NCBI GenBank assembly: GCA_030280995.1
Contig: JASXTE010000002.1
Span: 4,289,683 to 4,353,682 of the forward strand
DNA length: 64,000 bases
Direction of reading: 5' to 3'
DNA from: Hemileia vastatrix
Lineage: Eukaryota > Basidiomycota > Pucciniomycetes > Pucciniales > Zaghouaniaceae
The notes under the pieces were generated by a model. It worked only from the letters and a program-made list of their open reading frames with translations, had not been told where the DNA came from and ran no database searches. The first letter of the stretch is position 1. Every line of letters begins with the position of its first letter. Shown in pieces: positions 1 to 64,000 of the stretch. The position numbers and the translations under genes were made by a program.

Positions 1-1320
1 TTAATCAATTTGCAAGATGAAGTCTGGGGTCAGACTGGTTTTTATTTTTTGTTAGTCAAATATTTGTTGACTTTAGAGAGGCCAGAAGATTGTGAAGACG
101 ATGAATGGGTGGCTATCAAGAGGAAGTCATCTACGTTTTACCTATCTGGTCAAAGTTTAATGAGGAGAAAGTATCCAAATCCTCAAGTAGTTATAACTCA
201 ACAGAAGGGGCAAGAATTAGTTTTGAAATCACTGCATGAAGATCTCGGGCATAGAGGCGTTGGAGAAACGTTTAGAAGAATTTCTGATCGATTTTGGTGG
301 CCTGGCATGAAGATGGCTGTTAAACAGTGGGTTCAGTCATGCAAAGAATGTCAAGGACAAAGTTATTTAAGGCCAAAAGAACCTGGACGCGCGACCGGTG
401 AATATACGCTCTTTGGGAGAGTTAGTTTAGATGCCGTTCATATAAAAGAGGGATGGTATAAATATTTAATTGTGGCCAGAGATGATTTATCTGGTTTTGT
501 AGAGGCAGCGCCTCTTATTAATTTAACTGCCAAAAATTTGGCAGAATTTTTTTTGAATAATTGGGTATATAGGTATGGGGTGATGAAGTTGGTAACGGTA
601 GATGAAGGTCCTGAATTTGGGACAGAGTTTAAAGAGGCCGTATTGAAAGTTGGATCAAAGGTTAGGGTAGCAACCCCATATTATCCTGAAGCTGAAGGCA
701 TGGTTGAAAGAGGGCATCAAGTTATTAAGGATGCTTTAGTTAAAATGTGTGGGACAAGTGCCGAAAAGTGGAGGCACTATTTACCTTTAGTTTTATTTGC
801 TGATCCAATCACTGCCAAAAGGACAACCGGATTTTCACCTTATGAACTTATTTTTGGACAGAAAGAAGTTTTACCAGTTGATTTAGAAGCTGAATCATAT
901 CTTGGAGTTGACTGGGACACGGTCAAAACTACTGAAGAATTATTGTGTGCAAGAATGATGCAGCTAGAAAAGAAAGAAGAATATTTAGAAAAGGCATATT
1001 CGCGGATGATGAAGATCCGAAATCAATCAGTTAGATATTGGGATGAGCGGTTGGCACATCAATTAAGGAAACCTTTGAACCCAGGTGATATGGTCCTGGT
1101 GTATAATAGGAGTTTGGAAAGTCAGTGGGGAAAGATGTTTGCAGATAGGTGGAATGGACCGTATAAAATCAAGGAGCAAGTTTCCGGCGGTTCATATGTG
1201 CTAGAAGAGTTGGATGGAGTAGTATTGAAGAAGAGGGTAGCAGCTGATCAAGTGAAACGGTTCTATCCTAGAGGCACCAGGAGTGCCGAAGTCTACCTCC
1301 GCAATGAGGATAAAATATGA
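1..1320 (+). CDS. pol: Pol C-terminal part: integrase of element G (5' partial)
   Basis: Open from the first base of the window to a TGA at 1318-1320; no start codon is visible because the protein begins upstream. It holds a retroviral-type integrase, which inserts element cDNA into the genome. The HHCC zinc domain spans about 235-355 (HEDLGHRG, then CKEC). The catalytic core has its first Asp in SLDAVHIK (about 424-447), the second in VDEGPEFG (about 598-621) and the Glu in EAEGMVERG (about 690-716). The C-terminal GPY/F module is WNGPYKIK near 1150. There is no chromodomain, unlike elements A, C, E and F. It aligns throughout with element B's pol but lacks B's stop codons, so G's integrase reads intact here. 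The last codons overlap the first unit of the 1296-1457 repeat. Confidence 0.9.
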   Translation, partial: LINLQDEVWGQTGFYFLLVKYLLTLERPEDCEDDEWVAIKRKSSTFYLSGQSLMRRKYPNPQVVITQQKGQELVLKSLHEDLGHRGVGETFRRISDRFWWPGMKMAVKQWVQSCKECQGQSYLRPKEPGRATGEYTLFGRVSLDAVHIKEGWYKYLIVARDDLSGFVEAAPLINLTAKNLAEFFLNNWVYRYGVMKLVTVDEGPEFGTEFKEAVLKVGSKVRVATPYYPEAEGMVERGHQVIKDALVKMCGTSAEKWRHYLPLVLFADPITAKRTTGFSPYELIFGQKEVLPVDLEAESYLGVDWDTVKTTEELLCARMMQLEKKEEYLEKAYSRMMKIRNQSVRYWDERLAHQLRKPLNPGDMVLVYNRSLESQWGKMFADRWNGPYKIKEQVSGGSYVLEELDGVVLKKRVAADQVKRFYPRGTRSAEVYLRNEDKI

Positions 1321-1457
1321 CATTTATCAAATTTTATTAACCTCCGCAATGAGGATAAACTATGATATTGATGAAATTTTATGGATTCCTCCGCAATAAG
1401 GATAAACTATGATATCAACGAAATTTTATGATGACCTCCGCAATGAGGATAAACTAT
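1296..1457 (+). repeat. Four tandem copies of a 24-nt motif at the end of pol
   Basis: Units begin at 1296, 1341, 1388 and 1435 (period 45-47). Each reads CCTCCGCAATGAGG followed by ATAAACTATGA or a close variant. The first lies inside the last codons of pol. A single copy sits in the same place after element B's pol (29230-29253). The unit is a diverged relative of the GTCCAC...GACTTTAAACTGG motif found elsewhere in G and B. Confidence 0.85.
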
Positions 1458-1669
1458 CTTCTTTTTATCAAAATACTTTACTATTGTTACACTGCATATG
1501 GGCAACGAAACTGTGATGAAACTTTACGAAATTCAAGAAAACCTTCTTTGAAATTTTCTAAATTTAAAATTCTTAAAATATGGGTGAAGATAGTGTTGGA
1601 AAATTTTTAAAAATTTATTTGAAGAAGTGTTCACAGGGGAACCTTCTTAATTTAATATTGGCAAGTGTG

Positions 1670-1710
1670 GGGGTAATTGATGGGCTGGCTGCTCTATACA
1701 CAATTACCCC
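1670..1710 (+). promoter_or_regulatory. Conserved hairpin H1, copy 1 (element G)
   Basis: Arms GGGGTAATTG (1670-1679) and CAATTACCCC (1701-1710) pair perfectly around a 21-nt loop containing GCTGGCTGCTCT. Three further copies occur in element B (29374, 31996 and 44824) with the same loop. A 22-nt motif copy follows at 1779-1800, as it does after each B copy. The role is unknown. Confidence 0.8.
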
Positions 1711-1932
1711 ATAATGTTCGTTTCCAAAATTTTCCCTGTTTCTAGTTGAATCCTGGCTTTGTCTTTTAATTATAGGAAGTCCACTAAGACTATAAACTGG
1801 AACGAATCAAGAGACACCGCTCTCAATGCTGGATTTAAGATTTTTTTATTTTATTTTGTTTTTGATTTTTTTTATGTTAGATTGTGATTTCTTTTCTTGA
1901 ATATATATTATGAATTATTGTAAAGGCGATGC

Positions 1933-1986
1933 TCACTGGTGGTCTCTAATCATTTTTATAAATTGGAGGGAGCCCACCCAGTGATC
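1933..1986 (+). promoter_or_regulatory. Conserved hairpin H2 (element G)
   Basis: TCACTGG at 1933 pairs with CCAGTGA ending at 1986, with further pairing inside (GTGG with CCAC, CTC with GAG). Element B carries the same structure at 32176-32231, with arms lengthened to GATCACTGG and CCAGTGATC. Confidence 0.65.
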
Positions 1987-2058
1987 ATCATTATAAAAAT
2001 TATCTTCTAAAAACTTTCATTTATTTTCTTTTGTTTTCAATTTCTTAAAATTGTGTAA

Positions 2059-2128
2059 CCACATCAAGTTGCACTTTGATGTGGGTATGATGTCGAGGGT
2101 ACGGCTCATCAAATGGCCGGGGGGCATC
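2059..2128 (+). promoter_or_regulatory. Conserved double hairpin H3 (element G)
   Basis: First stem: CCACATCAA with TTGATGTGG (2059-2084). Second stem: GATGTC (2089-2094) with GGCATC (2123-2128), enclosing GGCTCATCAAATGGCCGGG. Element B has two copies (32408-32476 and 32611-32680) in which the second stem is kept although its bases differ. Confidence 0.7.
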
Positions 2129-2250
2129 TTTTAAAATTTATTTTAAAAAAATTTTTTATTACTTTTTTTATCTTTCTTTAAAAATTAAATTTTAACTTTT
2201 ATTTCAAAACTATCTTTTTTTAAAAAAAAAAAGTCTTTTATTTTAAATGG

Positions 2251-2424
2251 TAAAAAAAATAAAAAAATAAAAAAATAAAAATAAAATAAAATAAAATAAA
2301 TAAATAATAATAATAATAAAAAATAAATAATAAAATAACTAAAAATATAAAAAAAAATAATAAAAAATAAATAAATAAATAAATAATAAAATAAAATAAA
2401 ATAAATAAATAAATAAAAAAAAAG
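2251..2424 (+). repeat. A-rich microsatellite (TAAAA/AATAA)n between pol side and antisense gene G1
   Basis: Almost only A and T, built of shifting TAAAA, TAAA and TAA units. It lies between hairpin H3 and the 3' end of G1. A similar tract has the same place in element B (32767-32957), and its mirror is at 15961-16074 in minus-strand element C. Confidence 0.85.
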
Positions 2425-2508
2425 GTATTTTAGTTTTAGGTAGTTTAGATGTTTATATTTTATTTTTCAAACATTATTCAAGAAAGCTACATACCATGAA
2501 GAACACCA

Positions 2509-3522
2509 TCAAGGGTTGTTATCTTTTGAAGAATCGAAATTAGAAAATTTAGAAGGACCTTGATCGATTTCCTGGGATTTGAATCTTATTTCACGGTCAC
2601 GATAGTGTTGAAGCCAGTTGGCTATTTTGAAAAGGTCTCTTAACAGTTGCTCTATCATCCAAGATTCTGATCTATCAGAGGGCGGGTATTGTTGGAAATA
2701 AGCGATAAGTTTATTAAAATTAGCAAAAAGCTTTTCAGACACTAGGTGAATTGGAGCTCTAGGGAAGCTTGGATTAGGTTCTGGTAGTTCATAAGCTGAA
2801 TATGAAATTGGAGAACCGGTGGACGCTTATCAAATTAAAATATCATCAAATTAAAACCTGAAGATTAAGAAAATAAAAAGAGACAACTAACCTGTGTCAA
2901 CACTATCATGATCATAGATAAATGGCTTACTTGGTAATGGAGTGGGATTTTTTATGTTTAGAAAAGGATTTTTTATTTTTGATAGATGAGGAGGACTGGT
3001 GTTGTATTTGGTGTTTGAAGTAGATGTTCTGGGCCTTTTGGATGAAACAAGAGAAGATGAAGACTGCTGGCTATTATAGGACCTTTTGTGCTTCAAGATG
3101 TTGGAAGAAGGAGAAGAATTGTTAGAAGGTTGAAGCATGGCCCTGGGAGCAGGAAGAGTTCTTGGGGGAGTAGCAGCAAGTCTAGATTGGAGAGAAGGAC
3201 CCAGAGGATTAGGTGATGGAGAAAGATTTAAATAGGCCGATGGAGAAAAAGGGATGGGATCTTTAGAGGTTGATGGAATAGGGGGTGGAGTAGAAGGTGA
3301 AGAAGAAGGAAGAGGTTTGCAGAAGGCGGCGAAGCTAGTAGCAGTGATGGGGAAAGAACAACAGTTCAAGCCAGAACATTTTCTTTTCTTCTCATAACAG
3401 GATAAACAGGCCCTGTTATAAGTGTGCTTTTGCAAGTTAAAAGAGAAGATACATTCCCTATGGGTGAAGGCACAGTATTTGCAAGATTGATCAGCTGAAG
3501 CAATGAAGTCAGAAGGTTTCAT
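2509..3522 (-). CDS. Antisense gene G1: permuted Zn2Cys6-like protein, two exons
   Basis: Not a known family to me by name. Exon 1 is 3522-2892 and exon 2 is 2795-2509. The 96-bp intron (2891-2796) starts GTTAGT, ends CAG and is phase 1; joining gives 305 residues in frame. An in-frame ATG at 3585 would add 21 residues. I chose 3522 because the sister genes start 9-22 residues before their first Cys. Residues 14-46 hold the cysteine cluster C-X2-C-X6-C-X14-C-X2-C-X6-C, with basic residues between the last two cysteines (CYEKKRKC). A long Ser/Pro-rich linker follows, including a KRPR nuclear-signal-like stretch. Exon 2 encodes a helical tail with LIAYFQQ...P, shared with G2 and B2. A motif array starts 95 bp upstream of the ATG. 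DNA or RNA binding is inferred from the cysteine pattern only. Confidence 0.75.
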
Positions 3523-3616
3523 CTTGTTAGGAGATATTTTTTTGAAGAAGAAAACTTGAAATAGGATGAAGAAAGCTGGTGGCAAAATCTGGGTTCAAGG
3601 ATAGAGAAGTTGTTAG

Positions 3617-4084
3617 GTCCACCAAGACCCTAAGCTGGACTATTATCAAGCTGTTGGGTCCACCATGACCTTAAACTGGATTTCTTATCGATTAAATGTT
3701 TGGTCCACCATGACTTTAAACTGGTAGTTCATTCATTGTTTAGTCCACTATGACTTTAAACTGGAAAATTAATATCTGCAGGATAATTCAACATTCATTG
3801 GTCCACTATGGCCTTATACTGGATTACTTGTCGATCAAATGTTTGGTCCACTATGACATTAAACTGGATTATCAAATTTATTCAATCTTTGGTCAAGCCT
3901 AGGCCTTACTTAGGAATTTATCAAGTTATTTATGCACCTAAACGATCTTTGGTCCACCATGACCATAAACTGGAAATCGATTATATGTTTGGTCTACCAA
4001 GACTTTAAATTGGAATGTCAATCTTGCTTGGATAACTCAATTCAATCTTTTAATTTATCACTGTCCACTAAGACTCTAAACTGG
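3617..4084 (+). repeat. Array of about ten 22-nt motifs upstream of G1
   Basis: Copies start at 3617, 3658, 3703, 3743, 3801, 3846, 3892 (degenerate), 3952, 3992 and 4063, spaced 40-71 bp. Consensus: GTCCACYAWG immediately followed by ACTTTAAACTGG. All point in pol's direction. The spacers are AT-rich and not alike. The array lies head-on upstream of antisense gene G1; B1 in element B has the equivalent. Confidence 0.9.
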
Positions 4085-4665
4085 TTATTCAATTATTTCT
4101 GGAATTGGGTGCTGATAAGCTTTAGGAGGTTAAAATTTTAGGTGGTGATGATGCTAATGAAAGCATAATGGTTAATTAGGTGAAATTTGTGGCGCTTTAA
4201 CATGGTCTAAAGTTAAAATTATTATTGGAAGCCTGGCAAAAGTATTTTATGGGTTTGCTGTATAGCAAAGTTTGAAAATTGTGATGAAGGAATCAGAAGT
4301 TAGGATGGTAGTTGGATTTTAGGGAATGATTTTTTTTAGTGCCTCAGTGTTAGGCCATTTTTGGTGTGAAGCTTGGAGGACCTTATGGCGAGATTGGAAT
4401 CATAGAATTCGGCTCAGTGGGGGGCCCTATGAGGTTGGAATCAGGAGTATTCGGCTCATAGGAAGATCCACTCTCTCAATGCTGTGACAAGAAGGAAGAC
4501 TGGTATATGGGAGTCTGAAGGGATTCAAACCTTGCTCTCAGTAGTGGAATCATCACAAGATTTATTATTTATTATTTTATGTTAAGCCAGAGAAGAAAGA
4601 AAACAACATTTATGTTGAAAGTTAAAGAAGACCAAGCAAAAACAAAATTTTATCAAGTTATACTG
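4085..4665. other. Noncoding stretch between motif array and gene G2
   Basis: No gene is seen. A 41-bp imperfect direct repeat occurs at about 4394-4472 (TTGGAATCA...ATTCGGCTCA twice), and CCTATGAG (4426) pairs with CTCATAGG (4465). CTCTCAATGCTG near 4474 also occurs near 1820. Confidence 0.5.
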
Positions 4666-5356
4666 TTAGAAAAGATAATTTCTTTGAAATTGTTCAACAT
4701 CATTATCAAAGCTTTGCATTAAAATTCTTCTTTTCATGAGGTCTTCATGGTTATTAGCTGGAGTTTCTTGAAAATAGGCCAGCATTTTTTGTTTCAACTC
4801 ATTAGTAAAGTCAAGAAAAAGATAGAGATGAAAATTGGGATAATGATTGATATAGTCCGTCTTCACTCTACCAACATCATCAGTGTTGGTTATTTCGACA
4901 GCTAGAAGTTCAAATATGTTATTAAGTCATAGGTTTAGACAATTTTGATTAAAAGTTTTTTTAGTAAGATAATAGGGTCTTACATTTAGAGCCAGGAAAC
5001 ATAGTCTCAGCAAAGTTGGTTGGGGGCACTGGCGTTATAGGATTAGGATCTTGAGAAGGCAAAATAAGGCCGGGATCCGCTGATGAAGATTGAACTTTTG
5101 AAGCTGCTTTTGATCTTATTCCTTTTAAGAAGACAGGAATTTTTGATCGCTTTTTAGAAGTTGAGGGATCAGGGAGAGCTGCTGGTCCTAAATATACGTT
5201 TGTTTTAGAAGGAACTAATGGCCGGTCACATTTGACTTTTTTCACACGGCATAAGTTGCAAGCTGTCCTGCCAGGAAGATTAGGGTTGGAAATTAAACAA
5301 GGTACCTGGTATCGAGCGCAGAGTTCACATGGAGAGACAAGTTCTTTGGAAGACAT
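4666..5356 (-). CDS. Antisense gene G2: permuted Zn2Cys6-like protein, two exons
   Basis: Function not established. Exon 1 is 5356-4984 and exon 2 is 4901-4666. The 82-bp intron starts GTAAGA and ends CTAG in phase 1, giving 202 residues. The start is the ATG at 5356, ten residues before the first Cys. The cluster is C-X2-C-X6-C-X12-C-X2-C-X6-C, with second half ACNLCRVKKVKCDRP, very like the DNA-contact half of a Gal4-type cluster, but it follows rather than precedes the CELCARYQVPC half. A KKRSK basic patch and a Pro/Ser linker come next. Exon 2 gives a helical tail with MLAYFQETPANN and RRILMQSF. It begins about 125 bp from the 3' LTR and reads toward pol, the position B2 holds in element B and the Cys-rich gene holds in element C. 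Confidence 0.8.
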
Positions 5357-5465
5357 ATTGATGAAGATGAATTTTATAGTTGATTAAAGAAGATGGTGGT
5401 TGAAGGTTAAAGATGAATATTGTGTTCGACCACTTATGCAAAGTTATAAGAATGGGGACATTCTC

Positions 5466-5481
5466 AATTGGAGGGAGGATG
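5466..5481 (+). promoter_or_regulatory. Polypurine tract of element G
   Basis: TTGGAGGGAGGATG lies directly before the 3' LTR and is shared with element B at 45757-45770. Such tracts prime plus-strand DNA synthesis. Confidence 0.7.
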
Positions 5482-7187
5482 TGGTAGCCTAAAAGTTTAG
5501 TATGGCACCTAAGTAAGGAAATGGAGTTATTACGGCATGCAAGATTGGTGTTATTATTTTTATATAAAAGGTTTTTATTTAATTTATTTGAGTTTTAAAT
5601 ATGAAGAAATTGGTCACGAGCGAATGCCTACACAAAAACAATTTATTTTATGGAGAAAACTTATTTTTACAGTCTGAAAAGTTTATTAGTATCAAAGTCA
5701 AGTCACTCAAGAACCTTGGGAAATTTTTCCAGAATTTTTACTATTTTTCTTATATTTTTAAATGAATTTTAAAGTTTTATAGAAATATTTACGTTTTCAG
5801 AAATTACTTAACTTTGATGAATTTTCACGGGGTAATTAGAGCTGCGCAGACTACGAAAATTAGTTTGGAATATATAAGGGAAGTAGCTCTATTATGTGTA
5901 ATTTTTCTAGATTTTTTATTATAGTTTTTAAGGTTCTAATTGAGTCTGGAAGTCCAGACGGACTCCGTACGGACTCCGTACGGGCTCCGGATTGACTCTG
6001 GAAGAGCTCTGGAGGGGAAAACTTAGGCACATGACTAGGAATACTTAAGCGCCTCTCAAACTCAAAATTAAGAGGGGGGATACATCATACAGCTTAATCA
6101 TTAACCACCACGGTCTCATTTTTTATTACTCAACAAATTAAATAAAATTGTAATACCCTTATAACTTTATATTTTATATATAACATTTTAGAAATACTAC
6201 TCAACAATTTAAATCACACTTCATACAGGGTATCTTTAGAAAGGTCTTCATCACTGGGACTTGATTATTGCTGTCTCATATAAATTCAAATTATTATAAA
6301 AACATAAAAGTCAATCTTTTCAGATCTTTCACTGGTACACCTTAATTGTTGTTATCAGTATTTCTTTTCTCAACAGCCACTTTTATTTAAATCTCAATAA
6401 GCGTTAATTATTTTAGAGTTTCATTATTTTTATCAATCAGATCCAAGTAGACTGGTTAGCTTAGCTATTTAGAATTCCCATTTTGTTATTTTTATTGGAA
6501 GGACGGGGTTTTCAGCTAAATCCACATATCTCCTCCGGATTCTGCTTACAGCAAGGCGACTGTAAGAGTTTACCTTACCATAGCGGCCTGCCTGCCTCTG
6601 TTTTAGAAGTTTGGGGAGTGCTTCTGGAGGGTTTTATTCAATTTGGCTGGTACAGGCACCAAATTTGTTGGTGTGCATGGGCTCTTAGATAGTGGTCTGT
6701 GTGTACATACTGAATAAGACAGTTTGGGGCAACTTTAATTATCATGCAACCATCCGGAGGTGATATCCTTGTTCCTCACTCAGTTTTCACTGTTTTCTGG
6801 CCACAATTGGCTGTGTTGGTTGCAAGGTTAGTTCTTCATTTAACTCAACTTTGGCAACAGGTTCTCTGTTATAGTCTTGCAAGCTATATCAAGTATTATT
6901 GCTGTCTCTGGTGTGGATTTTCAGCCTACATCAAGTATCTTTGCTTTCTCTAGTGTGGACATTGGTCTACATTTCAGTTCTTTGGTCTGGTAGTCTGTCT
7001 GGGGACTACTTTCTTGGCTCATCAAGCAGTCAAGTGTGTTGAAAAAGGGGCTTTAGCAAACAGGAACCAACTTACTTTAGCAAGTAAATCTCACTCTATT
7101 TTTCTAAAGGGAAAGGGGATTTTCTCTCTGTTTTTTCTCCAACTCCCTTGGTCAAGGCCTATAGCTAGTACTATAGGATTGTCTACA
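5482..7187 (+). repeat. 3' LTR of element G (diverged or recombinant)
   Basis: The last 600 bp (about 6583-7187) match B's LTR, including the common end at ATAGGATTGTCTACA. The first 1,100 bp do not match B's LTR, and G's is 1.7 kb against B's 1.09 kb. A purine run GAGGGGGGA at about 6071-6079, followed by ATACATC, resembles another polypurine/LTR junction, so an older insertion or LTR exchange is possible. No gene is seen in it. Confidence 0.65.
5953..5998. repeat. Short GC-rich tandem repeat in G's LTR
   Basis: GGACTCCGTAC occurs twice in tandem, followed by GGGCTCCGG, flanked by GTCTGGA and TCCAGAC, which pair. It is an island of high GC in an AT-rich LTR. Confidence 0.6.
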
Positions 7188-7961
7188 ATGTTTATTGCAT
7201 TTATATTGTAGATCTTGAGGATGAATTTATACAATCAATTCTTGATTATTATGCTTCAGATCCTGACTTGAGTAGATTTACTACAATATTAAATGATCCA
7301 TCTAACGCTTCAATAAGTGTTTTAATAAAAACATTACCACAAAAATATAGGGAAGCATTAGAAAAAGGAAAATTTTCCATTGAGGATGGTTCTATATATT
7401 ATAGGAAAAAATTAAGTAATGTGATTTTCATTCCCCCATCAATGAAGGAGTTAATGTTAAGTATATGCCATTATTATATATTCGCAGGTCATTTTGACTT
7501 TCATAAAAAATTAACTAGAGTAAAAAATACAGCTTGGTGGATTAACATGTCTGATGATGTTCAAAAATATGTTGATACATGTGATTCTTGTCAAAAATCT
7601 AAAATATTGACAGGAAAAAGAGCTGGTTTGTTATAAAAATTTGAGCTAACAAAAGCGCCATGGGAAATAGTTTACATGGACTTTGTAACAGGTTTGCCAA
7701 TAGCAGAGTATAAGAGCTATAACTCCTGCTGGGTAATTGTAGATAGATTAAAAAAAATGTGTAAATTTATTCCTGCCAACAAAAAGGTTTCTGAAAAGGA
7801 ATTAGCTTTTTTATGGTGGAAACAAATGTTAAACATAGCAGGTTTCCCCAAAGAAATAGTTTCAGACAGAGATCTAAAATTTACTTCTGAGTTCTGGACA
7901 TCTCTTATAGATGTTTCAGGTTGTCAATTAAAACTTTCTACAGCACACCATCCACAAGCTG
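7188..7961 (+). pseudogene. pol: Element E pol fragment: integrase zinc domain and core start
   Basis: Reads in one frame from 7190 except for a TAA at 7634-7636, where A and F have CAA (Gln). It contains the HHCC zinc domain (AGHFDF, then CDSCQKSK) and two catalytic Asp regions (MDFVTGLP near 7676 and SDRDLKF near 7864). It stops in HHPQ at 7961 where element C is inserted and resumes at 47218 with the next codon in frame. The catalytic Glu lies on the far side. Identity to A and F is high but with many substitutions, so this is an older copy that can no longer make integrase. Confidence 0.85.
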
Positions 7962-8770
7962 TGTCACTGGAAGACCTACACACAAGGTGGAGGGTGTTCC
8001 TGGAAGTGAGATGGAGGGAGGAGTTTAGAAACTTCTTTGAAGCACAGAGGAAATCTTCGCAGAATTGATTCAAAGATGACTTGAAGGAAGAGCTCCTGCT
8101 TTGTGATATGTTCAATAAGAATTCTAATATAATTTAAAGGTAATATTAATATTCTTAAGATCTCACAAAGGGTTGAAAACTCAATAATCAAAGATTTAAG
8201 TCTTAGAAATGATTACTGAGAAAAATAAGGAAATGTACAATAATAATGATTTAACCTGAAGCTTTACCACTATTATCTATATATACATTTTATAATTTAA
8301 TTCTAAAGAAATATTGAACCACAATCCAACCCCTTTTATATCCATTACCCCTCCTCACATTGACCTCATACCCATCCATCATTCCGCACTCCACAGACCT
8401 ACAAAAATACACCCGTTACACCTGGACCCTCCTCACTAACATCCGTTAAACCTTTAATCCTCCACTAACCATCTCATACATGCTCACTACCCCTGTTAAT
8501 AACCCACAGATACTTAATAAACCTTTTAGCAGAATATTACATTAACTATTGCGCTGTGTGTTGCTTATCGAAGAAAAGACTAAACACACTATTGAAAGAT
8601 TGACTAATTTAGATTTAAAGTTTAGATTGGTGTGGTTGAATAGTGAGTACACAAAGGAAAGTTGCAGTTTCTATGTAGAATTGTTTTCTGTGCTTCAAAT
8701 ATGGATTTAGACCTCTGTATTATTGATTTAATGAGCTGCTTTTGCCTTGAGTGTCACGTTGCGTGTGACA
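7962..8770 (-). repeat. 3' LTR of element C
   Basis: 809 bp with TGTCAC...GTGACA ends. It matches the split right-hand LTR over its full length with many substitutions. Confidence 0.9.
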
Positions 8771-8780
8771 GATTCCCAGG

Positions 8781-8787
8781 TATAAAA
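8781..8787 (+). promoter_or_regulatory. TATA box for the antisense gene of element C
   Basis: TATAAAA lies 11 bp inside C's 3' LTR boundary and about 90 bp before the ATG at 8872, on the strand of the Cys-rich gene. Confidence 0.5.
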
Positions 8788-9263
8788 CACGAGCTCCGAT
8801 GAGAGTGAGACACATTCTTCCCACACTACTTTCTCTGACTCCTTCTTTTATTAATTCTTTTTTCTTGTATTATGTCAAACTGCCCTACTCCAACTACCAC
8901 ACCTCCACACCCCAAAGCAGATGGTGGAATTGTTACATGGCAATATTCCCAAGAATGCACGGCCTGTGAATTGATGGAGTATTTTTGCATCGAAAGCGTG
9001 GCCACACGAGGTCCTTTCCCAAAATGCAAGTTTTGCCCCTGGAGACGGGTGACATGTGATGCTCTCTCAAAAAATGAGGACATCAAGCGAAGATTTACCA
9101 AGACTAAGTACTGGGTAATCCCGAAGACCAAAGAGGTGGTCGAAGACATTAGGGACGTGTTGGTCATGGACAATCTTTTGGTAGAAGAAGTTGAGGAAGA
9201 GGTTGAGAATACCGTGGCGACTTGGGTAATCCAGGCCACAGGTAAAAAACAAGGGGTGGAAGA

Positions 9264-9920
9264 TGTGAAAGTACATAATTCTTCAATGTTCTTACATCTT
9301 CTAATCCAACATGACATGCTTATCGTGTTATACAACTTGTCTATAGTTATCACGTATTTTTCTGTCTTTCTATTTTAGTCGTGCAGTTTTGTGTAGATTC
9401 TACTTTTTCGTGCTATTCAATCATATCCAACCTGCTGATGAGCGAAATCATTATTATATATAGAAGATGTTATGTATTTGTTTTTCCCATCTCTGACTAT
9501 TTCGCTCATCGATTTATTATTACCTTTATAGGTTGGGTATTTTCTTTATTTCAATAAACTTGAATGTTAATGTTTTATTGGTTATTTTAATATGTCAGGT
9601 ACTTATTGGCAGAGATCAGTTTACTTGAGAGGATAGGACGTTTATTGATAAAGCGTCTATTTATTTTATAAAAGGTTCTTTGTACTACTTTGAAATATGA
9701 TCTCTGACTATTTCGCTCATCGATTTATTATTACCTTTATAGGTACTTATTGGCAGAGATCAGTTTACTTGAGAGGATAGGACGTTTATTGATAAAGCGT
9801 CTATTTATTTTATAAAAGGTACTTATTGGCAGAGATCAGTTTACTTGAGAGGATAGGACGTTTATTGATAAAGCGTCTATTTATTTTATAAAAGTCAGGG
9901 TTACTTGTCGAATTCTTTCA
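9264..9920 (+). repeat. 5' LTR of copia element K
   Basis: 657 bp, matching 14155-14811. It contains three 76-bp units (see 9599-9894), a repeated 43-bp block (9489-9532 and about 9700-9742) and a 12-bp inverted repeat GATGAGCGAAAT (9437-9448) with ATTTCGCTCATC (9499-9510). Confidence 0.95.
9599..9894 (+). repeat. Three 76-bp repeats inside the copia LTR
   Basis: Units at 9599-9674, 9743-9818 and 9819-9894 begin GTACTTATTGG and end TTTTATAAAAG; the first is separated by a 68-bp spacer. They recur in the 3' LTR. TTATAAAAG in each unit is TATA-like, so they may be promoter repeats. Confidence 0.85.
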
Positions 9921-9935
9921 GGTTATGGGCCCAGC
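9921..9935 (+). promoter_or_regulatory. Primer-binding site of K: complementary to initiator tRNA-Met anticodon arm
   Basis: GGTTATGGGCCCAGC follows the 5' LTR directly. It is complementary to the anticodon stem-loop (CAU) of initiator tRNA-Met, as in Drosophila copia, which primes with a half-tRNA rather than a tRNA 3' end. Confidence 0.75.
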
Positions 9936-9945
9936 CCTGTATTGA

Positions 9946-12900
9946 ATGTCATCAAGCGATACATTTGATATCCCATCACCAGCACCAACAGATCCATCAT
10001 CAGAATTCTCGACATCTACAGTACGACCTACATCCAACAATATGGAGAACCCTGAAAATTCCAACGATTCCTCTCGAAATATACCTATCCTTTCCTCAGA
10101 CAATTTCCACGAATGGCGCATTCGAATGCTTGCTCATTTAACTCGTCACAAATTAAAATCTTTAGTTTTGGGAAAGGAAAATAAACCTGCCGAAACTGCA
10201 GCACAAGCTGTTATTGATGATTTTCAAACAAAAGTTGACAAAGCGACCGATATTATTATATCTAAAATTGATGCCGGAAATTTAGCTGCGTTTGTTACAG
10301 ATGAAGATATGGAAAGACCATGGCAAATTTGGTCTAAACTAAGCACCCAATATGCTGCTGATGATGCTTCTAATAGAGCCTCAATTTTCTCTCGCTACCA
10401 TGACGTCAAATGTCACGATAAAGGTCTCAAAACTTTTGTTAATGAATTGAGAACTCGCATTAACGAGCTTGGAGCAGTTGGAGTGTCTGTTGAAGGCGAA
10501 CTTGAAGCACATCGAATATTACGTCTTCTTCCTGAATCCTATCAGACTCACAAAGCTCTCATTCTTCATTCCTCTGAAGTTTCTCATCAGAAACTTTCTG
10601 TTCACAATCTACTTTCTCGCTTGGCTCGTCTTGCTATTGAAGTTGATTCTGAGGGTAATGAAAATTCGGCACTTACTTCCACCACGAAGAATTCTGAAAA
10701 GCCCAAGTGGCCGGTTTGTCGCAATGGCAAACACAACCCAAAAACAAAGCATAGTGAAGATAACTGTTTTGAACTTCATCCAGAAAAGAAGAAATCTCGA
10801 GCTGTTTCACAGAATATTTCAATTACTGAGCCTGAAATTCATGCGAATGTCAGTTATGGCCCCACAAAAATTTTTAAGGCGTGTTCAAATAACAGTTGTG
10901 TTGGAAATCTCATTATCTTCGACAGTGGAGCGACAGTTCATATGTTCAGAAACCGTTGTCACTTTAAAAACTATCGCTATTGCCGAAAACCAATTAAACT
11001 TGGTAATGGTACTGTCATTTACAGTCATGGTTCTGGATCCGTTAATCTTGTCACTCCTAGAGAAGTCATTACTCTCACGAACTGTCTACATGTTCCTCAG
11101 ATAAATCAGAATCTAATTGGTATTGGTCCATTTATCAAGCTCGGTTGTCATCAAACGACTAATCCCGATGGCAAAGTTCTGATTTGCAAAGATGGAGAAA
11201 CTATTCTTGACGGACATTGGGATTCATTGGAAGGTCTTGTCGTTCTTAATGCAAAGTTCGGTGAGTCTTTCAATGTTTCTTTCAATTCCTTTTTATCTTC
11301 TAACTCAAAATCGCTCTGGCACTACAGATTAGGCCATTCGAATAATAACTATCTCAACAAATTAGAGAACCAATTAGGTTTTAAATTTATTGAAGATCTC
11401 GGTGTTTGTGAACCGTGTGTTAATGCAAAGCATCATACACATCCTTTTCCAGGAACTTTACCACGAGGTTCACGATTTCTTGAATATTTACACTGCGATT
11501 TAAGTGGCTTAATTTCACCACCATCTGAGGGTGGATCTCGTTATTATTTCAAAATCACTGATTCATTTACATCGTATCGATTTGTGTATATTATTAGCAA
11601 TAAATCAGATACTTTTGATATATTTCAGAAATTTAAAAATCAAATTGAAAACATATCTTTACAAAAAGTTGCGCATTTAATCTGTGACAATGGAACCGAA
11701 TTCATTAATAAAAACTTTTTAGATTTGAGTTCTAAAGATGGCTTCAAGATAATAACCACCTCACCATACACACCTCAGCAGAATCCAATTTCAGAGCGAG
11801 GTAATCGCATCACTACTGAAATGGCAAAATCTCTTCTTTTCCATGCGAATATGCCGGTCGAATATTGGGGAGAAGCAGTAAATACTGCCGTTTATATTGA
11901 GAATCGATTGCCGTGTGCATCTATTGACTTTAAAACTCCATTTGAAAAGAGATTCAATAAGAAGCCTAATCTTTCACACATGCGAACTTTTGGCTGTACA
12001 GCATATGCTCTTCTTAATAAAAGCCTAAGAAAAGGAAAATTTGCAGCAAATTCAATTAAATGCTGTTTTCTTGGATATTCAGACGACACGTCATCATACC
12101 GACTGTTAAGACTTGACATCATGAAGATCCTGTATTCGCATAGCGTGATTTTTGATGAATCAAGTTTTCCTCTAAGCGCTAAAGATCATAAAAATTCAGA
12201 ATTAGTTGAATTTTTTGCAGAAAATTCTGATTTTATTGACATATCTATTGATGCTCGTGACAAAGATTTAACTACGCCTGCTCCTGTTCAACAAGATTTA
12301 GATGCTAACGAAAATTTACAAGATGATATTAGTCATGATGTTACGACAAATTCATCGAGATTCTGGGAGTATAAAGTAACTTCTGATAAAGCTGAAAAAG
12401 ATATTAGTTCAAACATTGACACAAACAACATCATAGTTGGATCAAGAACACGAAATCGTCGAGTACTTAACTCAGCAGTTCTAATTAATGAATATTTATG
12501 TGACACAATGGCATTATCATTGCATTCCACACATGATCTTACATCAAATTCAGTGTTCTCAGATCCTCTTACCTACTTTGAGGCAATTAATCGACCTGAT
12601 TCTGACAATTGGGTTGATGCAATAGATAAAGAATTAAAAATGATAGAGGAGCAAAAAGTGTGGGAAATAGTCGAAAAACCAGATGATAGTCCCACTATTG
12701 GTTCAGTATGGGTTTTTAAAATTAAACGAGATGCAGATGGTAACGTCAGTAAATACAAAGCCAGACTATGTGCAAGAGGTTGTTCTCAGAAGGCTGGTAT
12801 AAACTATTTTGAAACTTTCGCACCCACTGGACGATTGACTACACTCCGAGTTTTAATCAGTTTAGCTAATAGTGAAGACTGGGAATTTGCTCAAATGGAC

Positions 12901-14169
12901 GTCAAAGGAGCTTTCCTTCATGGAATACCTGATGAAGAAGTATTCATGAATTTCCCTCTTGGAATGAGAAAACCTGCTAATTTCAATAATCCCGTACTTT
13001 TACTCAAACGGTCACTTTATGGTCTCAAGCAAGCTTCCCGTTGTTGGTACAATGAATTATTAAATTTCTTTTACTCAATAAATTTTTACCCATCTTCAGC
13101 AGATCCATGTCTATTTATTCACGAAAGCGAAACCAATCCTTGTTATGTTCATGTTCATGTCGACGATCTCTCTATTTTTGGAAGAGACATTTCATGGTTC
13201 AAAGAAGCAATCAAGACACATTTTGAAATGGACGACTTAGGTGATGCAAAGTTCATCCTAGGAATGCGAGTTACGAGAAATCGAGAAGCAAAGACCATTT
13301 CGCTTTGTCAAGATCAAGAAATCAGAGACTTACTTCAATCATATGAAATGAGCGATTGCAAGCCAATTTCCACTCCCATGATGATGAATACTCAACTGGA
13401 AAAGGCAACAGAGGATGAAATTGAAGCTTTTTCCAAATTAAATATCAATTATCGAAGAGCTGTTGGACGATTGAATTATATTACACAAGGAACTCGACCC
13501 GACATTGCTTTTGTTAATAGTCAACTTGCTCAATTTTTAAATGCACCAGGTATAAAACATTGGATTGCATTTAAGAGAGTATTACGTTACTTAAAAGGCA
13601 CTATTAATGTCTCACTGAATTTTAAAAGTTTTAATGTCTTCTCAAACAGTGGAAATTTTAGTCATTCATTACCCGATGGCTTTGCTGATGCTGATTGGGC
13701 AGGATGTCGAGAGACACGTCGTTCAACAACAGGCTATGTGTTTGTCATAAATGGAACAGCTGTAAGCTGGAGGTGTAAAAAGCAACCAACTGTTGCTTTA
13801 AGTACTTCTGAAGCTGAGAGTAAAGCTACCGTCGATGCAAGTCAAGAAGCAATCTGGATGCAAAATCTACTCATTGATCTTGGTTATGACCGAAAGACAT
13901 CCTCAACGCTTTTCTCAGATAATCAAGGTAGTATAGCACTCTGTAAAAATCCTGTATTCCATGCAAGAACAAAACACATCGAAATTCAATTTCATTGGAT
14001 TAGAGAACAAATCAGCAATGGTAAAATTGATCTCAGATATATTCCTACTACCGACATGGTCGCAGATATTTTCACAAAATCCTTAAGTAAAGAAAAATTC
14101 ACCAGATTCACTAAGAAAATAGGCTTGTTGGATACGATTGACAGCAAGGAGGGGTGTGAAAGTACATAA
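9946..14169 (+). CDS. gag-pol: Ty1/copia Gag-Pol polyprotein (1407 aa)
   Basis: A single ORF from ATG 9946, 26 bp after the LTR, to TAA at 14167-14169, just inside the 3' LTR. Domains in order: Gag (about residues 45-230, UBN2-like, FHEWRIRMLAHL); a poor Cys/His stretch (CRNGKHNPKTKH); aspartic protease with DSGAT at about 326; integrase with HHCC (about 459-491) and D, D, E near 518, 581 and 616; a Ty1-type reverse transcriptase (about 920-1160) with HVDDL near 1071 in place of the usual YVDD; and RNase H (DADWAG near 1247, STSEAES). Protease, integrase, RT order is diagnostic of Ty1/copia. No stop or frameshift is seen and the length is normal for the family. It encodes all activities for retrotransposition in virus-like particles. 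The HVDD variant keeps both catalytic aspartates. Confidence 0.95.
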   Translation: MSSSDTFDIPSPAPTDPSSEFSTSTVRPTSNNMENPENSNDSSRNIPILSSDNFHEWRIRMLAHLTRHKLKSLVLGKENKPAETAAQAVIDDFQTKVDKATDIIISKIDAGNLAAFVTDEDMERPWQIWSKLSTQYAADDASNRASIFSRYHDVKCHDKGLKTFVNELRTRINELGAVGVSVEGELEAHRILRLLPESYQTHKALILHSSEVSHQKLSVHNLLSRLARLAIEVDSEGNENSALTSTTKNSEKPKWPVCRNGKHNPKTKHSEDNCFELHPEKKKSRAVSQNISITEPEIHANVSYGPTKIFKACSNNSCVGNLIIFDSGATVHMFRNRCHFKNYRYCRKPIKLGNGTVIYSHGSGSVNLVTPREVITLTNCLHVPQINQNLIGIGPFIKLGCHQTTNPDGKVLICKDGETILDGHWDSLEGLVVLNAKFGESFNVSFNSFLSSNSKSLWHYRLGHSNNNYLNKLENQLGFKFIEDLGVCEPCVNAKHHTHPFPGTLPRGSRFLEYLHCDLSGLISPPSEGGSRYYFKITDSFTSYRFVYIISNKSDTFDIFQKFKNQIENISLQKVAHLICDNGTEFINKNFLDLSSKDGFKIITTSPYTPQQNPISERGNRITTEMAKSLLFHANMPVEYWGEAVNTAVYIENRLPCASIDFKTPFEKRFNKKPNLSHMRTFGCTAYALLNKSLRKGKFAANSIKCCFLGYSDDTSSYRLLRLDIMKILYSHSVIFDESSFPLSAKDHKNSELVEFFAENSDFIDISIDARDKDLTTPAPVQQDLDANENLQDDISHDVTTNSSRFWEYKVTSDKAEKDISSNIDTNNIIVGSRTRNRRVLNSAVLINEYLCDTMALSLHSTHDLTSNSVFSDPLTYFEAINRPDSDNWVDAIDKELKMIEEQKVWEIVEKPDDSPTIGSVWVFKIKRDADGNVSKYKARLCARGCSQKAGINYFETFAPTGRLTTLRVLISLANSEDWEFAQMDVKGAFLHGIPDEEVFMNFPLGMRKPANFNNPVLLLKRSLYGLKQASRCWYNELLNFFYSINFYPSSADPCLFIHESETNPCYVHVHVDDLSIFGRDISWFKEAIKTHFEMDDLGDAKFILGMRVTRNREAKTISLCQDQEIRDLLQSYEMSDCKPISTPMMMNTQLEKATEDEIEAFSKLNINYRRAVGRLNYITQGTRPDIAFVNSQLAQFLNAPGIKHWIAFKRVLRYLKGTINVSLNFKSFNVFSNSGNFSHSLPDGFADADWAGCRETRRSTTGYVFVINGTAVSWRCKKQPTVALSTSEAESKATVDASQEAIWMQNLLIDLGYDRKTSSTLFSDNQGSIALCKNPVFHARTKHIEIQFHWIREQISNGKIDLRYIPTTDMVADIFTKSLSKEKFTRFTKKIGLLDTIDSKEGCEST
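14143..14154 (+). promoter_or_regulatory. Polypurine tract of copia element K
   Basis: AGCAAGGAGGGG directly before the 3' LTR and inside the last codons of the polyprotein. Confidence 0.75.
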
Positions 14170-14811
14170 TTCTTCAATGTTCTTACATCTTCTAATCCAA
14201 CATGACATGCTTATCGTGTTATACAACTTGTCTATAGTTATCACGTATTTTTCTGTCTTTCTATTTTAGTCGTGCAGTTTTGTGTAGATTCTACTTTTTC
14301 GTGCTATTCAATCATATCCAACCTGCTGATGAGCGAAATCATTATTATATATAGAAGATGTTATGTATTTGTTTTTCCCATCTCTGACTATTTCGCTCAT
14401 CGATTTATTATTACCTTTATAGGTTGGGTATTTTCTTTATTTCAATAAACTTGAATGTTAATGTTTTATTGGTTATTTTAATATGTCAGGTACTTATTGG
14501 CAGAGATCAGTTTACTTGAGAGGATAGGACGTTTATTGATAAAGCGTCTATTTATTTTATAAAAGGTTCTTTGTACTACTTTGAAATATGATCTCTGACT
14601 ATTTCGCTCATCGATTTATTATTACCTTTATAGGTACTTATTGGCAGAGATCAGTTTACTTGAGAGGATAGGACGTTTATTGATAAAGCGTCTATTTATT
14701 TTATAAAAGGTACTTATTGGCAGAGATCAGTTTACTTGAGAGGATAGGACGTTTATTGATAAAGCGTCTATTTATTTTATAAAAGTCAGGGTTACTTGTC
14801 GAATTCTTTCA
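14155..14811 (+). repeat. 3' LTR of copia element K
   Basis: 657 bp, apparently identical to 9264-9920, including the internal 76-bp repeats. It is followed by the second TSD copy. Confidence 0.95.
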
Positions 14812-15382
14812 GAAGAGGAGGTGGATGAACTGGTTGAAGAGGATGAGGATGAAGTTCCCATCTCAAAGCAGGCTCCAAAGAAGCGGCAGATGATCTTCAA
14901 AGATGATGAAGAGGAGAAGGAAGTGACAGTAGAGGTCACTCCGTGGCTATTTTTAGAGCCTGACCCCAGTTTTGAAGTAAGTCTGCCTTTTCTTGTTTCA
15001 AGATTCTGTTACTGATGACTGTATGTTTTTAGAATTCAGATGTCATCATGGAAGCTCCAATTGTGGAATCTGTGCCATCCCTGCCGATTGAGGCAAGTCA
15101 ACTGGTGGTTGATTTAAGGGAGGATAACGAGGAAACCCTTGACCAGGTATGGTCGAAGAAACCTTGGCAGGGTCGACAAGCTCGATTCATTGATAATTAA
15201 GTGATGAGATTGACAAGACTGTCAATGCTGCCTCCTTCAATGTGGCAGAAGAATTACTGGAGATTGGAGAAGTGGTACCAGTAGGAGAGGAGGAGGTATT
15301 TGAAAAATACACGAAGGAAATAAGGGTGGTATTGGAAAAAATGAAGAAATTGGTTTGGGAGAAAATACAGGAGAAAATTTGA

Positions 15383-16225
15383 AATGGAAAGAGAAAAAAG
15401 AAAGGAAGGAAAAAAGTAGAAAGCAACTTGTGTATTTATTTATTTATTTTATTTTGTTGTTTTAATTGAAATTTTAATATATATTTTATAAGATTTTGAA
15501 AAAAGAAAAAGAAAGAAAAAAATATTGGAAAGAAGAAAAGAAAAAATATTTAACTGAGAAAATTTTAGTTTAAGTTTTGAAAGGAAAAAAAATTTAAGTA
15601 AGAAGAAAAAAAAAATAGTTGATTGAAACAATTTCATTTGAAATGAAAATTTAATGAGAGAAAAATTTTTTATTTGTGAAATTTTATTTATTGAATTTTT
15701 GAGGAATTTTGGTTATTTGAAAAGAAAGAAAAAAATAGTTTTGAAAAAAGAATTTGAAAGAAAGAAGTAATTTGTTTGAAGAATTTTAGAAGAGAGATTT
15801 AAAGTTTGAAGTGAAGTTTGAGGAAGATTGTTGTATTGAGTTCGTGAAAAATTTCAATAGTTCAAAGAAAAAGAAATAAGGGAAAAGAAGTAAAGTTTGA
15901 AAAGAGAAAAGAAAGAAAATTAAAGGAATTATTGATTTTTAAGATTTTATTTTAATGAATTTTAAGACTTTATTTTTATTATTTTATTTTATTTTTTATT
16001 TTTAACTTTTTTAATTTTATTTTTTTTATTTTAGTTTATTTTATTTTATTTTATTTATTTATATTTTTTAAAAAGGAAAGTTGAAAAAAAGCTTTTGAAA
16101 AGAAGAAAGAAGAAAAGAGAGAACAGAGTAAGGAATTTTAGAAGAGAAGAAGTTTTAGAGTTTTAAGAAAAGAAAAGAAATGAGAAAGAAAAAAAGAAAA
16201 GAGAAGAGAAAAATAAAAGAGAGTT
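15383..16225. other. Low-complexity stretch between antisense gene and pol of element C
   Basis: Purine-rich (GAAAAG-type) sequence with a TTTTA-rich core at about 15961-16074. On C's sense strand this core reads TAAAA, as in G and B. The two convergent genes end on either side. No gene is seen. Confidence 0.75.
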
Positions 16226-19200
16226 CTAAAGTTTTGGTTTTAAAGGATATTTAAGATGAAAATATTTTAGGAGTTCAGGGGCGTTAGAAACATTGATGGC
16301 TGGTTCCCAGGATGTTTTGTCTGAGTCATTGAGGAAGCCTTCCCATTCCACAAGGTATTGTATTTTCCCCTTGCGCATTCTTGAATCAAGGATACGGCTT
16401 ACTTCCCACTCTAGATGGTCTTCTACTTCAACCAGTTCCGGAGGAGGTTGGTTCCTGCCCAGGTATGTTTCTTGAGCCAGTACCAGGAGAGATACGTGAA
16501 AAACAGGGCGAATGGCCTGCCATTTAGGAGGTAGCTTGAGTTGAAATGCAGTTTTAGAGACTTTGGAGTCAATTTCGAATGGTCCCAAGCATTTTTTGGC
16601 CAGTTTCTTTGATGGTCGAGTTGTTCAAATGTTTTTTGCATCAAGCCATACTTTGTCACCTGGTTTGAAGGAAGGAGCAGATTGTTGATGTTTGTTGGCC
16701 TGTTCCTTGTACCTTCTAATCGCTAATTCCAAGTTTGATTTAAGTTCTTCTTGGAGTCGTGATATGGTTCAAAGATAATGTTCCGCAGGATGACTAGTTC
16801 CTGCATGGATTGAGTTGAATTGAGGATGTCTTCCATCAAAAGTTTCAAAGGGAGATTGTCGTGTCAAAGAATGAGTCGAGTTATTATAAGCAAATTTGGC
16901 CAATGGTAACCATGTGGTCCAATCGTCTTGTTGGTAACTGACATACATTTGAAGGTATTGTTTGAGGATTTGATTGACCCTTTCCGTTTGCCCATCGGTT
17001 TCAGGATGATAGGCCGTGGAGAGATTCCTTGTGATATTGAGTTGTTGACACAATTGAGTCCAGAATTTGGATACAAACAATTAGCCTCTATCTGAAATAA
17101 TATCATTAGGTAATCCATGTTTGAAAAATACATATTCTAGAAACAATTTTGACAAATCTTCTTCTGTAGCAGTAATAGTGGTTTTAATGAAAATCTATCT
17201 ACTATTACTAATATAGCATCAAAATTATTATAAAAAGGAAGTTGAGATATAAAATCCATTGATAAAGATTCCCAAGGTTTAGAGGGAATATGAAGTGGTT
17301 GAAGCAACCCATGCTTCCGGTGACGGGGAGCCTTATTCCTATTACATTTGTATCAAGATCTTATATAGGCCTTGATTTCTCTGGTCATTCCTGGCCAGAA
17401 GAAATCCCTTGCTATTAACTGGTAGGTTTTATCAACCCCAAAATGACCAGTTAATGGAGAATCATGTCGACTGTTGAGAATCCATAGTTTTTTTTCATTG
17501 TTGTTGGGTATGACTACTCTACCTTCAAAAACTAATAGACCTGATTCAATACTAAATCTTTTGGCCCCTTGCTTTGAGAGTATTTTGTCTTTTAACCCTA
17601 AACAATAATTGTCCTTCAACTGAGCTTTGAGGATGTTGGATAGTGGATTTTGAAAAGATTTAATTGTCATTGAATTAAGTTGATGAGTTGTTAACATTGA
17701 TTCGTTGAAGATTGATTTCACATTTGCTGGGTTCTTCTCAGAAAATGCGTCCCCCTGCTGTGGGTAAACGTTGTCCCAACGTGACAGGATATCTGGGACA
17801 ATGCAGTTCTTACCTGGGCAATAGGAAATAGAAAAAGGAATTCAGACAAGAATTCAGCCCACCTGGCTTGACGCCTGGTTAACACTTTGGAAGACATAAA
17901 GTATTTCAAAGCATTATGATCAGTCAGGATTTTAAAAGGAATATCTTGGCTGAGAAGAAAAGATTGCCATTTTTTAAGACAATGGATAATAGCTAAAAGC
18001 TCCTTGTCATGAATTTTGTAATTTAATTCTGCTGCAATGAGTTTGCATGACTCAAAAGCAACAGAGTGATAGAATTTTGTTTCAGGATTGAATTGAGAAA
18101 TGACCCCTGCGATAGCATAATCGCTAGCATCTGTCTCGACTATTGTTGAAGCAGAAGGATCAAAGTGTCAAAGAATTGGAGCTGTGGTAAATGCAGTCTT
18201 CAATGCTTCGAATTCCTTTTGTGCTGTAGAAGTAAAAACAAAAGGAATATCTTTTCTAAGAAGAGAAGTAAGATTGGAAATAGTTTTAGAGTAATCTTTA
18301 ATAAATTTTCTATAGAAATTGGCAAAACCCAAGAATCCTTGGAGGGATTTAACGGTTTCGGGCTCAGGCCATTCCAGGACTTTTTGGACCTTTTTGTTGT
18401 CCATGACTAAACCATCAGTGGACAACGCAAACCCCAAAAAATCAATAGATTTGAGATGTAACTGGCATTTATTGTGCTTGGAATAGAGACCATGATCTTG
18501 AAGGCGATTTAGAACCTGTCAAACATGATGAATATGTTTGTCTAGTGTCTTTGAGAAAATTAAAATATTGTCTAAGTAGACAACAACAAATTGTTTGACA
18601 ACATCTTGAAAGATGTCATTAACAAAAGTTTGAAAAGTAGATGGTGCGTTACATAATTCAAAAGGCATGACTAAATATTCAAAACTAACAAATCATTAAA
18701 AAGGGTAAGAAGCAATGACATAGGAGGAACGGGATATGCATTCTTCTTTGTGACTGTGTTGAGCTTTCTATAGTCAACACACAACCTAAGGCTACCGTCT
18801 TTTTTCTTTACAAAAAGAAAAGGGGAGCCGGTTGGAGATTTACTGGCTCTGATGAAACCTTTGGCTACATCCTCTGCAATGTAGTCTTGAAGAAATTGAG
18901 ATTTGTCCTTTGACAAAGAATAGACAGGACCTGCCGGAGGTACTGGACCTATTATCTCTATTTTATGGTCGTAGGGTCAATGAGGTGGTAACTTATTGGC
19001 CTTGCAGATTGAGAAAACATTGAGGAAATCGTGATAGATTTCTGGTAGAGTTGTTTTAATGGCTTTAACATTGATTTGGTCGTCCTCATCATCTTGGAAA
19101 GAATCTGTCAAGGGAAGACCAGAATTGAGAAAGCATAATTTGACTACTTTGAGACAATTTAAATCCTTTTCAAGTGAAGTGATTGAGCTAGAAAGGTTAG

Positions 19201-19750
19201 CCAATTGCTCATTTAGAGAAATATCAGATGCTTGAAAGTCATCTGGCAGAGATTTGTCCTCTAGCAGGACATTGTCAGGCGGGTTGTTTAACTCCCTATT
19301 GACCTGCATTGAAGAATCAGAAATATACTTAGCGCGTGGGGTGATCAATCCCCATGACCAATCAATTTCAGAATTCCAATGCGTTAAAAAGTCATGGCCA
19401 AGGATGGTATTGTCCATTCTTGGGGTGTCCAAGACTGATAATTCCCACTTGAAGGGGGGAAAATTTGATTAGTTGAAAACCCATAAAACTGTCTTACTTA
19501 CCCAATATATGGGTTCCTCTGATTCGACAAATAAATTGGAGTTTGATCAATATCTGTGAATTTCAACTTTAAATTCTCAGCAAAAGATAAACTGACAAAC
19601 TTAATTGAAGCTCTAGAGTCTATAAGACAACTGAAGGGGGTATCCTCCTTAAAAAGAATGAATCTCAAGTGGTTTAAGGCAACTCCAGTCCTTAAGACAT
19701 GGAGGTTCTGTGCACTGGGAGAGATAAGATAGTTTGCTTTGCACCCAAGT
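16226..19750 (-). pseudogene. pol: Decayed chromovirus Pol of element C
   Basis: Read right to left in several frames with stops and frameshifts. The protease region includes ILGHDFL (19432-18977 segment). Reverse transcriptase begins with [20 protein letters not shown] (18916-18671) but the frame breaks after AYPVP. RT thumb and RNase H pieces follow (18437-18168, 17909-17718). Integrase zinc-domain sequence lies at 17721-17353 and the core's Glu region (AYHPETDGQTERVNQ) at 17080-16769. The C-terminus (16588-16226) carries a chromodomain: EVEDHLEWEVSRILDSR, then YLVEWEGF and TSWEP. A chromodomain steers integration toward modified histones in this clade. No full-length product is possible. 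Confidence 0.85.
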
Positions 19751-19760
19751 AAACTATCTA

Positions 19761-20912
19761 CTAGTTTTTTGACCTTGAACTAGTACCTTCTCTTTCCTTC
19801 AACTTAACACAATCTTCTAGCTTGTGCTTACCCCCACAATACATACATAATCCATTATCTGCTTGTCTCTTCCTCTCAGCTTCTTTAAGTTCCCCTTTTA
19901 GATCCAGTAACTTACTGATATTTCCTGGGGTCAAGCTTTTTGGTTGAGGTTTGTCCTTTCCCTTATTGGGTTTGGATTGAGTTGTTTGTGGGTGTGAAGA
20001 AGGTCCCGATTTAAAATTTAGGCCTTCAAATTTGTTGGCGTATCGACAATGTTGTAGTCGTCCTTGGTAAACGCTGTTGAGTTTGAGGGTTTGATCCATT
20101 AAATCCGTTAAAGTAGTCATCTTCTGACCATGAAGATTTAATTGATCCAGAATACTCAAAAGAAGTCCCTTTTTGAAATGATACTTGATGGCAGCATCAT
20201 TCCAACCTACTCAAGTTTGAAGTGCTTTGAAGTTTGAGATATATTCAGAGGCTTTACCATTATCACTTATGCGGAGGAAATCAAGTTCAATTTCCGCGTT
20301 GTCAGTTTCATTAGGGTCACCGAACAACGTAAAGAGTTGGTCTTCAAACTTTTTCCAGTTATTAATGAGTAAGTGGGTTTCTGTCAAAGAGAGCATGAGA
20401 AGATAAGGTTCAAACCACCTTGCTGCTTTTCCGGCTAGGAATGAAGAAGCGTAAACAACCTTTGATTGGTCGTTATTGAACAGGAGCTTGCAGGTTTGCA
20501 AGAAGGGGCGCAATCTTTCTGGATGTTTTCTTTTGAATTTATCAGGAGATTTCATGGAAGGAGTTTTGAATTTTGATCCCTTGAAAGATGTTGGATTTGA
20601 AAGGGTTTTCATGAAAAGTCTCATGAAGTCTTCCAGAGAAGTAGATGGTCCAGGTTCCAAAGGTTGACCAGAAGGGTGAGTAGCAGGGGCAGATGGTGCC
20701 TCATGCATCGTATCCTCTCCTTCTTCTTCCTCGCTAGAATCATCAAAATCCTGGGGAATGTCTTCTACAGATTGGACTGAGTGTCCCCATTCCCTAAGGT
20801 TGAGAGGCTCCTGGGAGTGAGTGCGGGAAACAAGCCATGTGTCTGTTGGCCTGCCTCTGGCTTGAGCCCTAGTAGTAGCGCCCGCAGGAGGAGTGCGTTG
20901 AACAGGTGCCAT
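19761..20912 (-). pseudogene. gag: Gag of element C, one stop codon
   Basis: Starts at ATG 20912 (MAPVQRTPPAGATTRAQ), about 75 bp inside the 5' LTR. One frame runs to 19761 except for a TGA at 20213-20211. It has an acidic N-terminal segment, a retrotransposon Gag core (FLAGKAARWFEPY, then LFTLFGDPNE) and a C-terminal zinc knuckle CMYCGGKHKLEDC, about 383 residues overall. Gag forms the particle shell and binds element RNA. From memory this Gag type is common in rust fungi. The single stop is probably a later mutation. Confidence 0.85.
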
Positions 20913-20987
20913 TTAAAGAATTTAAAACACCTGAAAAAAGGACGTAGTAGTGCCAAAGAATGAGAACTACGGAAAATTAAATTATAC

Positions 20988-21444
20988 TGTCACCAGACAA
21001 CCTATGCACAAGGTCGAGGGTGTTCCTGGAAGTGAGATGGAAGGAGGAGTTTAGAAACTTTTTTGAAGCACAGAGGAAATTTTTGCGGTAGTGATTTGAA
21101 GATGACTCGAAGGAAGAGCTACTGCTTTGAGATATGTTTGATAAGATTTCTAATATAATTTAAAGGTAATATTAATACTCTTAAGATCTCACAAAGGGCT
21201 GGAAACTCAATAATCAAAGATTTAAGTTTTAGAAATAATTACTGAGAAAAATAAGGAAATGTACAATAATAATGATTTAACCTGAAGCTTTACCACTATT
21301 ATCTATATATACGTTTTATAGTTTAATTCTAAAGAAATATTGAACCAAAATCCAGCCCCTTTTATATCCATTACTCCTCCTCACATTGACCTCATACCCA
21401 TCCATCATTTCAAACACCACAGACCTCCGAAAATACACATGTTG
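20988..21444 (-). repeat. 5' LTR of element C, first part
   Basis: Begins TGTCACCAG and is interrupted at about 21444 by element B. The remainder is 46860-47217. Near the junction the left copy of B's TSD (TGTTG) differs from the right copy (CGTTA) by two transitions. Confidence 0.85.
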
Positions 21445-22535
21445 TGATCTTCCAACATTGGCAGGGGCCTTTGTTGTGTGATTTGGCGTGGTTTGTGCAT
21501 GTCTTAATTGACATCTGTTAAGGAATTGGGTATTTTTCTGGTTTTATTCCGTGGATATTGGGTCTGCGGGTATGTGGGTACTATCATTGGATAGCCCTGG
21601 TTATTCTCTATATTTTATGTCTTGAAGACATTTTTCATATTCTAAGTTTTAAGGGGTCATTTCCTCATTTTTCATTTATAAAAGATTGTTGTTTAATTTT
21701 GTTTTTTGTGTTTTATGGGCTAACCTTAAGTCACAGGGTTAAGTGCTTAGTACCATTGGATAGAGCTAATTTTTCTCTATATTTCATGTCACAATGTTGT
21801 TATAGTGAAATTCCGTGTTTTAAAGGTTTTAGTAGTTGTAGCTAATTTTTCTAAGTAGATTAGTGGTTTTTATTGGTTTTCTGGCTTCAGGGAGGCCGGG
21901 CTGCTTCAGGCGGCATCTCCGATGTCGGGCGGCCCGCCTGCCTCTGTTTTAGGAGGTTGGGGAGCGCTCCAGGAGGGTTTTTTATGCAATTTGGCGGGTA
22001 CAGGCACCAGATTGGTGGGTGCGCATGGGCTCTTAGTTAGTGGTCTGTGTGTACATAGTGATTAAGACAGTTTGGGGCAACCTTAATCATCATACAACCA
22101 TCCGGAGGTGATATCATTGTTCCTCACTCAGTTTTCACTTTTTTCTGGCCACAATTGGCTGTGTTTGTTGCAAGTAAGTTCTTCATTTAACTTAACTTTG
22201 GCAACTGTTTTCTCTGTTATAGTCTTGCAAGCTATAGCAAGTATTATTGCTGTCTCTGGTGTGGATTTGCAGCCTACATCAAGTATCTTTGCTGTCTCTG
22301 GTGTGCACTTTGTTCATCATTTCAGTTCTTTGGTCTGGTAGTCTATCTGAGGACTAATTTCTTGGCTCATCAAGCAGTCAAGTGTGTTAAAAAGGGGCTT
22401 TAGCAAAACAGGAACCAACTTACTTTAGCAAGTAAATATCACTCTATTTTTCTAAAGGGACAGGGGATTTTCTCTCTGGTTTTTCTCCAACTCCCTTGGT
22501 CAAGGCCTATAGCTAGTACTATAGGATTGTCTACA
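21445..22535 (+). repeat. 5' LTR of element B
   Basis: TGATCTTCCAACATTGG... to ...GGATTGTCTACA. It matches 45771-46859 nearly throughout. The exact left end could be 2 bp earlier (TGTGATC). Short ORFs inside it recur in the other LTR only because the LTR is duplicated. Confidence 0.9.
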
Positions 22536-22539
22536 TTTC

Positions 22540-22556
22540 TGGCGCCCAACGTGGGG
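22540..22556 (+). promoter_or_regulatory. Primer-binding site of B (tRNA-Lys type)
   Basis: TGGCGCCCAACGTGGGG begins 4 bp after the LTR. TGGCGCCC is complementary to a tRNA-Lys 3' end. The 17-nt string is the same as the spumaretrovirus site as I remember it. Confidence 0.75.
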
Positions 22557-22627
22557 TGAGAACTTGCTATTTCTTTGGAATCTCTGTTTTCTTTGGTTGG
22601 CTCTTTTTGGTGTTTTGGTCAGGAGGA

Positions 22628-24058
22628 ATGGCTTCTGGTTCTGCTATTCCTGTGGTGACTGTCAGTGGGGGGAATGGTCCTCCTTCTGTGATGGTTAGGG
22701 AGTGTGTGAGAATTAAAACTTGGGATGGTACCAAGTTTAATGGGGAGGATGTCAAGTGGTTTCTAGAGAAGTATGAAACTGCTGCTGGAGTGGATGGTTC
22801 TTCCTACCTGGACATGGTGAAGCAGATTATCTTCTTCATTGGTGATAGGTCAGTGGAGAAGGAGATTGTGGCCATGTCTGGCTACAAGAAGAGGGATTGG
22901 AAATTGTTGTGTAGGGAAATGGTGGATAGATGAGGTGTCAGGTTCCCCATGGTGGATCTGAACAAGGTTGTCAGTGAATGGCAATCTTACGGTGGTGTTG
23001 GTAACTTACATAGTTACAGGAAGTTTCTGCTACAGTCTGATCCTGTGGTGGAATATTTGGTGGAAGTGGAGGAGCTGGCACATGAAAATGCTGCCAAAGA
23101 TGTTTTTTGGTCTGCCCTGGCTAGAGATGTCAGGATGGATGTGTTGAAGGAGTTGTCAAGAAAGGGAGTGATGAAAACTCTTTCTAATGGGGATCAGAAG
23201 TTGCCTGCCTTGGATAAGGTGAAGGAGGCTGTTGAGGCCCATTTGAAGTTATTGGCTGTGGACAACTATCAGGAGGGGTGTGCCAAGTATGTCAGCAAAG
23301 TCAGTGAGGCTTTGGCTGAAGAGGTAGTTAGGGAGAAGAAGGAGGAGAAAAATTTGGTGCAGGTTCCCAAACAGGAGAGGGACCCAATGGTGGAGCAGTT
23401 GGCTGATCTTACAAAACAGCTGCACATTTTTGTTTAGGAGGCCAAGAAGGTTAATAAGGCACCTTCTCAGCCTAGAGATTTTGAAAGGAGGGCTGGTAGG
23501 AGTGAGCCTTGGGTTTGCTCTTATTGCAGTAGGATGGGGCACAGGTCCAATGATTTTTGGGCACTGAACAGAGATGTGTCTGAAGGAAAAGTGGAGTTTG
23601 ATGGCAGGGTTTTTAAGTTCCCTGACGGTTCTTTTGTGAAGCCCAGTGAGGGGCAGGCTCCTATGGATTTGGTCAGGAGAAGGGGTGGTCTCAATCCACG
23701 TAGGCCAAGGTTTGAGGAGATTCCTTATCAGGGGAAGTCTTCTGTTAAGGTAGATGAGGACGTCAAGGGAAAGGGGAAGGAGATCAATAAGGTCTCTTTT
23801 TCTACTTCTTTTGGTGTTTTGGAGTTGTATTCTTGTGGTGGACAGTCAAGTGGTGAATGGTTGGCTGGTGTTTATGATGTGGAAGCAGTGAAGGTGGGAA
23901 GGCCTAAGAGCAGTTCTCAGGCCCAACCAAAGCCAAATGCTTCAACGGTGGATCCTAAGCTTAGTGCAGCTAGGAAGAGGTACAGCAAAGAGGAGCTGTA
24001 CAATATGCAGAAGGGTATTGCTGACATGGACCCCCTAGTTTTGGTGCATTGGAAATGA
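22628..24058 (+). pseudogene. gag: Gag of element B, stops and frameshift
   Basis: Starts at ATG 22628 (MASGSAIPVVTVSGG). The frame is interrupted by TGA at 22931-22933 and TAG at 23435-23437, then continues to 24058. The knuckle near 23512 reads CSYCSRMGHRSNDF, a CCHC motif whose last Cys has become Phe. Pol starts in the -1 frame, open from 24031, beside a run of five C at 24031-24035. This could be a programmed -1 shift or a one-base indel; I cannot tell which without another copy of this region. The product would be capsid/nucleocapsid. Confidence 0.8.
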
Positions 24059-25254
24059 ATGGAGAGCCAATGCCAATGGAGGTTGATTCTGACTCTGAGG
24101 AGGATGTCCCTTTGGCTTCATTTCCAAAGCCTGCTGGAGTTAGAGTTTATGGTGAGGGATCTGGTTTGGTTCCTCTTAATGGTAAATCTGTTGGTGGTTC
24201 TGGTCCTCAAGAAGCTTCTAGGACCAAGGTGGTGAAGCAAAGAGCTCACTTTGAGAGGCCATTAGTTTCTGGTCAAGTTAATGTTATGGACTCTGTCCTG
24301 GAAAGGATGAATCAGGGTCAGGTTTCCCTTACTTATGGGGAATTTTATGCTATCAGTCCAGGGTTGGCTGATAGACAGAAAAATTTGTTGACCAGGAGAA
24401 GAGTTTCTTCTGGGGAGGTAGAATACATTTATGATTCTGCTGAAAAGTTTGGCGAGGGGTTGGAAACTCATTTTTCTGCTCCTCTGGGATATGTCAATGT
24501 CACCCTGAATGGAAGGGAGGCAAGGGCATTGGTGGATTCAGGTTCTCAGATAAACCTGATTTCTTTGTTTGAGGCAACTCATATGGGCCTCCCCATCAAA
24601 ACTGGTATTGGTGGGAATTTGAGAGGGATTGGTGGCCATGTCACTGAATTGGTTGGAACTTCAGAGTTTGTGAATTTAGATGTTGGAGGAGCCACAGGGA
24701 AGGTTCATTTTTACATTGCTAAAGGTAATGTAAAAGCAGTTTTAGGTGGGCCATTCTTGATGGATTTTCAGGCAAGAATTGGTTATCAATTTGATTTGGG
24801 AATCAGTTTGGAGTTGACTGGTGAAGACGAAAGGAGGCTTCACATGAGGTTGTCATCCCCTGGAGAGGATGGTTGGGAGACTAAGCCTGGTTTATCTTCA
24901 ATGTGCCAGTGCATGGACTGCTGCAGGAGAAGGAAGGAAGTGGGTGCTGCCTCTGGTTTTTTGGAGTGTGGCTCAGGCTCTATTGAAAGTCTGTCTTTTT
25001 TAGAGTAATAAGGGCCGATCACCCTAGTGCTACAATCTCTCCCCGAGATGAGGAAATCCCAGGTTGTAGTAGGTCAGCTCCCTTGGAGATATAACAAGTG
25101 GATTTTCAACTTTCTCTTTTTAATGTTTCTCTTCTCTGCAAGTATTCATCAAGTTTTTTATCAAGTCTCTGTTCTCTCTCAAGATTTTTAATTATTTTTA
25201 ATTCAAGTTCAAAGAAGAAGATTGGTTATATATCTTTATTGAAAGATATGCGGA

Positions 25255-25825
25255 AAAGTTTTTGGGGCGGTGAGATTGGGGTCTAAAAGTAAGTCCTCCC
25301 AATTTTGCACCGCTAGGGTTTCTTCTACACCTTTCAAAAACATTACCTGGGCCACACCTGTGAGCATTGGGGAAACCTCTGGTTATTTTTTTAGGTCAGA
25401 AGAAAACTCAAGAAAAGAAGATAAAAATTTCAAGATAATTCATGAAGATCAAGAAAAAAATCTGAAGATAGTGAAGAAAGAAGATGCAAAATATTTTTGT
25501 GAAGATCGTCAAGAACGATTTTTGGGCCTCCAGCATGAGGCTAAACTGCAGAAAATTTTGAAGAGAGAAGATCATCAAGATCAATTTTTGGGCCTCAAGC
25601 ATGAGGATAAGCTGCAAAATTTTAGAAGATGTGATTCAGAAGATGAATCAAGATTTGAAGATTTGGAAGTTGGAAGTGAGGATGAAGATGTGGAATTGCA
25701 GAAAAGTTTTGGAGTGGTGATATTGGGGTCTAAAAGTAAGTCCTCCCAATTGTGCACCGCTAGGGTTTCTTCTACACCTTTCAAAAACATTACCTTGGCC
25801 ACACATGTGAGCAATGGGGAAACCC
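25255..25825 (+). repeat. 124-bp direct repeat inside B pol
   Basis: 25255-25378 and 25701-25825 match almost throughout (ATTGGGGTCTAAAAGTAAG..., GGGAAACC at the end). Both copies are in frame and encode SKSSQ.CTARVSSTPFKNIT. The second ends shortly before the TGA at 25984. Confidence 0.85.
25527..25616 (+). repeat. Two in-frame copies of the 22-nt motif in B pol
   Basis: Copies at 25527-25550 and 25593-25616 (CATGAGGCTAAACTG type), encoding LQHEAKL and LKHEDKL. Confidence 0.8.
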
Positions 25826-27634
25826 TTGGTTTTTGTTCCAGGTCTGGTGGTGAAGATTTCATGAAGATCCCTCAAGTTGAAGGTGGAGCAGCAAAGTATA
25901 AGAAGGTTGCGCAGAAGATTAGGCCTTTCAATGAGCCTATGCCTGTGGGTTTGAATCCGCCCTTGAAGAGACCTCCTTTGTCGTGAGATCCGTACTGTAC
26001 TCCTTTGGTGAAGAATCCTCCAGAATTTGTAGAGACGGCTAGGGTGACCGTGGAAAGATTGAAAGTTGTTAATTTTGGTCCTGATGGGTGGTTGTCTGAG
26101 GAAGAAAAGAAGTTGTTGTTTCACGTTATTGTGCTAAGGGAAAAGGCTGTGGCATTTGTTGAGGAGGAAAGGGGTGTATTGAAACACTCTTATGGGGAAC
26201 CTTACTTGATTCCTGTGGTTTGCCATGAACCTTGGCAAATCAAACCTATTCTGATTCCAGCCGCTATTAGAGAGGATTTTGTGGAGATTGTTAGGGAAAG
26301 AGTCAGGACTGGGTTATATGAACAATCAACATCCAGTTACTCAAGTCCGGTGTTCTGTGTAAAGAAGCAGAATGGAAAGTTACGGGTGGTTCATGATCTT
26401 AGAGCCTTGAATAGAGTCACTATCAAGGACGCTGGTATGCCACCAAGTGCAGAGGATTTTGTTGAAGCTTTTGCTGGAAGGGTGTGTTATGGTTTGGGTG
26501 ATATTATGGGTGGTTATGATGAGAGGGAACTCTATACGGATTCAAGGCCTCTCACAACTTTTGAGACTCCTTTGGGAAGATTTCAGCTCACTAGGTTGCC
26601 TCAAGGAGCAACTAATTCAGTGGAAGTTTATCAAGCACAGATGGCTTGGATTTTGCAGGATGAGGTTCTTACTCATGCTGGTATTTTTATTGATGATGGT
26701 GGAATTAAAGGACCATCCACTGATTATGGTAATGAGGTGTTAGCGGAGAACCCTGGCATAAGGAGGTTTGTGTGGGAATATGCAATAACTCTAGAGAGAG
26801 TGTTGTTCAGGATTGAAGAGGCTGGATTGACCATTTCAGGGTCAAAATTCTGTTGTTGTGTTCCTGCTTTGGAAATTCTGGGTCATGTGGTATGTAAAGA
26901 GGGAAGGACTATGGTGAAGAAGAAGATTAATAAAATTCAGTCATGGTCAAGGCCTAAAAATACTACTGAAGTCAGGGGATTTTTAGGTGTATGTGTATAT
27001 GTCAGAATTTTTATTAAGGATTTTTCTTTGTTGGCTTCAACTTTAAGGAGGTTGACCAGAAAAGATGCAGATTGGGAATGGACTGAAGAGTGTGAAGAGG
27101 CTTTTCAGAAGTTGAAAAAGGTTGTTGGTGAAGATATTGTTCTTCACAAGTTGGATTATGGTGTTGGTGCTGGAAAAATTTATCTGGCAGTGGACTCAAG
27201 TTATATTGCTGCTGGTGCTGTTTTGTCTCAGGAGGATATGACTGGGAGGGTCAGGCCAATAAGATATGAGTCTGTGGTGTTTAATGAGGTGGAATCTAGG
27301 TACTCTCAACCTAAATTGGAATTGTGTGGCGTAGCTAAAATTTTAAAGAAGCTACAGATGGTTTTGTGGGGGCAGCATTTTGAGCTGCAGGTGGATGCAA
27401 AATCTTTGGTTCAGATGATCAATACACCTAGTCTTCCAAATGCTCCAATGACTAGGTGGGTGGAATTTATTCAACATTTTTCTTTTGACCTGGTACACAA
27501 CCCAGGTAAAACTTTTACTATGCCTGATGGATTATCAAGGAGGCCACCTACAGATGAAGATTATGAGGCTGAAGAATTTTATGAGGATGTTCCAGTGGTT
27601 AGGGCCAGCACAAAGGGTGCTGAAGATTTTTCTG

Positions 27635-27694
27635 TCCTCCCCCATGAGGCTAAACTGGATGATTGTTCTGAACTCCCCCAAGAGGCTAAACTGG
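27635..27694 (+). repeat. Two further in-frame motif copies between RNase H and integrase
   Basis: Copies at 27635-27658 and 27673-27694 (CTCCCCCATGAGG, CTAAACTGG), encoding LPHEAKL and LPQEAKL. They lie in an acidic linker. Confidence 0.8.
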
Positions 27695-29229
27695 CTGGAT
27701 CTGATCTTTATTCTGGTGATCAGGATGTTTTTGTTGATGAAGATGGAGTTGTTGTTTGGGACACCTCAAAATTGGAAAAGGGTGTTTTTGTTAGTGAACT
27801 GGATTCTCACAAGGTTCAGTGGAAAGAGAAGGATGTGCCAAAATTTAAGGATTGGTGTCCTGGTTGGGCTGCTCAATCGGCTCATGTTCACACTGGTGAT
27901 TTTGATGACAGAGTTGTACCCTTGGATGTTGTTTTGTTGGATTTTGAAGATGAGACCTGGGGTCAGTCTGGGGTTTATTTTATTTTGGTGGAATATCCCT
28001 TGACCTTGGAGAGGCCATATAGTTGTGATGATGATACTTGGTTGGAAATCAAGAAGAAGAGTCCTGGATTTTATGTGTCAGGATGGCGGTTGATGAGGAG
28101 GAGACATCCAAATCCTCAAGTGGTGGTGACTCAGAAGAAGGTTCAAGAATTGGTTTTGAAGTCTTTGCATGAAGACCTTGGTCATAGAGGCTTTGGGGAG
28201 ACCTATAGAAGAGGAGCAGACAGATTTTGGTGGCCAGGTATGAAGTTGGCTGTGCAGGGTTGGGTTCAATCTTGTGAAGAATGTCAAAGAAGAAGTCACT
28301 TGAAACCTAAAGAGGTGGGCCGTGCTACTGGTGAATCAACTGTTTTTGGAAGAGTCAGTCTGGATGCTGTCCATATTAAAGAGGGCAGGTATAAATACTT
28401 GATTGTTGCTAGGGATGGTTTTTCTGGTTTGGTTGAGGCAGTGCCTCTGGTTAATTTGACTGCCAAGAATGTGGGAGAGTTTTTGAAGAAGGAGTGGATT
28501 TATAGGTATGGGTTGATGAAGTTGGTGACTGTTGATGGTGGGCCAGAGTTTGGTGCCGAATTTATAGAAGCTGTGGCTAGTGTTGGTTCTAAAGTTAGAG
28601 TGGCTACACCTTATTATTCTGAAGCTGAAGGCATGGTTGAAAGAGGCCATCAAGTTATCAAGAATGATTTGGTGAAGATGTGCGGAGATAGTGCCAAAAA
28701 GTGGAGGCATAATTTACCCTTGGTGTTATTTGCTGATAGGGTCACTGTGAAGAGGACAACTGGCTATTCTCCTTATGTGTTAATGTTTGGTCAAAAAGCT
28801 GTTCTACCAGTGGACTTGGAAGCTGTCTCTTATCTTGGAATTAATTGGGATGACGTGCACTCAACAGAAGATTTGCTCTGTGCCAGGATGCAACAGTTGG
28901 AATGTAGAGAAGAATGTCAAGAGAAGGCATACTCTAGAATGATGAAGATTAGAAATCAATCAGTCAGGTACTGGGACAAGAAGTTAGCTCATAGACTCAG
29001 GAATCCCTTGAAACCTGATTGTTTGGTTTTGGTGTATAATAGAAGTTTGGAGAGTCAGTAGGGGAAAATGTTTGCTGACAGATGGAATGGACCTTACAGA
29101 GTCAGATCTCAGGCGTCTGGAGGTTCTTATTTTTTGGAAGAGTTGGATGGTGCAGTCTAGAAAAAGAGGGTGGCTGCAGACCAAGTGAAGAGGTTTTATC
29201 CCAGAGGCACTAGGCATGAAGAAGATTGA

Positions 29230-29607
29230 CTCCGCAATGAGGATAAACTATGGACCATTCTTTAATTTTGGGTTGTTGTTTTTTTTTGTGGTGATGCTAT
29301 GCATCTGTTTTTGGAAACTTTTGTTAGAGGGTACCCATGGGTGGGGCCTCTAGATTTGGTCTTGGCAAGTGTGGGGGTGACTGATGGGCTGGCTGCTCTA
29401 TCAACAGTTACCCCAGATTGTCTGTTTCCAGCCCCTTCTCTTAATTTGGTTGAACCCTAGTATTGGTTTCTTTTCACAGGTTTTAGTCCTCTATGACTTT
29501 AAACTGTTAATTCCTTTGGTTTTCAAGTGCCGGACTCTTCACTCTTATTGGTTTTGGTTTTTTGTGTTGGACGTTGTGTTTTTGTTAGAAGGTACCCAGG
29601 GGGGGCT
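29230..29607 (+). other. B 3' noncoding region: motif copies and hairpin H1 copy 2
   Basis: Motif copies at 29230-29253 and 29486-29507. Hairpin H1 copy 2 has arms 29374-29383 (GGGGTGACTG) and 29405-29414 (CAGTTACCCC), with one G-T wobble. The block from about 29310 is duplicated, resuming beyond S1 at 31966, so B has two hairpin-plus-motif cassettes here. Confidence 0.75.
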
Positions 29608-31965
29608 TGTCAGCCTAAATATCCTTAGGACTGAGTATTTCATATGCTTAAAATAAGATAACCTTAACTAGATTAAGCTTATATCTTAAAAATAAGGTTA
29701 AAATAATAATATATATTATTTTATTATATATATATATAATTATTATTCTATTATATAATTTATAATAGTTTAAATAGCTTATCCATGGCCTAATTGTCAG
29801 CCTAAATATCCTTAGGACTGAGTATTTCTTATGCTTAAAATAAGATAACCTTAACTAGATTAAGCTTATATCTTAAAAATAAGGTTAAAATAATAATATA
29901 TATTATTTTATTATATATATATATAATTATTATTCTATTATATAATTTATAATAGTTTAAATAGCTTATCCATTGCCTAATAATACTTATTAAGGCGTTA
30001 ATGGAGTCATAATATACTTATCTTAAGTGATATGAAGTAATTATTGACATACATAAGCTTATATGTATACATAAATCTCATATTCAGTGAAATATGCAGT
30101 ATATTATGTATATTTAGGTATATAAGTGGGTTTTAGCCCCTTAATAGCCTATAACCTTTGTTTTTCTGCTTATTTTAGGTCATATGGACGAAATCAGTGG
30201 ACTCACAACGCCTACAGAAGCATAGACACCTATATCAGGCGCATACACCCAGTTTGGACAACTAAAATTAATTCCTTGAATGATTATTCACGGATTTATG
30301 GGTTGGAAATATGTTTTTGGGTTAATGTGGATGCTTGGGGATGTTATTGGGGGCTTGGACATTTTATTTGTTTCCTTTATATGCTTTTAGTTTCATTAAA
30401 TCTCTTTTTGATCTTTTATTTTACCTGTTTCTTTATGGTATCCGCTTTTATCTGGGTTTTCTAATTATGGTATGGCTCTGTGTTATTATTAATAGTGATG
30501 GAGGGTCCTTACTGGAGGTCTGGGTGTTGAAACTGCTTGAAGTGGACGCCATGGGGAGGTGATGGGCCCTCACAGTGCTGTAATTGCCAGGGATAGCAGT
30601 GACATCATCTGGATTGAAGGTCTGTGCACTCCAGTGGATTTGGGTATAAGTAAGGAGGGATTTTGACGGTTTATAATCATCATTCAATTACTACACTTCA
30701 AATAAACATTACAATACAATTATTAACATCTAGAAATATATTATAAAGCCCTTATAAATTGATATTATCTTTATAAAAGCTATAACTATATTTTATTCTT
30801 CTATTTTCCACCACTAGCACGCATTTAAATCCAAGTATTGTGAGTTTACTTTGAGTATAACTATTCTATTAGTCTTCCCCTGAGGTTTAATCACTAAATC
30901 ATTTATTAATAAGTAGTAGGACCATAAAATAACACTATTATATCATACTTATATACTAGACTGTACTGACACTAATAATACTTATTAAGGTGTTAATGGA
31001 GTCATAATATACTTATCTTAAGTGATATGAAGTAATTATTGACATACATAAGCTTATATGTATACATAAATCTCATATTCAGTGAAATATGCAGTATATT
31101 ATGTATATTTAGGTATATAAGTGGGTTTTAGCCCCTTAATATCCTATAACCTTTGTTTTTCTGATTATTTTAGGTCATATGGACAAAATAAGTGGACTCA
31201 CAACGCCTACAGAAGCATAGACACCTATATCAGGCGCATACACCCAGTTTGGACAACTAAAATTACTTCCTTGGATGGTATTCACGGATTTATGGGTTGG
31301 AAATATGTTTTTGGGTTAATGTGGATGCTTGGGGATGTTATTGGGGGCTTGGACATTTTATTTGTTTCCTTTATATACTTTTAGTTTCATTAAATCTCTT
31401 TTTGATCATTTATTTTACCTGTTTCTTTATGGTATCCGCTTTTATCTGGGATTTCTATTTATGGTATGACTCTGTGTTATTATTAATAGTGATGGAGGGT
31501 CCTTACTGGAGGTCTGGGTGTTGAAACTGCTTGAAGTGGACGCCATGGGGAGGTGATGGGCCCTCACAGTGCTGTAATTGCCGGGGATAGCAGTGACATC
31601 ATCTGGATTGAAGGTCTGTGCACTCCAGTGGATTTGGGTATAAGTAAGGAGGGATTTTGACGGTTTATTATCATCATTCAATTACTACACTTCAAACAAA
31701 CACTACACTACAATTATTAACATTCAGAAATATATTATAAAGCCCTTATAAATTGATATTATCTTTATAAAAGCTATAACTATATTTTATTCTTCTATTT
31801 TCCACCACTAGCACGCATTTAAATCCAAGTATTGTGAGTTTAATTTGAGTATAACTATTCTATTAGTCTTCCCCTGAGGTTTAATCACTAAATCATTTAT
31901 TAATAAGTAGTAGGACCATAAAATAACACTATTATATCATACTTATATACTAGACTGTACTGACA
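29608..31965 (+). mobile_element. Solo LTR S1 (E-family) interrupted by solo LTR S2
   Basis: S1 consists of 29608-29794 plus about 30977-31965 (1,176 bp once S2 and one TSD copy are removed). It starts TGTCAGCCTAAATATCC and ends CTGACA. The TSD GGGCT is perfect at 29603-29607 and 31966-31970. It is related to E's 3' LTR (57867-59040). A solo LTR is what remains after recombination between the two LTRs of a complete element. Confidence 0.9.
29795..30971 (+). mobile_element. Solo LTR S2 nested in S1
   Basis: 1,177 bp, TGTCAGCC...CTGACA, flanked by perfect TSD CTAAT (29790-29794 and 30972-30976). It is nearly identical to S1, so two insertions of the same family fell in the same spot at different times and both collapsed to solo LTRs. 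Confidence 0.9.
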
Positions 31966-31995
31966 GGGCTTCTAGATTTTATTTTGGCAAGTGTG

Positions 31996-32037
31996 GGGGT
32001 AACTGATGAGCTGGCTGCTCTGTAGAACAGTTACCCC
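31996..32037 (+). promoter_or_regulatory. Hairpin H1, copy 3 (element B)
   Basis: Arms GGGGTAACTG (31996-32005) and CAGTTACCCC (32028-32037), perfect pairing, loop 22 nt. Compared with copies 1 and 4 a T-A pair is replaced by C-G. A motif copy follows at 32109-32130. Confidence 0.8.
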
Positions 32038-32175
32038 TGAATGTCTGTTTCAAGTCTTTGTTTTTCCTAGTTGAATTCTAGTTCTGCTGTTTATTATTCA
32101 GGTTTCGAGTCCACTATGACTTTAAACTGGTTTGGGACTGGCTTCTTTATCTTTGGTTCTTTCAGATTGGTGGTG

Positions 32176-32231
32176 GATCACTGGTGGTCTCCCATCATTT
32201 TTACTTATTGGAGGGAGCCCACCCAGTGATC
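32176..32231 (+). promoter_or_regulatory. Hairpin H2 (element B)
   Basis: GATCACTGG (32176) pairs with CCAGTGATC (ending 32231), with inner GTGG/CCAC pairing. It is the counterpart of 1933-1986 in element G. Confidence 0.7.
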
Positions 32232-32407
32232 ATTTCTATGGACCGGACTTTCTCTTATTGGACCATCTATGGAGCTGGACTTTCTTTGATTTTGCAGTTA
32301 TGTTTTTGCTAGATAGCAGTTTTATATTATTTTCTTTTTTCTCTTTTTTTCTTTTAATTTTTTATGGGGGTTGTTTAAAATTATAAAATCAAAAATATAG
32401 GGTGTTA

Positions 32408-32680
32408 CCACATCAGGGTCACCTGGATGTGGGCAAGCATTGGTGGGGAAAGGCTCATCAATTGGCCGGGCAATGCTATTTTATTTTTATTTATTATTTA
32501 TTTCATGTGTTTCTGTGTTTCATTGTTTTTTTATTTTTATTATCTTCTGAATTTCTAAATTTTTTGAATTTTTGTTTTCTGTTAACCATTTAAAAGAATT
32601 AATTGTGTATCCACATCAAGGTGCACTTTGATGTGTTTAAGGTATCAGGGGATCAGCTCATCAATTGGCTGGGGGATACC
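32408..32680 (+). promoter_or_regulatory. Two copies of double hairpin H3 (element B)
   Basis: Copy one has CCACATC...GATGTGG (32408-32432), then GCATTG (32437-32442) with CAATGC (32471-32476). Copy two has CACATCAA...TTGATGTG (32612-32635), then GGTATC (32641-32646) with GATACC (32675-32680). Both enclose GCTCATCAATTGGC. T-rich sequence separates them. Confidence 0.75.
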
Positions 32681-32766
32681 ATTTGTATTATTTTTTTATA
32701 TTTTATTTTATTTCATTTATTTTATTTTATTTCATTTTATTTATAAATTCTTAATTTTAATATATA

Positions 32767-32809
32767 AGTATCTCATTCAAAAAAAATAAATAAAATAAAA
32801 ATAAAATAA

Positions 32810-32840
<31 letters not shown>

Positions 32841-32957
32841 TAAAAATAAAAATAAAAATAAAAATAAAAATAAAAATAAAAATAAAAATAAAAATAAAAA
32901 TAAAAATAAAAATAAAAATAAAAATAAAAATAAAAATAAAAATAAAAATAAAAAAAT
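32767..32957 (+). repeat. AATAAA-type microsatellite
   Basis: From about 32811 the unit AATAAA repeats in register some 24 times. On the pol strand every unit has the form of a polyadenylation signal. It lies 65 bp before the 3' end of antisense gene B1, as the A-rich tract does before G1. Confidence 0.9.
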
Positions 32958-34274
32958 TCTGAAATTATTTTTATTAATTGTTTTATATTATTATTATTTT
33001 TCTAATCTTTTTGCAGGAGCTCATTGTCTGGATGATGAAGCTTCTGGAGGCTGGTCCGGATTGTGATGACGTTTTTGTTTTTTGTTGGGATTGTGGGAAG
33101 CACTGTGTTCTTTGAAGTTCATCTTGCTGGAGAGATTATAGGGATTGTAATGGTCAGGAATTGGATTAGAGGGAAGTTCAGAGGAGGAAGAAGAAGAGGC
33201 AGGAATGGAGTGCTGGAGGGTGTGTTTAATGATCCTAGACATTTTCCAGTGGTCATCCAGTAGGCGCTTTCTCAGGGATTTTTCAAAGTCATTCAAAGGT
33301 CCATGGAGGGCAAAGGCTTTTAGCATGTTGGAACACATGGTGCTTAGGTGTTTCTTCATGTCTCCATAATCCAGGGTCAGGGAAGTTTCAAGAGGTTGGC
33401 CAACTCCAATAATAGATTCAGGAGGAGGGGTGCCAACTAGACAAGAAGAATTGGATCAGTAATTATTTTTGTTGAAGAAATGGAATAATTAATTTGGTAC
33501 TTACAGATTGGAAGCTCATCAAATCTGTAAGCAGCTGGGATTTGGATCTCTGACAATTTTGTAATGGTTATAGTGGGTGGATCAACTAGGGAAAGATATG
33601 GATTCTCATGGTCTTCCTCCAAAGGATCCTGAGAAGTTGAACTGGGATGCTGATGTTCCTGGGGCTTAGTTAGAGCAGTGGGATTGTTGTTGTTGTTGTG
33701 GTTGTTATTTCTGTTGGATTCAGCTGGAGGAGTTGCTGGTGATGGAGTACCAGGGTTGTTAAAGGATGGAGCAGGAGAAGGGGATTTGGAAGCAGACTGC
33801 TCTCTTCTGGATGGAGAATTTGAAGAGATGGAACTATCAGAAGAGTAGTTGGCTGACAGAGGAGAGGTGTAGCTTCTTTGTCTTAGTTGGGGACGAAGTT
33901 GTTGTTGTGGAGCAATGTGTGGTGTTCTGGTTTCTTCTTGGGATTCTCTGGCAGGTCTCTTGAAAATCTGGGAAATTTTGGTGCTTTTGGACTTTGGAAG
34001 GGTGGATTGCATTGCTCTGGGAGCAGTAGGAGGTAGTTGGGTTGAGTTGTTGTTGTTGTCTGGATGAATTTGGCTTATTTCTGGCCGTTTTTGGAGGTTT
34101 TGGCCCTGATTTTCACTGTTTGGTGAGGCGGGCGGGCCGCCTGACGGCGGCCGGGCCACCTGGACACAGTCTAGAAGCCTGGGAGTTGATCTTGAAGCTT
34201 TTTGAGCTAATTTGGCGGAGATAAAATCAGTTTCTTGTGAAGCTAAGGCTGGTCTTTTGGGAAGAGTGCTGGAA

Positions 34275-35777
34275 TGTCAGCCTGTATATCTCCAGGACTG
34301 AGTAAAAAGTAACTATAAGTTATGTTAAACACATGAACTATACATGGGAATAATAAATGAGAGTACACAAACAGTATACATAAGTAAAATTATGATAATA
34401 CACAAAAAATGCCATTATAACACCTTATATACACGCATATATCCACCTTTTATAGGTCTTATGTACTTAATAATAAGTTGGAGTATGTTAGGGTAATCTT
34501 AAGAACCTTAAGTATAAGGCTACATAATTTTTTAAGTACACTTAAAGCTGTTATATTCATTGTTTTATGCAAAAAACAAGAAATGCACTTTATTTCACTT
34601 AAAAGTTGACTATATGCGCTATAAAATTGAGAATATCAAAATTGCGCTTTGACAGATCAATTGGGCTCATTTAGAACTATTGATTTGGCTATTTAAATGC
34701 ATAAAAATAACACTTTTCAAATTTGGTGTTTTTTATGCCAGAAATGGCTTCTGTGTACTGGCCACATACTGCCTGCTTTTTTTCCCGTGTGAATAGCTTC
34801 ATTTTTAGCAAAGTTAGCTTTTTCACACTATAATTACCCCACATTCTACGCCCACTGTGGGGAAACACACTAAAATAGGCGACAGGCGCTTATTTAGTGT
34901 CCTAGCTTAATTAATAATGCATTGACCCTGTTTATATGCACTAATTTCATTAATAACCTCACTCTTGGCACTTTATTTCATCACCACGCTTAAATTCGCC
35001 TAATTTTAGTCAAGGATTTACCCGTGCAAGCGCCTGCCAAGGACTGCATGTAGTTACCCCACATCTCACGCTCTTTTTTAAGTTTTTGGGTGGTTTCTCA
35101 GTCAATTTTGGTTATTTTTGAATGGGAATTTCACGTAGTATAATGTCAGGATTAGCCCCATTATTTCTACAGTCAATCCCCCTTATTATTAAGCTATTAT
35201 TAACCTTAAAAAGTCTCCTTTAGTCCTTAATATTATTGTTTTATACGCATATACTCTCTTTTTGTCTTTTTCTTTAATTTTGATGGATTTCCCTTATTAT
35301 TTCAGGATTTTGGCGGTTATTACTCTTCTAATTATGTCATGGGTCACTGGGAATGTTGATGGGAATGTCTATTAGTTGTTTAGAGGCGTGATTAACTGTG
35401 TATTGGGTGGTACATCAAGGGAATCATTGGGGAACTCAGTGTGTATAAAAGGAGGAGGTTTTTGGGTTGTATTTCTTCATTCTTTATCATTACAATTAAC
35501 CAATATAACCAAACCAATTACAATACATATCAATTAGTACTTTTATAAGACTTTTGAATAGTATCTGAATTTATATAATCTATTTTTCTACCAACTATAA
35601 AGATTGTAAGCCATATATAAGAATAGTGAGAAATTTTATTACTGAGACCTTTATATTTGATTATATTTTACAACTTAGTGGATTAGAACTACAGTATTCA
35701 TATAGGACCATTAAAATCTTCTAGACAACTGACTATTCAAGCTAGTTCACGTCCTTATACTTGACCTTAGCCTGACA
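34275..35777 (+). repeat. 5' LTR of element A
   Basis: 1,503 bp with a TATAAAA box at 35444-35450 (GTGTATAAAAGGAGG). It differs from the 3' LTR at a handful of sites. The primer site after it begins TGGGGACC, 2 bp inside. Confidence 0.92.
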
Positions 35778-36445
35778 ATTGGGGACCTTTCCTCAAGAAT
35801 TCTGTTATAATCCTGTAAGTGAAATTTTCAAAAGAAGGTGCACGTAAATAATATCCCTATAGAAATATTTGGATAATTACAACAGGTTGGGGTCACTTAT
35901 ATAGTGATTTCAGAAAAAGAAGCCCTGTTATATTATAAAATTGTGATATTGAATCAACAATTTTACCACTAATTTAACTTATAATTGTTATTAGTGGGTC
36001 TGTCAATAGACCAATTAAATTTGAGATCTTTGCAGATAAAATTTTTACCACTAATTTAACATATAATTGTTCTTAGTGGGAGTCTGTCAATAGACCAATT
36101 AAATTTGTGATCTTTGCAGATAATAAACCAATTAAACTGATTAATTGTTTTCTTTTAACAGGACTCTTAATCTTTTCTTTTATTGGTTTGTAAAATTCAT
36201 TAAATATTTAGAAAGAATCATACTGACAGTTGTTTTCTTTTGAATATAAAAACACGGCTACATATTGTAGACCAGTTAAATCAAGTGACCACATAAAAGC
36301 ATATTTGACTTTTGGCACTTAAATATTCACTTCATACCAATAAGTAAGCAATAAAATTGTCTTCAGTGGTATTGATAAATACTGATAAAACTCCTTTTTG
36401 AAGTTTTCATATCTAAACTTTCAATTCTTTAAATTCCACGTAAAA
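35778..36445 (+). other. 5' leader of element A with tandem hairpin repeat
   Basis: An 80-bp unit is repeated at about 35960-36039 and 36040-36122. Each has a stem: CCACTAAT (35966-35973) with ATTAGTGG (35990-35997) in the first, CCACTAA with TTAGTGG in the second. A GTAAGT donor-like site is at 35815. F has the same leader at 49544-50211. Confidence 0.75.
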
Positions 36446-39400
36446 ATGTGTGACAACAATGACATTGTAAGTAATAAGGTAAAACCTTATAACTTAAGAC
36501 CTAGAGCTGAAAGACCTGTTACAGGACATTCAAATGGAGGGCCAGGACTCTCCCATAATCAACAACACTCCGTCAATGTCTCTGGAGGAAAGGGAAAAGC
36601 TTTTAAAGCAGGTTTCAATAAAGAAAACAAAAAATACTTTACAAGAACAAGTTCACTCCCTATCCACCCTACGGAACACCTTGACAATAAGAGTCAACAA
36701 TATAGTGGACCAGATCAACAATCTGGAAAAGAGAGCAGCTCAAGGTTTCATAGAGGTCAACCAAGCTCTAGTGGACATAAAGACTCAACCACCAACAGTG
36801 GCACCCAACAATTCCATAGCAACACCTCCAGCCCAAGAGGAGGACCAAAAAATTACTGTAAGCAAATGGAAATGGGATTGGTACGCCCAAAACTACAACA
36901 ATCCTCAACAGCAGGGCTCCAGCAGTCACCCTTACAGGGGAAAGGCAAGGAGAGGCAGGGGAAGTGGGATAAGACCTTGGTAAGTCATCCAACTTCTTAT
37001 GATCAATTATATCAACCTGAAAATAAATTACTTATAGGTAATGAGATTGATAAGGAAATATTGGATATTATTGATAAGGATTTAAAGGATTATTCATTTG
37101 AACAGAATATGTTAAACTTGTCTTTACATGAGGACAATGTAAATAGTTTTATTGATCACCAGAAAAATACTATTAATATAAAAATGGAATCAAATGAATT
37201 AAATCTTGACCCTGATAATGAGTCTTCTGCATTGGACACGGAAAAAATAGAATATTTTTTAAAAGAGAATCCAATGGAATCAAAAATAATAAGTAAATTA
37301 TTATTGAGAATTGAAAAATTGGAAGAGTTCTCAAAAGAGTCAAACATTAATTCAGAAAATGTATTATTACAACTAACACAATCATTGAGTACCACATCCA
37401 ATAAATTAAAAATTATTGAAAATTCAAATAATGAATTAATCAATGAGAATAAAAGATTAAAATCTGAGATTAGAAATTTAGAAAGTAAATTAGAACACTC
37501 TCAGAATATTATGGCTACCATAGAGGGACGTGTAAAATTGTCTTTTTCAAATGTAAATGATACCTTAAATCATGTACCTGTGATAAAAGATAGGTTACAA
37601 AGAGTAGAAATTGAAGTAGCTAAAATTTTGAAAAATACTGAAACAATAAAAGATAATACCTCTTATGTAGAAAGAGTACCAGTTTTTATGAAACACTCTG
37701 ATGATAAACCAATGATTGAACATGAACATAGTGTTATGGGCTCTGAGAATATGAAATCAGTAAAAGATGAAATAAATGATCATCTTTCTAAAGTAAGTGA
37801 ATTACTCAATATTCCTCAGGTTAGGGAAGCAAAAACTAGCCAAAAGAACTGGCCTAAGTTAGATCAGTACCCTTCTTTTGACGGGGATTCAAAATCTGAT
37901 TGGCAACAATTCATACAAAGAATTGATAACTTAAAATTTTCATATAAATTACATGATGAAGAAATTACTTCAAAGTTAATATCTTTATTTACAGATGTGG
38001 CCTTATTATGGTTTGAATCTGTATTGAGTGAGGGAATTAATTACTCCTGGAATGAATGGAAGGCACTAATTGAAAGGCAATTTGGTGGCCCAAAATTTAG
38101 AATCACTCAACAAAGACTGTATGAAAGGGCCAGATATAATCCAAATGCTGGAGATAAACCCATGGTCTTCTTAATGAATTTAATAAAAATCATGAAAGCT
38201 ATGGATCCAAAAATGGATTATGAAGAGTGGAAAGAAAAAATAATATACAAATTGCCTATATCAGTTAGAGACATTATTGTTGCTAGAACTGAAACTGTCA
38301 GAGACACCTCTGGATTCATTAATATATGCAATGAGATATTATTAAACCACAAATATGAAACCAAGTATAGTAATTACAGACAAAGTGTTGACGTGGTAAA
38401 ACCTACTACAAGTAAGTTACCAGTGGAAAAGAAAAAACCTTCAGCTCCCCTTGTCCCTAAGAGACAAGAAAATAACACTTGTTACAAATGTAATGAACCT
38501 TGGGTTAAAGGTCACACGTGTAAGAAAAGAATAAATGTTATTGAAACCTCACAGAATTCTGAACCTAGTAATCATGAAGATGAGAATGTGGAATCCAGTG
38601 AGGATTGCAAGAGTAACATATCTTACAGTGATGATGAAAATGAGATATTTGTATTAGAACAGGATATAATGTTCCTGAATGATGCTATACCTCATACAGA
38701 CACATCTTTAACTTCTATAGAGGAAGCTGAAATAATTAAAGATGTATCTCATGATACTTACAAAATAACACCTATCAGAGCACCTATTATCATATGTGGA
38801 AAAGAAATGAATGCCATTCTTGACACTGGGGCTGCAGGTAGTGTAGTTTCACTTAATGCATTAATGAAACTTGATAGTAAGTACCAGGAAAAACTAGAAC
38901 CTGTTCAGACAAAGAACTGGAGGGGTTTTGGTTCAGTATTAAATCCAATTGGCAAATACAAAACTGCTGTATTCTTTAAATATAATAATGGATATGTTAG
39001 AGCAGTTTGTGAATTTGTAGTAATGGATAATAATAATTGTAGTGATTGGTTTATTATTGGCAATGATTTATTGACAAAATTTGGCATTAAACTAGATCCT
39101 GCAAACAGTTGTTTCACCATAGGGGTGAATGGTAAAAGAAAATTCAAAATATGTTCTGAAAATTCAGTATATACCATTTCTCCTAGAGAAGAACAACTGC
39201 AAGGTGGAAGAACCACCAATGAAGTGGGTGAATTGGAAAATGAAATCCAAAAGGCCTCTTTCAGTCCTCAACTCTCAAAAATTGAACAAGAAGATATTTT
39301 GAGATTGATTAAATCATATCCTATGGCATTTGCTCATGGCTCAAATGAACTAGGATTGGTCAAAGACCATGAGATGAAAATCTCTTTAAGCTGTGATCTG

Positions 39401-42319
39401 GATAATATTCCTGGCAGTTTAAAAAAGAAACCTTACCCAGCATCTCCTGCAAAAAGGAAAGATATTGAAGACAATATAAAATTGTTGTTGGAAATGGGTA
39501 TTGTTGAAAAAGTGGACACAACACCTAAGTATTGTGTCATTTCACCAGTATTAATCTCTTATGAAAAAGATAAGGCAAGATTATGCGGTGATTATAGAGC
39601 TCTGAATACATATACAGTAGATGATATTTACCCTCTACCAAGGATAGCTTCTATCCATGCTACCTTACAAGGAGCAAAATATATTTCCTGTCTGGATGGG
39701 AACAAGGGTTACCACCAGATTCCTGTGGAAAGAAATTCTCAAAATTACTTATTAATAACCACACATATGGGTATATATAAGTATGTGAGAATGCCATTTG
39801 GCCCAAAGAATGCCCCTTCAGTCTTCCAAAAATTGATGGATAGTATTTTTCATCAGGAAATGGTTGAAGGATGGTTATTGGTCTATATTGATGACATCAT
39901 AGTGTTTTCAAAGACATATGATGAACATTTAAATCACCTGAAAAGAGTCTTTCAAAAAATGGATGAAATTAATATGACTATTGCATTAAAGAAATGTAAG
40001 TTTGGATTTCAATCCTTGAAAGTACTTGGACATGTTGTATCTGGATTACAAATTTGTGTTGACCAGAATAAAGTGGCAGCAATTAAAAACATTGGGATAC
40101 CTAAAAATGTAAAAGAGGTTCAAAGTTTTTTGGGTATGTGTGGATATTATAGACAATATATTAAAAATTACCAATCCATTGCAGCCCCTTTAACAACATT
40201 AATCAGAAAGAATGAAGCTTTCATTTGGAATAATGAAAGACAACATGCCTTTAATAAATTAAAGGAATGTTTAATGTCAGCTCCAATATTAGGACTGCCA
40301 GATTTCACCCTACCTTTTATCTTGTACACTGATGCAAGTTTCATAGGTTTGGGTGCTGCTTTACAGCAGAAACAGATAATAAATGGAAAATTATCTGAAG
40401 TAGTTATCTGTTATATATCCAGAACCTTAAGAAAAACAGAATTAAGGTATGGTGCTACACAGCTAGAATGTTTAGCCGTGGTGTGGGCTTTGGAGAGACT
40501 TCATTACTATCTTGAAGACCAGAAGTTTGAACTTATAACAGATTGCAGTGCAGTAAAATCATTACTAAACATGAAAACACCTAATAGGCACATGTTTAGA
40601 TGGCAACTAGCTGTACAAGAGTACAGAGGAAGAATGACAATCACTCACAGAGCAGGAACATTGCATTCAAATGTGGATTTATTATCCAGAAGTCCTTTGC
40701 CAAATGATGCTGACAACCCAGCTTATGTACCTGAAAATGAGGTTATACATATATTTGGGATTTATATAGTGGATTTAGAAGAAGAGTTTATGCAAACTAT
40801 ATTGGAAAATTATTCATCTGATAAAGATTTGTCTAAGCTATCTACCATTCTTAATGATCCAACAAATGCCTCCATGAGTGCATTAATTAAAACCTTGCCT
40901 CCAAAGTATAAAAATGCGTTGGAAAAAGGTAAACTATCAATTGAAGATGGATATATATATTACAGGAAAAAGTTAAGCAATGTAATAGTAATACCACCTT
41001 CTATGAAAGAGTTAATGTTGAGTACTTGTCATGATGACATCTTAGCTGGTCATTTTGACTTTAACAAAACATTAACCAGAGTTAAAAATACAGCCTGGTG
41101 GATAAACATGAAAGAGGATGTACAAAAATACATTGAAACATGTGACTCTTGTCAGAAATCTAAAAGATTAACTGGGAAGAGAGCTGGGTTGTTACAACAA
41201 ATAGAGCAGCCAAAAGCTCCATGGGAAATTATAAACATGGATTTTGTAACTGGCTTGCCATTAGCAGGAAAAGAAAGTTTCAATTCTTGCTGGGTAATAG
41301 TGGATAGATTAACAAAAATGTGTAAGTTTATCCCTACCCATAAAGAGGTATCTGCTAAAGACTTGGCGTTACTATGGTGGATTCAAATGATGAATACTGC
41401 TGGGTTCCCCAAAGCCATAATCTCTGACAGAGATCCTAAATTTACTTCAGAGTTCTGGACATCTTTGATGGAAGTATCAGGTTGTCAATTAAAATTGTCT
41501 ACAGCACACCATCCACAAACTGATGGGCTGGCTGAGAGGATGATACAAACTCTAGAAGACATGATCAGAAGATATTGTGCCTTTGGATTAGAATACAAAG
41601 ACAATGAGAAATTCACACATGACTGGGTAACATTAATTTCTGGCCTTGAATTTGCTTATAACAGCACAACTCATTCTGTAACAGAGAAGAAACCATTTGA
41701 ACTCTGGCTGGGATATGTACCAAATACCCCAGTAAATCTTTTAAATAAACTACCAAGGTTGGATATACACCCTGGAACTAAATCCTTTATTCATATGCAA
41801 CAAATGTGTAGAAAGCATGCAGAAGAATGCATCCAAAAAGCATTTGAATATGAAAAGAAAAGGTGGGACAAATCTCATAAAGAATTTGAATTTAAAAAGG
41901 GAGATGAAGTCCTCATATCAACACTACATTTTAACTTACAAGGTAATGTTAAATTAAAGGATCCCTTTTTAGGACCTTTTGTAGTAAATAAAATGGTTGG
42001 GAATAATGCAGTGGAAGTCATATTATATGCTCCATATGATAGGAAACATCCAGTTTTCCCTATCTCATTATTGAAACCTTACCATGCAAATGATCATGAC
42101 TTATTTCCAAAAAGAAGGGGAAGGCCTAAAAAGCAACCTGAAGAAATTGTGGAAAAAGCAGAGATTGAAAAAATACTCAAGAAAAGAATCCTTACTAAAG
42201 AAAAAGGAACTGAGTATTTACTAAGATTTAAAGGGAAATCAAATGAATTTGATAAATGGATACCTGAAAAAGAAATTTCTAATTTATCCACCCTTCTTAA
42301 AAAATTTAAACAGAAATAA
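36398..42319 (+). CDS. gag-pol: Gag-Pol polyprotein of chromovirus A (up to 1973 aa)
   Basis: A single ORF; the likelier start is ATG 36446 (MCDNND), 16 codons in. Order: low-complexity N-terminus; coiled-coil stretch (about residues 280-380); Gag core (about 490-650, ALLWFESVL); zinc knuckle CYKCNEPWVKGHTC near 694; aspartic protease with LDTGAAGS near 808; reverse transcriptase (about 1065-1230) with YIDD near 1163; RNase H (YTDAS near 1310); integrase HHCC (about 1545-1587) and D, D, E near 1614, 1676 and 1712; AT-hook KRRGRPKK near 1904; C-terminal chromodomain-like module (about 1919-1968, DKWIPE). No inactivating change is seen, so A may be autonomous. The AT-hook and chromodomain suggest chromatin-guided integration. 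The first 190 or so residues overlap another conserved ORF and may not be the true reading frame. Confidence 0.92.
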   Translation: MKFSYLNFQFFKFHVKMCDNNDIVSNKVKPYNLRPRAERPVTGHSNGGPGLSHNQQHSVNVSGGKGKAFKAGFNKENKKYFTRTSSLPIHPTEHLDNKSQQYSGPDQQSGKESSSRFHRGQPSSSGHKDSTTNSGTQQFHSNTSSPRGGPKNYCKQMEMGLVRPKLQQSSTAGLQQSPLQGKGKERQGKWDKTLVSHPTSYDQLYQPENKLLIGNEIDKEILDIIDKDLKDYSFEQNMLNLSLHEDNVNSFIDHQKNTINIKMESNELNLDPDNESSALDTEKIEYFLKENPMESKIISKLLLRIEKLEEFSKESNINSENVLLQLTQSLSTTSNKLKIIENSNNELINENKRLKSEIRNLESKLEHSQNIMATIEGRVKLSFSNVNDTLNHVPVIKDRLQRVEIEVAKILKNTETIKDNTSYVERVPVFMKHSDDKPMIEHEHSVMGSENMKSVKDEINDHLSKVSELLNIPQVREAKTSQKNWPKLDQYPSFDGDSKSDWQQFIQRIDNLKFSYKLHDEEITSKLISLFTDVALLWFESVLSEGINYSWNEWKALIERQFGGPKFRITQQRLYERARYNPNAGDKPMVFLMNLIKIMKAMDPKMDYEEWKEKIIYKLPISVRDIIVARTETVRDTSGFINICNEILLNHKYETKYSNYRQSVDVVKPTTSKLPVEKKKPSAPLVPKRQENNTCYKCNEPWVKGHTCKKRINVIETSQNSEPSNHEDENVESSEDCKSNISYSDDENEIFVLEQDIMFLNDAIPHTDTSLTSIEEAEIIKDVSHDTYKITPIRAPIIICGKEMNAILDTGAAGSVVSLNALMKLDSKYQEKLEPVQTKNWRGFGSVLNPIGKYKTAVFFKYNNGYVRAVCEFVVMDNNNCSDWFIIGNDLLTKFGIKLDPANSCFTIGVNGKRKFKICSENSVYTISPREEQLQGGRTTNEVGELENEIQKASFSPQLSKIEQEDILRLIKSYPMAFAHGSNELGLVKDHEMKISLSCDLDNIPGSLKKKPYPASPAKRKDIEDNIKLLLEMGIVEKVDTTPKYCVISPVLISYEKDKARLCGDYRALNTYTVDDIYPLPRIASIHATLQGAKYISCLDGNKGYHQIPVERNSQNYLLITTHMGIYKYVRMPFGPKNAPSVFQKLMDSIFHQEMVEGWLLVYIDDIIVFSKTYDEHLNHLKRVFQKMDEINMTIALKKCKFGFQSLKVLGHVVSGLQICVDQNKVAAIKNIGIPKNVKEVQSFLGMCGYYRQYIKNYQSIAAPLTTLIRKNEAFIWNNERQHAFNKLKECLMSAPILGLPDFTLPFILYTDASFIGLGAALQQKQIINGKLSEVVICYISRTLRKTELRYGATQLECLAVVWALERLHYYLEDQKFELITDCSAVKSLLNMKTPNRHMFRWQLAVQEYRGRMTITHRAGTLHSNVDLLSRSPLPNDADNPAYVPENEVIHIFGIYIVDLEEEFMQTILENYSSDKDLSKLSTILNDPTNASMSALIKTLPPKYKNALEKGKLSIEDGYIYYRKKLSNVIVIPPSMKELMLSTCHDDILAGHFDFNKTLTRVKNTAWWINMKEDVQKYIETCDSCQKSKRLTGKRAGLLQQIEQPKAPWEIINMDFVTGLPLAGKESFNSCWVIVDRLTKMCKFIPTHKEVSAKDLALLWWIQMMNTAGFPKAIISDRDPKFTSEFWTSLMEVSGCQLKLSTAHHPQTDGLAERMIQTLEDMIRRYCAFGLEYKDNEKFTHDWVTLISGLEFAYNSTTHSVTEKKPFELWLGYVPNTPVNLLNKLPRLDIHPGTKSFIHMQQMCRKHAEECIQKAFEYEKKRWDKSHKEFEFKKGDEVLISTLHFNLQGNVKLKDPFLGPFVVNKMVGNNAVEVILYAPYDRKHPVFPISLLKPYHANDHDLFPKRRGRPKKQPEEIVEKAEIEKILKKRILTKEKGTEYLLRFKGKSNEFDKWIPEKEISNLSTLLKKFKQK
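36446..36983 (+). CDS. Overlapping ORF at the start of A gag-pol (possible true Gag N-terminus)
   Basis: A 149-codon ORF starts at ATG 36534 in the +1 frame and ends TAA 36983. A 58-bp intron-like segment (36467-36524: GTAAGT, CTGAAAG near the end, TTACAG) would join ATG 36446 to this frame in phase. The peptide looks protein-like: a heptad-rich helix (LEEREKLLKQVSIKK, NNIVDQINNLEKRAA), a Trp-rich segment and a basic RGKARRGRG tail. A second possible intron (36858-36937, GTAAGC...CTTACAG) would return the frame to pol. The two base differences between A and F here are silent in this frame and change residues in the long frame. Splicing and expression are inference. Confidence 0.5.
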
Positions 42320-42500
42320 ATTTCTGTTCAACCAGCTGAGGGGTTAAAAAACCAGTACTCATAATATTTTATTATGTTTTATTTCTTTAAAGTTGAATCT
42401 TTAATGCTACAGATTTATTCTGAATACCTGAAAATTACAAATTAAATAAAATAAAATGTATAACTTATCATTTTTTTATTGTTTTTTTTGGGTGGGCGAG

Positions 42501-44001
42501 TGTCAGCCTGTATATCTCCAGGACTGAGTAAAAAGTAACTATAAGTTATGTTAAACACATGAACTATACATGGGAATAATAAATGAGAGTACACAAACAG
42601 TATACATAAGTAAAATTATGATAATACACAAAAAATGCCATTATAACACCTTATATACACGCATATATCCACCTTTTATAGGTCTTATGTACTTAATATT
42701 AAGTTGGAGTATGTTAGGGTAATCTTAAGAACCTTAAGTATAAGGCTACATAATTTTTAAGTACACTTAAAGCTGTTATATTCATTGTTTTATGCAAAAA
42801 ACAAGAAATGCGCTTTATTTCACTTAAAAGTTGACTATATGCGCTATAAAATTGAGAATATCAAAATTGCGCTTTGACAGATCAATTGGGCTCATTTAGA
42901 ACTATTGATTTGGCTATTTAAATGCATAAAAATAACACTTTTCAAATTTGGTGTTTTTTATGCCAGAAATGGCTTCTGTGTACTGGCCACATACTGCCTG
43001 CTTTTTTTCCCGTGTGAATAGCTTCATTTTTAGCAAAGTTAGCTTTTTCACACTATAATTACCCCACATTCTACGCCCACTGTGGGGAAACACACTAAAA
43101 TAGGCGACAGGCGCTTATTTAGTGTCCTAGCTTAATTAATAATGCATTGACCCTGTTTATATGCACTAATTTCATTAATAACCTCACTCTTGGAACTTTA
43201 TTTCATCACCACGCTTAAATTCGCCTAATTTTAGTCAAGGATTTACCCGTGCAAGCGCCTGCCAAGGACTGCATGTAGTTACCCCACATCTCACGCTCTT
43301 TTTTAAGTTTTTGGGTGGTTTCTCAGTCAATTTTGGTTATTTTTGAATGGGAATTTCACGTAGTATAATGTCAGGATTAGCCCCATTATTTCTACAGTCA
43401 ATCCCCCTTATTATTAAGCTATTATTAACCTTAAAAAGTCTCCTTTAGTCCTTAATATTATTGTTTTATACGCATATACTCTCTTTTTGTCTTTTTCTTT
43501 AATTTTGATGGATTTCCCTTATTATTTCAGGATTTTGGCGGTTATTACTCTTCTAATTATGTCATGGGTCACTGGGAATGTTGATGGGAATGTCTATTAG
43601 TTGTTTAGAGGCGTGATTAACTGTGTATTGGGTGGTACATCAAGGGAATCATTGGGGAACTCAGTGTGTATAAAAGGAGGAGGTTTTTGGGTTGTATTTC
43701 TTCATTCTTTATCATTACAATTAACCAATATAACCAAACCAATTACAATACATATCAATTAGTACTTTTATAAGACTTTTGAATAGTATCTGAATTTATA
43801 TAATCTATTTTTCTACCAACTATAAAGATTGTAAGCCATATATAAGAATAGTGAGAATTTTATTACTGAGACCTTTATATTTGATTATATTTTACAACTT
43901 AGTGGATTAGAACTACAGTATTCATATAGGACCATTAAAATCTTCTAGACAACTGACTATTCAAGCTAGTTCACGTCCTTGTACTTGACCTTAGCCTGAC
44001 A
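42501..44001 (+). repeat. 3' LTR of element A
   Basis: 1,501 bp, preceded by a G-rich tract GGGTGGGCGAG (42490-42500) after a T run, the likely plus-strand priming site. TATA box at 43669-43675. Confidence 0.92.
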
Positions 44002-44476
44002 GGGAAGCTGAGCTTCTGGATCTTCTGGAAGCAGCAGAGGATAGAGAGGAAGAGGAAGGACTAAGCTCTGGGGATCTGGTAGGGGATCTGGAGATCTATT
44101 TGTGAGAAGGAGAAGGAAGAGGAATAGGGTAGTTGGCATCTCTGTCTCATCTTTTCTTTTTGGAATAGCAAGAGTCACAAGCCCTGTTGTAGAATTTGGA
44201 TTCAGGATTTGGAAGAGTGAATGTGCAAGGTCTGCACATGTGGATGCACTGTTTTCAGGCATAGTCCTTGGGAGCAGTAAAGCAAGGGAGAGTAGAAGGG
44301 TTAACATCAGGAGATCCAGCCATGATCTATGGTGAGAAAAGATGATGAAAAGCGATAGGATGAGATTTTTTGTCAGTGATGGGTAGATGATTAAGTGAAG
44401 GGGAAAGCTCAGAAGGTTGGCTGTAGAGGTGTGCCGCATGAAATTGGCTGCGTCCATTTTATGCAAAATTCTGTCA

Positions 44477-45018
44477 GTCCATCAAGACTCTAAACTGAGA
44501 AGGCTATGTTATCAAGTTATTCCATCAAGACTATAAACTGAAAAATCTATGGTATCAAGGCAGTCCATCAAGACTTTAAACTGAAATCTGGTTTCTGTTA
44601 GTCCTCCAAGACTTTAAACTGGCTGGTTTCAATATTTTATCAAGACTAGTCCGTCAAGACTTTAAACTGAACACTGTGTTAGTCCCCCAAGACTTTAAAC
44701 TGAGGGTTGTAAGTCCCCCAAGACTATAAACTGAGGGAAAAGTTTTTGTTGTTGGAGTTGCTTTTGAAGATTGGTGGAGGGTATCCACAGGGGGAGCCTC
44801 CGAATTTAGCAAAGGCAAGTTTGGGGGTAATTGATGGGCTGGCTGCTCTATTCACAATTACCCCAGAATGTTAGTTTTTTTTCTGTGTCTTAATGTGGTT
44901 GATCTCTGGTTCTGGGTTTATGATTTAGGTTTTTGAGTCCCCCAAGACTTTAAACTGAGGGTTTTTGAGTCCCCCAAAGACTATAAAATGAGGATAGTCC
45001 CCCAAGACTTAAAACTGA
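44477..45018 (+). repeat. Motif arrays and hairpin H1 copy 4 upstream of B1
   Basis: Motif copies start at 44477, 44520, 44563, 44601, 44649, 44682 and 44713 (spacing 31-48), then 44937, 44969 and 44997. Consensus: GTCCAYCAAG followed by ACTTTAAACTGA. Between the groups lies hairpin H1 with arms GGGGTAATTG (44824-44833) and CAATTACCCC (44855-44864). All are in pol orientation. The first group starts 154 bp upstream of B1's ATG. Confidence 0.9.
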
Positions 45019-45078
45019 GGGTTGTTTGTGGTTACATCCTATAGAGGGTGTGGTCAATTTTTCTTTTCTGAATCAGAC

Positions 45079-45719
45079 TCAAGTACTAGTGGAATTACAG
45101 AGGGAATCAAGAGATGAAATGAAGTGTTCAAAATTAGCCTTGAACTGGTGAATGAGGTGTCTTCTGTTCTCAATGTCCTGTGGATCTCTAGCAGGAGTGG
45201 ATTGGAAGTAGTGAAGCAGAAGTTGTTTCTGTTGAGATGTGTGTTGTTGGAACTTGGCCTTGATAGTGGGCAAGTGCGTTGGTTTTGGTGGTGCAATGGA
45301 TCCTACATTGTTATCATCACTATCAGAAGAGGGAGGAACTGAGAAGTTATCAGTTTTAAAGTTGAAGGAAGAAATGAATGTTCTTTACCATCAGATGGAC
45401 CAGGGATGGGGGAACTAGTTGTTTTATGGGTTGTGGCACTCTTCTGGGAAGGGTGGAGCTTTTTGATTAATCTGGGTATCAGGATGGATGGCCTAGATCT
45501 TTTGGTGCTGGCAGAAGAAGGACCAGGTTGAGGTGGAGGTGAATCTGTTGTGGAAGAAAGTGGACCAGGTCTGTGGCAGGTCTTCTTTTTGGATTGGCAG
45601 ACATCACAGGACGTTCTGTATGGATGGACAGGTGGTGTCATGGCGCAGATTAAATTATTGTCGATGCAGTATTGGCAGGGGCCCATTTCAGAGGCAGATT
45701 TGGGAAGAAGGCTAAACAT
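45079..45719 (-). CDS. Antisense gene B2: permuted Zn2Cys6-like protein, two exons
   Basis: Function not established. Exon 1 is 45719-45389 and exon 2 is 45338-45079. The 50-bp phase-1 intron starts GTAAAG, has ACTGATAAC and ends CTTCTCAG; joined, 196 residues without a stop. In-frame ATGs further out fall at the LTR edge or inside it, so 45719 is the preferred start, 52 bp from the LTR. The cluster is C-X2-C-X6-C-X12-C-X2-C-X6-C (CQYC...CDVCQSKKKTC), identical in spacing to G2. A Ser/Pro linker with TKRSRP follows, then a tail with LLLHYFQSTPARD and RRHLIHQF, matching G2's tail. It is the only antisense gene of B that still looks intact although B's gag and pol are dead. Confidence 0.8.
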
Positions 45720-45756
45720 GGTGGTTGGATGAAGAAAGAATGCGGACATTCTCAAT

Positions 45757-45770
45757 TGGAGGGAGGATGT
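45757..45770 (+). promoter_or_regulatory. Polypurine tract of element B
   Basis: TTGGAGGGAGGATG directly before the 3' LTR, the same as in element G. Confidence 0.75.
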
Positions 45771-46859
45771 GGTCTTCCAACATTGGAAGGGGCCTTTGTT
45801 GTGTGATTTGGCGCGGTTTGTGCATGTCTTAATTGACATCTGTTAAGGAATTGGGTATTTTCTGGTTTTTTTCCGTGGATATTGGGTCTGCGGGTATGTG
45901 GGTACTATCATTGGATAGCCCTGGTTATTCTCTATATTTTATGTCTTGAAGACATTTTTCATATTCTAAGTTTTAAGGGGTCATTTCCTCATTTTTCATT
46001 TATAAAAGATTGTTGTTTAATTTTGTTTTTTGTGTTTTATGGGCTAACCTTAAGTCACAGGGTTAAGTGCTTAGTACCATTGGATAGAGCTAATTTTTCT
46101 CTATATTTCATGTCACAATGTTGTTATAGTGAAATTCCGTGTTTTAAAGGTTTTAGTAGTTGTAGCTAATTTTTCTAAGTAGATTAGTGGTTTTTATTGG
46201 TTTTCTGGCTTCAGGGAGGCCGGGCTGCTTCAGGCGGCATCTCCGATGTCGGGCGGCCCGCCTGCCTCTGTTTTAGGAGGTTGGGGAGCGCTCCAGGAGG
46301 GTTTTTTATGCAATTTGGCGGGTACAGGCACCAGATTGGTGGGTGCGCATGGGCTCTTAGTTAGTGGTCTGTGTGTACATAGTGATTAAGACAGTTTGGG
46401 GCAACCTTAATCATCATACAACCGTCCGGAGGTGATATCATTGTTCCTCACTCAGTTTTCACTGTTTTCTGGCCACAATTGGCTGTGTTTGTTGCAAGTA
46501 AGTTCTTCATTTAAATTAACTTTGGAAACTGTTTTCTCTGTTATAGTCTTGCAAGCTATAGCAAGTATTATTGCTGTCTCTGGTGTGGATTTGCAGCCTA
46601 CATCAAGTATCTTTGCTGTCTCTGGTGTGGACTTTGTTCTACATTTCAGTTCTTTGGTCTGATAGTCTATCTGAGGACTACTTTTTTGGCTCATCAAGCA
46701 GTCAAGTGTGTTAAAAAGGGGCTTTAGCAAAACAGGAACCAACTTACTTTAGCAAGTAAATCTCACTCTATTTTTCTAAAGGGACAGGGGATTTTCTCTC
46801 TGGTTTTTCTCCAACTCCCTTGGTCAAGGCCTATAGCTAGTACTATAGGATTGTCTACA
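45771..46859 (+). repeat. 3' LTR of element B
   Basis: 1,089 bp matching 21445-22535. It is followed by CGTTA, the right TSD copy, and then the rest of C's LTR. Confidence 0.9.
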
Positions 46860-47217
46860 CCGTTACACCTGGACCCTCCTCACTAACATCCGTTAACCCT
46901 TTAATCCTCCACTAACCATCCCGTCCATGCTCACTACCCCTGTTAATAACCCACAGATACTTAATAAACCTTTTAGCGGAATATTACATTAACTATTGCG
47001 CTGTGTGTTGCTTATTGAAGAAAAGACTAAACACACTATTGAAAGATTGACTAGTTTAGATTTTAAGTTTAGATTAGCGCGGTTGAATAGTGATTACACA
47101 AAGTAAATTTGCAGTTGCTATGTAGAATTGTTTTCTGCGCTTCGAGTATGGATTTAGACCTCTGTATTATTCATTTAATGAGCTGCTTTTGCCTCGAGTG
47201 TCACATGGCGCGTGACA
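46860..47217 (-). repeat. 5' LTR of element C, second part
   Basis: Continues the LTR broken at 21444 and matches about 8414-8770. It ends GTGACA, followed by TSD AGCTG. Confidence 0.88.
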
Positions 47218-48019
47218 AGCTGATGGACTAGAAGAAAGAATGATACAAACTTTAGAAGATATGATAAGAAGATATTTTGCTTTTATTCTTGACTTTAAAG
47301 ACAATTACAAATTCACTCATAATTGGGTAAGACTTATCCCAGGTTTAGAATTCGCATTCAATAGTACAGTACATTCTGTCACTGGCAAAAAGCCATTTGA
47401 ATTATGTTTGGGTTATGTACCTAATACCCCTGCTGAAACTCATAATAAATTACCTAGATTGGATATACATCCAGGTACAAAATTGTTTCTTCAAATGCAA
47501 CAATTATGCAGAAAGCATGCTCAAGAATGTATAAATAAGGCATTTGAGTATGAGAAGAAAAGATGGGATAAAGCCCATAAAGATAAAATTTTCAAAGAGG
47601 GTGATGAAGTTCTTATTTCTACACTACATTTCAATTTAAATTTTAATGTTTAATTAAAAGATCCATTTATTGGATCATTTGTAGTAAAAAAGATGGTTGG
47701 TAACAATGCTGTTGAAGTTATATTATATGCACCATATGATAGAAAACATCCAGTATTTCGTATTTCTTTTATAAAACCATAGCATTCTAATGATTCTTCT
47801 CTATTTTGTAGAACATAAGGAAGTCATAAAAAGCAACCTGAAAAAATAGTTGAAAAATCAGAAGTTGAAAAGATAATTAAAAAGAGACACCTTACAAAAG
47901 AAAAGGCAGTTGATTATCTATTATGGTTTAAAAATAAATCAAGTGAATATGACCAGTTGATTCCTGAAAATGAAATCTCTGATCTAAAAAATCTCTTGAA
48001 AAAATATAAAACCAAATAA
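47218..48019 (+). pseudogene. pol: Element E pol fragment: integrase end and chromodomain remnant
   Basis: Continues the frame broken at 7961 (ADGLEERMIQTLEDM holds the catalytic Glu). It runs to a TAA at 47651-47653, and further in-frame stops occur near 47780 and 47817. The C-terminus still resembles the chromodomain-like end of A and F (YLLWFKNKSSEYDQLIPE) and stops at 48019. The arginine- and glycine-rich AT-hook of A and F is destroyed here by a stop. Non-functional. Confidence 0.85.
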
Positions 48020-48041
48020 TACTATATAAATTCACTATATG

Positions 48042-49543
48042 TGTCAGCCTGTATATCTCCAGGACTGAGTAAAAAGTAACTATAAGTTATGTTAAACACA
48101 TGAACTATACATGGGAATAATAAATGAGAGTACACAAATAGTATACATAAGTAAAATTATGATAATACACAAAAAATGCCATTATAACACCTTATATACA
48201 CGCATATATCCACCTTTTATAGGTCTTATGTACTTAATATTAAGTTGGAGTATGTTAGGGTAATCTTAAGAACCTTAAGTATAAGGCTACATAATTTTTA
48301 AGTACACTTAAAGCTGTTATATTCATTGTTTTATGCAAAAAACAAGAAATGCGCTTTATTTCACTTAAAAGTTGACTATATGCGCTATAAAATTGAGAAT
48401 ATCAAAATTGCGCTTTGACAGATCAATTGGGCTCATTTAGAACTATTGATTTGGCTATTTTAATGCATAAAAATAACACTTTTCAAATTTGGTGTTTTTT
48501 ATGCCAGAAATGGCTTCTGTGTACTGGCCACATACTGCCTGCTTTTTTTCCCGTGTGAATAGCTTCATTTTTAGCAAAGTTAGCTTTTTCACACTATAAT
48601 TACCCCACATTCTACGCCCACTGTGGGGAAACACACTAAAATAGGCGACAGGCGCTTATTTAGTGTCCTAGCTTAATTAATAATGCATTGACCCTGTTTA
48701 TATGCACTAATTTCATTAATAACCTCACTCTTGGCACTTTATTTCATCACCACGCTTAAATTCGCCTAATTTTAGTCAAGGATTTACCCGTGCAAGCGCC
48801 TGCCAAGAACTGCATGTAGTTACCCCACATCTCACGCTCTTTTTTAAGTTTTTGGGTGGTTTCTCAGTCAATTTTGGTTATTTTTGAATGGGAATTTCAC
48901 GTAGTATAATGTCAGGATTAGCCCCATTATTTCTAAAGTCAATCCCCCTTATTATTAAGCTATTATTAACCTTAAAAAGTCTCCTTTAGTCCTTAATATT
49001 ATTGTTTTATACGCATATACTCTCTTTTTGTCTTTTTCTTTAATTTTGATGGATTTCCCTTATTATTTCAGGATTTTGGCGGTTATTACTCTTCTAATTA
49101 TGTCATGGGTCACTGGGAATGTTGATGGGAATGTCTATTAGTTGTTTAGAGGCGTGATTAACTGTGTATTGGGTGGTACATCAAGGGAATCATTGGGGAA
49201 CTTAGTGTGTATAAAAGGAGGAGGTTTTTGGGTTGTATTTCTTCATTCTTTATCATTACAATTAACCAATATAACCAAACCAATTACAATACATATCAAT
49301 TAGTACTTTTATAAGACTTTTGAATAGTATCTGAATTTATATAATCTATTTTTCTACCAACTATAAAGATTGTAAGCCATATATAAGAATAGTGAGAAAT
49401 TTTATTACTGAGACCTTTATATTTGATTATATTTTACAACTTAGTGGATTAGAACTACAGTATTCATATAGGACCATTAAAATCTTCTAGACAACTGACT
49501 ATTCAAGCTAGTTCACGTCCTTATACTTGACCTTAGCCTGACA
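48042..49543 (+). repeat. 5' LTR of element F
   Basis: 1,502 bp with TATAAAA at 49210-49216. It shares its last 150 bp variants with A's 5' LTR rather than with its own 3' LTR. Confidence 0.92.
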
Positions 49544-50211
49544 ATTGGGGACCTTTCCTCAAGAATTCTGTTATAATCCTGTAAGTGAAATTTTCAAAAG
49601 AAGGTGCACGTAAATAATATCCCTATAGAAATATTTGGATAATTACAACAGGTTGGGGTCACTTATATAGTGATTTCAGAAAAAGAAGCCCTGTTATATT
49701 ATAAAATTGTGATATTGAATCAACAATTTTACCACTAATTTAACTTATAATTGTTATTAGTGGGTCTGTCAATAGACCAATTAAATTTGAGATCTTTGCA
49801 GATAAAATTTTTACCACTAATTTAACATATAATTGTTCTTAGTGGGAGTCTGTCAATAGACCAATTAAATTTGTGATCTTTGCAGATAATAAACCAATTA
49901 AACTGATTAATTGTTTTCTTTTAACAGGACTCTTAATCTTTTCTTTTATTGGTTTGTAAAATTCATTAAATATTTAGAAAGAATCATACTGACAGTTGTT
50001 TTCTTTTGAATATAAAAACACGGCTACATATTGTAGACCAGTTAAATCAAGTGACCACATAAAAGCATATTTGACTTTTGGCACTTAAATATTCACTTCA
50101 TACCAATAAGTAAGCAATAAAATTGTCTTCAGTGGTATTGATAAATACTGATAAAACTCCTTTTTGAAGTTTTCATATCTAAACTTTCAATTCTTTAAAT
50201 TCCACGTAAAA
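49544..50211 (+). other. 5' leader of element F
   Basis: Same as A's leader: primer-site candidate TGGGGACC, tandem hairpin units at about 49726-49888 and a GTAAGT near 49581. Confidence 0.75.
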
Positions 50212-53200
50212 ATGTGTGACAACAATGACATTGTAAGTAATAAGGTAAAACCTTATAACTTAAGACCTAGAGCTGAAAGACCTGTTACAGGACATTCAAA
50301 TGGAGGGTCAGGACTCTCCCATAATCAACAACACTCCGTCAATGTCTCTGGAGGAAAGGGAAAAGCTTTTAAAGCAGGTTTCAATAAAGAAAACAAAAAA
50401 TACTTTACAAGAACAAGTTCACTCCCTATCCACCCTACGGAACACCTTGACAATAAGAGTCAACAATATAGTGGACCAGATCAACAATCTGGAAAAGAGA
50501 GCAGCTCAAGGTTTCATAGAGGTCAACCAAGCTCTAGTGGATATAAAGACTCAACCACCAACAGTGGCACCCAACAATTCCATAGCAACACCTCCAGCCC
50601 AAGAGGAGGACCAAAAAATTACTGTAAGCAAATGGAAATGGGATTGGTACGCCCAAAACTACAACAATCCTCAACAGCAGGGCTCCAGCAGTCACCCTTA
50701 CAGGGGAAAGGCAAGGAGAGGCAGGGGAAGTGGGATAAGACCTTGGTAAGTCATCCAACTTCTTATGATCAATTATATCAACCTGAAAATAAATTACTTA
50801 TAGGTAATGAGATTGATAAGGAAATATTGGATATTATTGATAAGGATTTAAAGGATTATTCATTTGAACAGAATATGTTAAACTTGTCTTTACATGAGGA
50901 CAATGTAAATAGTTTTATTGATCACCAGAAAAATACTATTAATATAAAAATGGAATCAAATGAATTAAATCTTGACCCTGATAATGAGTCTTCTGCATTG
51001 GACACGGAAAAAATAGAATATTTTTTAAAAGAGAATCCAATGGAATCAAAAATAATAAGTAAATTATTATTGAGAATTGAAAAATTGGAAGAGTTCTCAA
51101 AAGAGTCAAACATTAATTCAGAAAATGTATTATTACAACTAACACAATCATTGAGTACCACATCCAATAAATTAAAAATTATTGAAAATTCAAATAATGA
51201 ATTAATCAATGAGAATAAAAGATTAAAATCTGAGATTAGAAATTTAGAAAGTAAATTAGAACACTCTCAGAATATTATGGCTACCATAGAGGGACGTGTA
51301 AAATTGTCTTTTTCAAATGTAAATGATACCTTAAATCATGTACCTGTGATAAAAGATAGGTTACAAAGAGTAGAAATTGAAGTAGCTAAAATTTTGAAAA
51401 ATACTGAAACAATAAAAGATAATACCTCTTATGTAGAAAGAGTACCAGTTTTTATGAAACACTCTGATGATAAACCAATGATTGAACATGAACATAGTGT
51501 TATGGGCTCTGAGAATATGAAATCAGTAAAAGATGAAATAAATGATCATCTTTCTAAAGTAAGTGAATTACTCAATATTCCTCAGGTTAGGGAAGCAAAA
51601 ACTAGCCAAAAGAACTGGCCTAAGTTAGATCAGTACCCTTCTTTTGACGGGGATTCAAAATCTGATTGGCAACAATTCATACAAAGAATTGATAACTTAA
51701 AATTTTCATATAAATTACATGATGAAGAAATTACTTCAAAGTTAATATCTTTATTTACAGATGTGGCCTTATTATGGTTTGAATCTGTATTGAGTGAGGG
51801 AATTAATTACTCCTGGAATGAATGGAAGGCACTAATTGAAAGGCAATTTGGTGGCCCAAAATTTAGAATCACTCAACAAAGACTGTATGAAAGGGCCAGA
51901 TATAATCCAAATGCTGGAGATAAACCCATGGTCTTCTTAATGAATTTAATAAAAATCATGAAAGCTATGGATCCAAAAATGGATTATGAAGAGTGGAAAG
52001 AAAAAATAATATACAAATTGCCTATATCAGTTAGAGACATTATTGTTGCTAGAACTGAAACTGTCAGAGACACCTCTGGATTCATTAATATATGCAATGA
52101 GATATTATTAAACCACAAATATGAAACCAAGTATAGTAATTACAGACAAAGTGTTGACGTGGTAAAACCTACTACAAGTAAGTTACCAGTGGAAAAGAAA
52201 AAACCTTCAGCTCCCCTTGTCCCTAAGAGACAAGAAAATAACACTTGTTACAAATGTAATGAACCTTGGGTTAAAGGTCACACGTGTAAGAAAAGAATAA
52301 ATGTTATTGAAACCTCACAGAATTCTGAACCTAGTAATCATGAAGATGAGAATGTGGAATCCAGTGAGGATTGCAAGAGTAACATATCTTACAGTGATGA
52401 TGAAAATGAGATATTTGTATTAGAACAGGATATAATGTTCCTGAATGATGCTATACCTCATACAGACACATCTTTAACTTCTATAGAGGAAGCTGAAATA
52501 ATTAAAGATGTATCTCATGATACTTACAAAATAACACCTATCAGAGCACCTATTATCATATGTGGAAAAGAAATGAATGCCATTCTTGACACTGGGGCTG
52601 CAGGTAGTGTAGTTTCACTTAATGCATTAATGAAACTTGATAGTAAGTACCAGGAAAAACTAGAACCTGTTCAGACAAAGAACTGGAGGGGTTTTGGTTC
52701 AGTATTAAATCCAATTGGCAAATACAAAACTGCTGTATTCTTTAAATATAATAATGGATATGTTAGAGCAGTTTGTGAATTTGTAGTAATGGATAATAAT
52801 AATTGTAGTGATTGGTTTATTATTGGCAATGATTTATTGACAAAATTTGGCATTAAACTAGATCCTGCAAACAGTTGTTTCACCATAGGGGTGAATGGTA
52901 AAAGAAAATTCAAAATATGTTCTGAAAATTCAGTATATACCATTTCTCCTAGAGAAGAACAACTGCAAGGTGGAAGAACCACCAATGAAGTGGGTGAATT
53001 GGAAAATGAAATCCAAAAGGCCTCTTTCAGTCCTCAACTCTCAAAAATTGAACAAGAAGATATTTTGAGATTGATTAAATCATATCCTATGGCATTTGCT
53101 CATGGCTCAAATGAACTAGGATTGGTCAAAGACCATGAGATGAAAATCTCTTTAAGCTGTGATCTGGATAATATTCCTGGCAGTTTAAAAAAGAAACCTT

Positions 53201-56085
53201 ACCCAGCATCTCCTGCAAAAAGGAAAGATATTGAAGACAATATAAAATTGTTGTTGGAAATGGGTATTGTTGAAAAAGTGGACACAACACCTAAGTATTG
53301 TGTCATTTCACCAGTATTAATCTCTTATGAAAAAGATAAGGCAAGATTATGCGGTGATTATAGAGCTCTGAATACATATACAGTAGATGATATTTACCCT
53401 CTACCAAGGATAGCTTCTATCCATGCTACCTTACAAGGAGCAAAATATATTTCCTGTCTGGATGGGAACAAGGGTTACCACCAGATTCCTGTGGAAAGAA
53501 ATTCTCAAAATTACTTATTAATAACCACACACATGGGTATATATAAGTATGTGAGAATGCCATTTGGCCCAAAGAATGCCCCTTCAGTCTTCCAAAAATT
53601 GATGGATAGTATTTTTCATCAAGAAATGGTTGAAGGATGGTTATTGGTCTATATTGATGACATCATAGTGTTTTCAAAGACATATGATGAACATTTAAAT
53701 CACCTGAAAAGAGTCTTTCAAAAAATGGATGAAATTAATATGACTATTGCATTAAAGAAATGTAAGTTTGGATTTCAATCCTTGAAAGTACTTGGACATG
53801 TTGTATCTGGATTACAAATTTGTGTTGACCAGAATAAAGTGGCAGCAATTAAAAACATTGGGATACCTAAAAATGTAAAAGAGGTTCAAAGTTTTTTGGG
53901 TATGTGTGGATATTATAGACAATATATTAAAAATTACCAATCCATTGCAGCCCCTTTAACAACATTAATCAGGAAGAATGAAGCTTTCATTTGGAATAAT
54001 GAAAGACAACACGCCTTTAATAAATTAAAGGAATGTTTAATGTCAGCTCCAATATTAGGACTGCCAGATTTCACCCTACCTTTTATCTTGTACACTGATG
54101 CAAGTTTCATAGGTTTGGGTGCTGCTTTACAGCAGAAACAGATAATAAATGGAAAATTATCTGAAGTAGTTATCTGTTATATATCCAGAACCTTAAGAAA
54201 AACAGAATTAAGGTATGGTGCCACACAGCTAGAATGTTTAGCCGTGGTGTGGGCTTTGGAGAAACTTCATTACTATCTGGAAGACCAGAAGTTTGAACTT
54301 ATAACAGATTGCAGTGCAGTAAAATCATTACTAAACATGAAAACACCTAATAGGCACATGTTTAGATGGCAACTAGCTGTACAAGAGTACAGAGGAAGAA
54401 TGACAATCACTCACAGAGCAGGAACATTGCATTCAAATGTGGATTTATTATCCAGAAGTCCTTTGCCAAATGATGCTGACAACCCAGCTTATGTACCTGA
54501 AAATGAGGTTATACATATATTTGGGATTTATATAGTGGATTTAGAAGAAGAGTTTATGCAAACTATATTGGAAAATTATTCATCTGATAAAGATTTGTCT
54601 AAACTATCTACCATTCTTAATGATCCAACAAATGCCTCCATGAGTGCATTAATTAAAACCTTGCCTCCAAAGTATAAAAATGCGTTGGAAAAAGGTAAAC
54701 TATCAATTGAAGATGGATATATATATTACAGGAAAAAGTTAAGCAATGTAATAGTAATACCACCTTCTATGAAAGAGTTAATGTTGAGTACTTGTCATGA
54801 TGACATCTTAGCTGGTCATTTTGACTTTAACAAAACATTAACCAGAGTTAAAAATACAGCCTGGTGGATAAACATGAAAGAGGATGTACAAAAATACATT
54901 GAAACATGTGACTCTTGTCAGAAATCTAAAAGATTAACTGGGAAGAGAGCTGGGTTGTTACAACAAATAGAGCAGCCAAAAGCTCCATGGGAAATTATAA
55001 ACATGGATTTTGTAACTGGCTTGCCATTAGCAGGAAAAGAAAGTTTCAATTCTTGCTGGGTAATAGTGGATAGATTAACAAAAATGTGTAAGTTTATCCC
55101 TACCCATAAAGAGGTATCTGCTAAAGACTTGGCGTTACTATGGTGGACTCAAATGATGAATACTGCTGGGTTCCCCAAAGCCATAATCTCTGACAGAGAT
55201 CCTAAATTTACTTCAGAGTTCTGGACATCTTTGATGGAAGTATCAGGTTGTCAATTAAAATTGTCTACAGCACACCATCCACAAACTGATGGGCTGGCTG
55301 AGAGGATGATACAAACTCTAGAAGACATGATCAGAAGATATTGTGCCTTTGGATTAGAATACAAAGACAATGAGAAATTCACACATGACTGGGTAACATT
55401 AATTCCTGGCCTTGAATTTGCTTATAACAGCACAACTCATTCTGTAACAGAGAAGAAACCATTTGAACTCTGGCTGGGATATGTACCAAATACCCCAGTA
55501 AATCTTTTAAATAAACTACCAAGGTTGGATATACACCCTGGCACTAAATCCTTTATTCATATGCAACAAATGTGTAGAAAGCATGCAGAAGAATGCATCC
55601 AAAAAGCATTTGAATATGAAAAGAAAAGGTGGGACAAATCTCATAAAGAATTTGAATTTAAAAAGGGAGATGAAGTCCTCATATCAACACTACATTTTAA
55701 CTTACAAGGTAATGTTAAATTAAAGGATCCCTTTGTAGGACCTTTTGTAGTAAATAAAATGGTTGGGAATAATGCAGTGGAAGTCATATTATATGCTCCA
55801 TATGATAGGAAACATCCAGTTTTCCCTATCTCATTATTGAAACCTTACCATGCAAATGATCCTGACTTATTTCCAAAAAGAAGGGGAAGGCCTAAAAAGC
55901 AACCTGAAGAAATTGTGGAAAAAGCAGAGATTGAAAAAATACTCAAGAAAAGAATCCTTACTAAAGAAAAAGGAACTGAGTATTTACTAAGATTTAAAGG
56001 GAAATCAAATGAATTTGATAAATGGATACCTGAAAAAGAAATTTCTAATTTATCCACCCTTCTTAAAAAATTTAAACAGAAATAA
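50164..56085 (+). CDS. gag-pol: Gag-Pol polyprotein of chromovirus F (up to 1973 aa)
   Basis: Same length and domain order as the A protein: Gag, knuckle CYKCNEPWVKGHTC, protease LDTGAAGS, RT with YIDD, RNase H, HHCC and DDE integrase, AT-hook and chromodomain-like end. Only a handful of residues differ from A: Pro/Ser and His/Tyr near the N-terminus, Arg/Lys in RNase H, Ile/Thr and Ser/Pro in integrase, and Leu/Val and His/Pro near the C-terminus. In A the SGLEFAYNS segment replaces F's PGLEFAYNS. No stop or frameshift. The likely start is ATG 50212. It should supply all enzymes for its own transposition and perhaps for A. Confidence 0.93.
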   Translation: MKFSYLNFQFFKFHVKMCDNNDIVSNKVKPYNLRPRAERPVTGHSNGGSGLSHNQQHSVNVSGGKGKAFKAGFNKENKKYFTRTSSLPIHPTEHLDNKSQQYSGPDQQSGKESSSRFHRGQPSSSGYKDSTTNSGTQQFHSNTSSPRGGPKNYCKQMEMGLVRPKLQQSSTAGLQQSPLQGKGKERQGKWDKTLVSHPTSYDQLYQPENKLLIGNEIDKEILDIIDKDLKDYSFEQNMLNLSLHEDNVNSFIDHQKNTINIKMESNELNLDPDNESSALDTEKIEYFLKENPMESKIISKLLLRIEKLEEFSKESNINSENVLLQLTQSLSTTSNKLKIIENSNNELINENKRLKSEIRNLESKLEHSQNIMATIEGRVKLSFSNVNDTLNHVPVIKDRLQRVEIEVAKILKNTETIKDNTSYVERVPVFMKHSDDKPMIEHEHSVMGSENMKSVKDEINDHLSKVSELLNIPQVREAKTSQKNWPKLDQYPSFDGDSKSDWQQFIQRIDNLKFSYKLHDEEITSKLISLFTDVALLWFESVLSEGINYSWNEWKALIERQFGGPKFRITQQRLYERARYNPNAGDKPMVFLMNLIKIMKAMDPKMDYEEWKEKIIYKLPISVRDIIVARTETVRDTSGFINICNEILLNHKYETKYSNYRQSVDVVKPTTSKLPVEKKKPSAPLVPKRQENNTCYKCNEPWVKGHTCKKRINVIETSQNSEPSNHEDENVESSEDCKSNISYSDDENEIFVLEQDIMFLNDAIPHTDTSLTSIEEAEIIKDVSHDTYKITPIRAPIIICGKEMNAILDTGAAGSVVSLNALMKLDSKYQEKLEPVQTKNWRGFGSVLNPIGKYKTAVFFKYNNGYVRAVCEFVVMDNNNCSDWFIIGNDLLTKFGIKLDPANSCFTIGVNGKRKFKICSENSVYTISPREEQLQGGRTTNEVGELENEIQKASFSPQLSKIEQEDILRLIKSYPMAFAHGSNELGLVKDHEMKISLSCDLDNIPGSLKKKPYPASPAKRKDIEDNIKLLLEMGIVEKVDTTPKYCVISPVLISYEKDKARLCGDYRALNTYTVDDIYPLPRIASIHATLQGAKYISCLDGNKGYHQIPVERNSQNYLLITTHMGIYKYVRMPFGPKNAPSVFQKLMDSIFHQEMVEGWLLVYIDDIIVFSKTYDEHLNHLKRVFQKMDEINMTIALKKCKFGFQSLKVLGHVVSGLQICVDQNKVAAIKNIGIPKNVKEVQSFLGMCGYYRQYIKNYQSIAAPLTTLIRKNEAFIWNNERQHAFNKLKECLMSAPILGLPDFTLPFILYTDASFIGLGAALQQKQIINGKLSEVVICYISRTLRKTELRYGATQLECLAVVWALEKLHYYLEDQKFELITDCSAVKSLLNMKTPNRHMFRWQLAVQEYRGRMTITHRAGTLHSNVDLLSRSPLPNDADNPAYVPENEVIHIFGIYIVDLEEEFMQTILENYSSDKDLSKLSTILNDPTNASMSALIKTLPPKYKNALEKGKLSIEDGYIYYRKKLSNVIVIPPSMKELMLSTCHDDILAGHFDFNKTLTRVKNTAWWINMKEDVQKYIETCDSCQKSKRLTGKRAGLLQQIEQPKAPWEIINMDFVTGLPLAGKESFNSCWVIVDRLTKMCKFIPTHKEVSAKDLALLWWTQMMNTAGFPKAIISDRDPKFTSEFWTSLMEVSGCQLKLSTAHHPQTDGLAERMIQTLEDMIRRYCAFGLEYKDNEKFTHDWVTLIPGLEFAYNSTTHSVTEKKPFELWLGYVPNTPVNLLNKLPRLDIHPGTKSFIHMQQMCRKHAEECIQKAFEYEKKRWDKSHKEFEFKKGDEVLISTLHFNLQGNVKLKDPFVGPFVVNKMVGNNAVEVILYAPYDRKHPVFPISLLKPYHANDPDLFPKRRGRPKKQPEEIVEKAEIEKILKKRILTKEKGTEYLLRFKGKSNEFDKWIPEKEISNLSTLLKKFKQK
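50212..50749 (+). CDS. Overlapping ORF at the start of F gag-pol
   Basis: Counterpart of 36446-36983 in A. A 149-codon ORF runs from ATG 50300 to TAA 50749, and the same intron-like segment (50233-50290) would join ATG 50212 to it. The 149-residue peptide is identical to that in A although two bases differ. See A for the splice model; whether it is translated is not known. Confidence 0.5.
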
Positions 56086-56268
56086 ATTTCTGTTCAACCA
56101 GCTGAGGGGTTAAAAAACCAGTACTCATAATATTTTATTATGTTTTATTTCTTTAAAGTTGAATCTTTAATGCAACAGATTTATTCTGAATACCTGAAAA
56201 TTACAAATTAAATAAAATAAAATGTATAACTTATCATTTTTTTTTATTGTTTTTTTTGGGTGGGCGAG

Positions 56269-57768
56269 TGTCAGCCTGTATATCTCCAGGACTGAGTAAA
56301 AAGTAACTATAAGTTATGTTAAACACATGAACTATACATGGGAATAATAAATGAGAGTACACAAATAGTATACATAAGTAAAATTATGATAATACACAAA
56401 AAATGCCATTATAACACCTTATATACACGCATATATCCACCTTTTATAGGTCTTATGTACTTAATATTAAGTTGGAGTATGTTAGGGTAATCTTAAGAAC
56501 CTTAAGTATAAGGCTACATAATTTTTAAGTACACTTAAAGCTGTTATATTCATTGTTTTATGCAAAAAACAAGAAATGCGCTTTATTTCACTTAAAAGTT
56601 GACTATATGCGCTATAAAATTGAGAATATCAAAATTGCGCTTTGACAGATCAATTGGGCTCATTTAGAACTATTGATTTGGCTATTTAAATGCATAAAAA
56701 TAACACTTTTCAAATTTGGTGTTTTTTATGCCAGAAATGGCTTCTGTGTACTGGCCACATACTGCCTGCTTTTTTCCCGTGTGAATAGCTTCATTTTTAG
56801 CAAAGTTAGCTTTTTCACACTATAATTACCCCACATTCTACGCCCACTGTGGGGAAACACACTAAAATAGGCGACAGGCGCTTATTTAGTGTCCTAGCTT
56901 AATTAATAATGCATTGACCCTGTTTATATGCACTAATTTCATTAATAACCTCACTCTTGGCACTTTATTTCATCACCACGCTTAAATTCGCCTAATTTTA
57001 GTCAAGGATTTACCCGTGCAAGCGCCTGCCAAGAACTGCATGTAGTTACCCCACATCTCACGCTCTTTTTTAAGTTTTTGGGTGGTTTCTCAGTCAATTT
57101 TGGTTATTTTTGAATGGGAATTTCACGTAGTATAATGTCAGGATTAGCCCCATTATTTCTACAGTCAATCCCCCTTATTATTAAGCTATTATTAACCTTA
57201 AAAAGTCTCCTTTAGTCCTTAATATTATTGTTTTATACGCATATACTCTCTTTTTGTCTTTTTCTTTAATTTTGATGGATTTCCCTTATTATTTCAGGAT
57301 TTTGGCGGTTATTACTCTTCTAATTATGTCATGGGTCACTGGGAATGTTGATGGGAATGTCTATTAGTTGTTTAGAGGCGTGATTAACTGTGGATTGGGT
57401 GGTACATCAAGGGAATTATTGGGGAACTCAGTGTGTATAAAAGGAGGAGGTTTTTGGGTTGTATTTCTTCATTCTTTATCATTACAATTAACCAATATAA
57501 CCAAACCAATTACAATACATATCAATTAGTACTTTTATAAGACTTTTGAATAGTATCTGAATTTATATAATCTATTTTTCTACCAACTATAAAGATTGTA
57601 AGCCATATATAAGAATAGTGAGAATTATATTACTGAGACCTTTATATTTGATTATATTTTACAACTTAGTGGATTAAATCTACAGTATTCATATAGGACC
57701 ATTAAAATCTTCTAGACAACTGACTATTCAAGCTAGTTCACGTCCTTGTACTTGACCTTAGCCTGACA
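56269..57768 (+). repeat. 3' LTR of element F
   Basis: 1,500 bp, preceded by GGGTGGGCGAG, with TATA box at 57436-57442. It ends CTGACA before the TSD. Confidence 0.92.
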
Positions 57769-57773
57769 ATATG

Positions 57774-57866
57774 TATTAAAGAAATTTTAAAAATTATTTT
57801 TCTATCCACTCCTTACTTATTAATTAAAATGTCTTAACATTTTTTTATTGTTTTTGGGTGAGGGAG
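57774..57866 (+). other. 3' noncoding end and polypurine tract of element E
   Basis: Continues E beyond F: AT-rich, a T run, then GGGTGAGGGAG (57856-57866) just before E's LTR, the counterpart of GGGTGGGCGAG in A and F. Confidence 0.75.
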
Positions 57867-59040
57867 TGTCAGCCTAAGTATCCTCAGGACTGAGTATTTC
57901 TTATTCTTAAAATAAGAGAACCTTAATTACATTAAGCTTATAAGTAAAAATTATAGTTATAATACTTATATATATGGTTATTATGCTTATATATATATTT
58001 ATTACACTATTAAATGACTTATATAAGTTTAAATAGCTTATTTATAGCCCTATAATACTGATTAAGGTGCTAATGATTTATAATATACTTATCTTAAGTG
58101 ATATAAAGTAATTATAGACATTCATAAGCTTATATGTATACATAAACCTCATATTCAGTGAAATATGTAGTTATATTATGTATATATAGGTCTACAAACA
58201 GGTTTAAACCTCTAAATTGCCTATAAGATTTTTTTTCTACTTTTTTTAGGTCATATGGATGTATTAAATGGACTCAAAATGCCTACACAAGCATATACAC
58301 CTTTTTCAGGCACATATATCCAGTTTGGACAGCTTAATCTGCTTCCTTTGATGGATTTTTACGGATTTATGGGTTGGTATATGATTACTGGGTTAATATG
58401 GATGCTTGGAGATGCCATTGGGGGCTTGGAAAGTTGATTTGGTTCTTTTATATGCTTTGTTTTTCATTCTATACTCTTTGGATGAGTTATTTTACCTGTT
58501 TCTTTATGGTATCCGCTTTTATCTGTCTTCTCTATATATGGTAAGGGTTTATGATATCATTAATTGTGATGGAGGGTCCTTACTGGAAGTCTAGGTGTTG
58601 AAACTGCTTGAAGTGGAAACCATGTGGAGTTTATGGGCCCTCACAGTGCTTTAATTGCCAGGGAGAGCAGTGACATCATCTGGATTGAAGGTCTGTGCAC
58701 TCCAGTGGATTTCGGTATAAGTAAGGGAGGATTTGATGGGTTATTGGACATCAATTACTTACTACAACTCAAATAAATACTATAACACAATTTTTATCAT
58801 ATAGAAATATATTATAAAGCATTTATAAATTGATATTATCTTTATATTAGCTATAACTATATTTTATTAACCTATTTTCCACCACTAGCACACACCAATC
58901 CAAATATTGTGAGTTAACACTGAGAATAACTATTTTATTAGTTTTCCCCTGAGGTTTAATCACTAAATCCCTTATCAATAAGTAGTTTTAACATTAATAT
59001 TTACTATTAAATCATACTTAGATAGCAGCATACACTGACA
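57867..59040 (+). repeat. 3' LTR of element E
   Basis: 1,174 bp, TGTCAGCCTAAGTATCC...CACTGACA. Same family as solo LTRs S1 and S2, and it shares its first 30 bp pattern with the A/F LTRs. Host flank follows (ATTTT, the expected right TSD). Confidence 0.88.
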
Positions 59041-59991
59041 ATTTTGGTGTTTTTTTTATCCTTTTTAAGTTTTTTCTCCTTGTTTGGTCTTTCTTTTTGC
59101 TAAATTTCCTCATAATGATTTGGAAACACTTTTCAATGATTTTACACTTGATTTTAGGTGTTTTTAAACTATTTATTAGCTTATTTTTACTAAAAAAAAT
59201 TCAGAAACATTTTCTGAGCAATACCCCATTGTTTTATAGATGTTTTTGGGCTATTTTGGGTCATTCTTTTACTGAAATTATTTGGAGAAGTTTGGAAAAA
59301 ATTTGGAAATGAGTTTGAAGAATTTATAAGTGATTTATGGGAATTTTTGGCACTTTTCTGGAGACTTTTGGGCACTTTTTTTTGTAACTTTTTGGCACCT
59401 TTCTGGAAATGTTCGGGAAATTTTTTGAGGCATTTGCTTACTTTTTTATTAGAACTTTTTGGAATATTTCTAGAAAACTTTTGGGCACTTTTTAAAAGAC
59501 TTTTGGGGAGTTTTTAAAAGCCATTTGGTTTCTTTTGTTGAAATTTTTGGTGTTTCTTTGGAAATATGTGCAGCTTCTCTGGTAACTTTTAGTAACTTTT
59601 TTAGGGATTCTTTTTATATTCTTTCATGTAGTTTGAAGAAAACTTTGTTAGTATTTTTTATCAAATTATCATTATTGTTTCTTTTAGATTGGATTTTTTG
59701 TGTTTTTAGATTAAAATTACTGAAAATATAGAGTTGGTCAACTGGATTCATAAAGTAAGAAAAGTAGTTAATGTAAAAAATACAAAATTAAGTAGGCAAC
59801 AAAAATATGGGGTCTAATATAGGTTGTCAAGTTTTATTTTTATTTTATGAATAAAAATTTAAAAAGTCATGTATGATACTCTACTTACTTAAACTAATGT
59901 GCCATCAGGCCATGTGTTTTATCATGGTAATCATGTGGACATTTTTTTTCTTTTTGAGTTTCATGTATACATTCACAAGAAAAAAAACATG

Positions 59992-60168
59992 GGCACCTGA
60001 TAGCAGGTGCCAATATCTATCCTTGACTTAACTCAATTTCAGGTCAGCTGTAATTCTTCTGGAAATACTGCACACTGAAAAATGAGCACCCTAGCTTGTG
60101 CAACATATAATAAAATCTACTCTTAAATCAAAACTGAATATAGAGATAGGCACCTGCTAGCAGGTGCC
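59992..60168. repeat. Two copies of a 20-bp palindrome
   Basis: GGCACCTGATAGCAGGTGCC at about 59992-60011 and the perfect palindrome GGCACCTGCTAGCAGGTGCC at 60149-60168. Confidence 0.85.
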
Positions 60169-62646
60169 ACTTGATTTTTTGTGGTTAGTTGTGTTTGATT
60201 TCATTGACTTCAGTTGATGATGATTTCCACTCAAATTTTAACTTGAGATGCTTTTAATATAGTTTTTTAATTATCTTATATGAGTTTTTAACATTTTAAT
60301 TTATGGAATGAGCTTAAAAAGTTGAAATTTAGGCCCTTTTTTCAATAAAATACAGGGGAGGGTATTAACATTTATTTTTTCAAAATATTTTTCTAATTAG
60401 AAAATAATTGGTGATCCCCACCCCCTTCTATGGTAAATAGCATGATAGGTGTTTTCCATAAAAAATATGCCATAAATTTTTTTGACCTAGAAGGTATTTG
60501 GTGATCTGCACCCCAAAAAGAATCTGACAATGAAGATAGTATTTGAGAAAATTTGTAATAAAGTGATAAATGAAAGACAAAAGATAGATTAATAAACATA
60601 ATTGAAAGAAAGATTGAACTTCTGATTGAGGGAATCAGATCTAGGGTATTAGATATCAGTAGTTTAGTTAGACAAAGAAATTTTGAACAGTTTTAAAATA
60701 TAAGGATTCCAGTTGAAATTAGTTATTTTTTAATTTTTCATCATCCTCTCTTTGAATTTCAATTTTATCCCTTTTTAAATCTAAACAATCTCTTTTAATT
60801 TATAAAAAAAAATTCTTCCTTTGATTGTGAATGAAGCAACATTTTTCCTCAAAAATTTGTTGACATTCCACAGTATTTTCTTGAGACACTAACTTCATGA
60901 TTCTAAAGTTATCTTTATCTTTTCTGAAACAAGTTTAGCTTTTAAGAATAGTAGAATTAAATTATGAAAAATTCTTTATTAAATAGAAAAAAAGAAAAAA
61001 AAACATTGGTCATTTTTATTTTCAATCTCTGCATAAATAGAAAAAACAGCCATTGACATAAATTGAGCTGTCCCAAAATTGGAAAAAGCTCTTTTCTTGA
61101 GTCTTCTCCTATAAGGGGTCAATTATCTATCATCTACTATTTTATTTCCATTTACTCCCATATAAATTTCTAGAATTGATGAGCCCTGGTTCTGGTGAGC
61201 ACATGGGGAGTAAATAAATTATTATAAAGAAAAAATAATAACAGAAGTAGTTTAAGATTACTACTGTGGGCTCATCAAGCTCATTGTCAGAATATCTATT
61301 TAGTTTTTCATATTCATGGAGTGAATAAAATGATCTAAATAAAATTCTAGAAAGGAATAAAAAGGTAATAGACCTACTGTGGTGCAAAGGAGAAAAATTT
61401 GATTTGTATAAGAAATGGGAGAGAAGAGATATGTTGTGGAGTGTATGGGTTATATGGCTTAGGGTAGAAGAGAGGTAATACACAGTTGAGTGAGAGGATT
61501 TGGGTATTTTTGGGCTGTATTTAATTTCATAAAATTTTACAAATGCAGGACATATTTAACCCTATGTTTGAGAACCAAAGTACCAAATCAGACATGTCTC
61601 ATGGCATTTTTGTGAGGCATTTTTCAAATGAAACATGCTAGGCATCTTTGGGAAGTTTTAAGGCCCCCTTATGAGTACTTTTTGAGAAAATTTCAGCTGA
61701 ATTTTCTCTCAATATTTAATTTCTCAGTATATATTTAATGTAAAAAATCTATAAACTTTGAACTTAAAATTTTAAGAAAGAAAAAATTTGTCACATGTTT
61801 TTGTTTTTGTTTCTCAACTATTAAAGATGTTAAAGTAAGCCTACCCTCCATTTATTCTCACTCCACTTCAATTTAAGTAGTTAAATTAATTAAACTCTTA
61901 ACATGAAATAAACAGAAATTGTAATCTTTCAAAAATATAAGCATTTTAATTATCTGTGCTTAAGATATGTTGCTAACATTGAAATTTCATGATATGTAAT
62001 AACTAGTGCAAAATAATTTTCTCATCAGTGTATGTGTAAACAAAAATTTTTAAAAATCATCAATAATATTATGCCTTTTGGATTGGATTGAGAACCTTTG
62101 GGTATGCAGAGAGATAGAGTAGAGTACATTCCCTACTTTCAACAAGTTCAGCAATGTGGCAGCTATGGTGGATAGTAGCATTTTCCATAACTAAAATGCT
62201 TGAGGGGCCTATGGAAGCTAGTAAAGGAGAATTAAAAATAATTTCAGCATATTTTTAACCAAAATGAAAAATTTTCTAATTAAAATTTTTTTCAGTAATA
62301 TTCAACATGATATCAGCAAACTTTTCTATCCAAAACCAGAGTTTCAACCTAACTATTAGAGGACACAGCAGGTAATACATTGAATATTTTCTTTATCCTT
62401 CTCTGAGAAATTCTTTTAGTTTTTTTTATTAACTGTCCACCCTCTTTAGTGTATTATTCCATTCATTGAGATACTAGATTTATCTTGATGATGAAAGTAA
62501 TAATTAATACTTCTTTTAAAAATTTAAAAATAATGAGAAGATAAAGAGCTCAAAAGTAAAGACCAGGAATGTTATGGTAAGATGTAGAGGTAGGGAAGAA
62601 AACAAAAACACCCAAAAAATAACTAATGCATCAGAAAAAAAAACTT

Positions 62647-62723
62647 GGCACCTGCTAGCAGGTTCCTATCCATGACTGAACTATGTTAGTTAAATTTGTG
62701 GCAGGCACCTGCTAGAAGGTGCC
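62647..62723. repeat. Two further copies of the palindrome
   Basis: GGCACCTGCTAGCAGGTTCC at 62647-62666 and GGCACCTGCTAGAAGGTGCC at 62704-62723, each with one base off the perfect palindrome. Confidence 0.85.
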
Positions 62724-63684
62724 AACCGTTTTCTCATAATGAATGGAGTAATGAAAAGAGCTAATAGTTTTATAAGGTGTAGTATAATTTTTTTACTATA
62801 ATTTTTTTATAATATTATATAAGCAACTTAAGATATTTTTTGTGAATAGTTTACAGAATAAATAAGGACTGTTTTGTTTTATTTGAATGGTTTTAAATTA
62901 GCAAATAACTGAAAGAATTGATACTTAAGATAACCTGAAGAGATACTAGAACTAGTATAATGAAAAAAACATGTGTTAAAAAGATGGATTTATTAAAAGA
63001 AACCATATCCCCTTTATAGCCTTGTGGTTCTTCATAACTACATACAGGTGTTGCATAATTTTTGTAAGAATAAAATCAAATGAGAAAAAAAAAGGAAAAA
63101 GAAAATAATAAATACTCCCAACTTTTGTGATAAGATATGGGTGTGTGAAAAATATTGAAAAATCTTAATGTTGCTTTTAGGGGAAGAAAGATGCATAATT
63201 TGATATTTTTCATTAGCTTTGTATCTATGCATCAATGCATCATTTTTAAGTCTGTCCAAAAGTGATGCAATGAGCACTTTATTCAAAAATTTGTTTTGCT
63301 CAATCTTGTGGCATGCATTTGATTTCTCATTTGCAACTGCATCGAATTCATTATTTTGTGCTTGCAATGTCATCAGAATTTGTCATGAAGAAATCCTAAA
63401 TGTAGTCATATTAGCAACTGTCTTCATCTTATTGTTTTGATTTTTTTTCTACTGAGAGTAAGGTGAGAGCATTATATAAAGCTTGCAATTATGAGTGATA
63501 TCATCATATACTAGAGTATAAGTGTACAATTTTTCATCTGTTTTGCCTTTTTTTTGCAAAGTTAATATAATTTTGTGAGAGTTTCTGTGAAATTGTATAT
63601 ATTTTAGAGTTTAAATTACTTTTGAAATACATTACACTACTTATTCATCCAATCCTAATAATAATAATAACTTTCCACCCATCA

Positions 63685-63737
63685 CCAGGAAAAAATGAAG
63701 GGGGACATGCATGCAAGTCCCCCTCATTTTTTCCTGG
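63685..63737. repeat. Long inverted repeat (hairpin)
   Basis: Arms of about 21 bp, CCAGGAAAAAATGA then GGGGGAC and the reverse complement, with a single extra A in the left arm and a loop of ATGCATGCAA. A small transposon remnant or cruciform is possible. Confidence 0.8.
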
Positions 63738-64000
63738 AGTATGTAACTTATAGTTCAAGACCTCCAAAGACATCCACATCAGAATATTGTTCTTTTTCAC
63801 ATACACGTTTATTGAGTAAGAAAAACATGGCCTTGATTCCTGAGGTTCTCTTGAATGAAGGTAGGAAGTCCAAACTTGGTTCACCTTTCCATGGCGATAT
63901 CTGGTTGACCAAAGACAAAAAATATTGGTAATTTGTGATGCAGCTAAGACTTCAGTCCCAATCAATGCTTGATAAATACAATTTGTTAACATAAGCATTG

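What the first reader, a model, noticed from the sequence alone, without database searches (positions are those of the whole stretch)
2509..45719. Antisense spliced Cys-cluster genes between pol and 3' LTR in three elements of two Ty3/gypsy clades
Seen: G (2509-3522, 4666-5356), B (33021-44323, 45079-45719) and C (8872-15382) each carry one or two small genes antisense to pol, the outermost starting about 50-130 bp from the 3' LTR and reading toward pol. B and G share gene order; C is a chromovirus with a different Pol. Inference: these are element-borne accessory genes, perhaps regulators of transcription or of integration, kept or gained in unrelated lineages. I do not know of a described system with this layout.
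Basis: partly seen in the sequence, partly recalled or inferred. Interest (0 to 1): 0.88.

Follow-up and report, generated by a model that had tools for sequence, protein, structure and literature searches.

The report
Antisense zinc-cluster genes in fungal retrotransposons
Two unrelated kinds of jumping element in a probable rust-fungus genome carry small backward-facing genes that probably make DNA- or RNA-binding regulators, and one kind also carries a repeated hairpin-like signal; backward genes in this place were already known from plants and one other fungus, so this is a new variant rather than a new kind of thing.

Summary
Three Ty3/gypsy elements (G and B, one lineage; C, a chromovirus) carry antisense genes just inside the 3' LTR with short GT-AG introns (50-82 bp). 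All four six-frame matches in the window to a six-cysteine cluster pattern are these genes; 60 block shuffles gave none. G-outer and B-outer are clearly homologous (shuffle z 24), with third codon positions most diverged, so the frame was selected. The cluster resembles fungal Zn(2)-Cys(6) domains with the two halves in swapped order. C's gene matches in spacing and place, not significantly in sequence. Two of five genes are split by later insertions, one of which also has three stops. The layout is not new: plant Retand, Grande and RIRE2 and fungal Boty have antisense ORFs there. Most likely reading: element-encoded nuclear regulators, with the motif as a candidate recognition site. Expression, binding and other copies could not be tested here.

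The parts
4984..5356 (-). G-outer antisense gene, exon 1 (Cys cluster at 5228-5329); ATG 123 nt from the 3' LTR
   Evidence: Pfam Zn_clus E=5.1e-05; PDB 1pyi E=0.0016
4902..4983 (-). G-outer intron, GTAAGA...CTAG, 82 bp, phase 1 (predicted)
4666..4901 (-). G-outer exon 2, conserved block around YFQxTPA
2892..3522 (-). G-inner antisense gene, exon 1 (cluster 3376-3483)
2826..2891 (-). G-inner intron, 66 bp, phase 1 (predicted)
2509..2825 (-). G-inner exon 2
45389..45719 (-). B-outer antisense gene, exon 1 (cluster 45576-45677); ATG 48 nt from the 3' LTR
45339..45388 (-). B-outer intron, 50 bp, phase 1 (predicted)
45079..45338 (-). B-outer exon 2
44002..44323 (-). B-inner antisense gene, 5' piece of exon 1; broken: three in-frame stops and the A insertion
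33505..34271 (-). B-inner, rest of exon 1 beyond the A insertion, still open
33437..33504 (-). B-inner intron, GTAAGT...CTAG, 68 bp, phase 1 (predicted)
33021..33436 (-). B-inner exon 2
8872..9263 (+). C antisense gene, 5' piece of exon 1 (cluster 8956-9057); ATG 101 nt from C's 3' LTR; TATAAAA at 8781-8787
14812..14976 (+). C gene, rest of exon 1 beyond the copia insertion
15033..15146 (+). C gene exon 2 (predicted introns 14977-15032 and 15147-15208)
15209..15382 (+). C gene exon 3, charged and probably helical C-terminus (by eye)
1294..1457 (+). Hairpin-like motif, 4 copies just after G pol
1776..1800 (+). Hairpin-like motif, single copy in G
3614..4084 (+). Motif array in G, 9 copies, between inner and outer antisense genes
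25525..25615 (+). Motif, 2 copies upstream of B reverse transcriptase
27634..27694 (+). Motif, 2 copies inside B pol linker between RNase H and integrase
29227..29507 (+). Motif, 2 copies just after B pol (29227, 29483)
32106..32130 (+). Motif, single copy in B
44474..45018 (+). Motif array in B, 10 copies, between inner and outer antisense genes
5480..7187 (+). G 3' LTR (start by analogy with B, end by match to B's LTR)
21443..22535 (+). B 5' LTR; C's LTR sequence continues on both sides of B, with no clean target-site duplication (CATGT / CCGTT)
45768..46859 (+). B 3' LTR
7962..8770 (-). C 3' LTR (C lies on the minus strand; AGCTG flanks both ends of C)

Best explanation
These are accessory protein genes of the retrotransposons, of the antisense 'between pol and 3' LTR' type, transcribed away from the 3' LTR edge by an antisense promoter and spliced (inferred). 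They probably encode small nuclear regulators: a six-cysteine cluster like the fungal Zn(2)-Cys(6) domain with its halves in swapped order, a basic stretch that could serve nuclear entry, a linker, and a C-terminal, probably helical block. In G and B the gene is a diverged pair flanking an array of a ~22-nt motif; I propose that one or both proteins recognise this motif, in element DNA or sense RNA, and so tune expression of the element. Shown: the frames, B-G homology, codon pattern, motif copies and paired arms. Predicted: the introns. Inferred: expression, nuclear role, zinc binding, and protein-motif binding.
For: Frames beat shuffles in G, B-inner and C. B-outer/G-outer shuffle z 24.3; identity by codon position 0.43/0.57/0.32, pS 0.78 vs pN 0.50 over 183 codons. 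All four B/G genes have a GT-AG phase-1 intron between cluster exon and second exon. Zn_clus 5.1e-05 on G-outer, 23.7 bits against a cutoff of 21; PPR1 E=0.0016. A profile of the four clusters has 17 PDB matches at E<=10, of which I count 13 as fungal Zn(2)-Cys(6) proteins (that class is recalled, not stated by the call). In LAC9 both halves match in swapped order: profile 29-47 to residues 8-24 and profile 7-32 to residues 26-52; HAP1, GAL4 and PPR1 match with the basic half only. Motif: 31 copies at 21.8 bits or more, next match 9.8 bits; core 77% identical between 9 G and 9 B array copies, flanks 31%; 0/500 shuffles reach the pairing.
Against: PDB profile matches are individually not significant (best 0.17; LAC9 0.47), and four of the 17 are unrelated proteins. 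B-outer Zn_clus is below cutoff (15 vs 21 bits) and G-inner and C have no Pfam match at E<=1 in their cluster exons. C's cluster resembles the others only in spacing (z 0.4-2.8), and its own PDB search found no Zn(2)-Cys(6) protein. B-outer frame length alone is weakly unusual (28/500), and the C piece has an equally long frame on the other strand. G-inner against B-outer does not beat the best of 300 shuffles. No homologue found for the antisense proteins. The AlphaFold model is low confidence, pLDDT 55. No transcript data. Nothing links the proteins to the motif except position and co-occurrence, and C has a gene but no motif.
Confidence: 0.5

Rival explanations
1. The antisense genes are real accessory genes, but the repeated motif is a separate packaging, export or dimerisation signal in the sense genomic RNA, bound by Gag or a host protein.
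For: All 31 copies lie on the element's sense strand. Arms compensate: AU 13, CG 7, GC 4, GU 2, other 4 at the outer pair; GC 20, CG 9, other 1 at the next. Five of five cores folded alone give the hairpin. C has an antisense gene but no motif.
Against: Arrays fold no better than shuffles: z 0.34 (G sense), 0.48 (B sense), 0.96 (B antisense). Of the five cores, only two had clearly lower energy than shuffles (z -3.68, -2.59; the others -0.58 to -1.26). 19 of 31 copies sit between the antisense genes rather than near the 5' end.
Confidence: 0.3
2. The genes are captured pieces of host Zn(2)-Cys(6) transcription-factor genes carried as passengers.
For: Zn(2)-Cys(6) domains are typical of fungal transcription factors (recalled); similarity to them.
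Against: Swapped half order; retention in both B and G, whose integrase regions are 75% identical; codon-position constraint; same location in C.
Confidence: 0.08
3. Antisense RNA, not protein, is the working product (double-stranded RNA or interference), and the frames are incidental.
For: Antisense transcripts as regulators are proposed in the review PMC7264820.
Against: Cys pattern 4 observed vs 0 in 60 shuffles, homologous frames with phase-1 introns and third-position excess.
Confidence: 0.07
4. The motif is a short self-spreading or tandem-slippage repeat without function.
For: TRF finds local tandem periods of 31-66 bp at several of these places; 0 of the 120 related Pol proteins examined (of 503 hits) carry the B linker peptides at that place.
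Against: Core conserved between G and B arrays (77%) while flanks are at 31%; dispersed copies all keep orientation and nearly all keep paired arms.
Confidence: 0.15

Closest known systems
Retand lineage of plant Ty3/gypsy (TRP28 antisense ORFs; PMC11963269, parts 1-3 of 5 read)
   Same: Non-chromovirus element, long pol-3' LTR region of about 4 kb, antisense ORFs there with a predicted DNA-binding domain, tandem arrays in the same region in about half
   Different: Fungal; no PF04195 match; Cys cluster instead; predicted introns; arrays share one motif with paired arms that also occurs in and around pol
Maize Grande gene23 (as described in PMC7264820)
   Same: Antisense gene between pol and 3' LTR with its own promoter, nuclear protein
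   Different: No Cys cluster known to me (recalled); sequence not compared here
Boty antisense gene brtn in Botrytis (Zhao et al. 2011, seen only as cited in PMC7264820 and PMC8365987)
   Same: Fungal gypsy element with an antisense gene between pol and 3' LTR
   Different: Ascomycete host (recalled); sequence not compared here; paper not read
HTLV-1 HBZ / HTLV-2 APH-2 (PMC3736048, passages)
   Same: Antisense, spliced, started at the 3' LTR, regulator of sense expression; works like, not related
   Different: bZIP factor (HBZ), retrovirus; starts inside the LTR, which forms the first exon
Fungal Zn(2)-Cys(6) transcription factors (PPR1, HAP1, GAL4, LAC9, LEU3)
   Same: Six cysteines as two Cx2Cx6C halves, basic residues in one half, often D after it
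   Different: Halves in the opposite order; small protein; element-borne

Membership tests
Antisense accessory ORF between pol and 3' LTR (aORF-3R) | Frame lies between pol and 3' LTR, antisense | tested here: met
   three of three elements
Antisense accessory ORF between pol and 3' LTR (aORF-3R) | Conserved in most copies of the family | not testable with these tools
   no other copies reached (unanswered; none); only B-G homology shown
Antisense accessory ORF between pol and 3' LTR (aORF-3R) | Antisense transcript | not testable with these tools
   no RNA data
Retand lineage | TRP28 (PF04195) in the antisense ORF | tested here: not met
   no match at E<=1 in the ten pieces searched
Retand lineage | Pol groups with plant Retand | not tested
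   no tree made; organism-named hits among the 120 listed are Pucciniomycotina, plus two labelled bacterial MAG
Fungal Zn(2)-Cys(6) domain (PF00172) | Six cysteines spaced Cx2Cx6C ... Cx2Cx6C | tested here: met
   G-outer, G-inner, B-outer, C; not B-inner, which is broken
Fungal Zn(2)-Cys(6) domain (PF00172) | Basic half first, full-length profile match | tested here: not met
   Pfam matches 15 of 39 positions in G-outer; halves align in swapped order to LAC9
Fungal Zn(2)-Cys(6) domain (PF00172) | Binds two zinc ions | not testable with these tools
   model too weak
Rfam RNA family | Motif matches a curated family | tested here: not met
   0 matches at gathering score in the window

The most novel reading that the evidence does not exclude
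A retrotransposon-borne regulatory pair: half-swapped Zn(2)-Cys(6) proteins encoded antisense recognise a family of about 30 hairpins scattered through the element's own sense RNA, a Rev/RRE-like or packaging-like circuit evolved in a fungal LTR element.
Probability: 0.2. Interest if true: 0.85.

Novelty: new variant of a known kind. Interest (0 to 1): 0.6.

Why it matters
The function of antisense accessory genes of LTR elements is called unknown in the review and the paper that I read in part (PMC7264820, PMC11963269). Here one gene comes with a recognisable nucleic-acid-binding type and a candidate cis-site family in the same element, which makes the question directly testable. A swapped Zn(2)-Cys(6) order would also be an odd form of a very common fungal domain.

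Tried and rejected
Homologues of the antisense proteins: none at E<=10 with G-outer (27 candidates) or the four-row alignment (3882 candidates); the search needs shared 5-residue words, and B-outer and G-outer are only 31% identical to each other, so this is weak evidence of absence. Relatives of B Pol in viral contigs (14 pattern matches) and genome contigs (132): none confirmed. Motif pattern in viral contigs: 40 single matches, no arrays, taken as chance. Rfam: none; tRNA: none. NCBIfam on eight antisense exons: nothing meaningful. A first motif template had the wrong spacing and was replaced. A first alignment misplaced C's cluster; trimming N-termini fixed it, so the alignment of C rests on that choice. 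For the pair count I used 30 of 31 copies, leaving out 44966, which has an indel. The two inner pairs were part of the scan template, so only the two outer pairs are independent evidence (55 of 60 cells paired, 39 of 44 in the 22 distinct cores, 0 of 20000 shuffles as high; shuffles ignore relatedness). I first took B's target-site duplication as clear from overlapping matches; one search shows it is not. Considered and dropped: UGA read as an amino acid in B-inner; a third stop is TAG, and B's gag frame has stops too, so decay is simpler.
Full report
Elements. Self-comparison and boundary reads resolve a nest of LTR elements. G (plus strand) enters at the window start within integrase and ends at 7187. 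B (plus) has LTRs at 21443-22535 and 45768-46859, 98.5% identical. C's LTR sequence runs on directly at both sides of B (20988-21438 and 46856-47217 match 7962-8412 and 8408-8770), so B sits in C's 5' LTR, though the target-site duplication is not clean (CATGT / CCGTT). C (minus) is a chromovirus with gag at 20909 and chromodomain at 16229, flanked by AGCTG on both sides. A chromovirus, A, 34272-44001, sits in B; a second copy is at 48042-57768 (99.6% identical). A young copia element, 9264-14811, sits in C's antisense gene, flanked by GAAGA. B and G are 75% identical in protein over the 375 aa of integrase region present in G; C matches B at 25% and A at 30-32%. So two lineages are involved. 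Of 503 hits with B Pol, 120 were listed; those named by organism are Puccinia, Austropuccinia and Phenoliferia, plus two labelled as a bacterial MAG. I infer a Pucciniomycotina host, probably a rust; the species is not identified.

Genes. Each outer gene starts 48 (B), 123 (G) or 101 (C) nt inside the 3' LTR and reads toward pol. Predicted introns are 50-82 bp with GT-AG ends, chosen by eye to keep the frame open; in all four B/G genes the intron is phase 1 and separates a cluster exon from a second exon. C has three exons. The Cys pattern search over six frames gives 4 hits, all in these genes, against 0 in 60 block shuffles. Frame lengths exceed dinucleotide shuffles for G and B-inner (0/500 each) and C (2/500), less so for the B-outer piece (28/500); in the C piece the opposite strand has a frame of similar length.

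Constraint. G-outer and B-outer are homologous (z 24.3; score 184 against a best shuffle of 61 in 300). Across 183 aligned codons identity is 0.43, 0.57 and 0.32 at positions 1-3, pS 0.78, pN 0.50. G-inner is more distant (z 3.9 and 4.4; it beats the best shuffle against G-outer but not against B-outer). C is not significantly similar to any (z 0.4-2.8). dS is saturated, so no dN/dS value is claimed.

Domain. Pfam Zn_clus matches G-outer above its cutoff but over 15 of 39 positions, B-outer below cutoff, and the cluster exons of G-inner and C not at all. PPR1 is the one PDB match at E<=1 for G-outer. A four-row profile has 17 matches at E<=10; by my count 13 are fungal Zn(2)-Cys(6) proteins, each weak, and four are not. 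LAC9 shows both halves in swapped order within one chain, each stretch weak alone (i-values 18 and 4.9). I read this as a half-swapped cluster; the AlphaFold model is too poor to test it. C's own search gives no such protein.

Broken copies. B-inner has three in-frame stops in its cluster-coding piece, two of them at places where G-inner has cluster cysteines, plus the A insertion. The frame I take for B gag (no Pfam gag match) has stops at 22931 and 23435. This copy is probably not autonomous. C's gene is split by the copia element.

Motif. Two arrays between the antisense genes and scattered copies share NNTC-CNNYAW-GANN-N-TAAACTG. A covariance model finds 31 copies, 14 in G and 17 in B, all plus strand, with a gap from 21.8 to 9.8 bits. 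The model was built from 30 of them, so they match by construction; the gap and the absence elsewhere are what informs. On 30 copies 95% of pair cells are standard, 20 cells change on both sides, 0/500 shuffles as good, and slid versions fall to 20-48%. Core identity between G and B arrays (9 copies each) is 0.77, flanks 0.31. Against an RNA role, arrays do not fold better than shuffles (G sense, B sense, B antisense); five of five short cores form the hairpin alone, two of them clearly better than shuffles. A dyad site in DNA remains possible, though the conserved tail is one-sided. On the sense strand there are three G-U cells (two at the outer pair, one at the third) and one C-A cell, at the innermost pair, which would be G-U on the other strand. 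Two copies lie in the B pol linker and are read as peptide; 0 of 120 listed related Pol proteins have that peptide at that place, with two matches elsewhere.

Known work. [quoted passage not shown] PMC11963269 (parts 1-3 of 5) reports antisense ORFs in all Retand clusters it examined in detail (63), TRP28 in 97%, and tandem arrays in about half; function unknown. PMC3736048 (passages) describes HBZ and APH-2 as antisense, spliced and started in the 3' LTR. PMC8365987 (passages) cites the Boty gene brtn. Searches for a zinc-type or fungal version (9, 0, 1 and 0 papers) and for hairpin repeats with an antisense ORF (3 papers) listed no title or abstract that describes it; those papers were not opened, and the library holds open-licence papers only.

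Verdict. Real, element-borne, and under past selection in B/G; a new variant of a known layout. The regulator role and the link to the motif are inference.

Noticed in passing
   Followed up: yes
6583-7187 vs 21929-22535: The 3' part of the G and B LTRs is 92% identical although their pol DNA is 74% identical; suggests LTR exchange or strong constraint.
   Followed up: no
44002-44323: In B-inner two of three in-frame stops (both TGA) fall where G-inner has cluster cysteines; B's LTRs are 98.5% identical, so the decay may predate this insertion.
   Followed up: partly
22536-22560: B primer binding site looks like the lysine-tRNA type known from some retroviruses (recalled, not tested; sequence).
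   Followed up: no
29607-31965: Tandemly duplicated solo-LTR-like insertion in B, about 83% like 57867-59040 beside the second A copy.
   Followed up: no
23516-23557: The frame taken for B gag has a CCHC-like knuckle in which the last cysteine position is another residue; C has an intact CCHC-type knuckle at 19809-19847 (minus).
   Followed up: no
L001-L040: Forty single matches of the motif pattern in viral contigs, none in arrays; taken as chance.
   Followed up: partly
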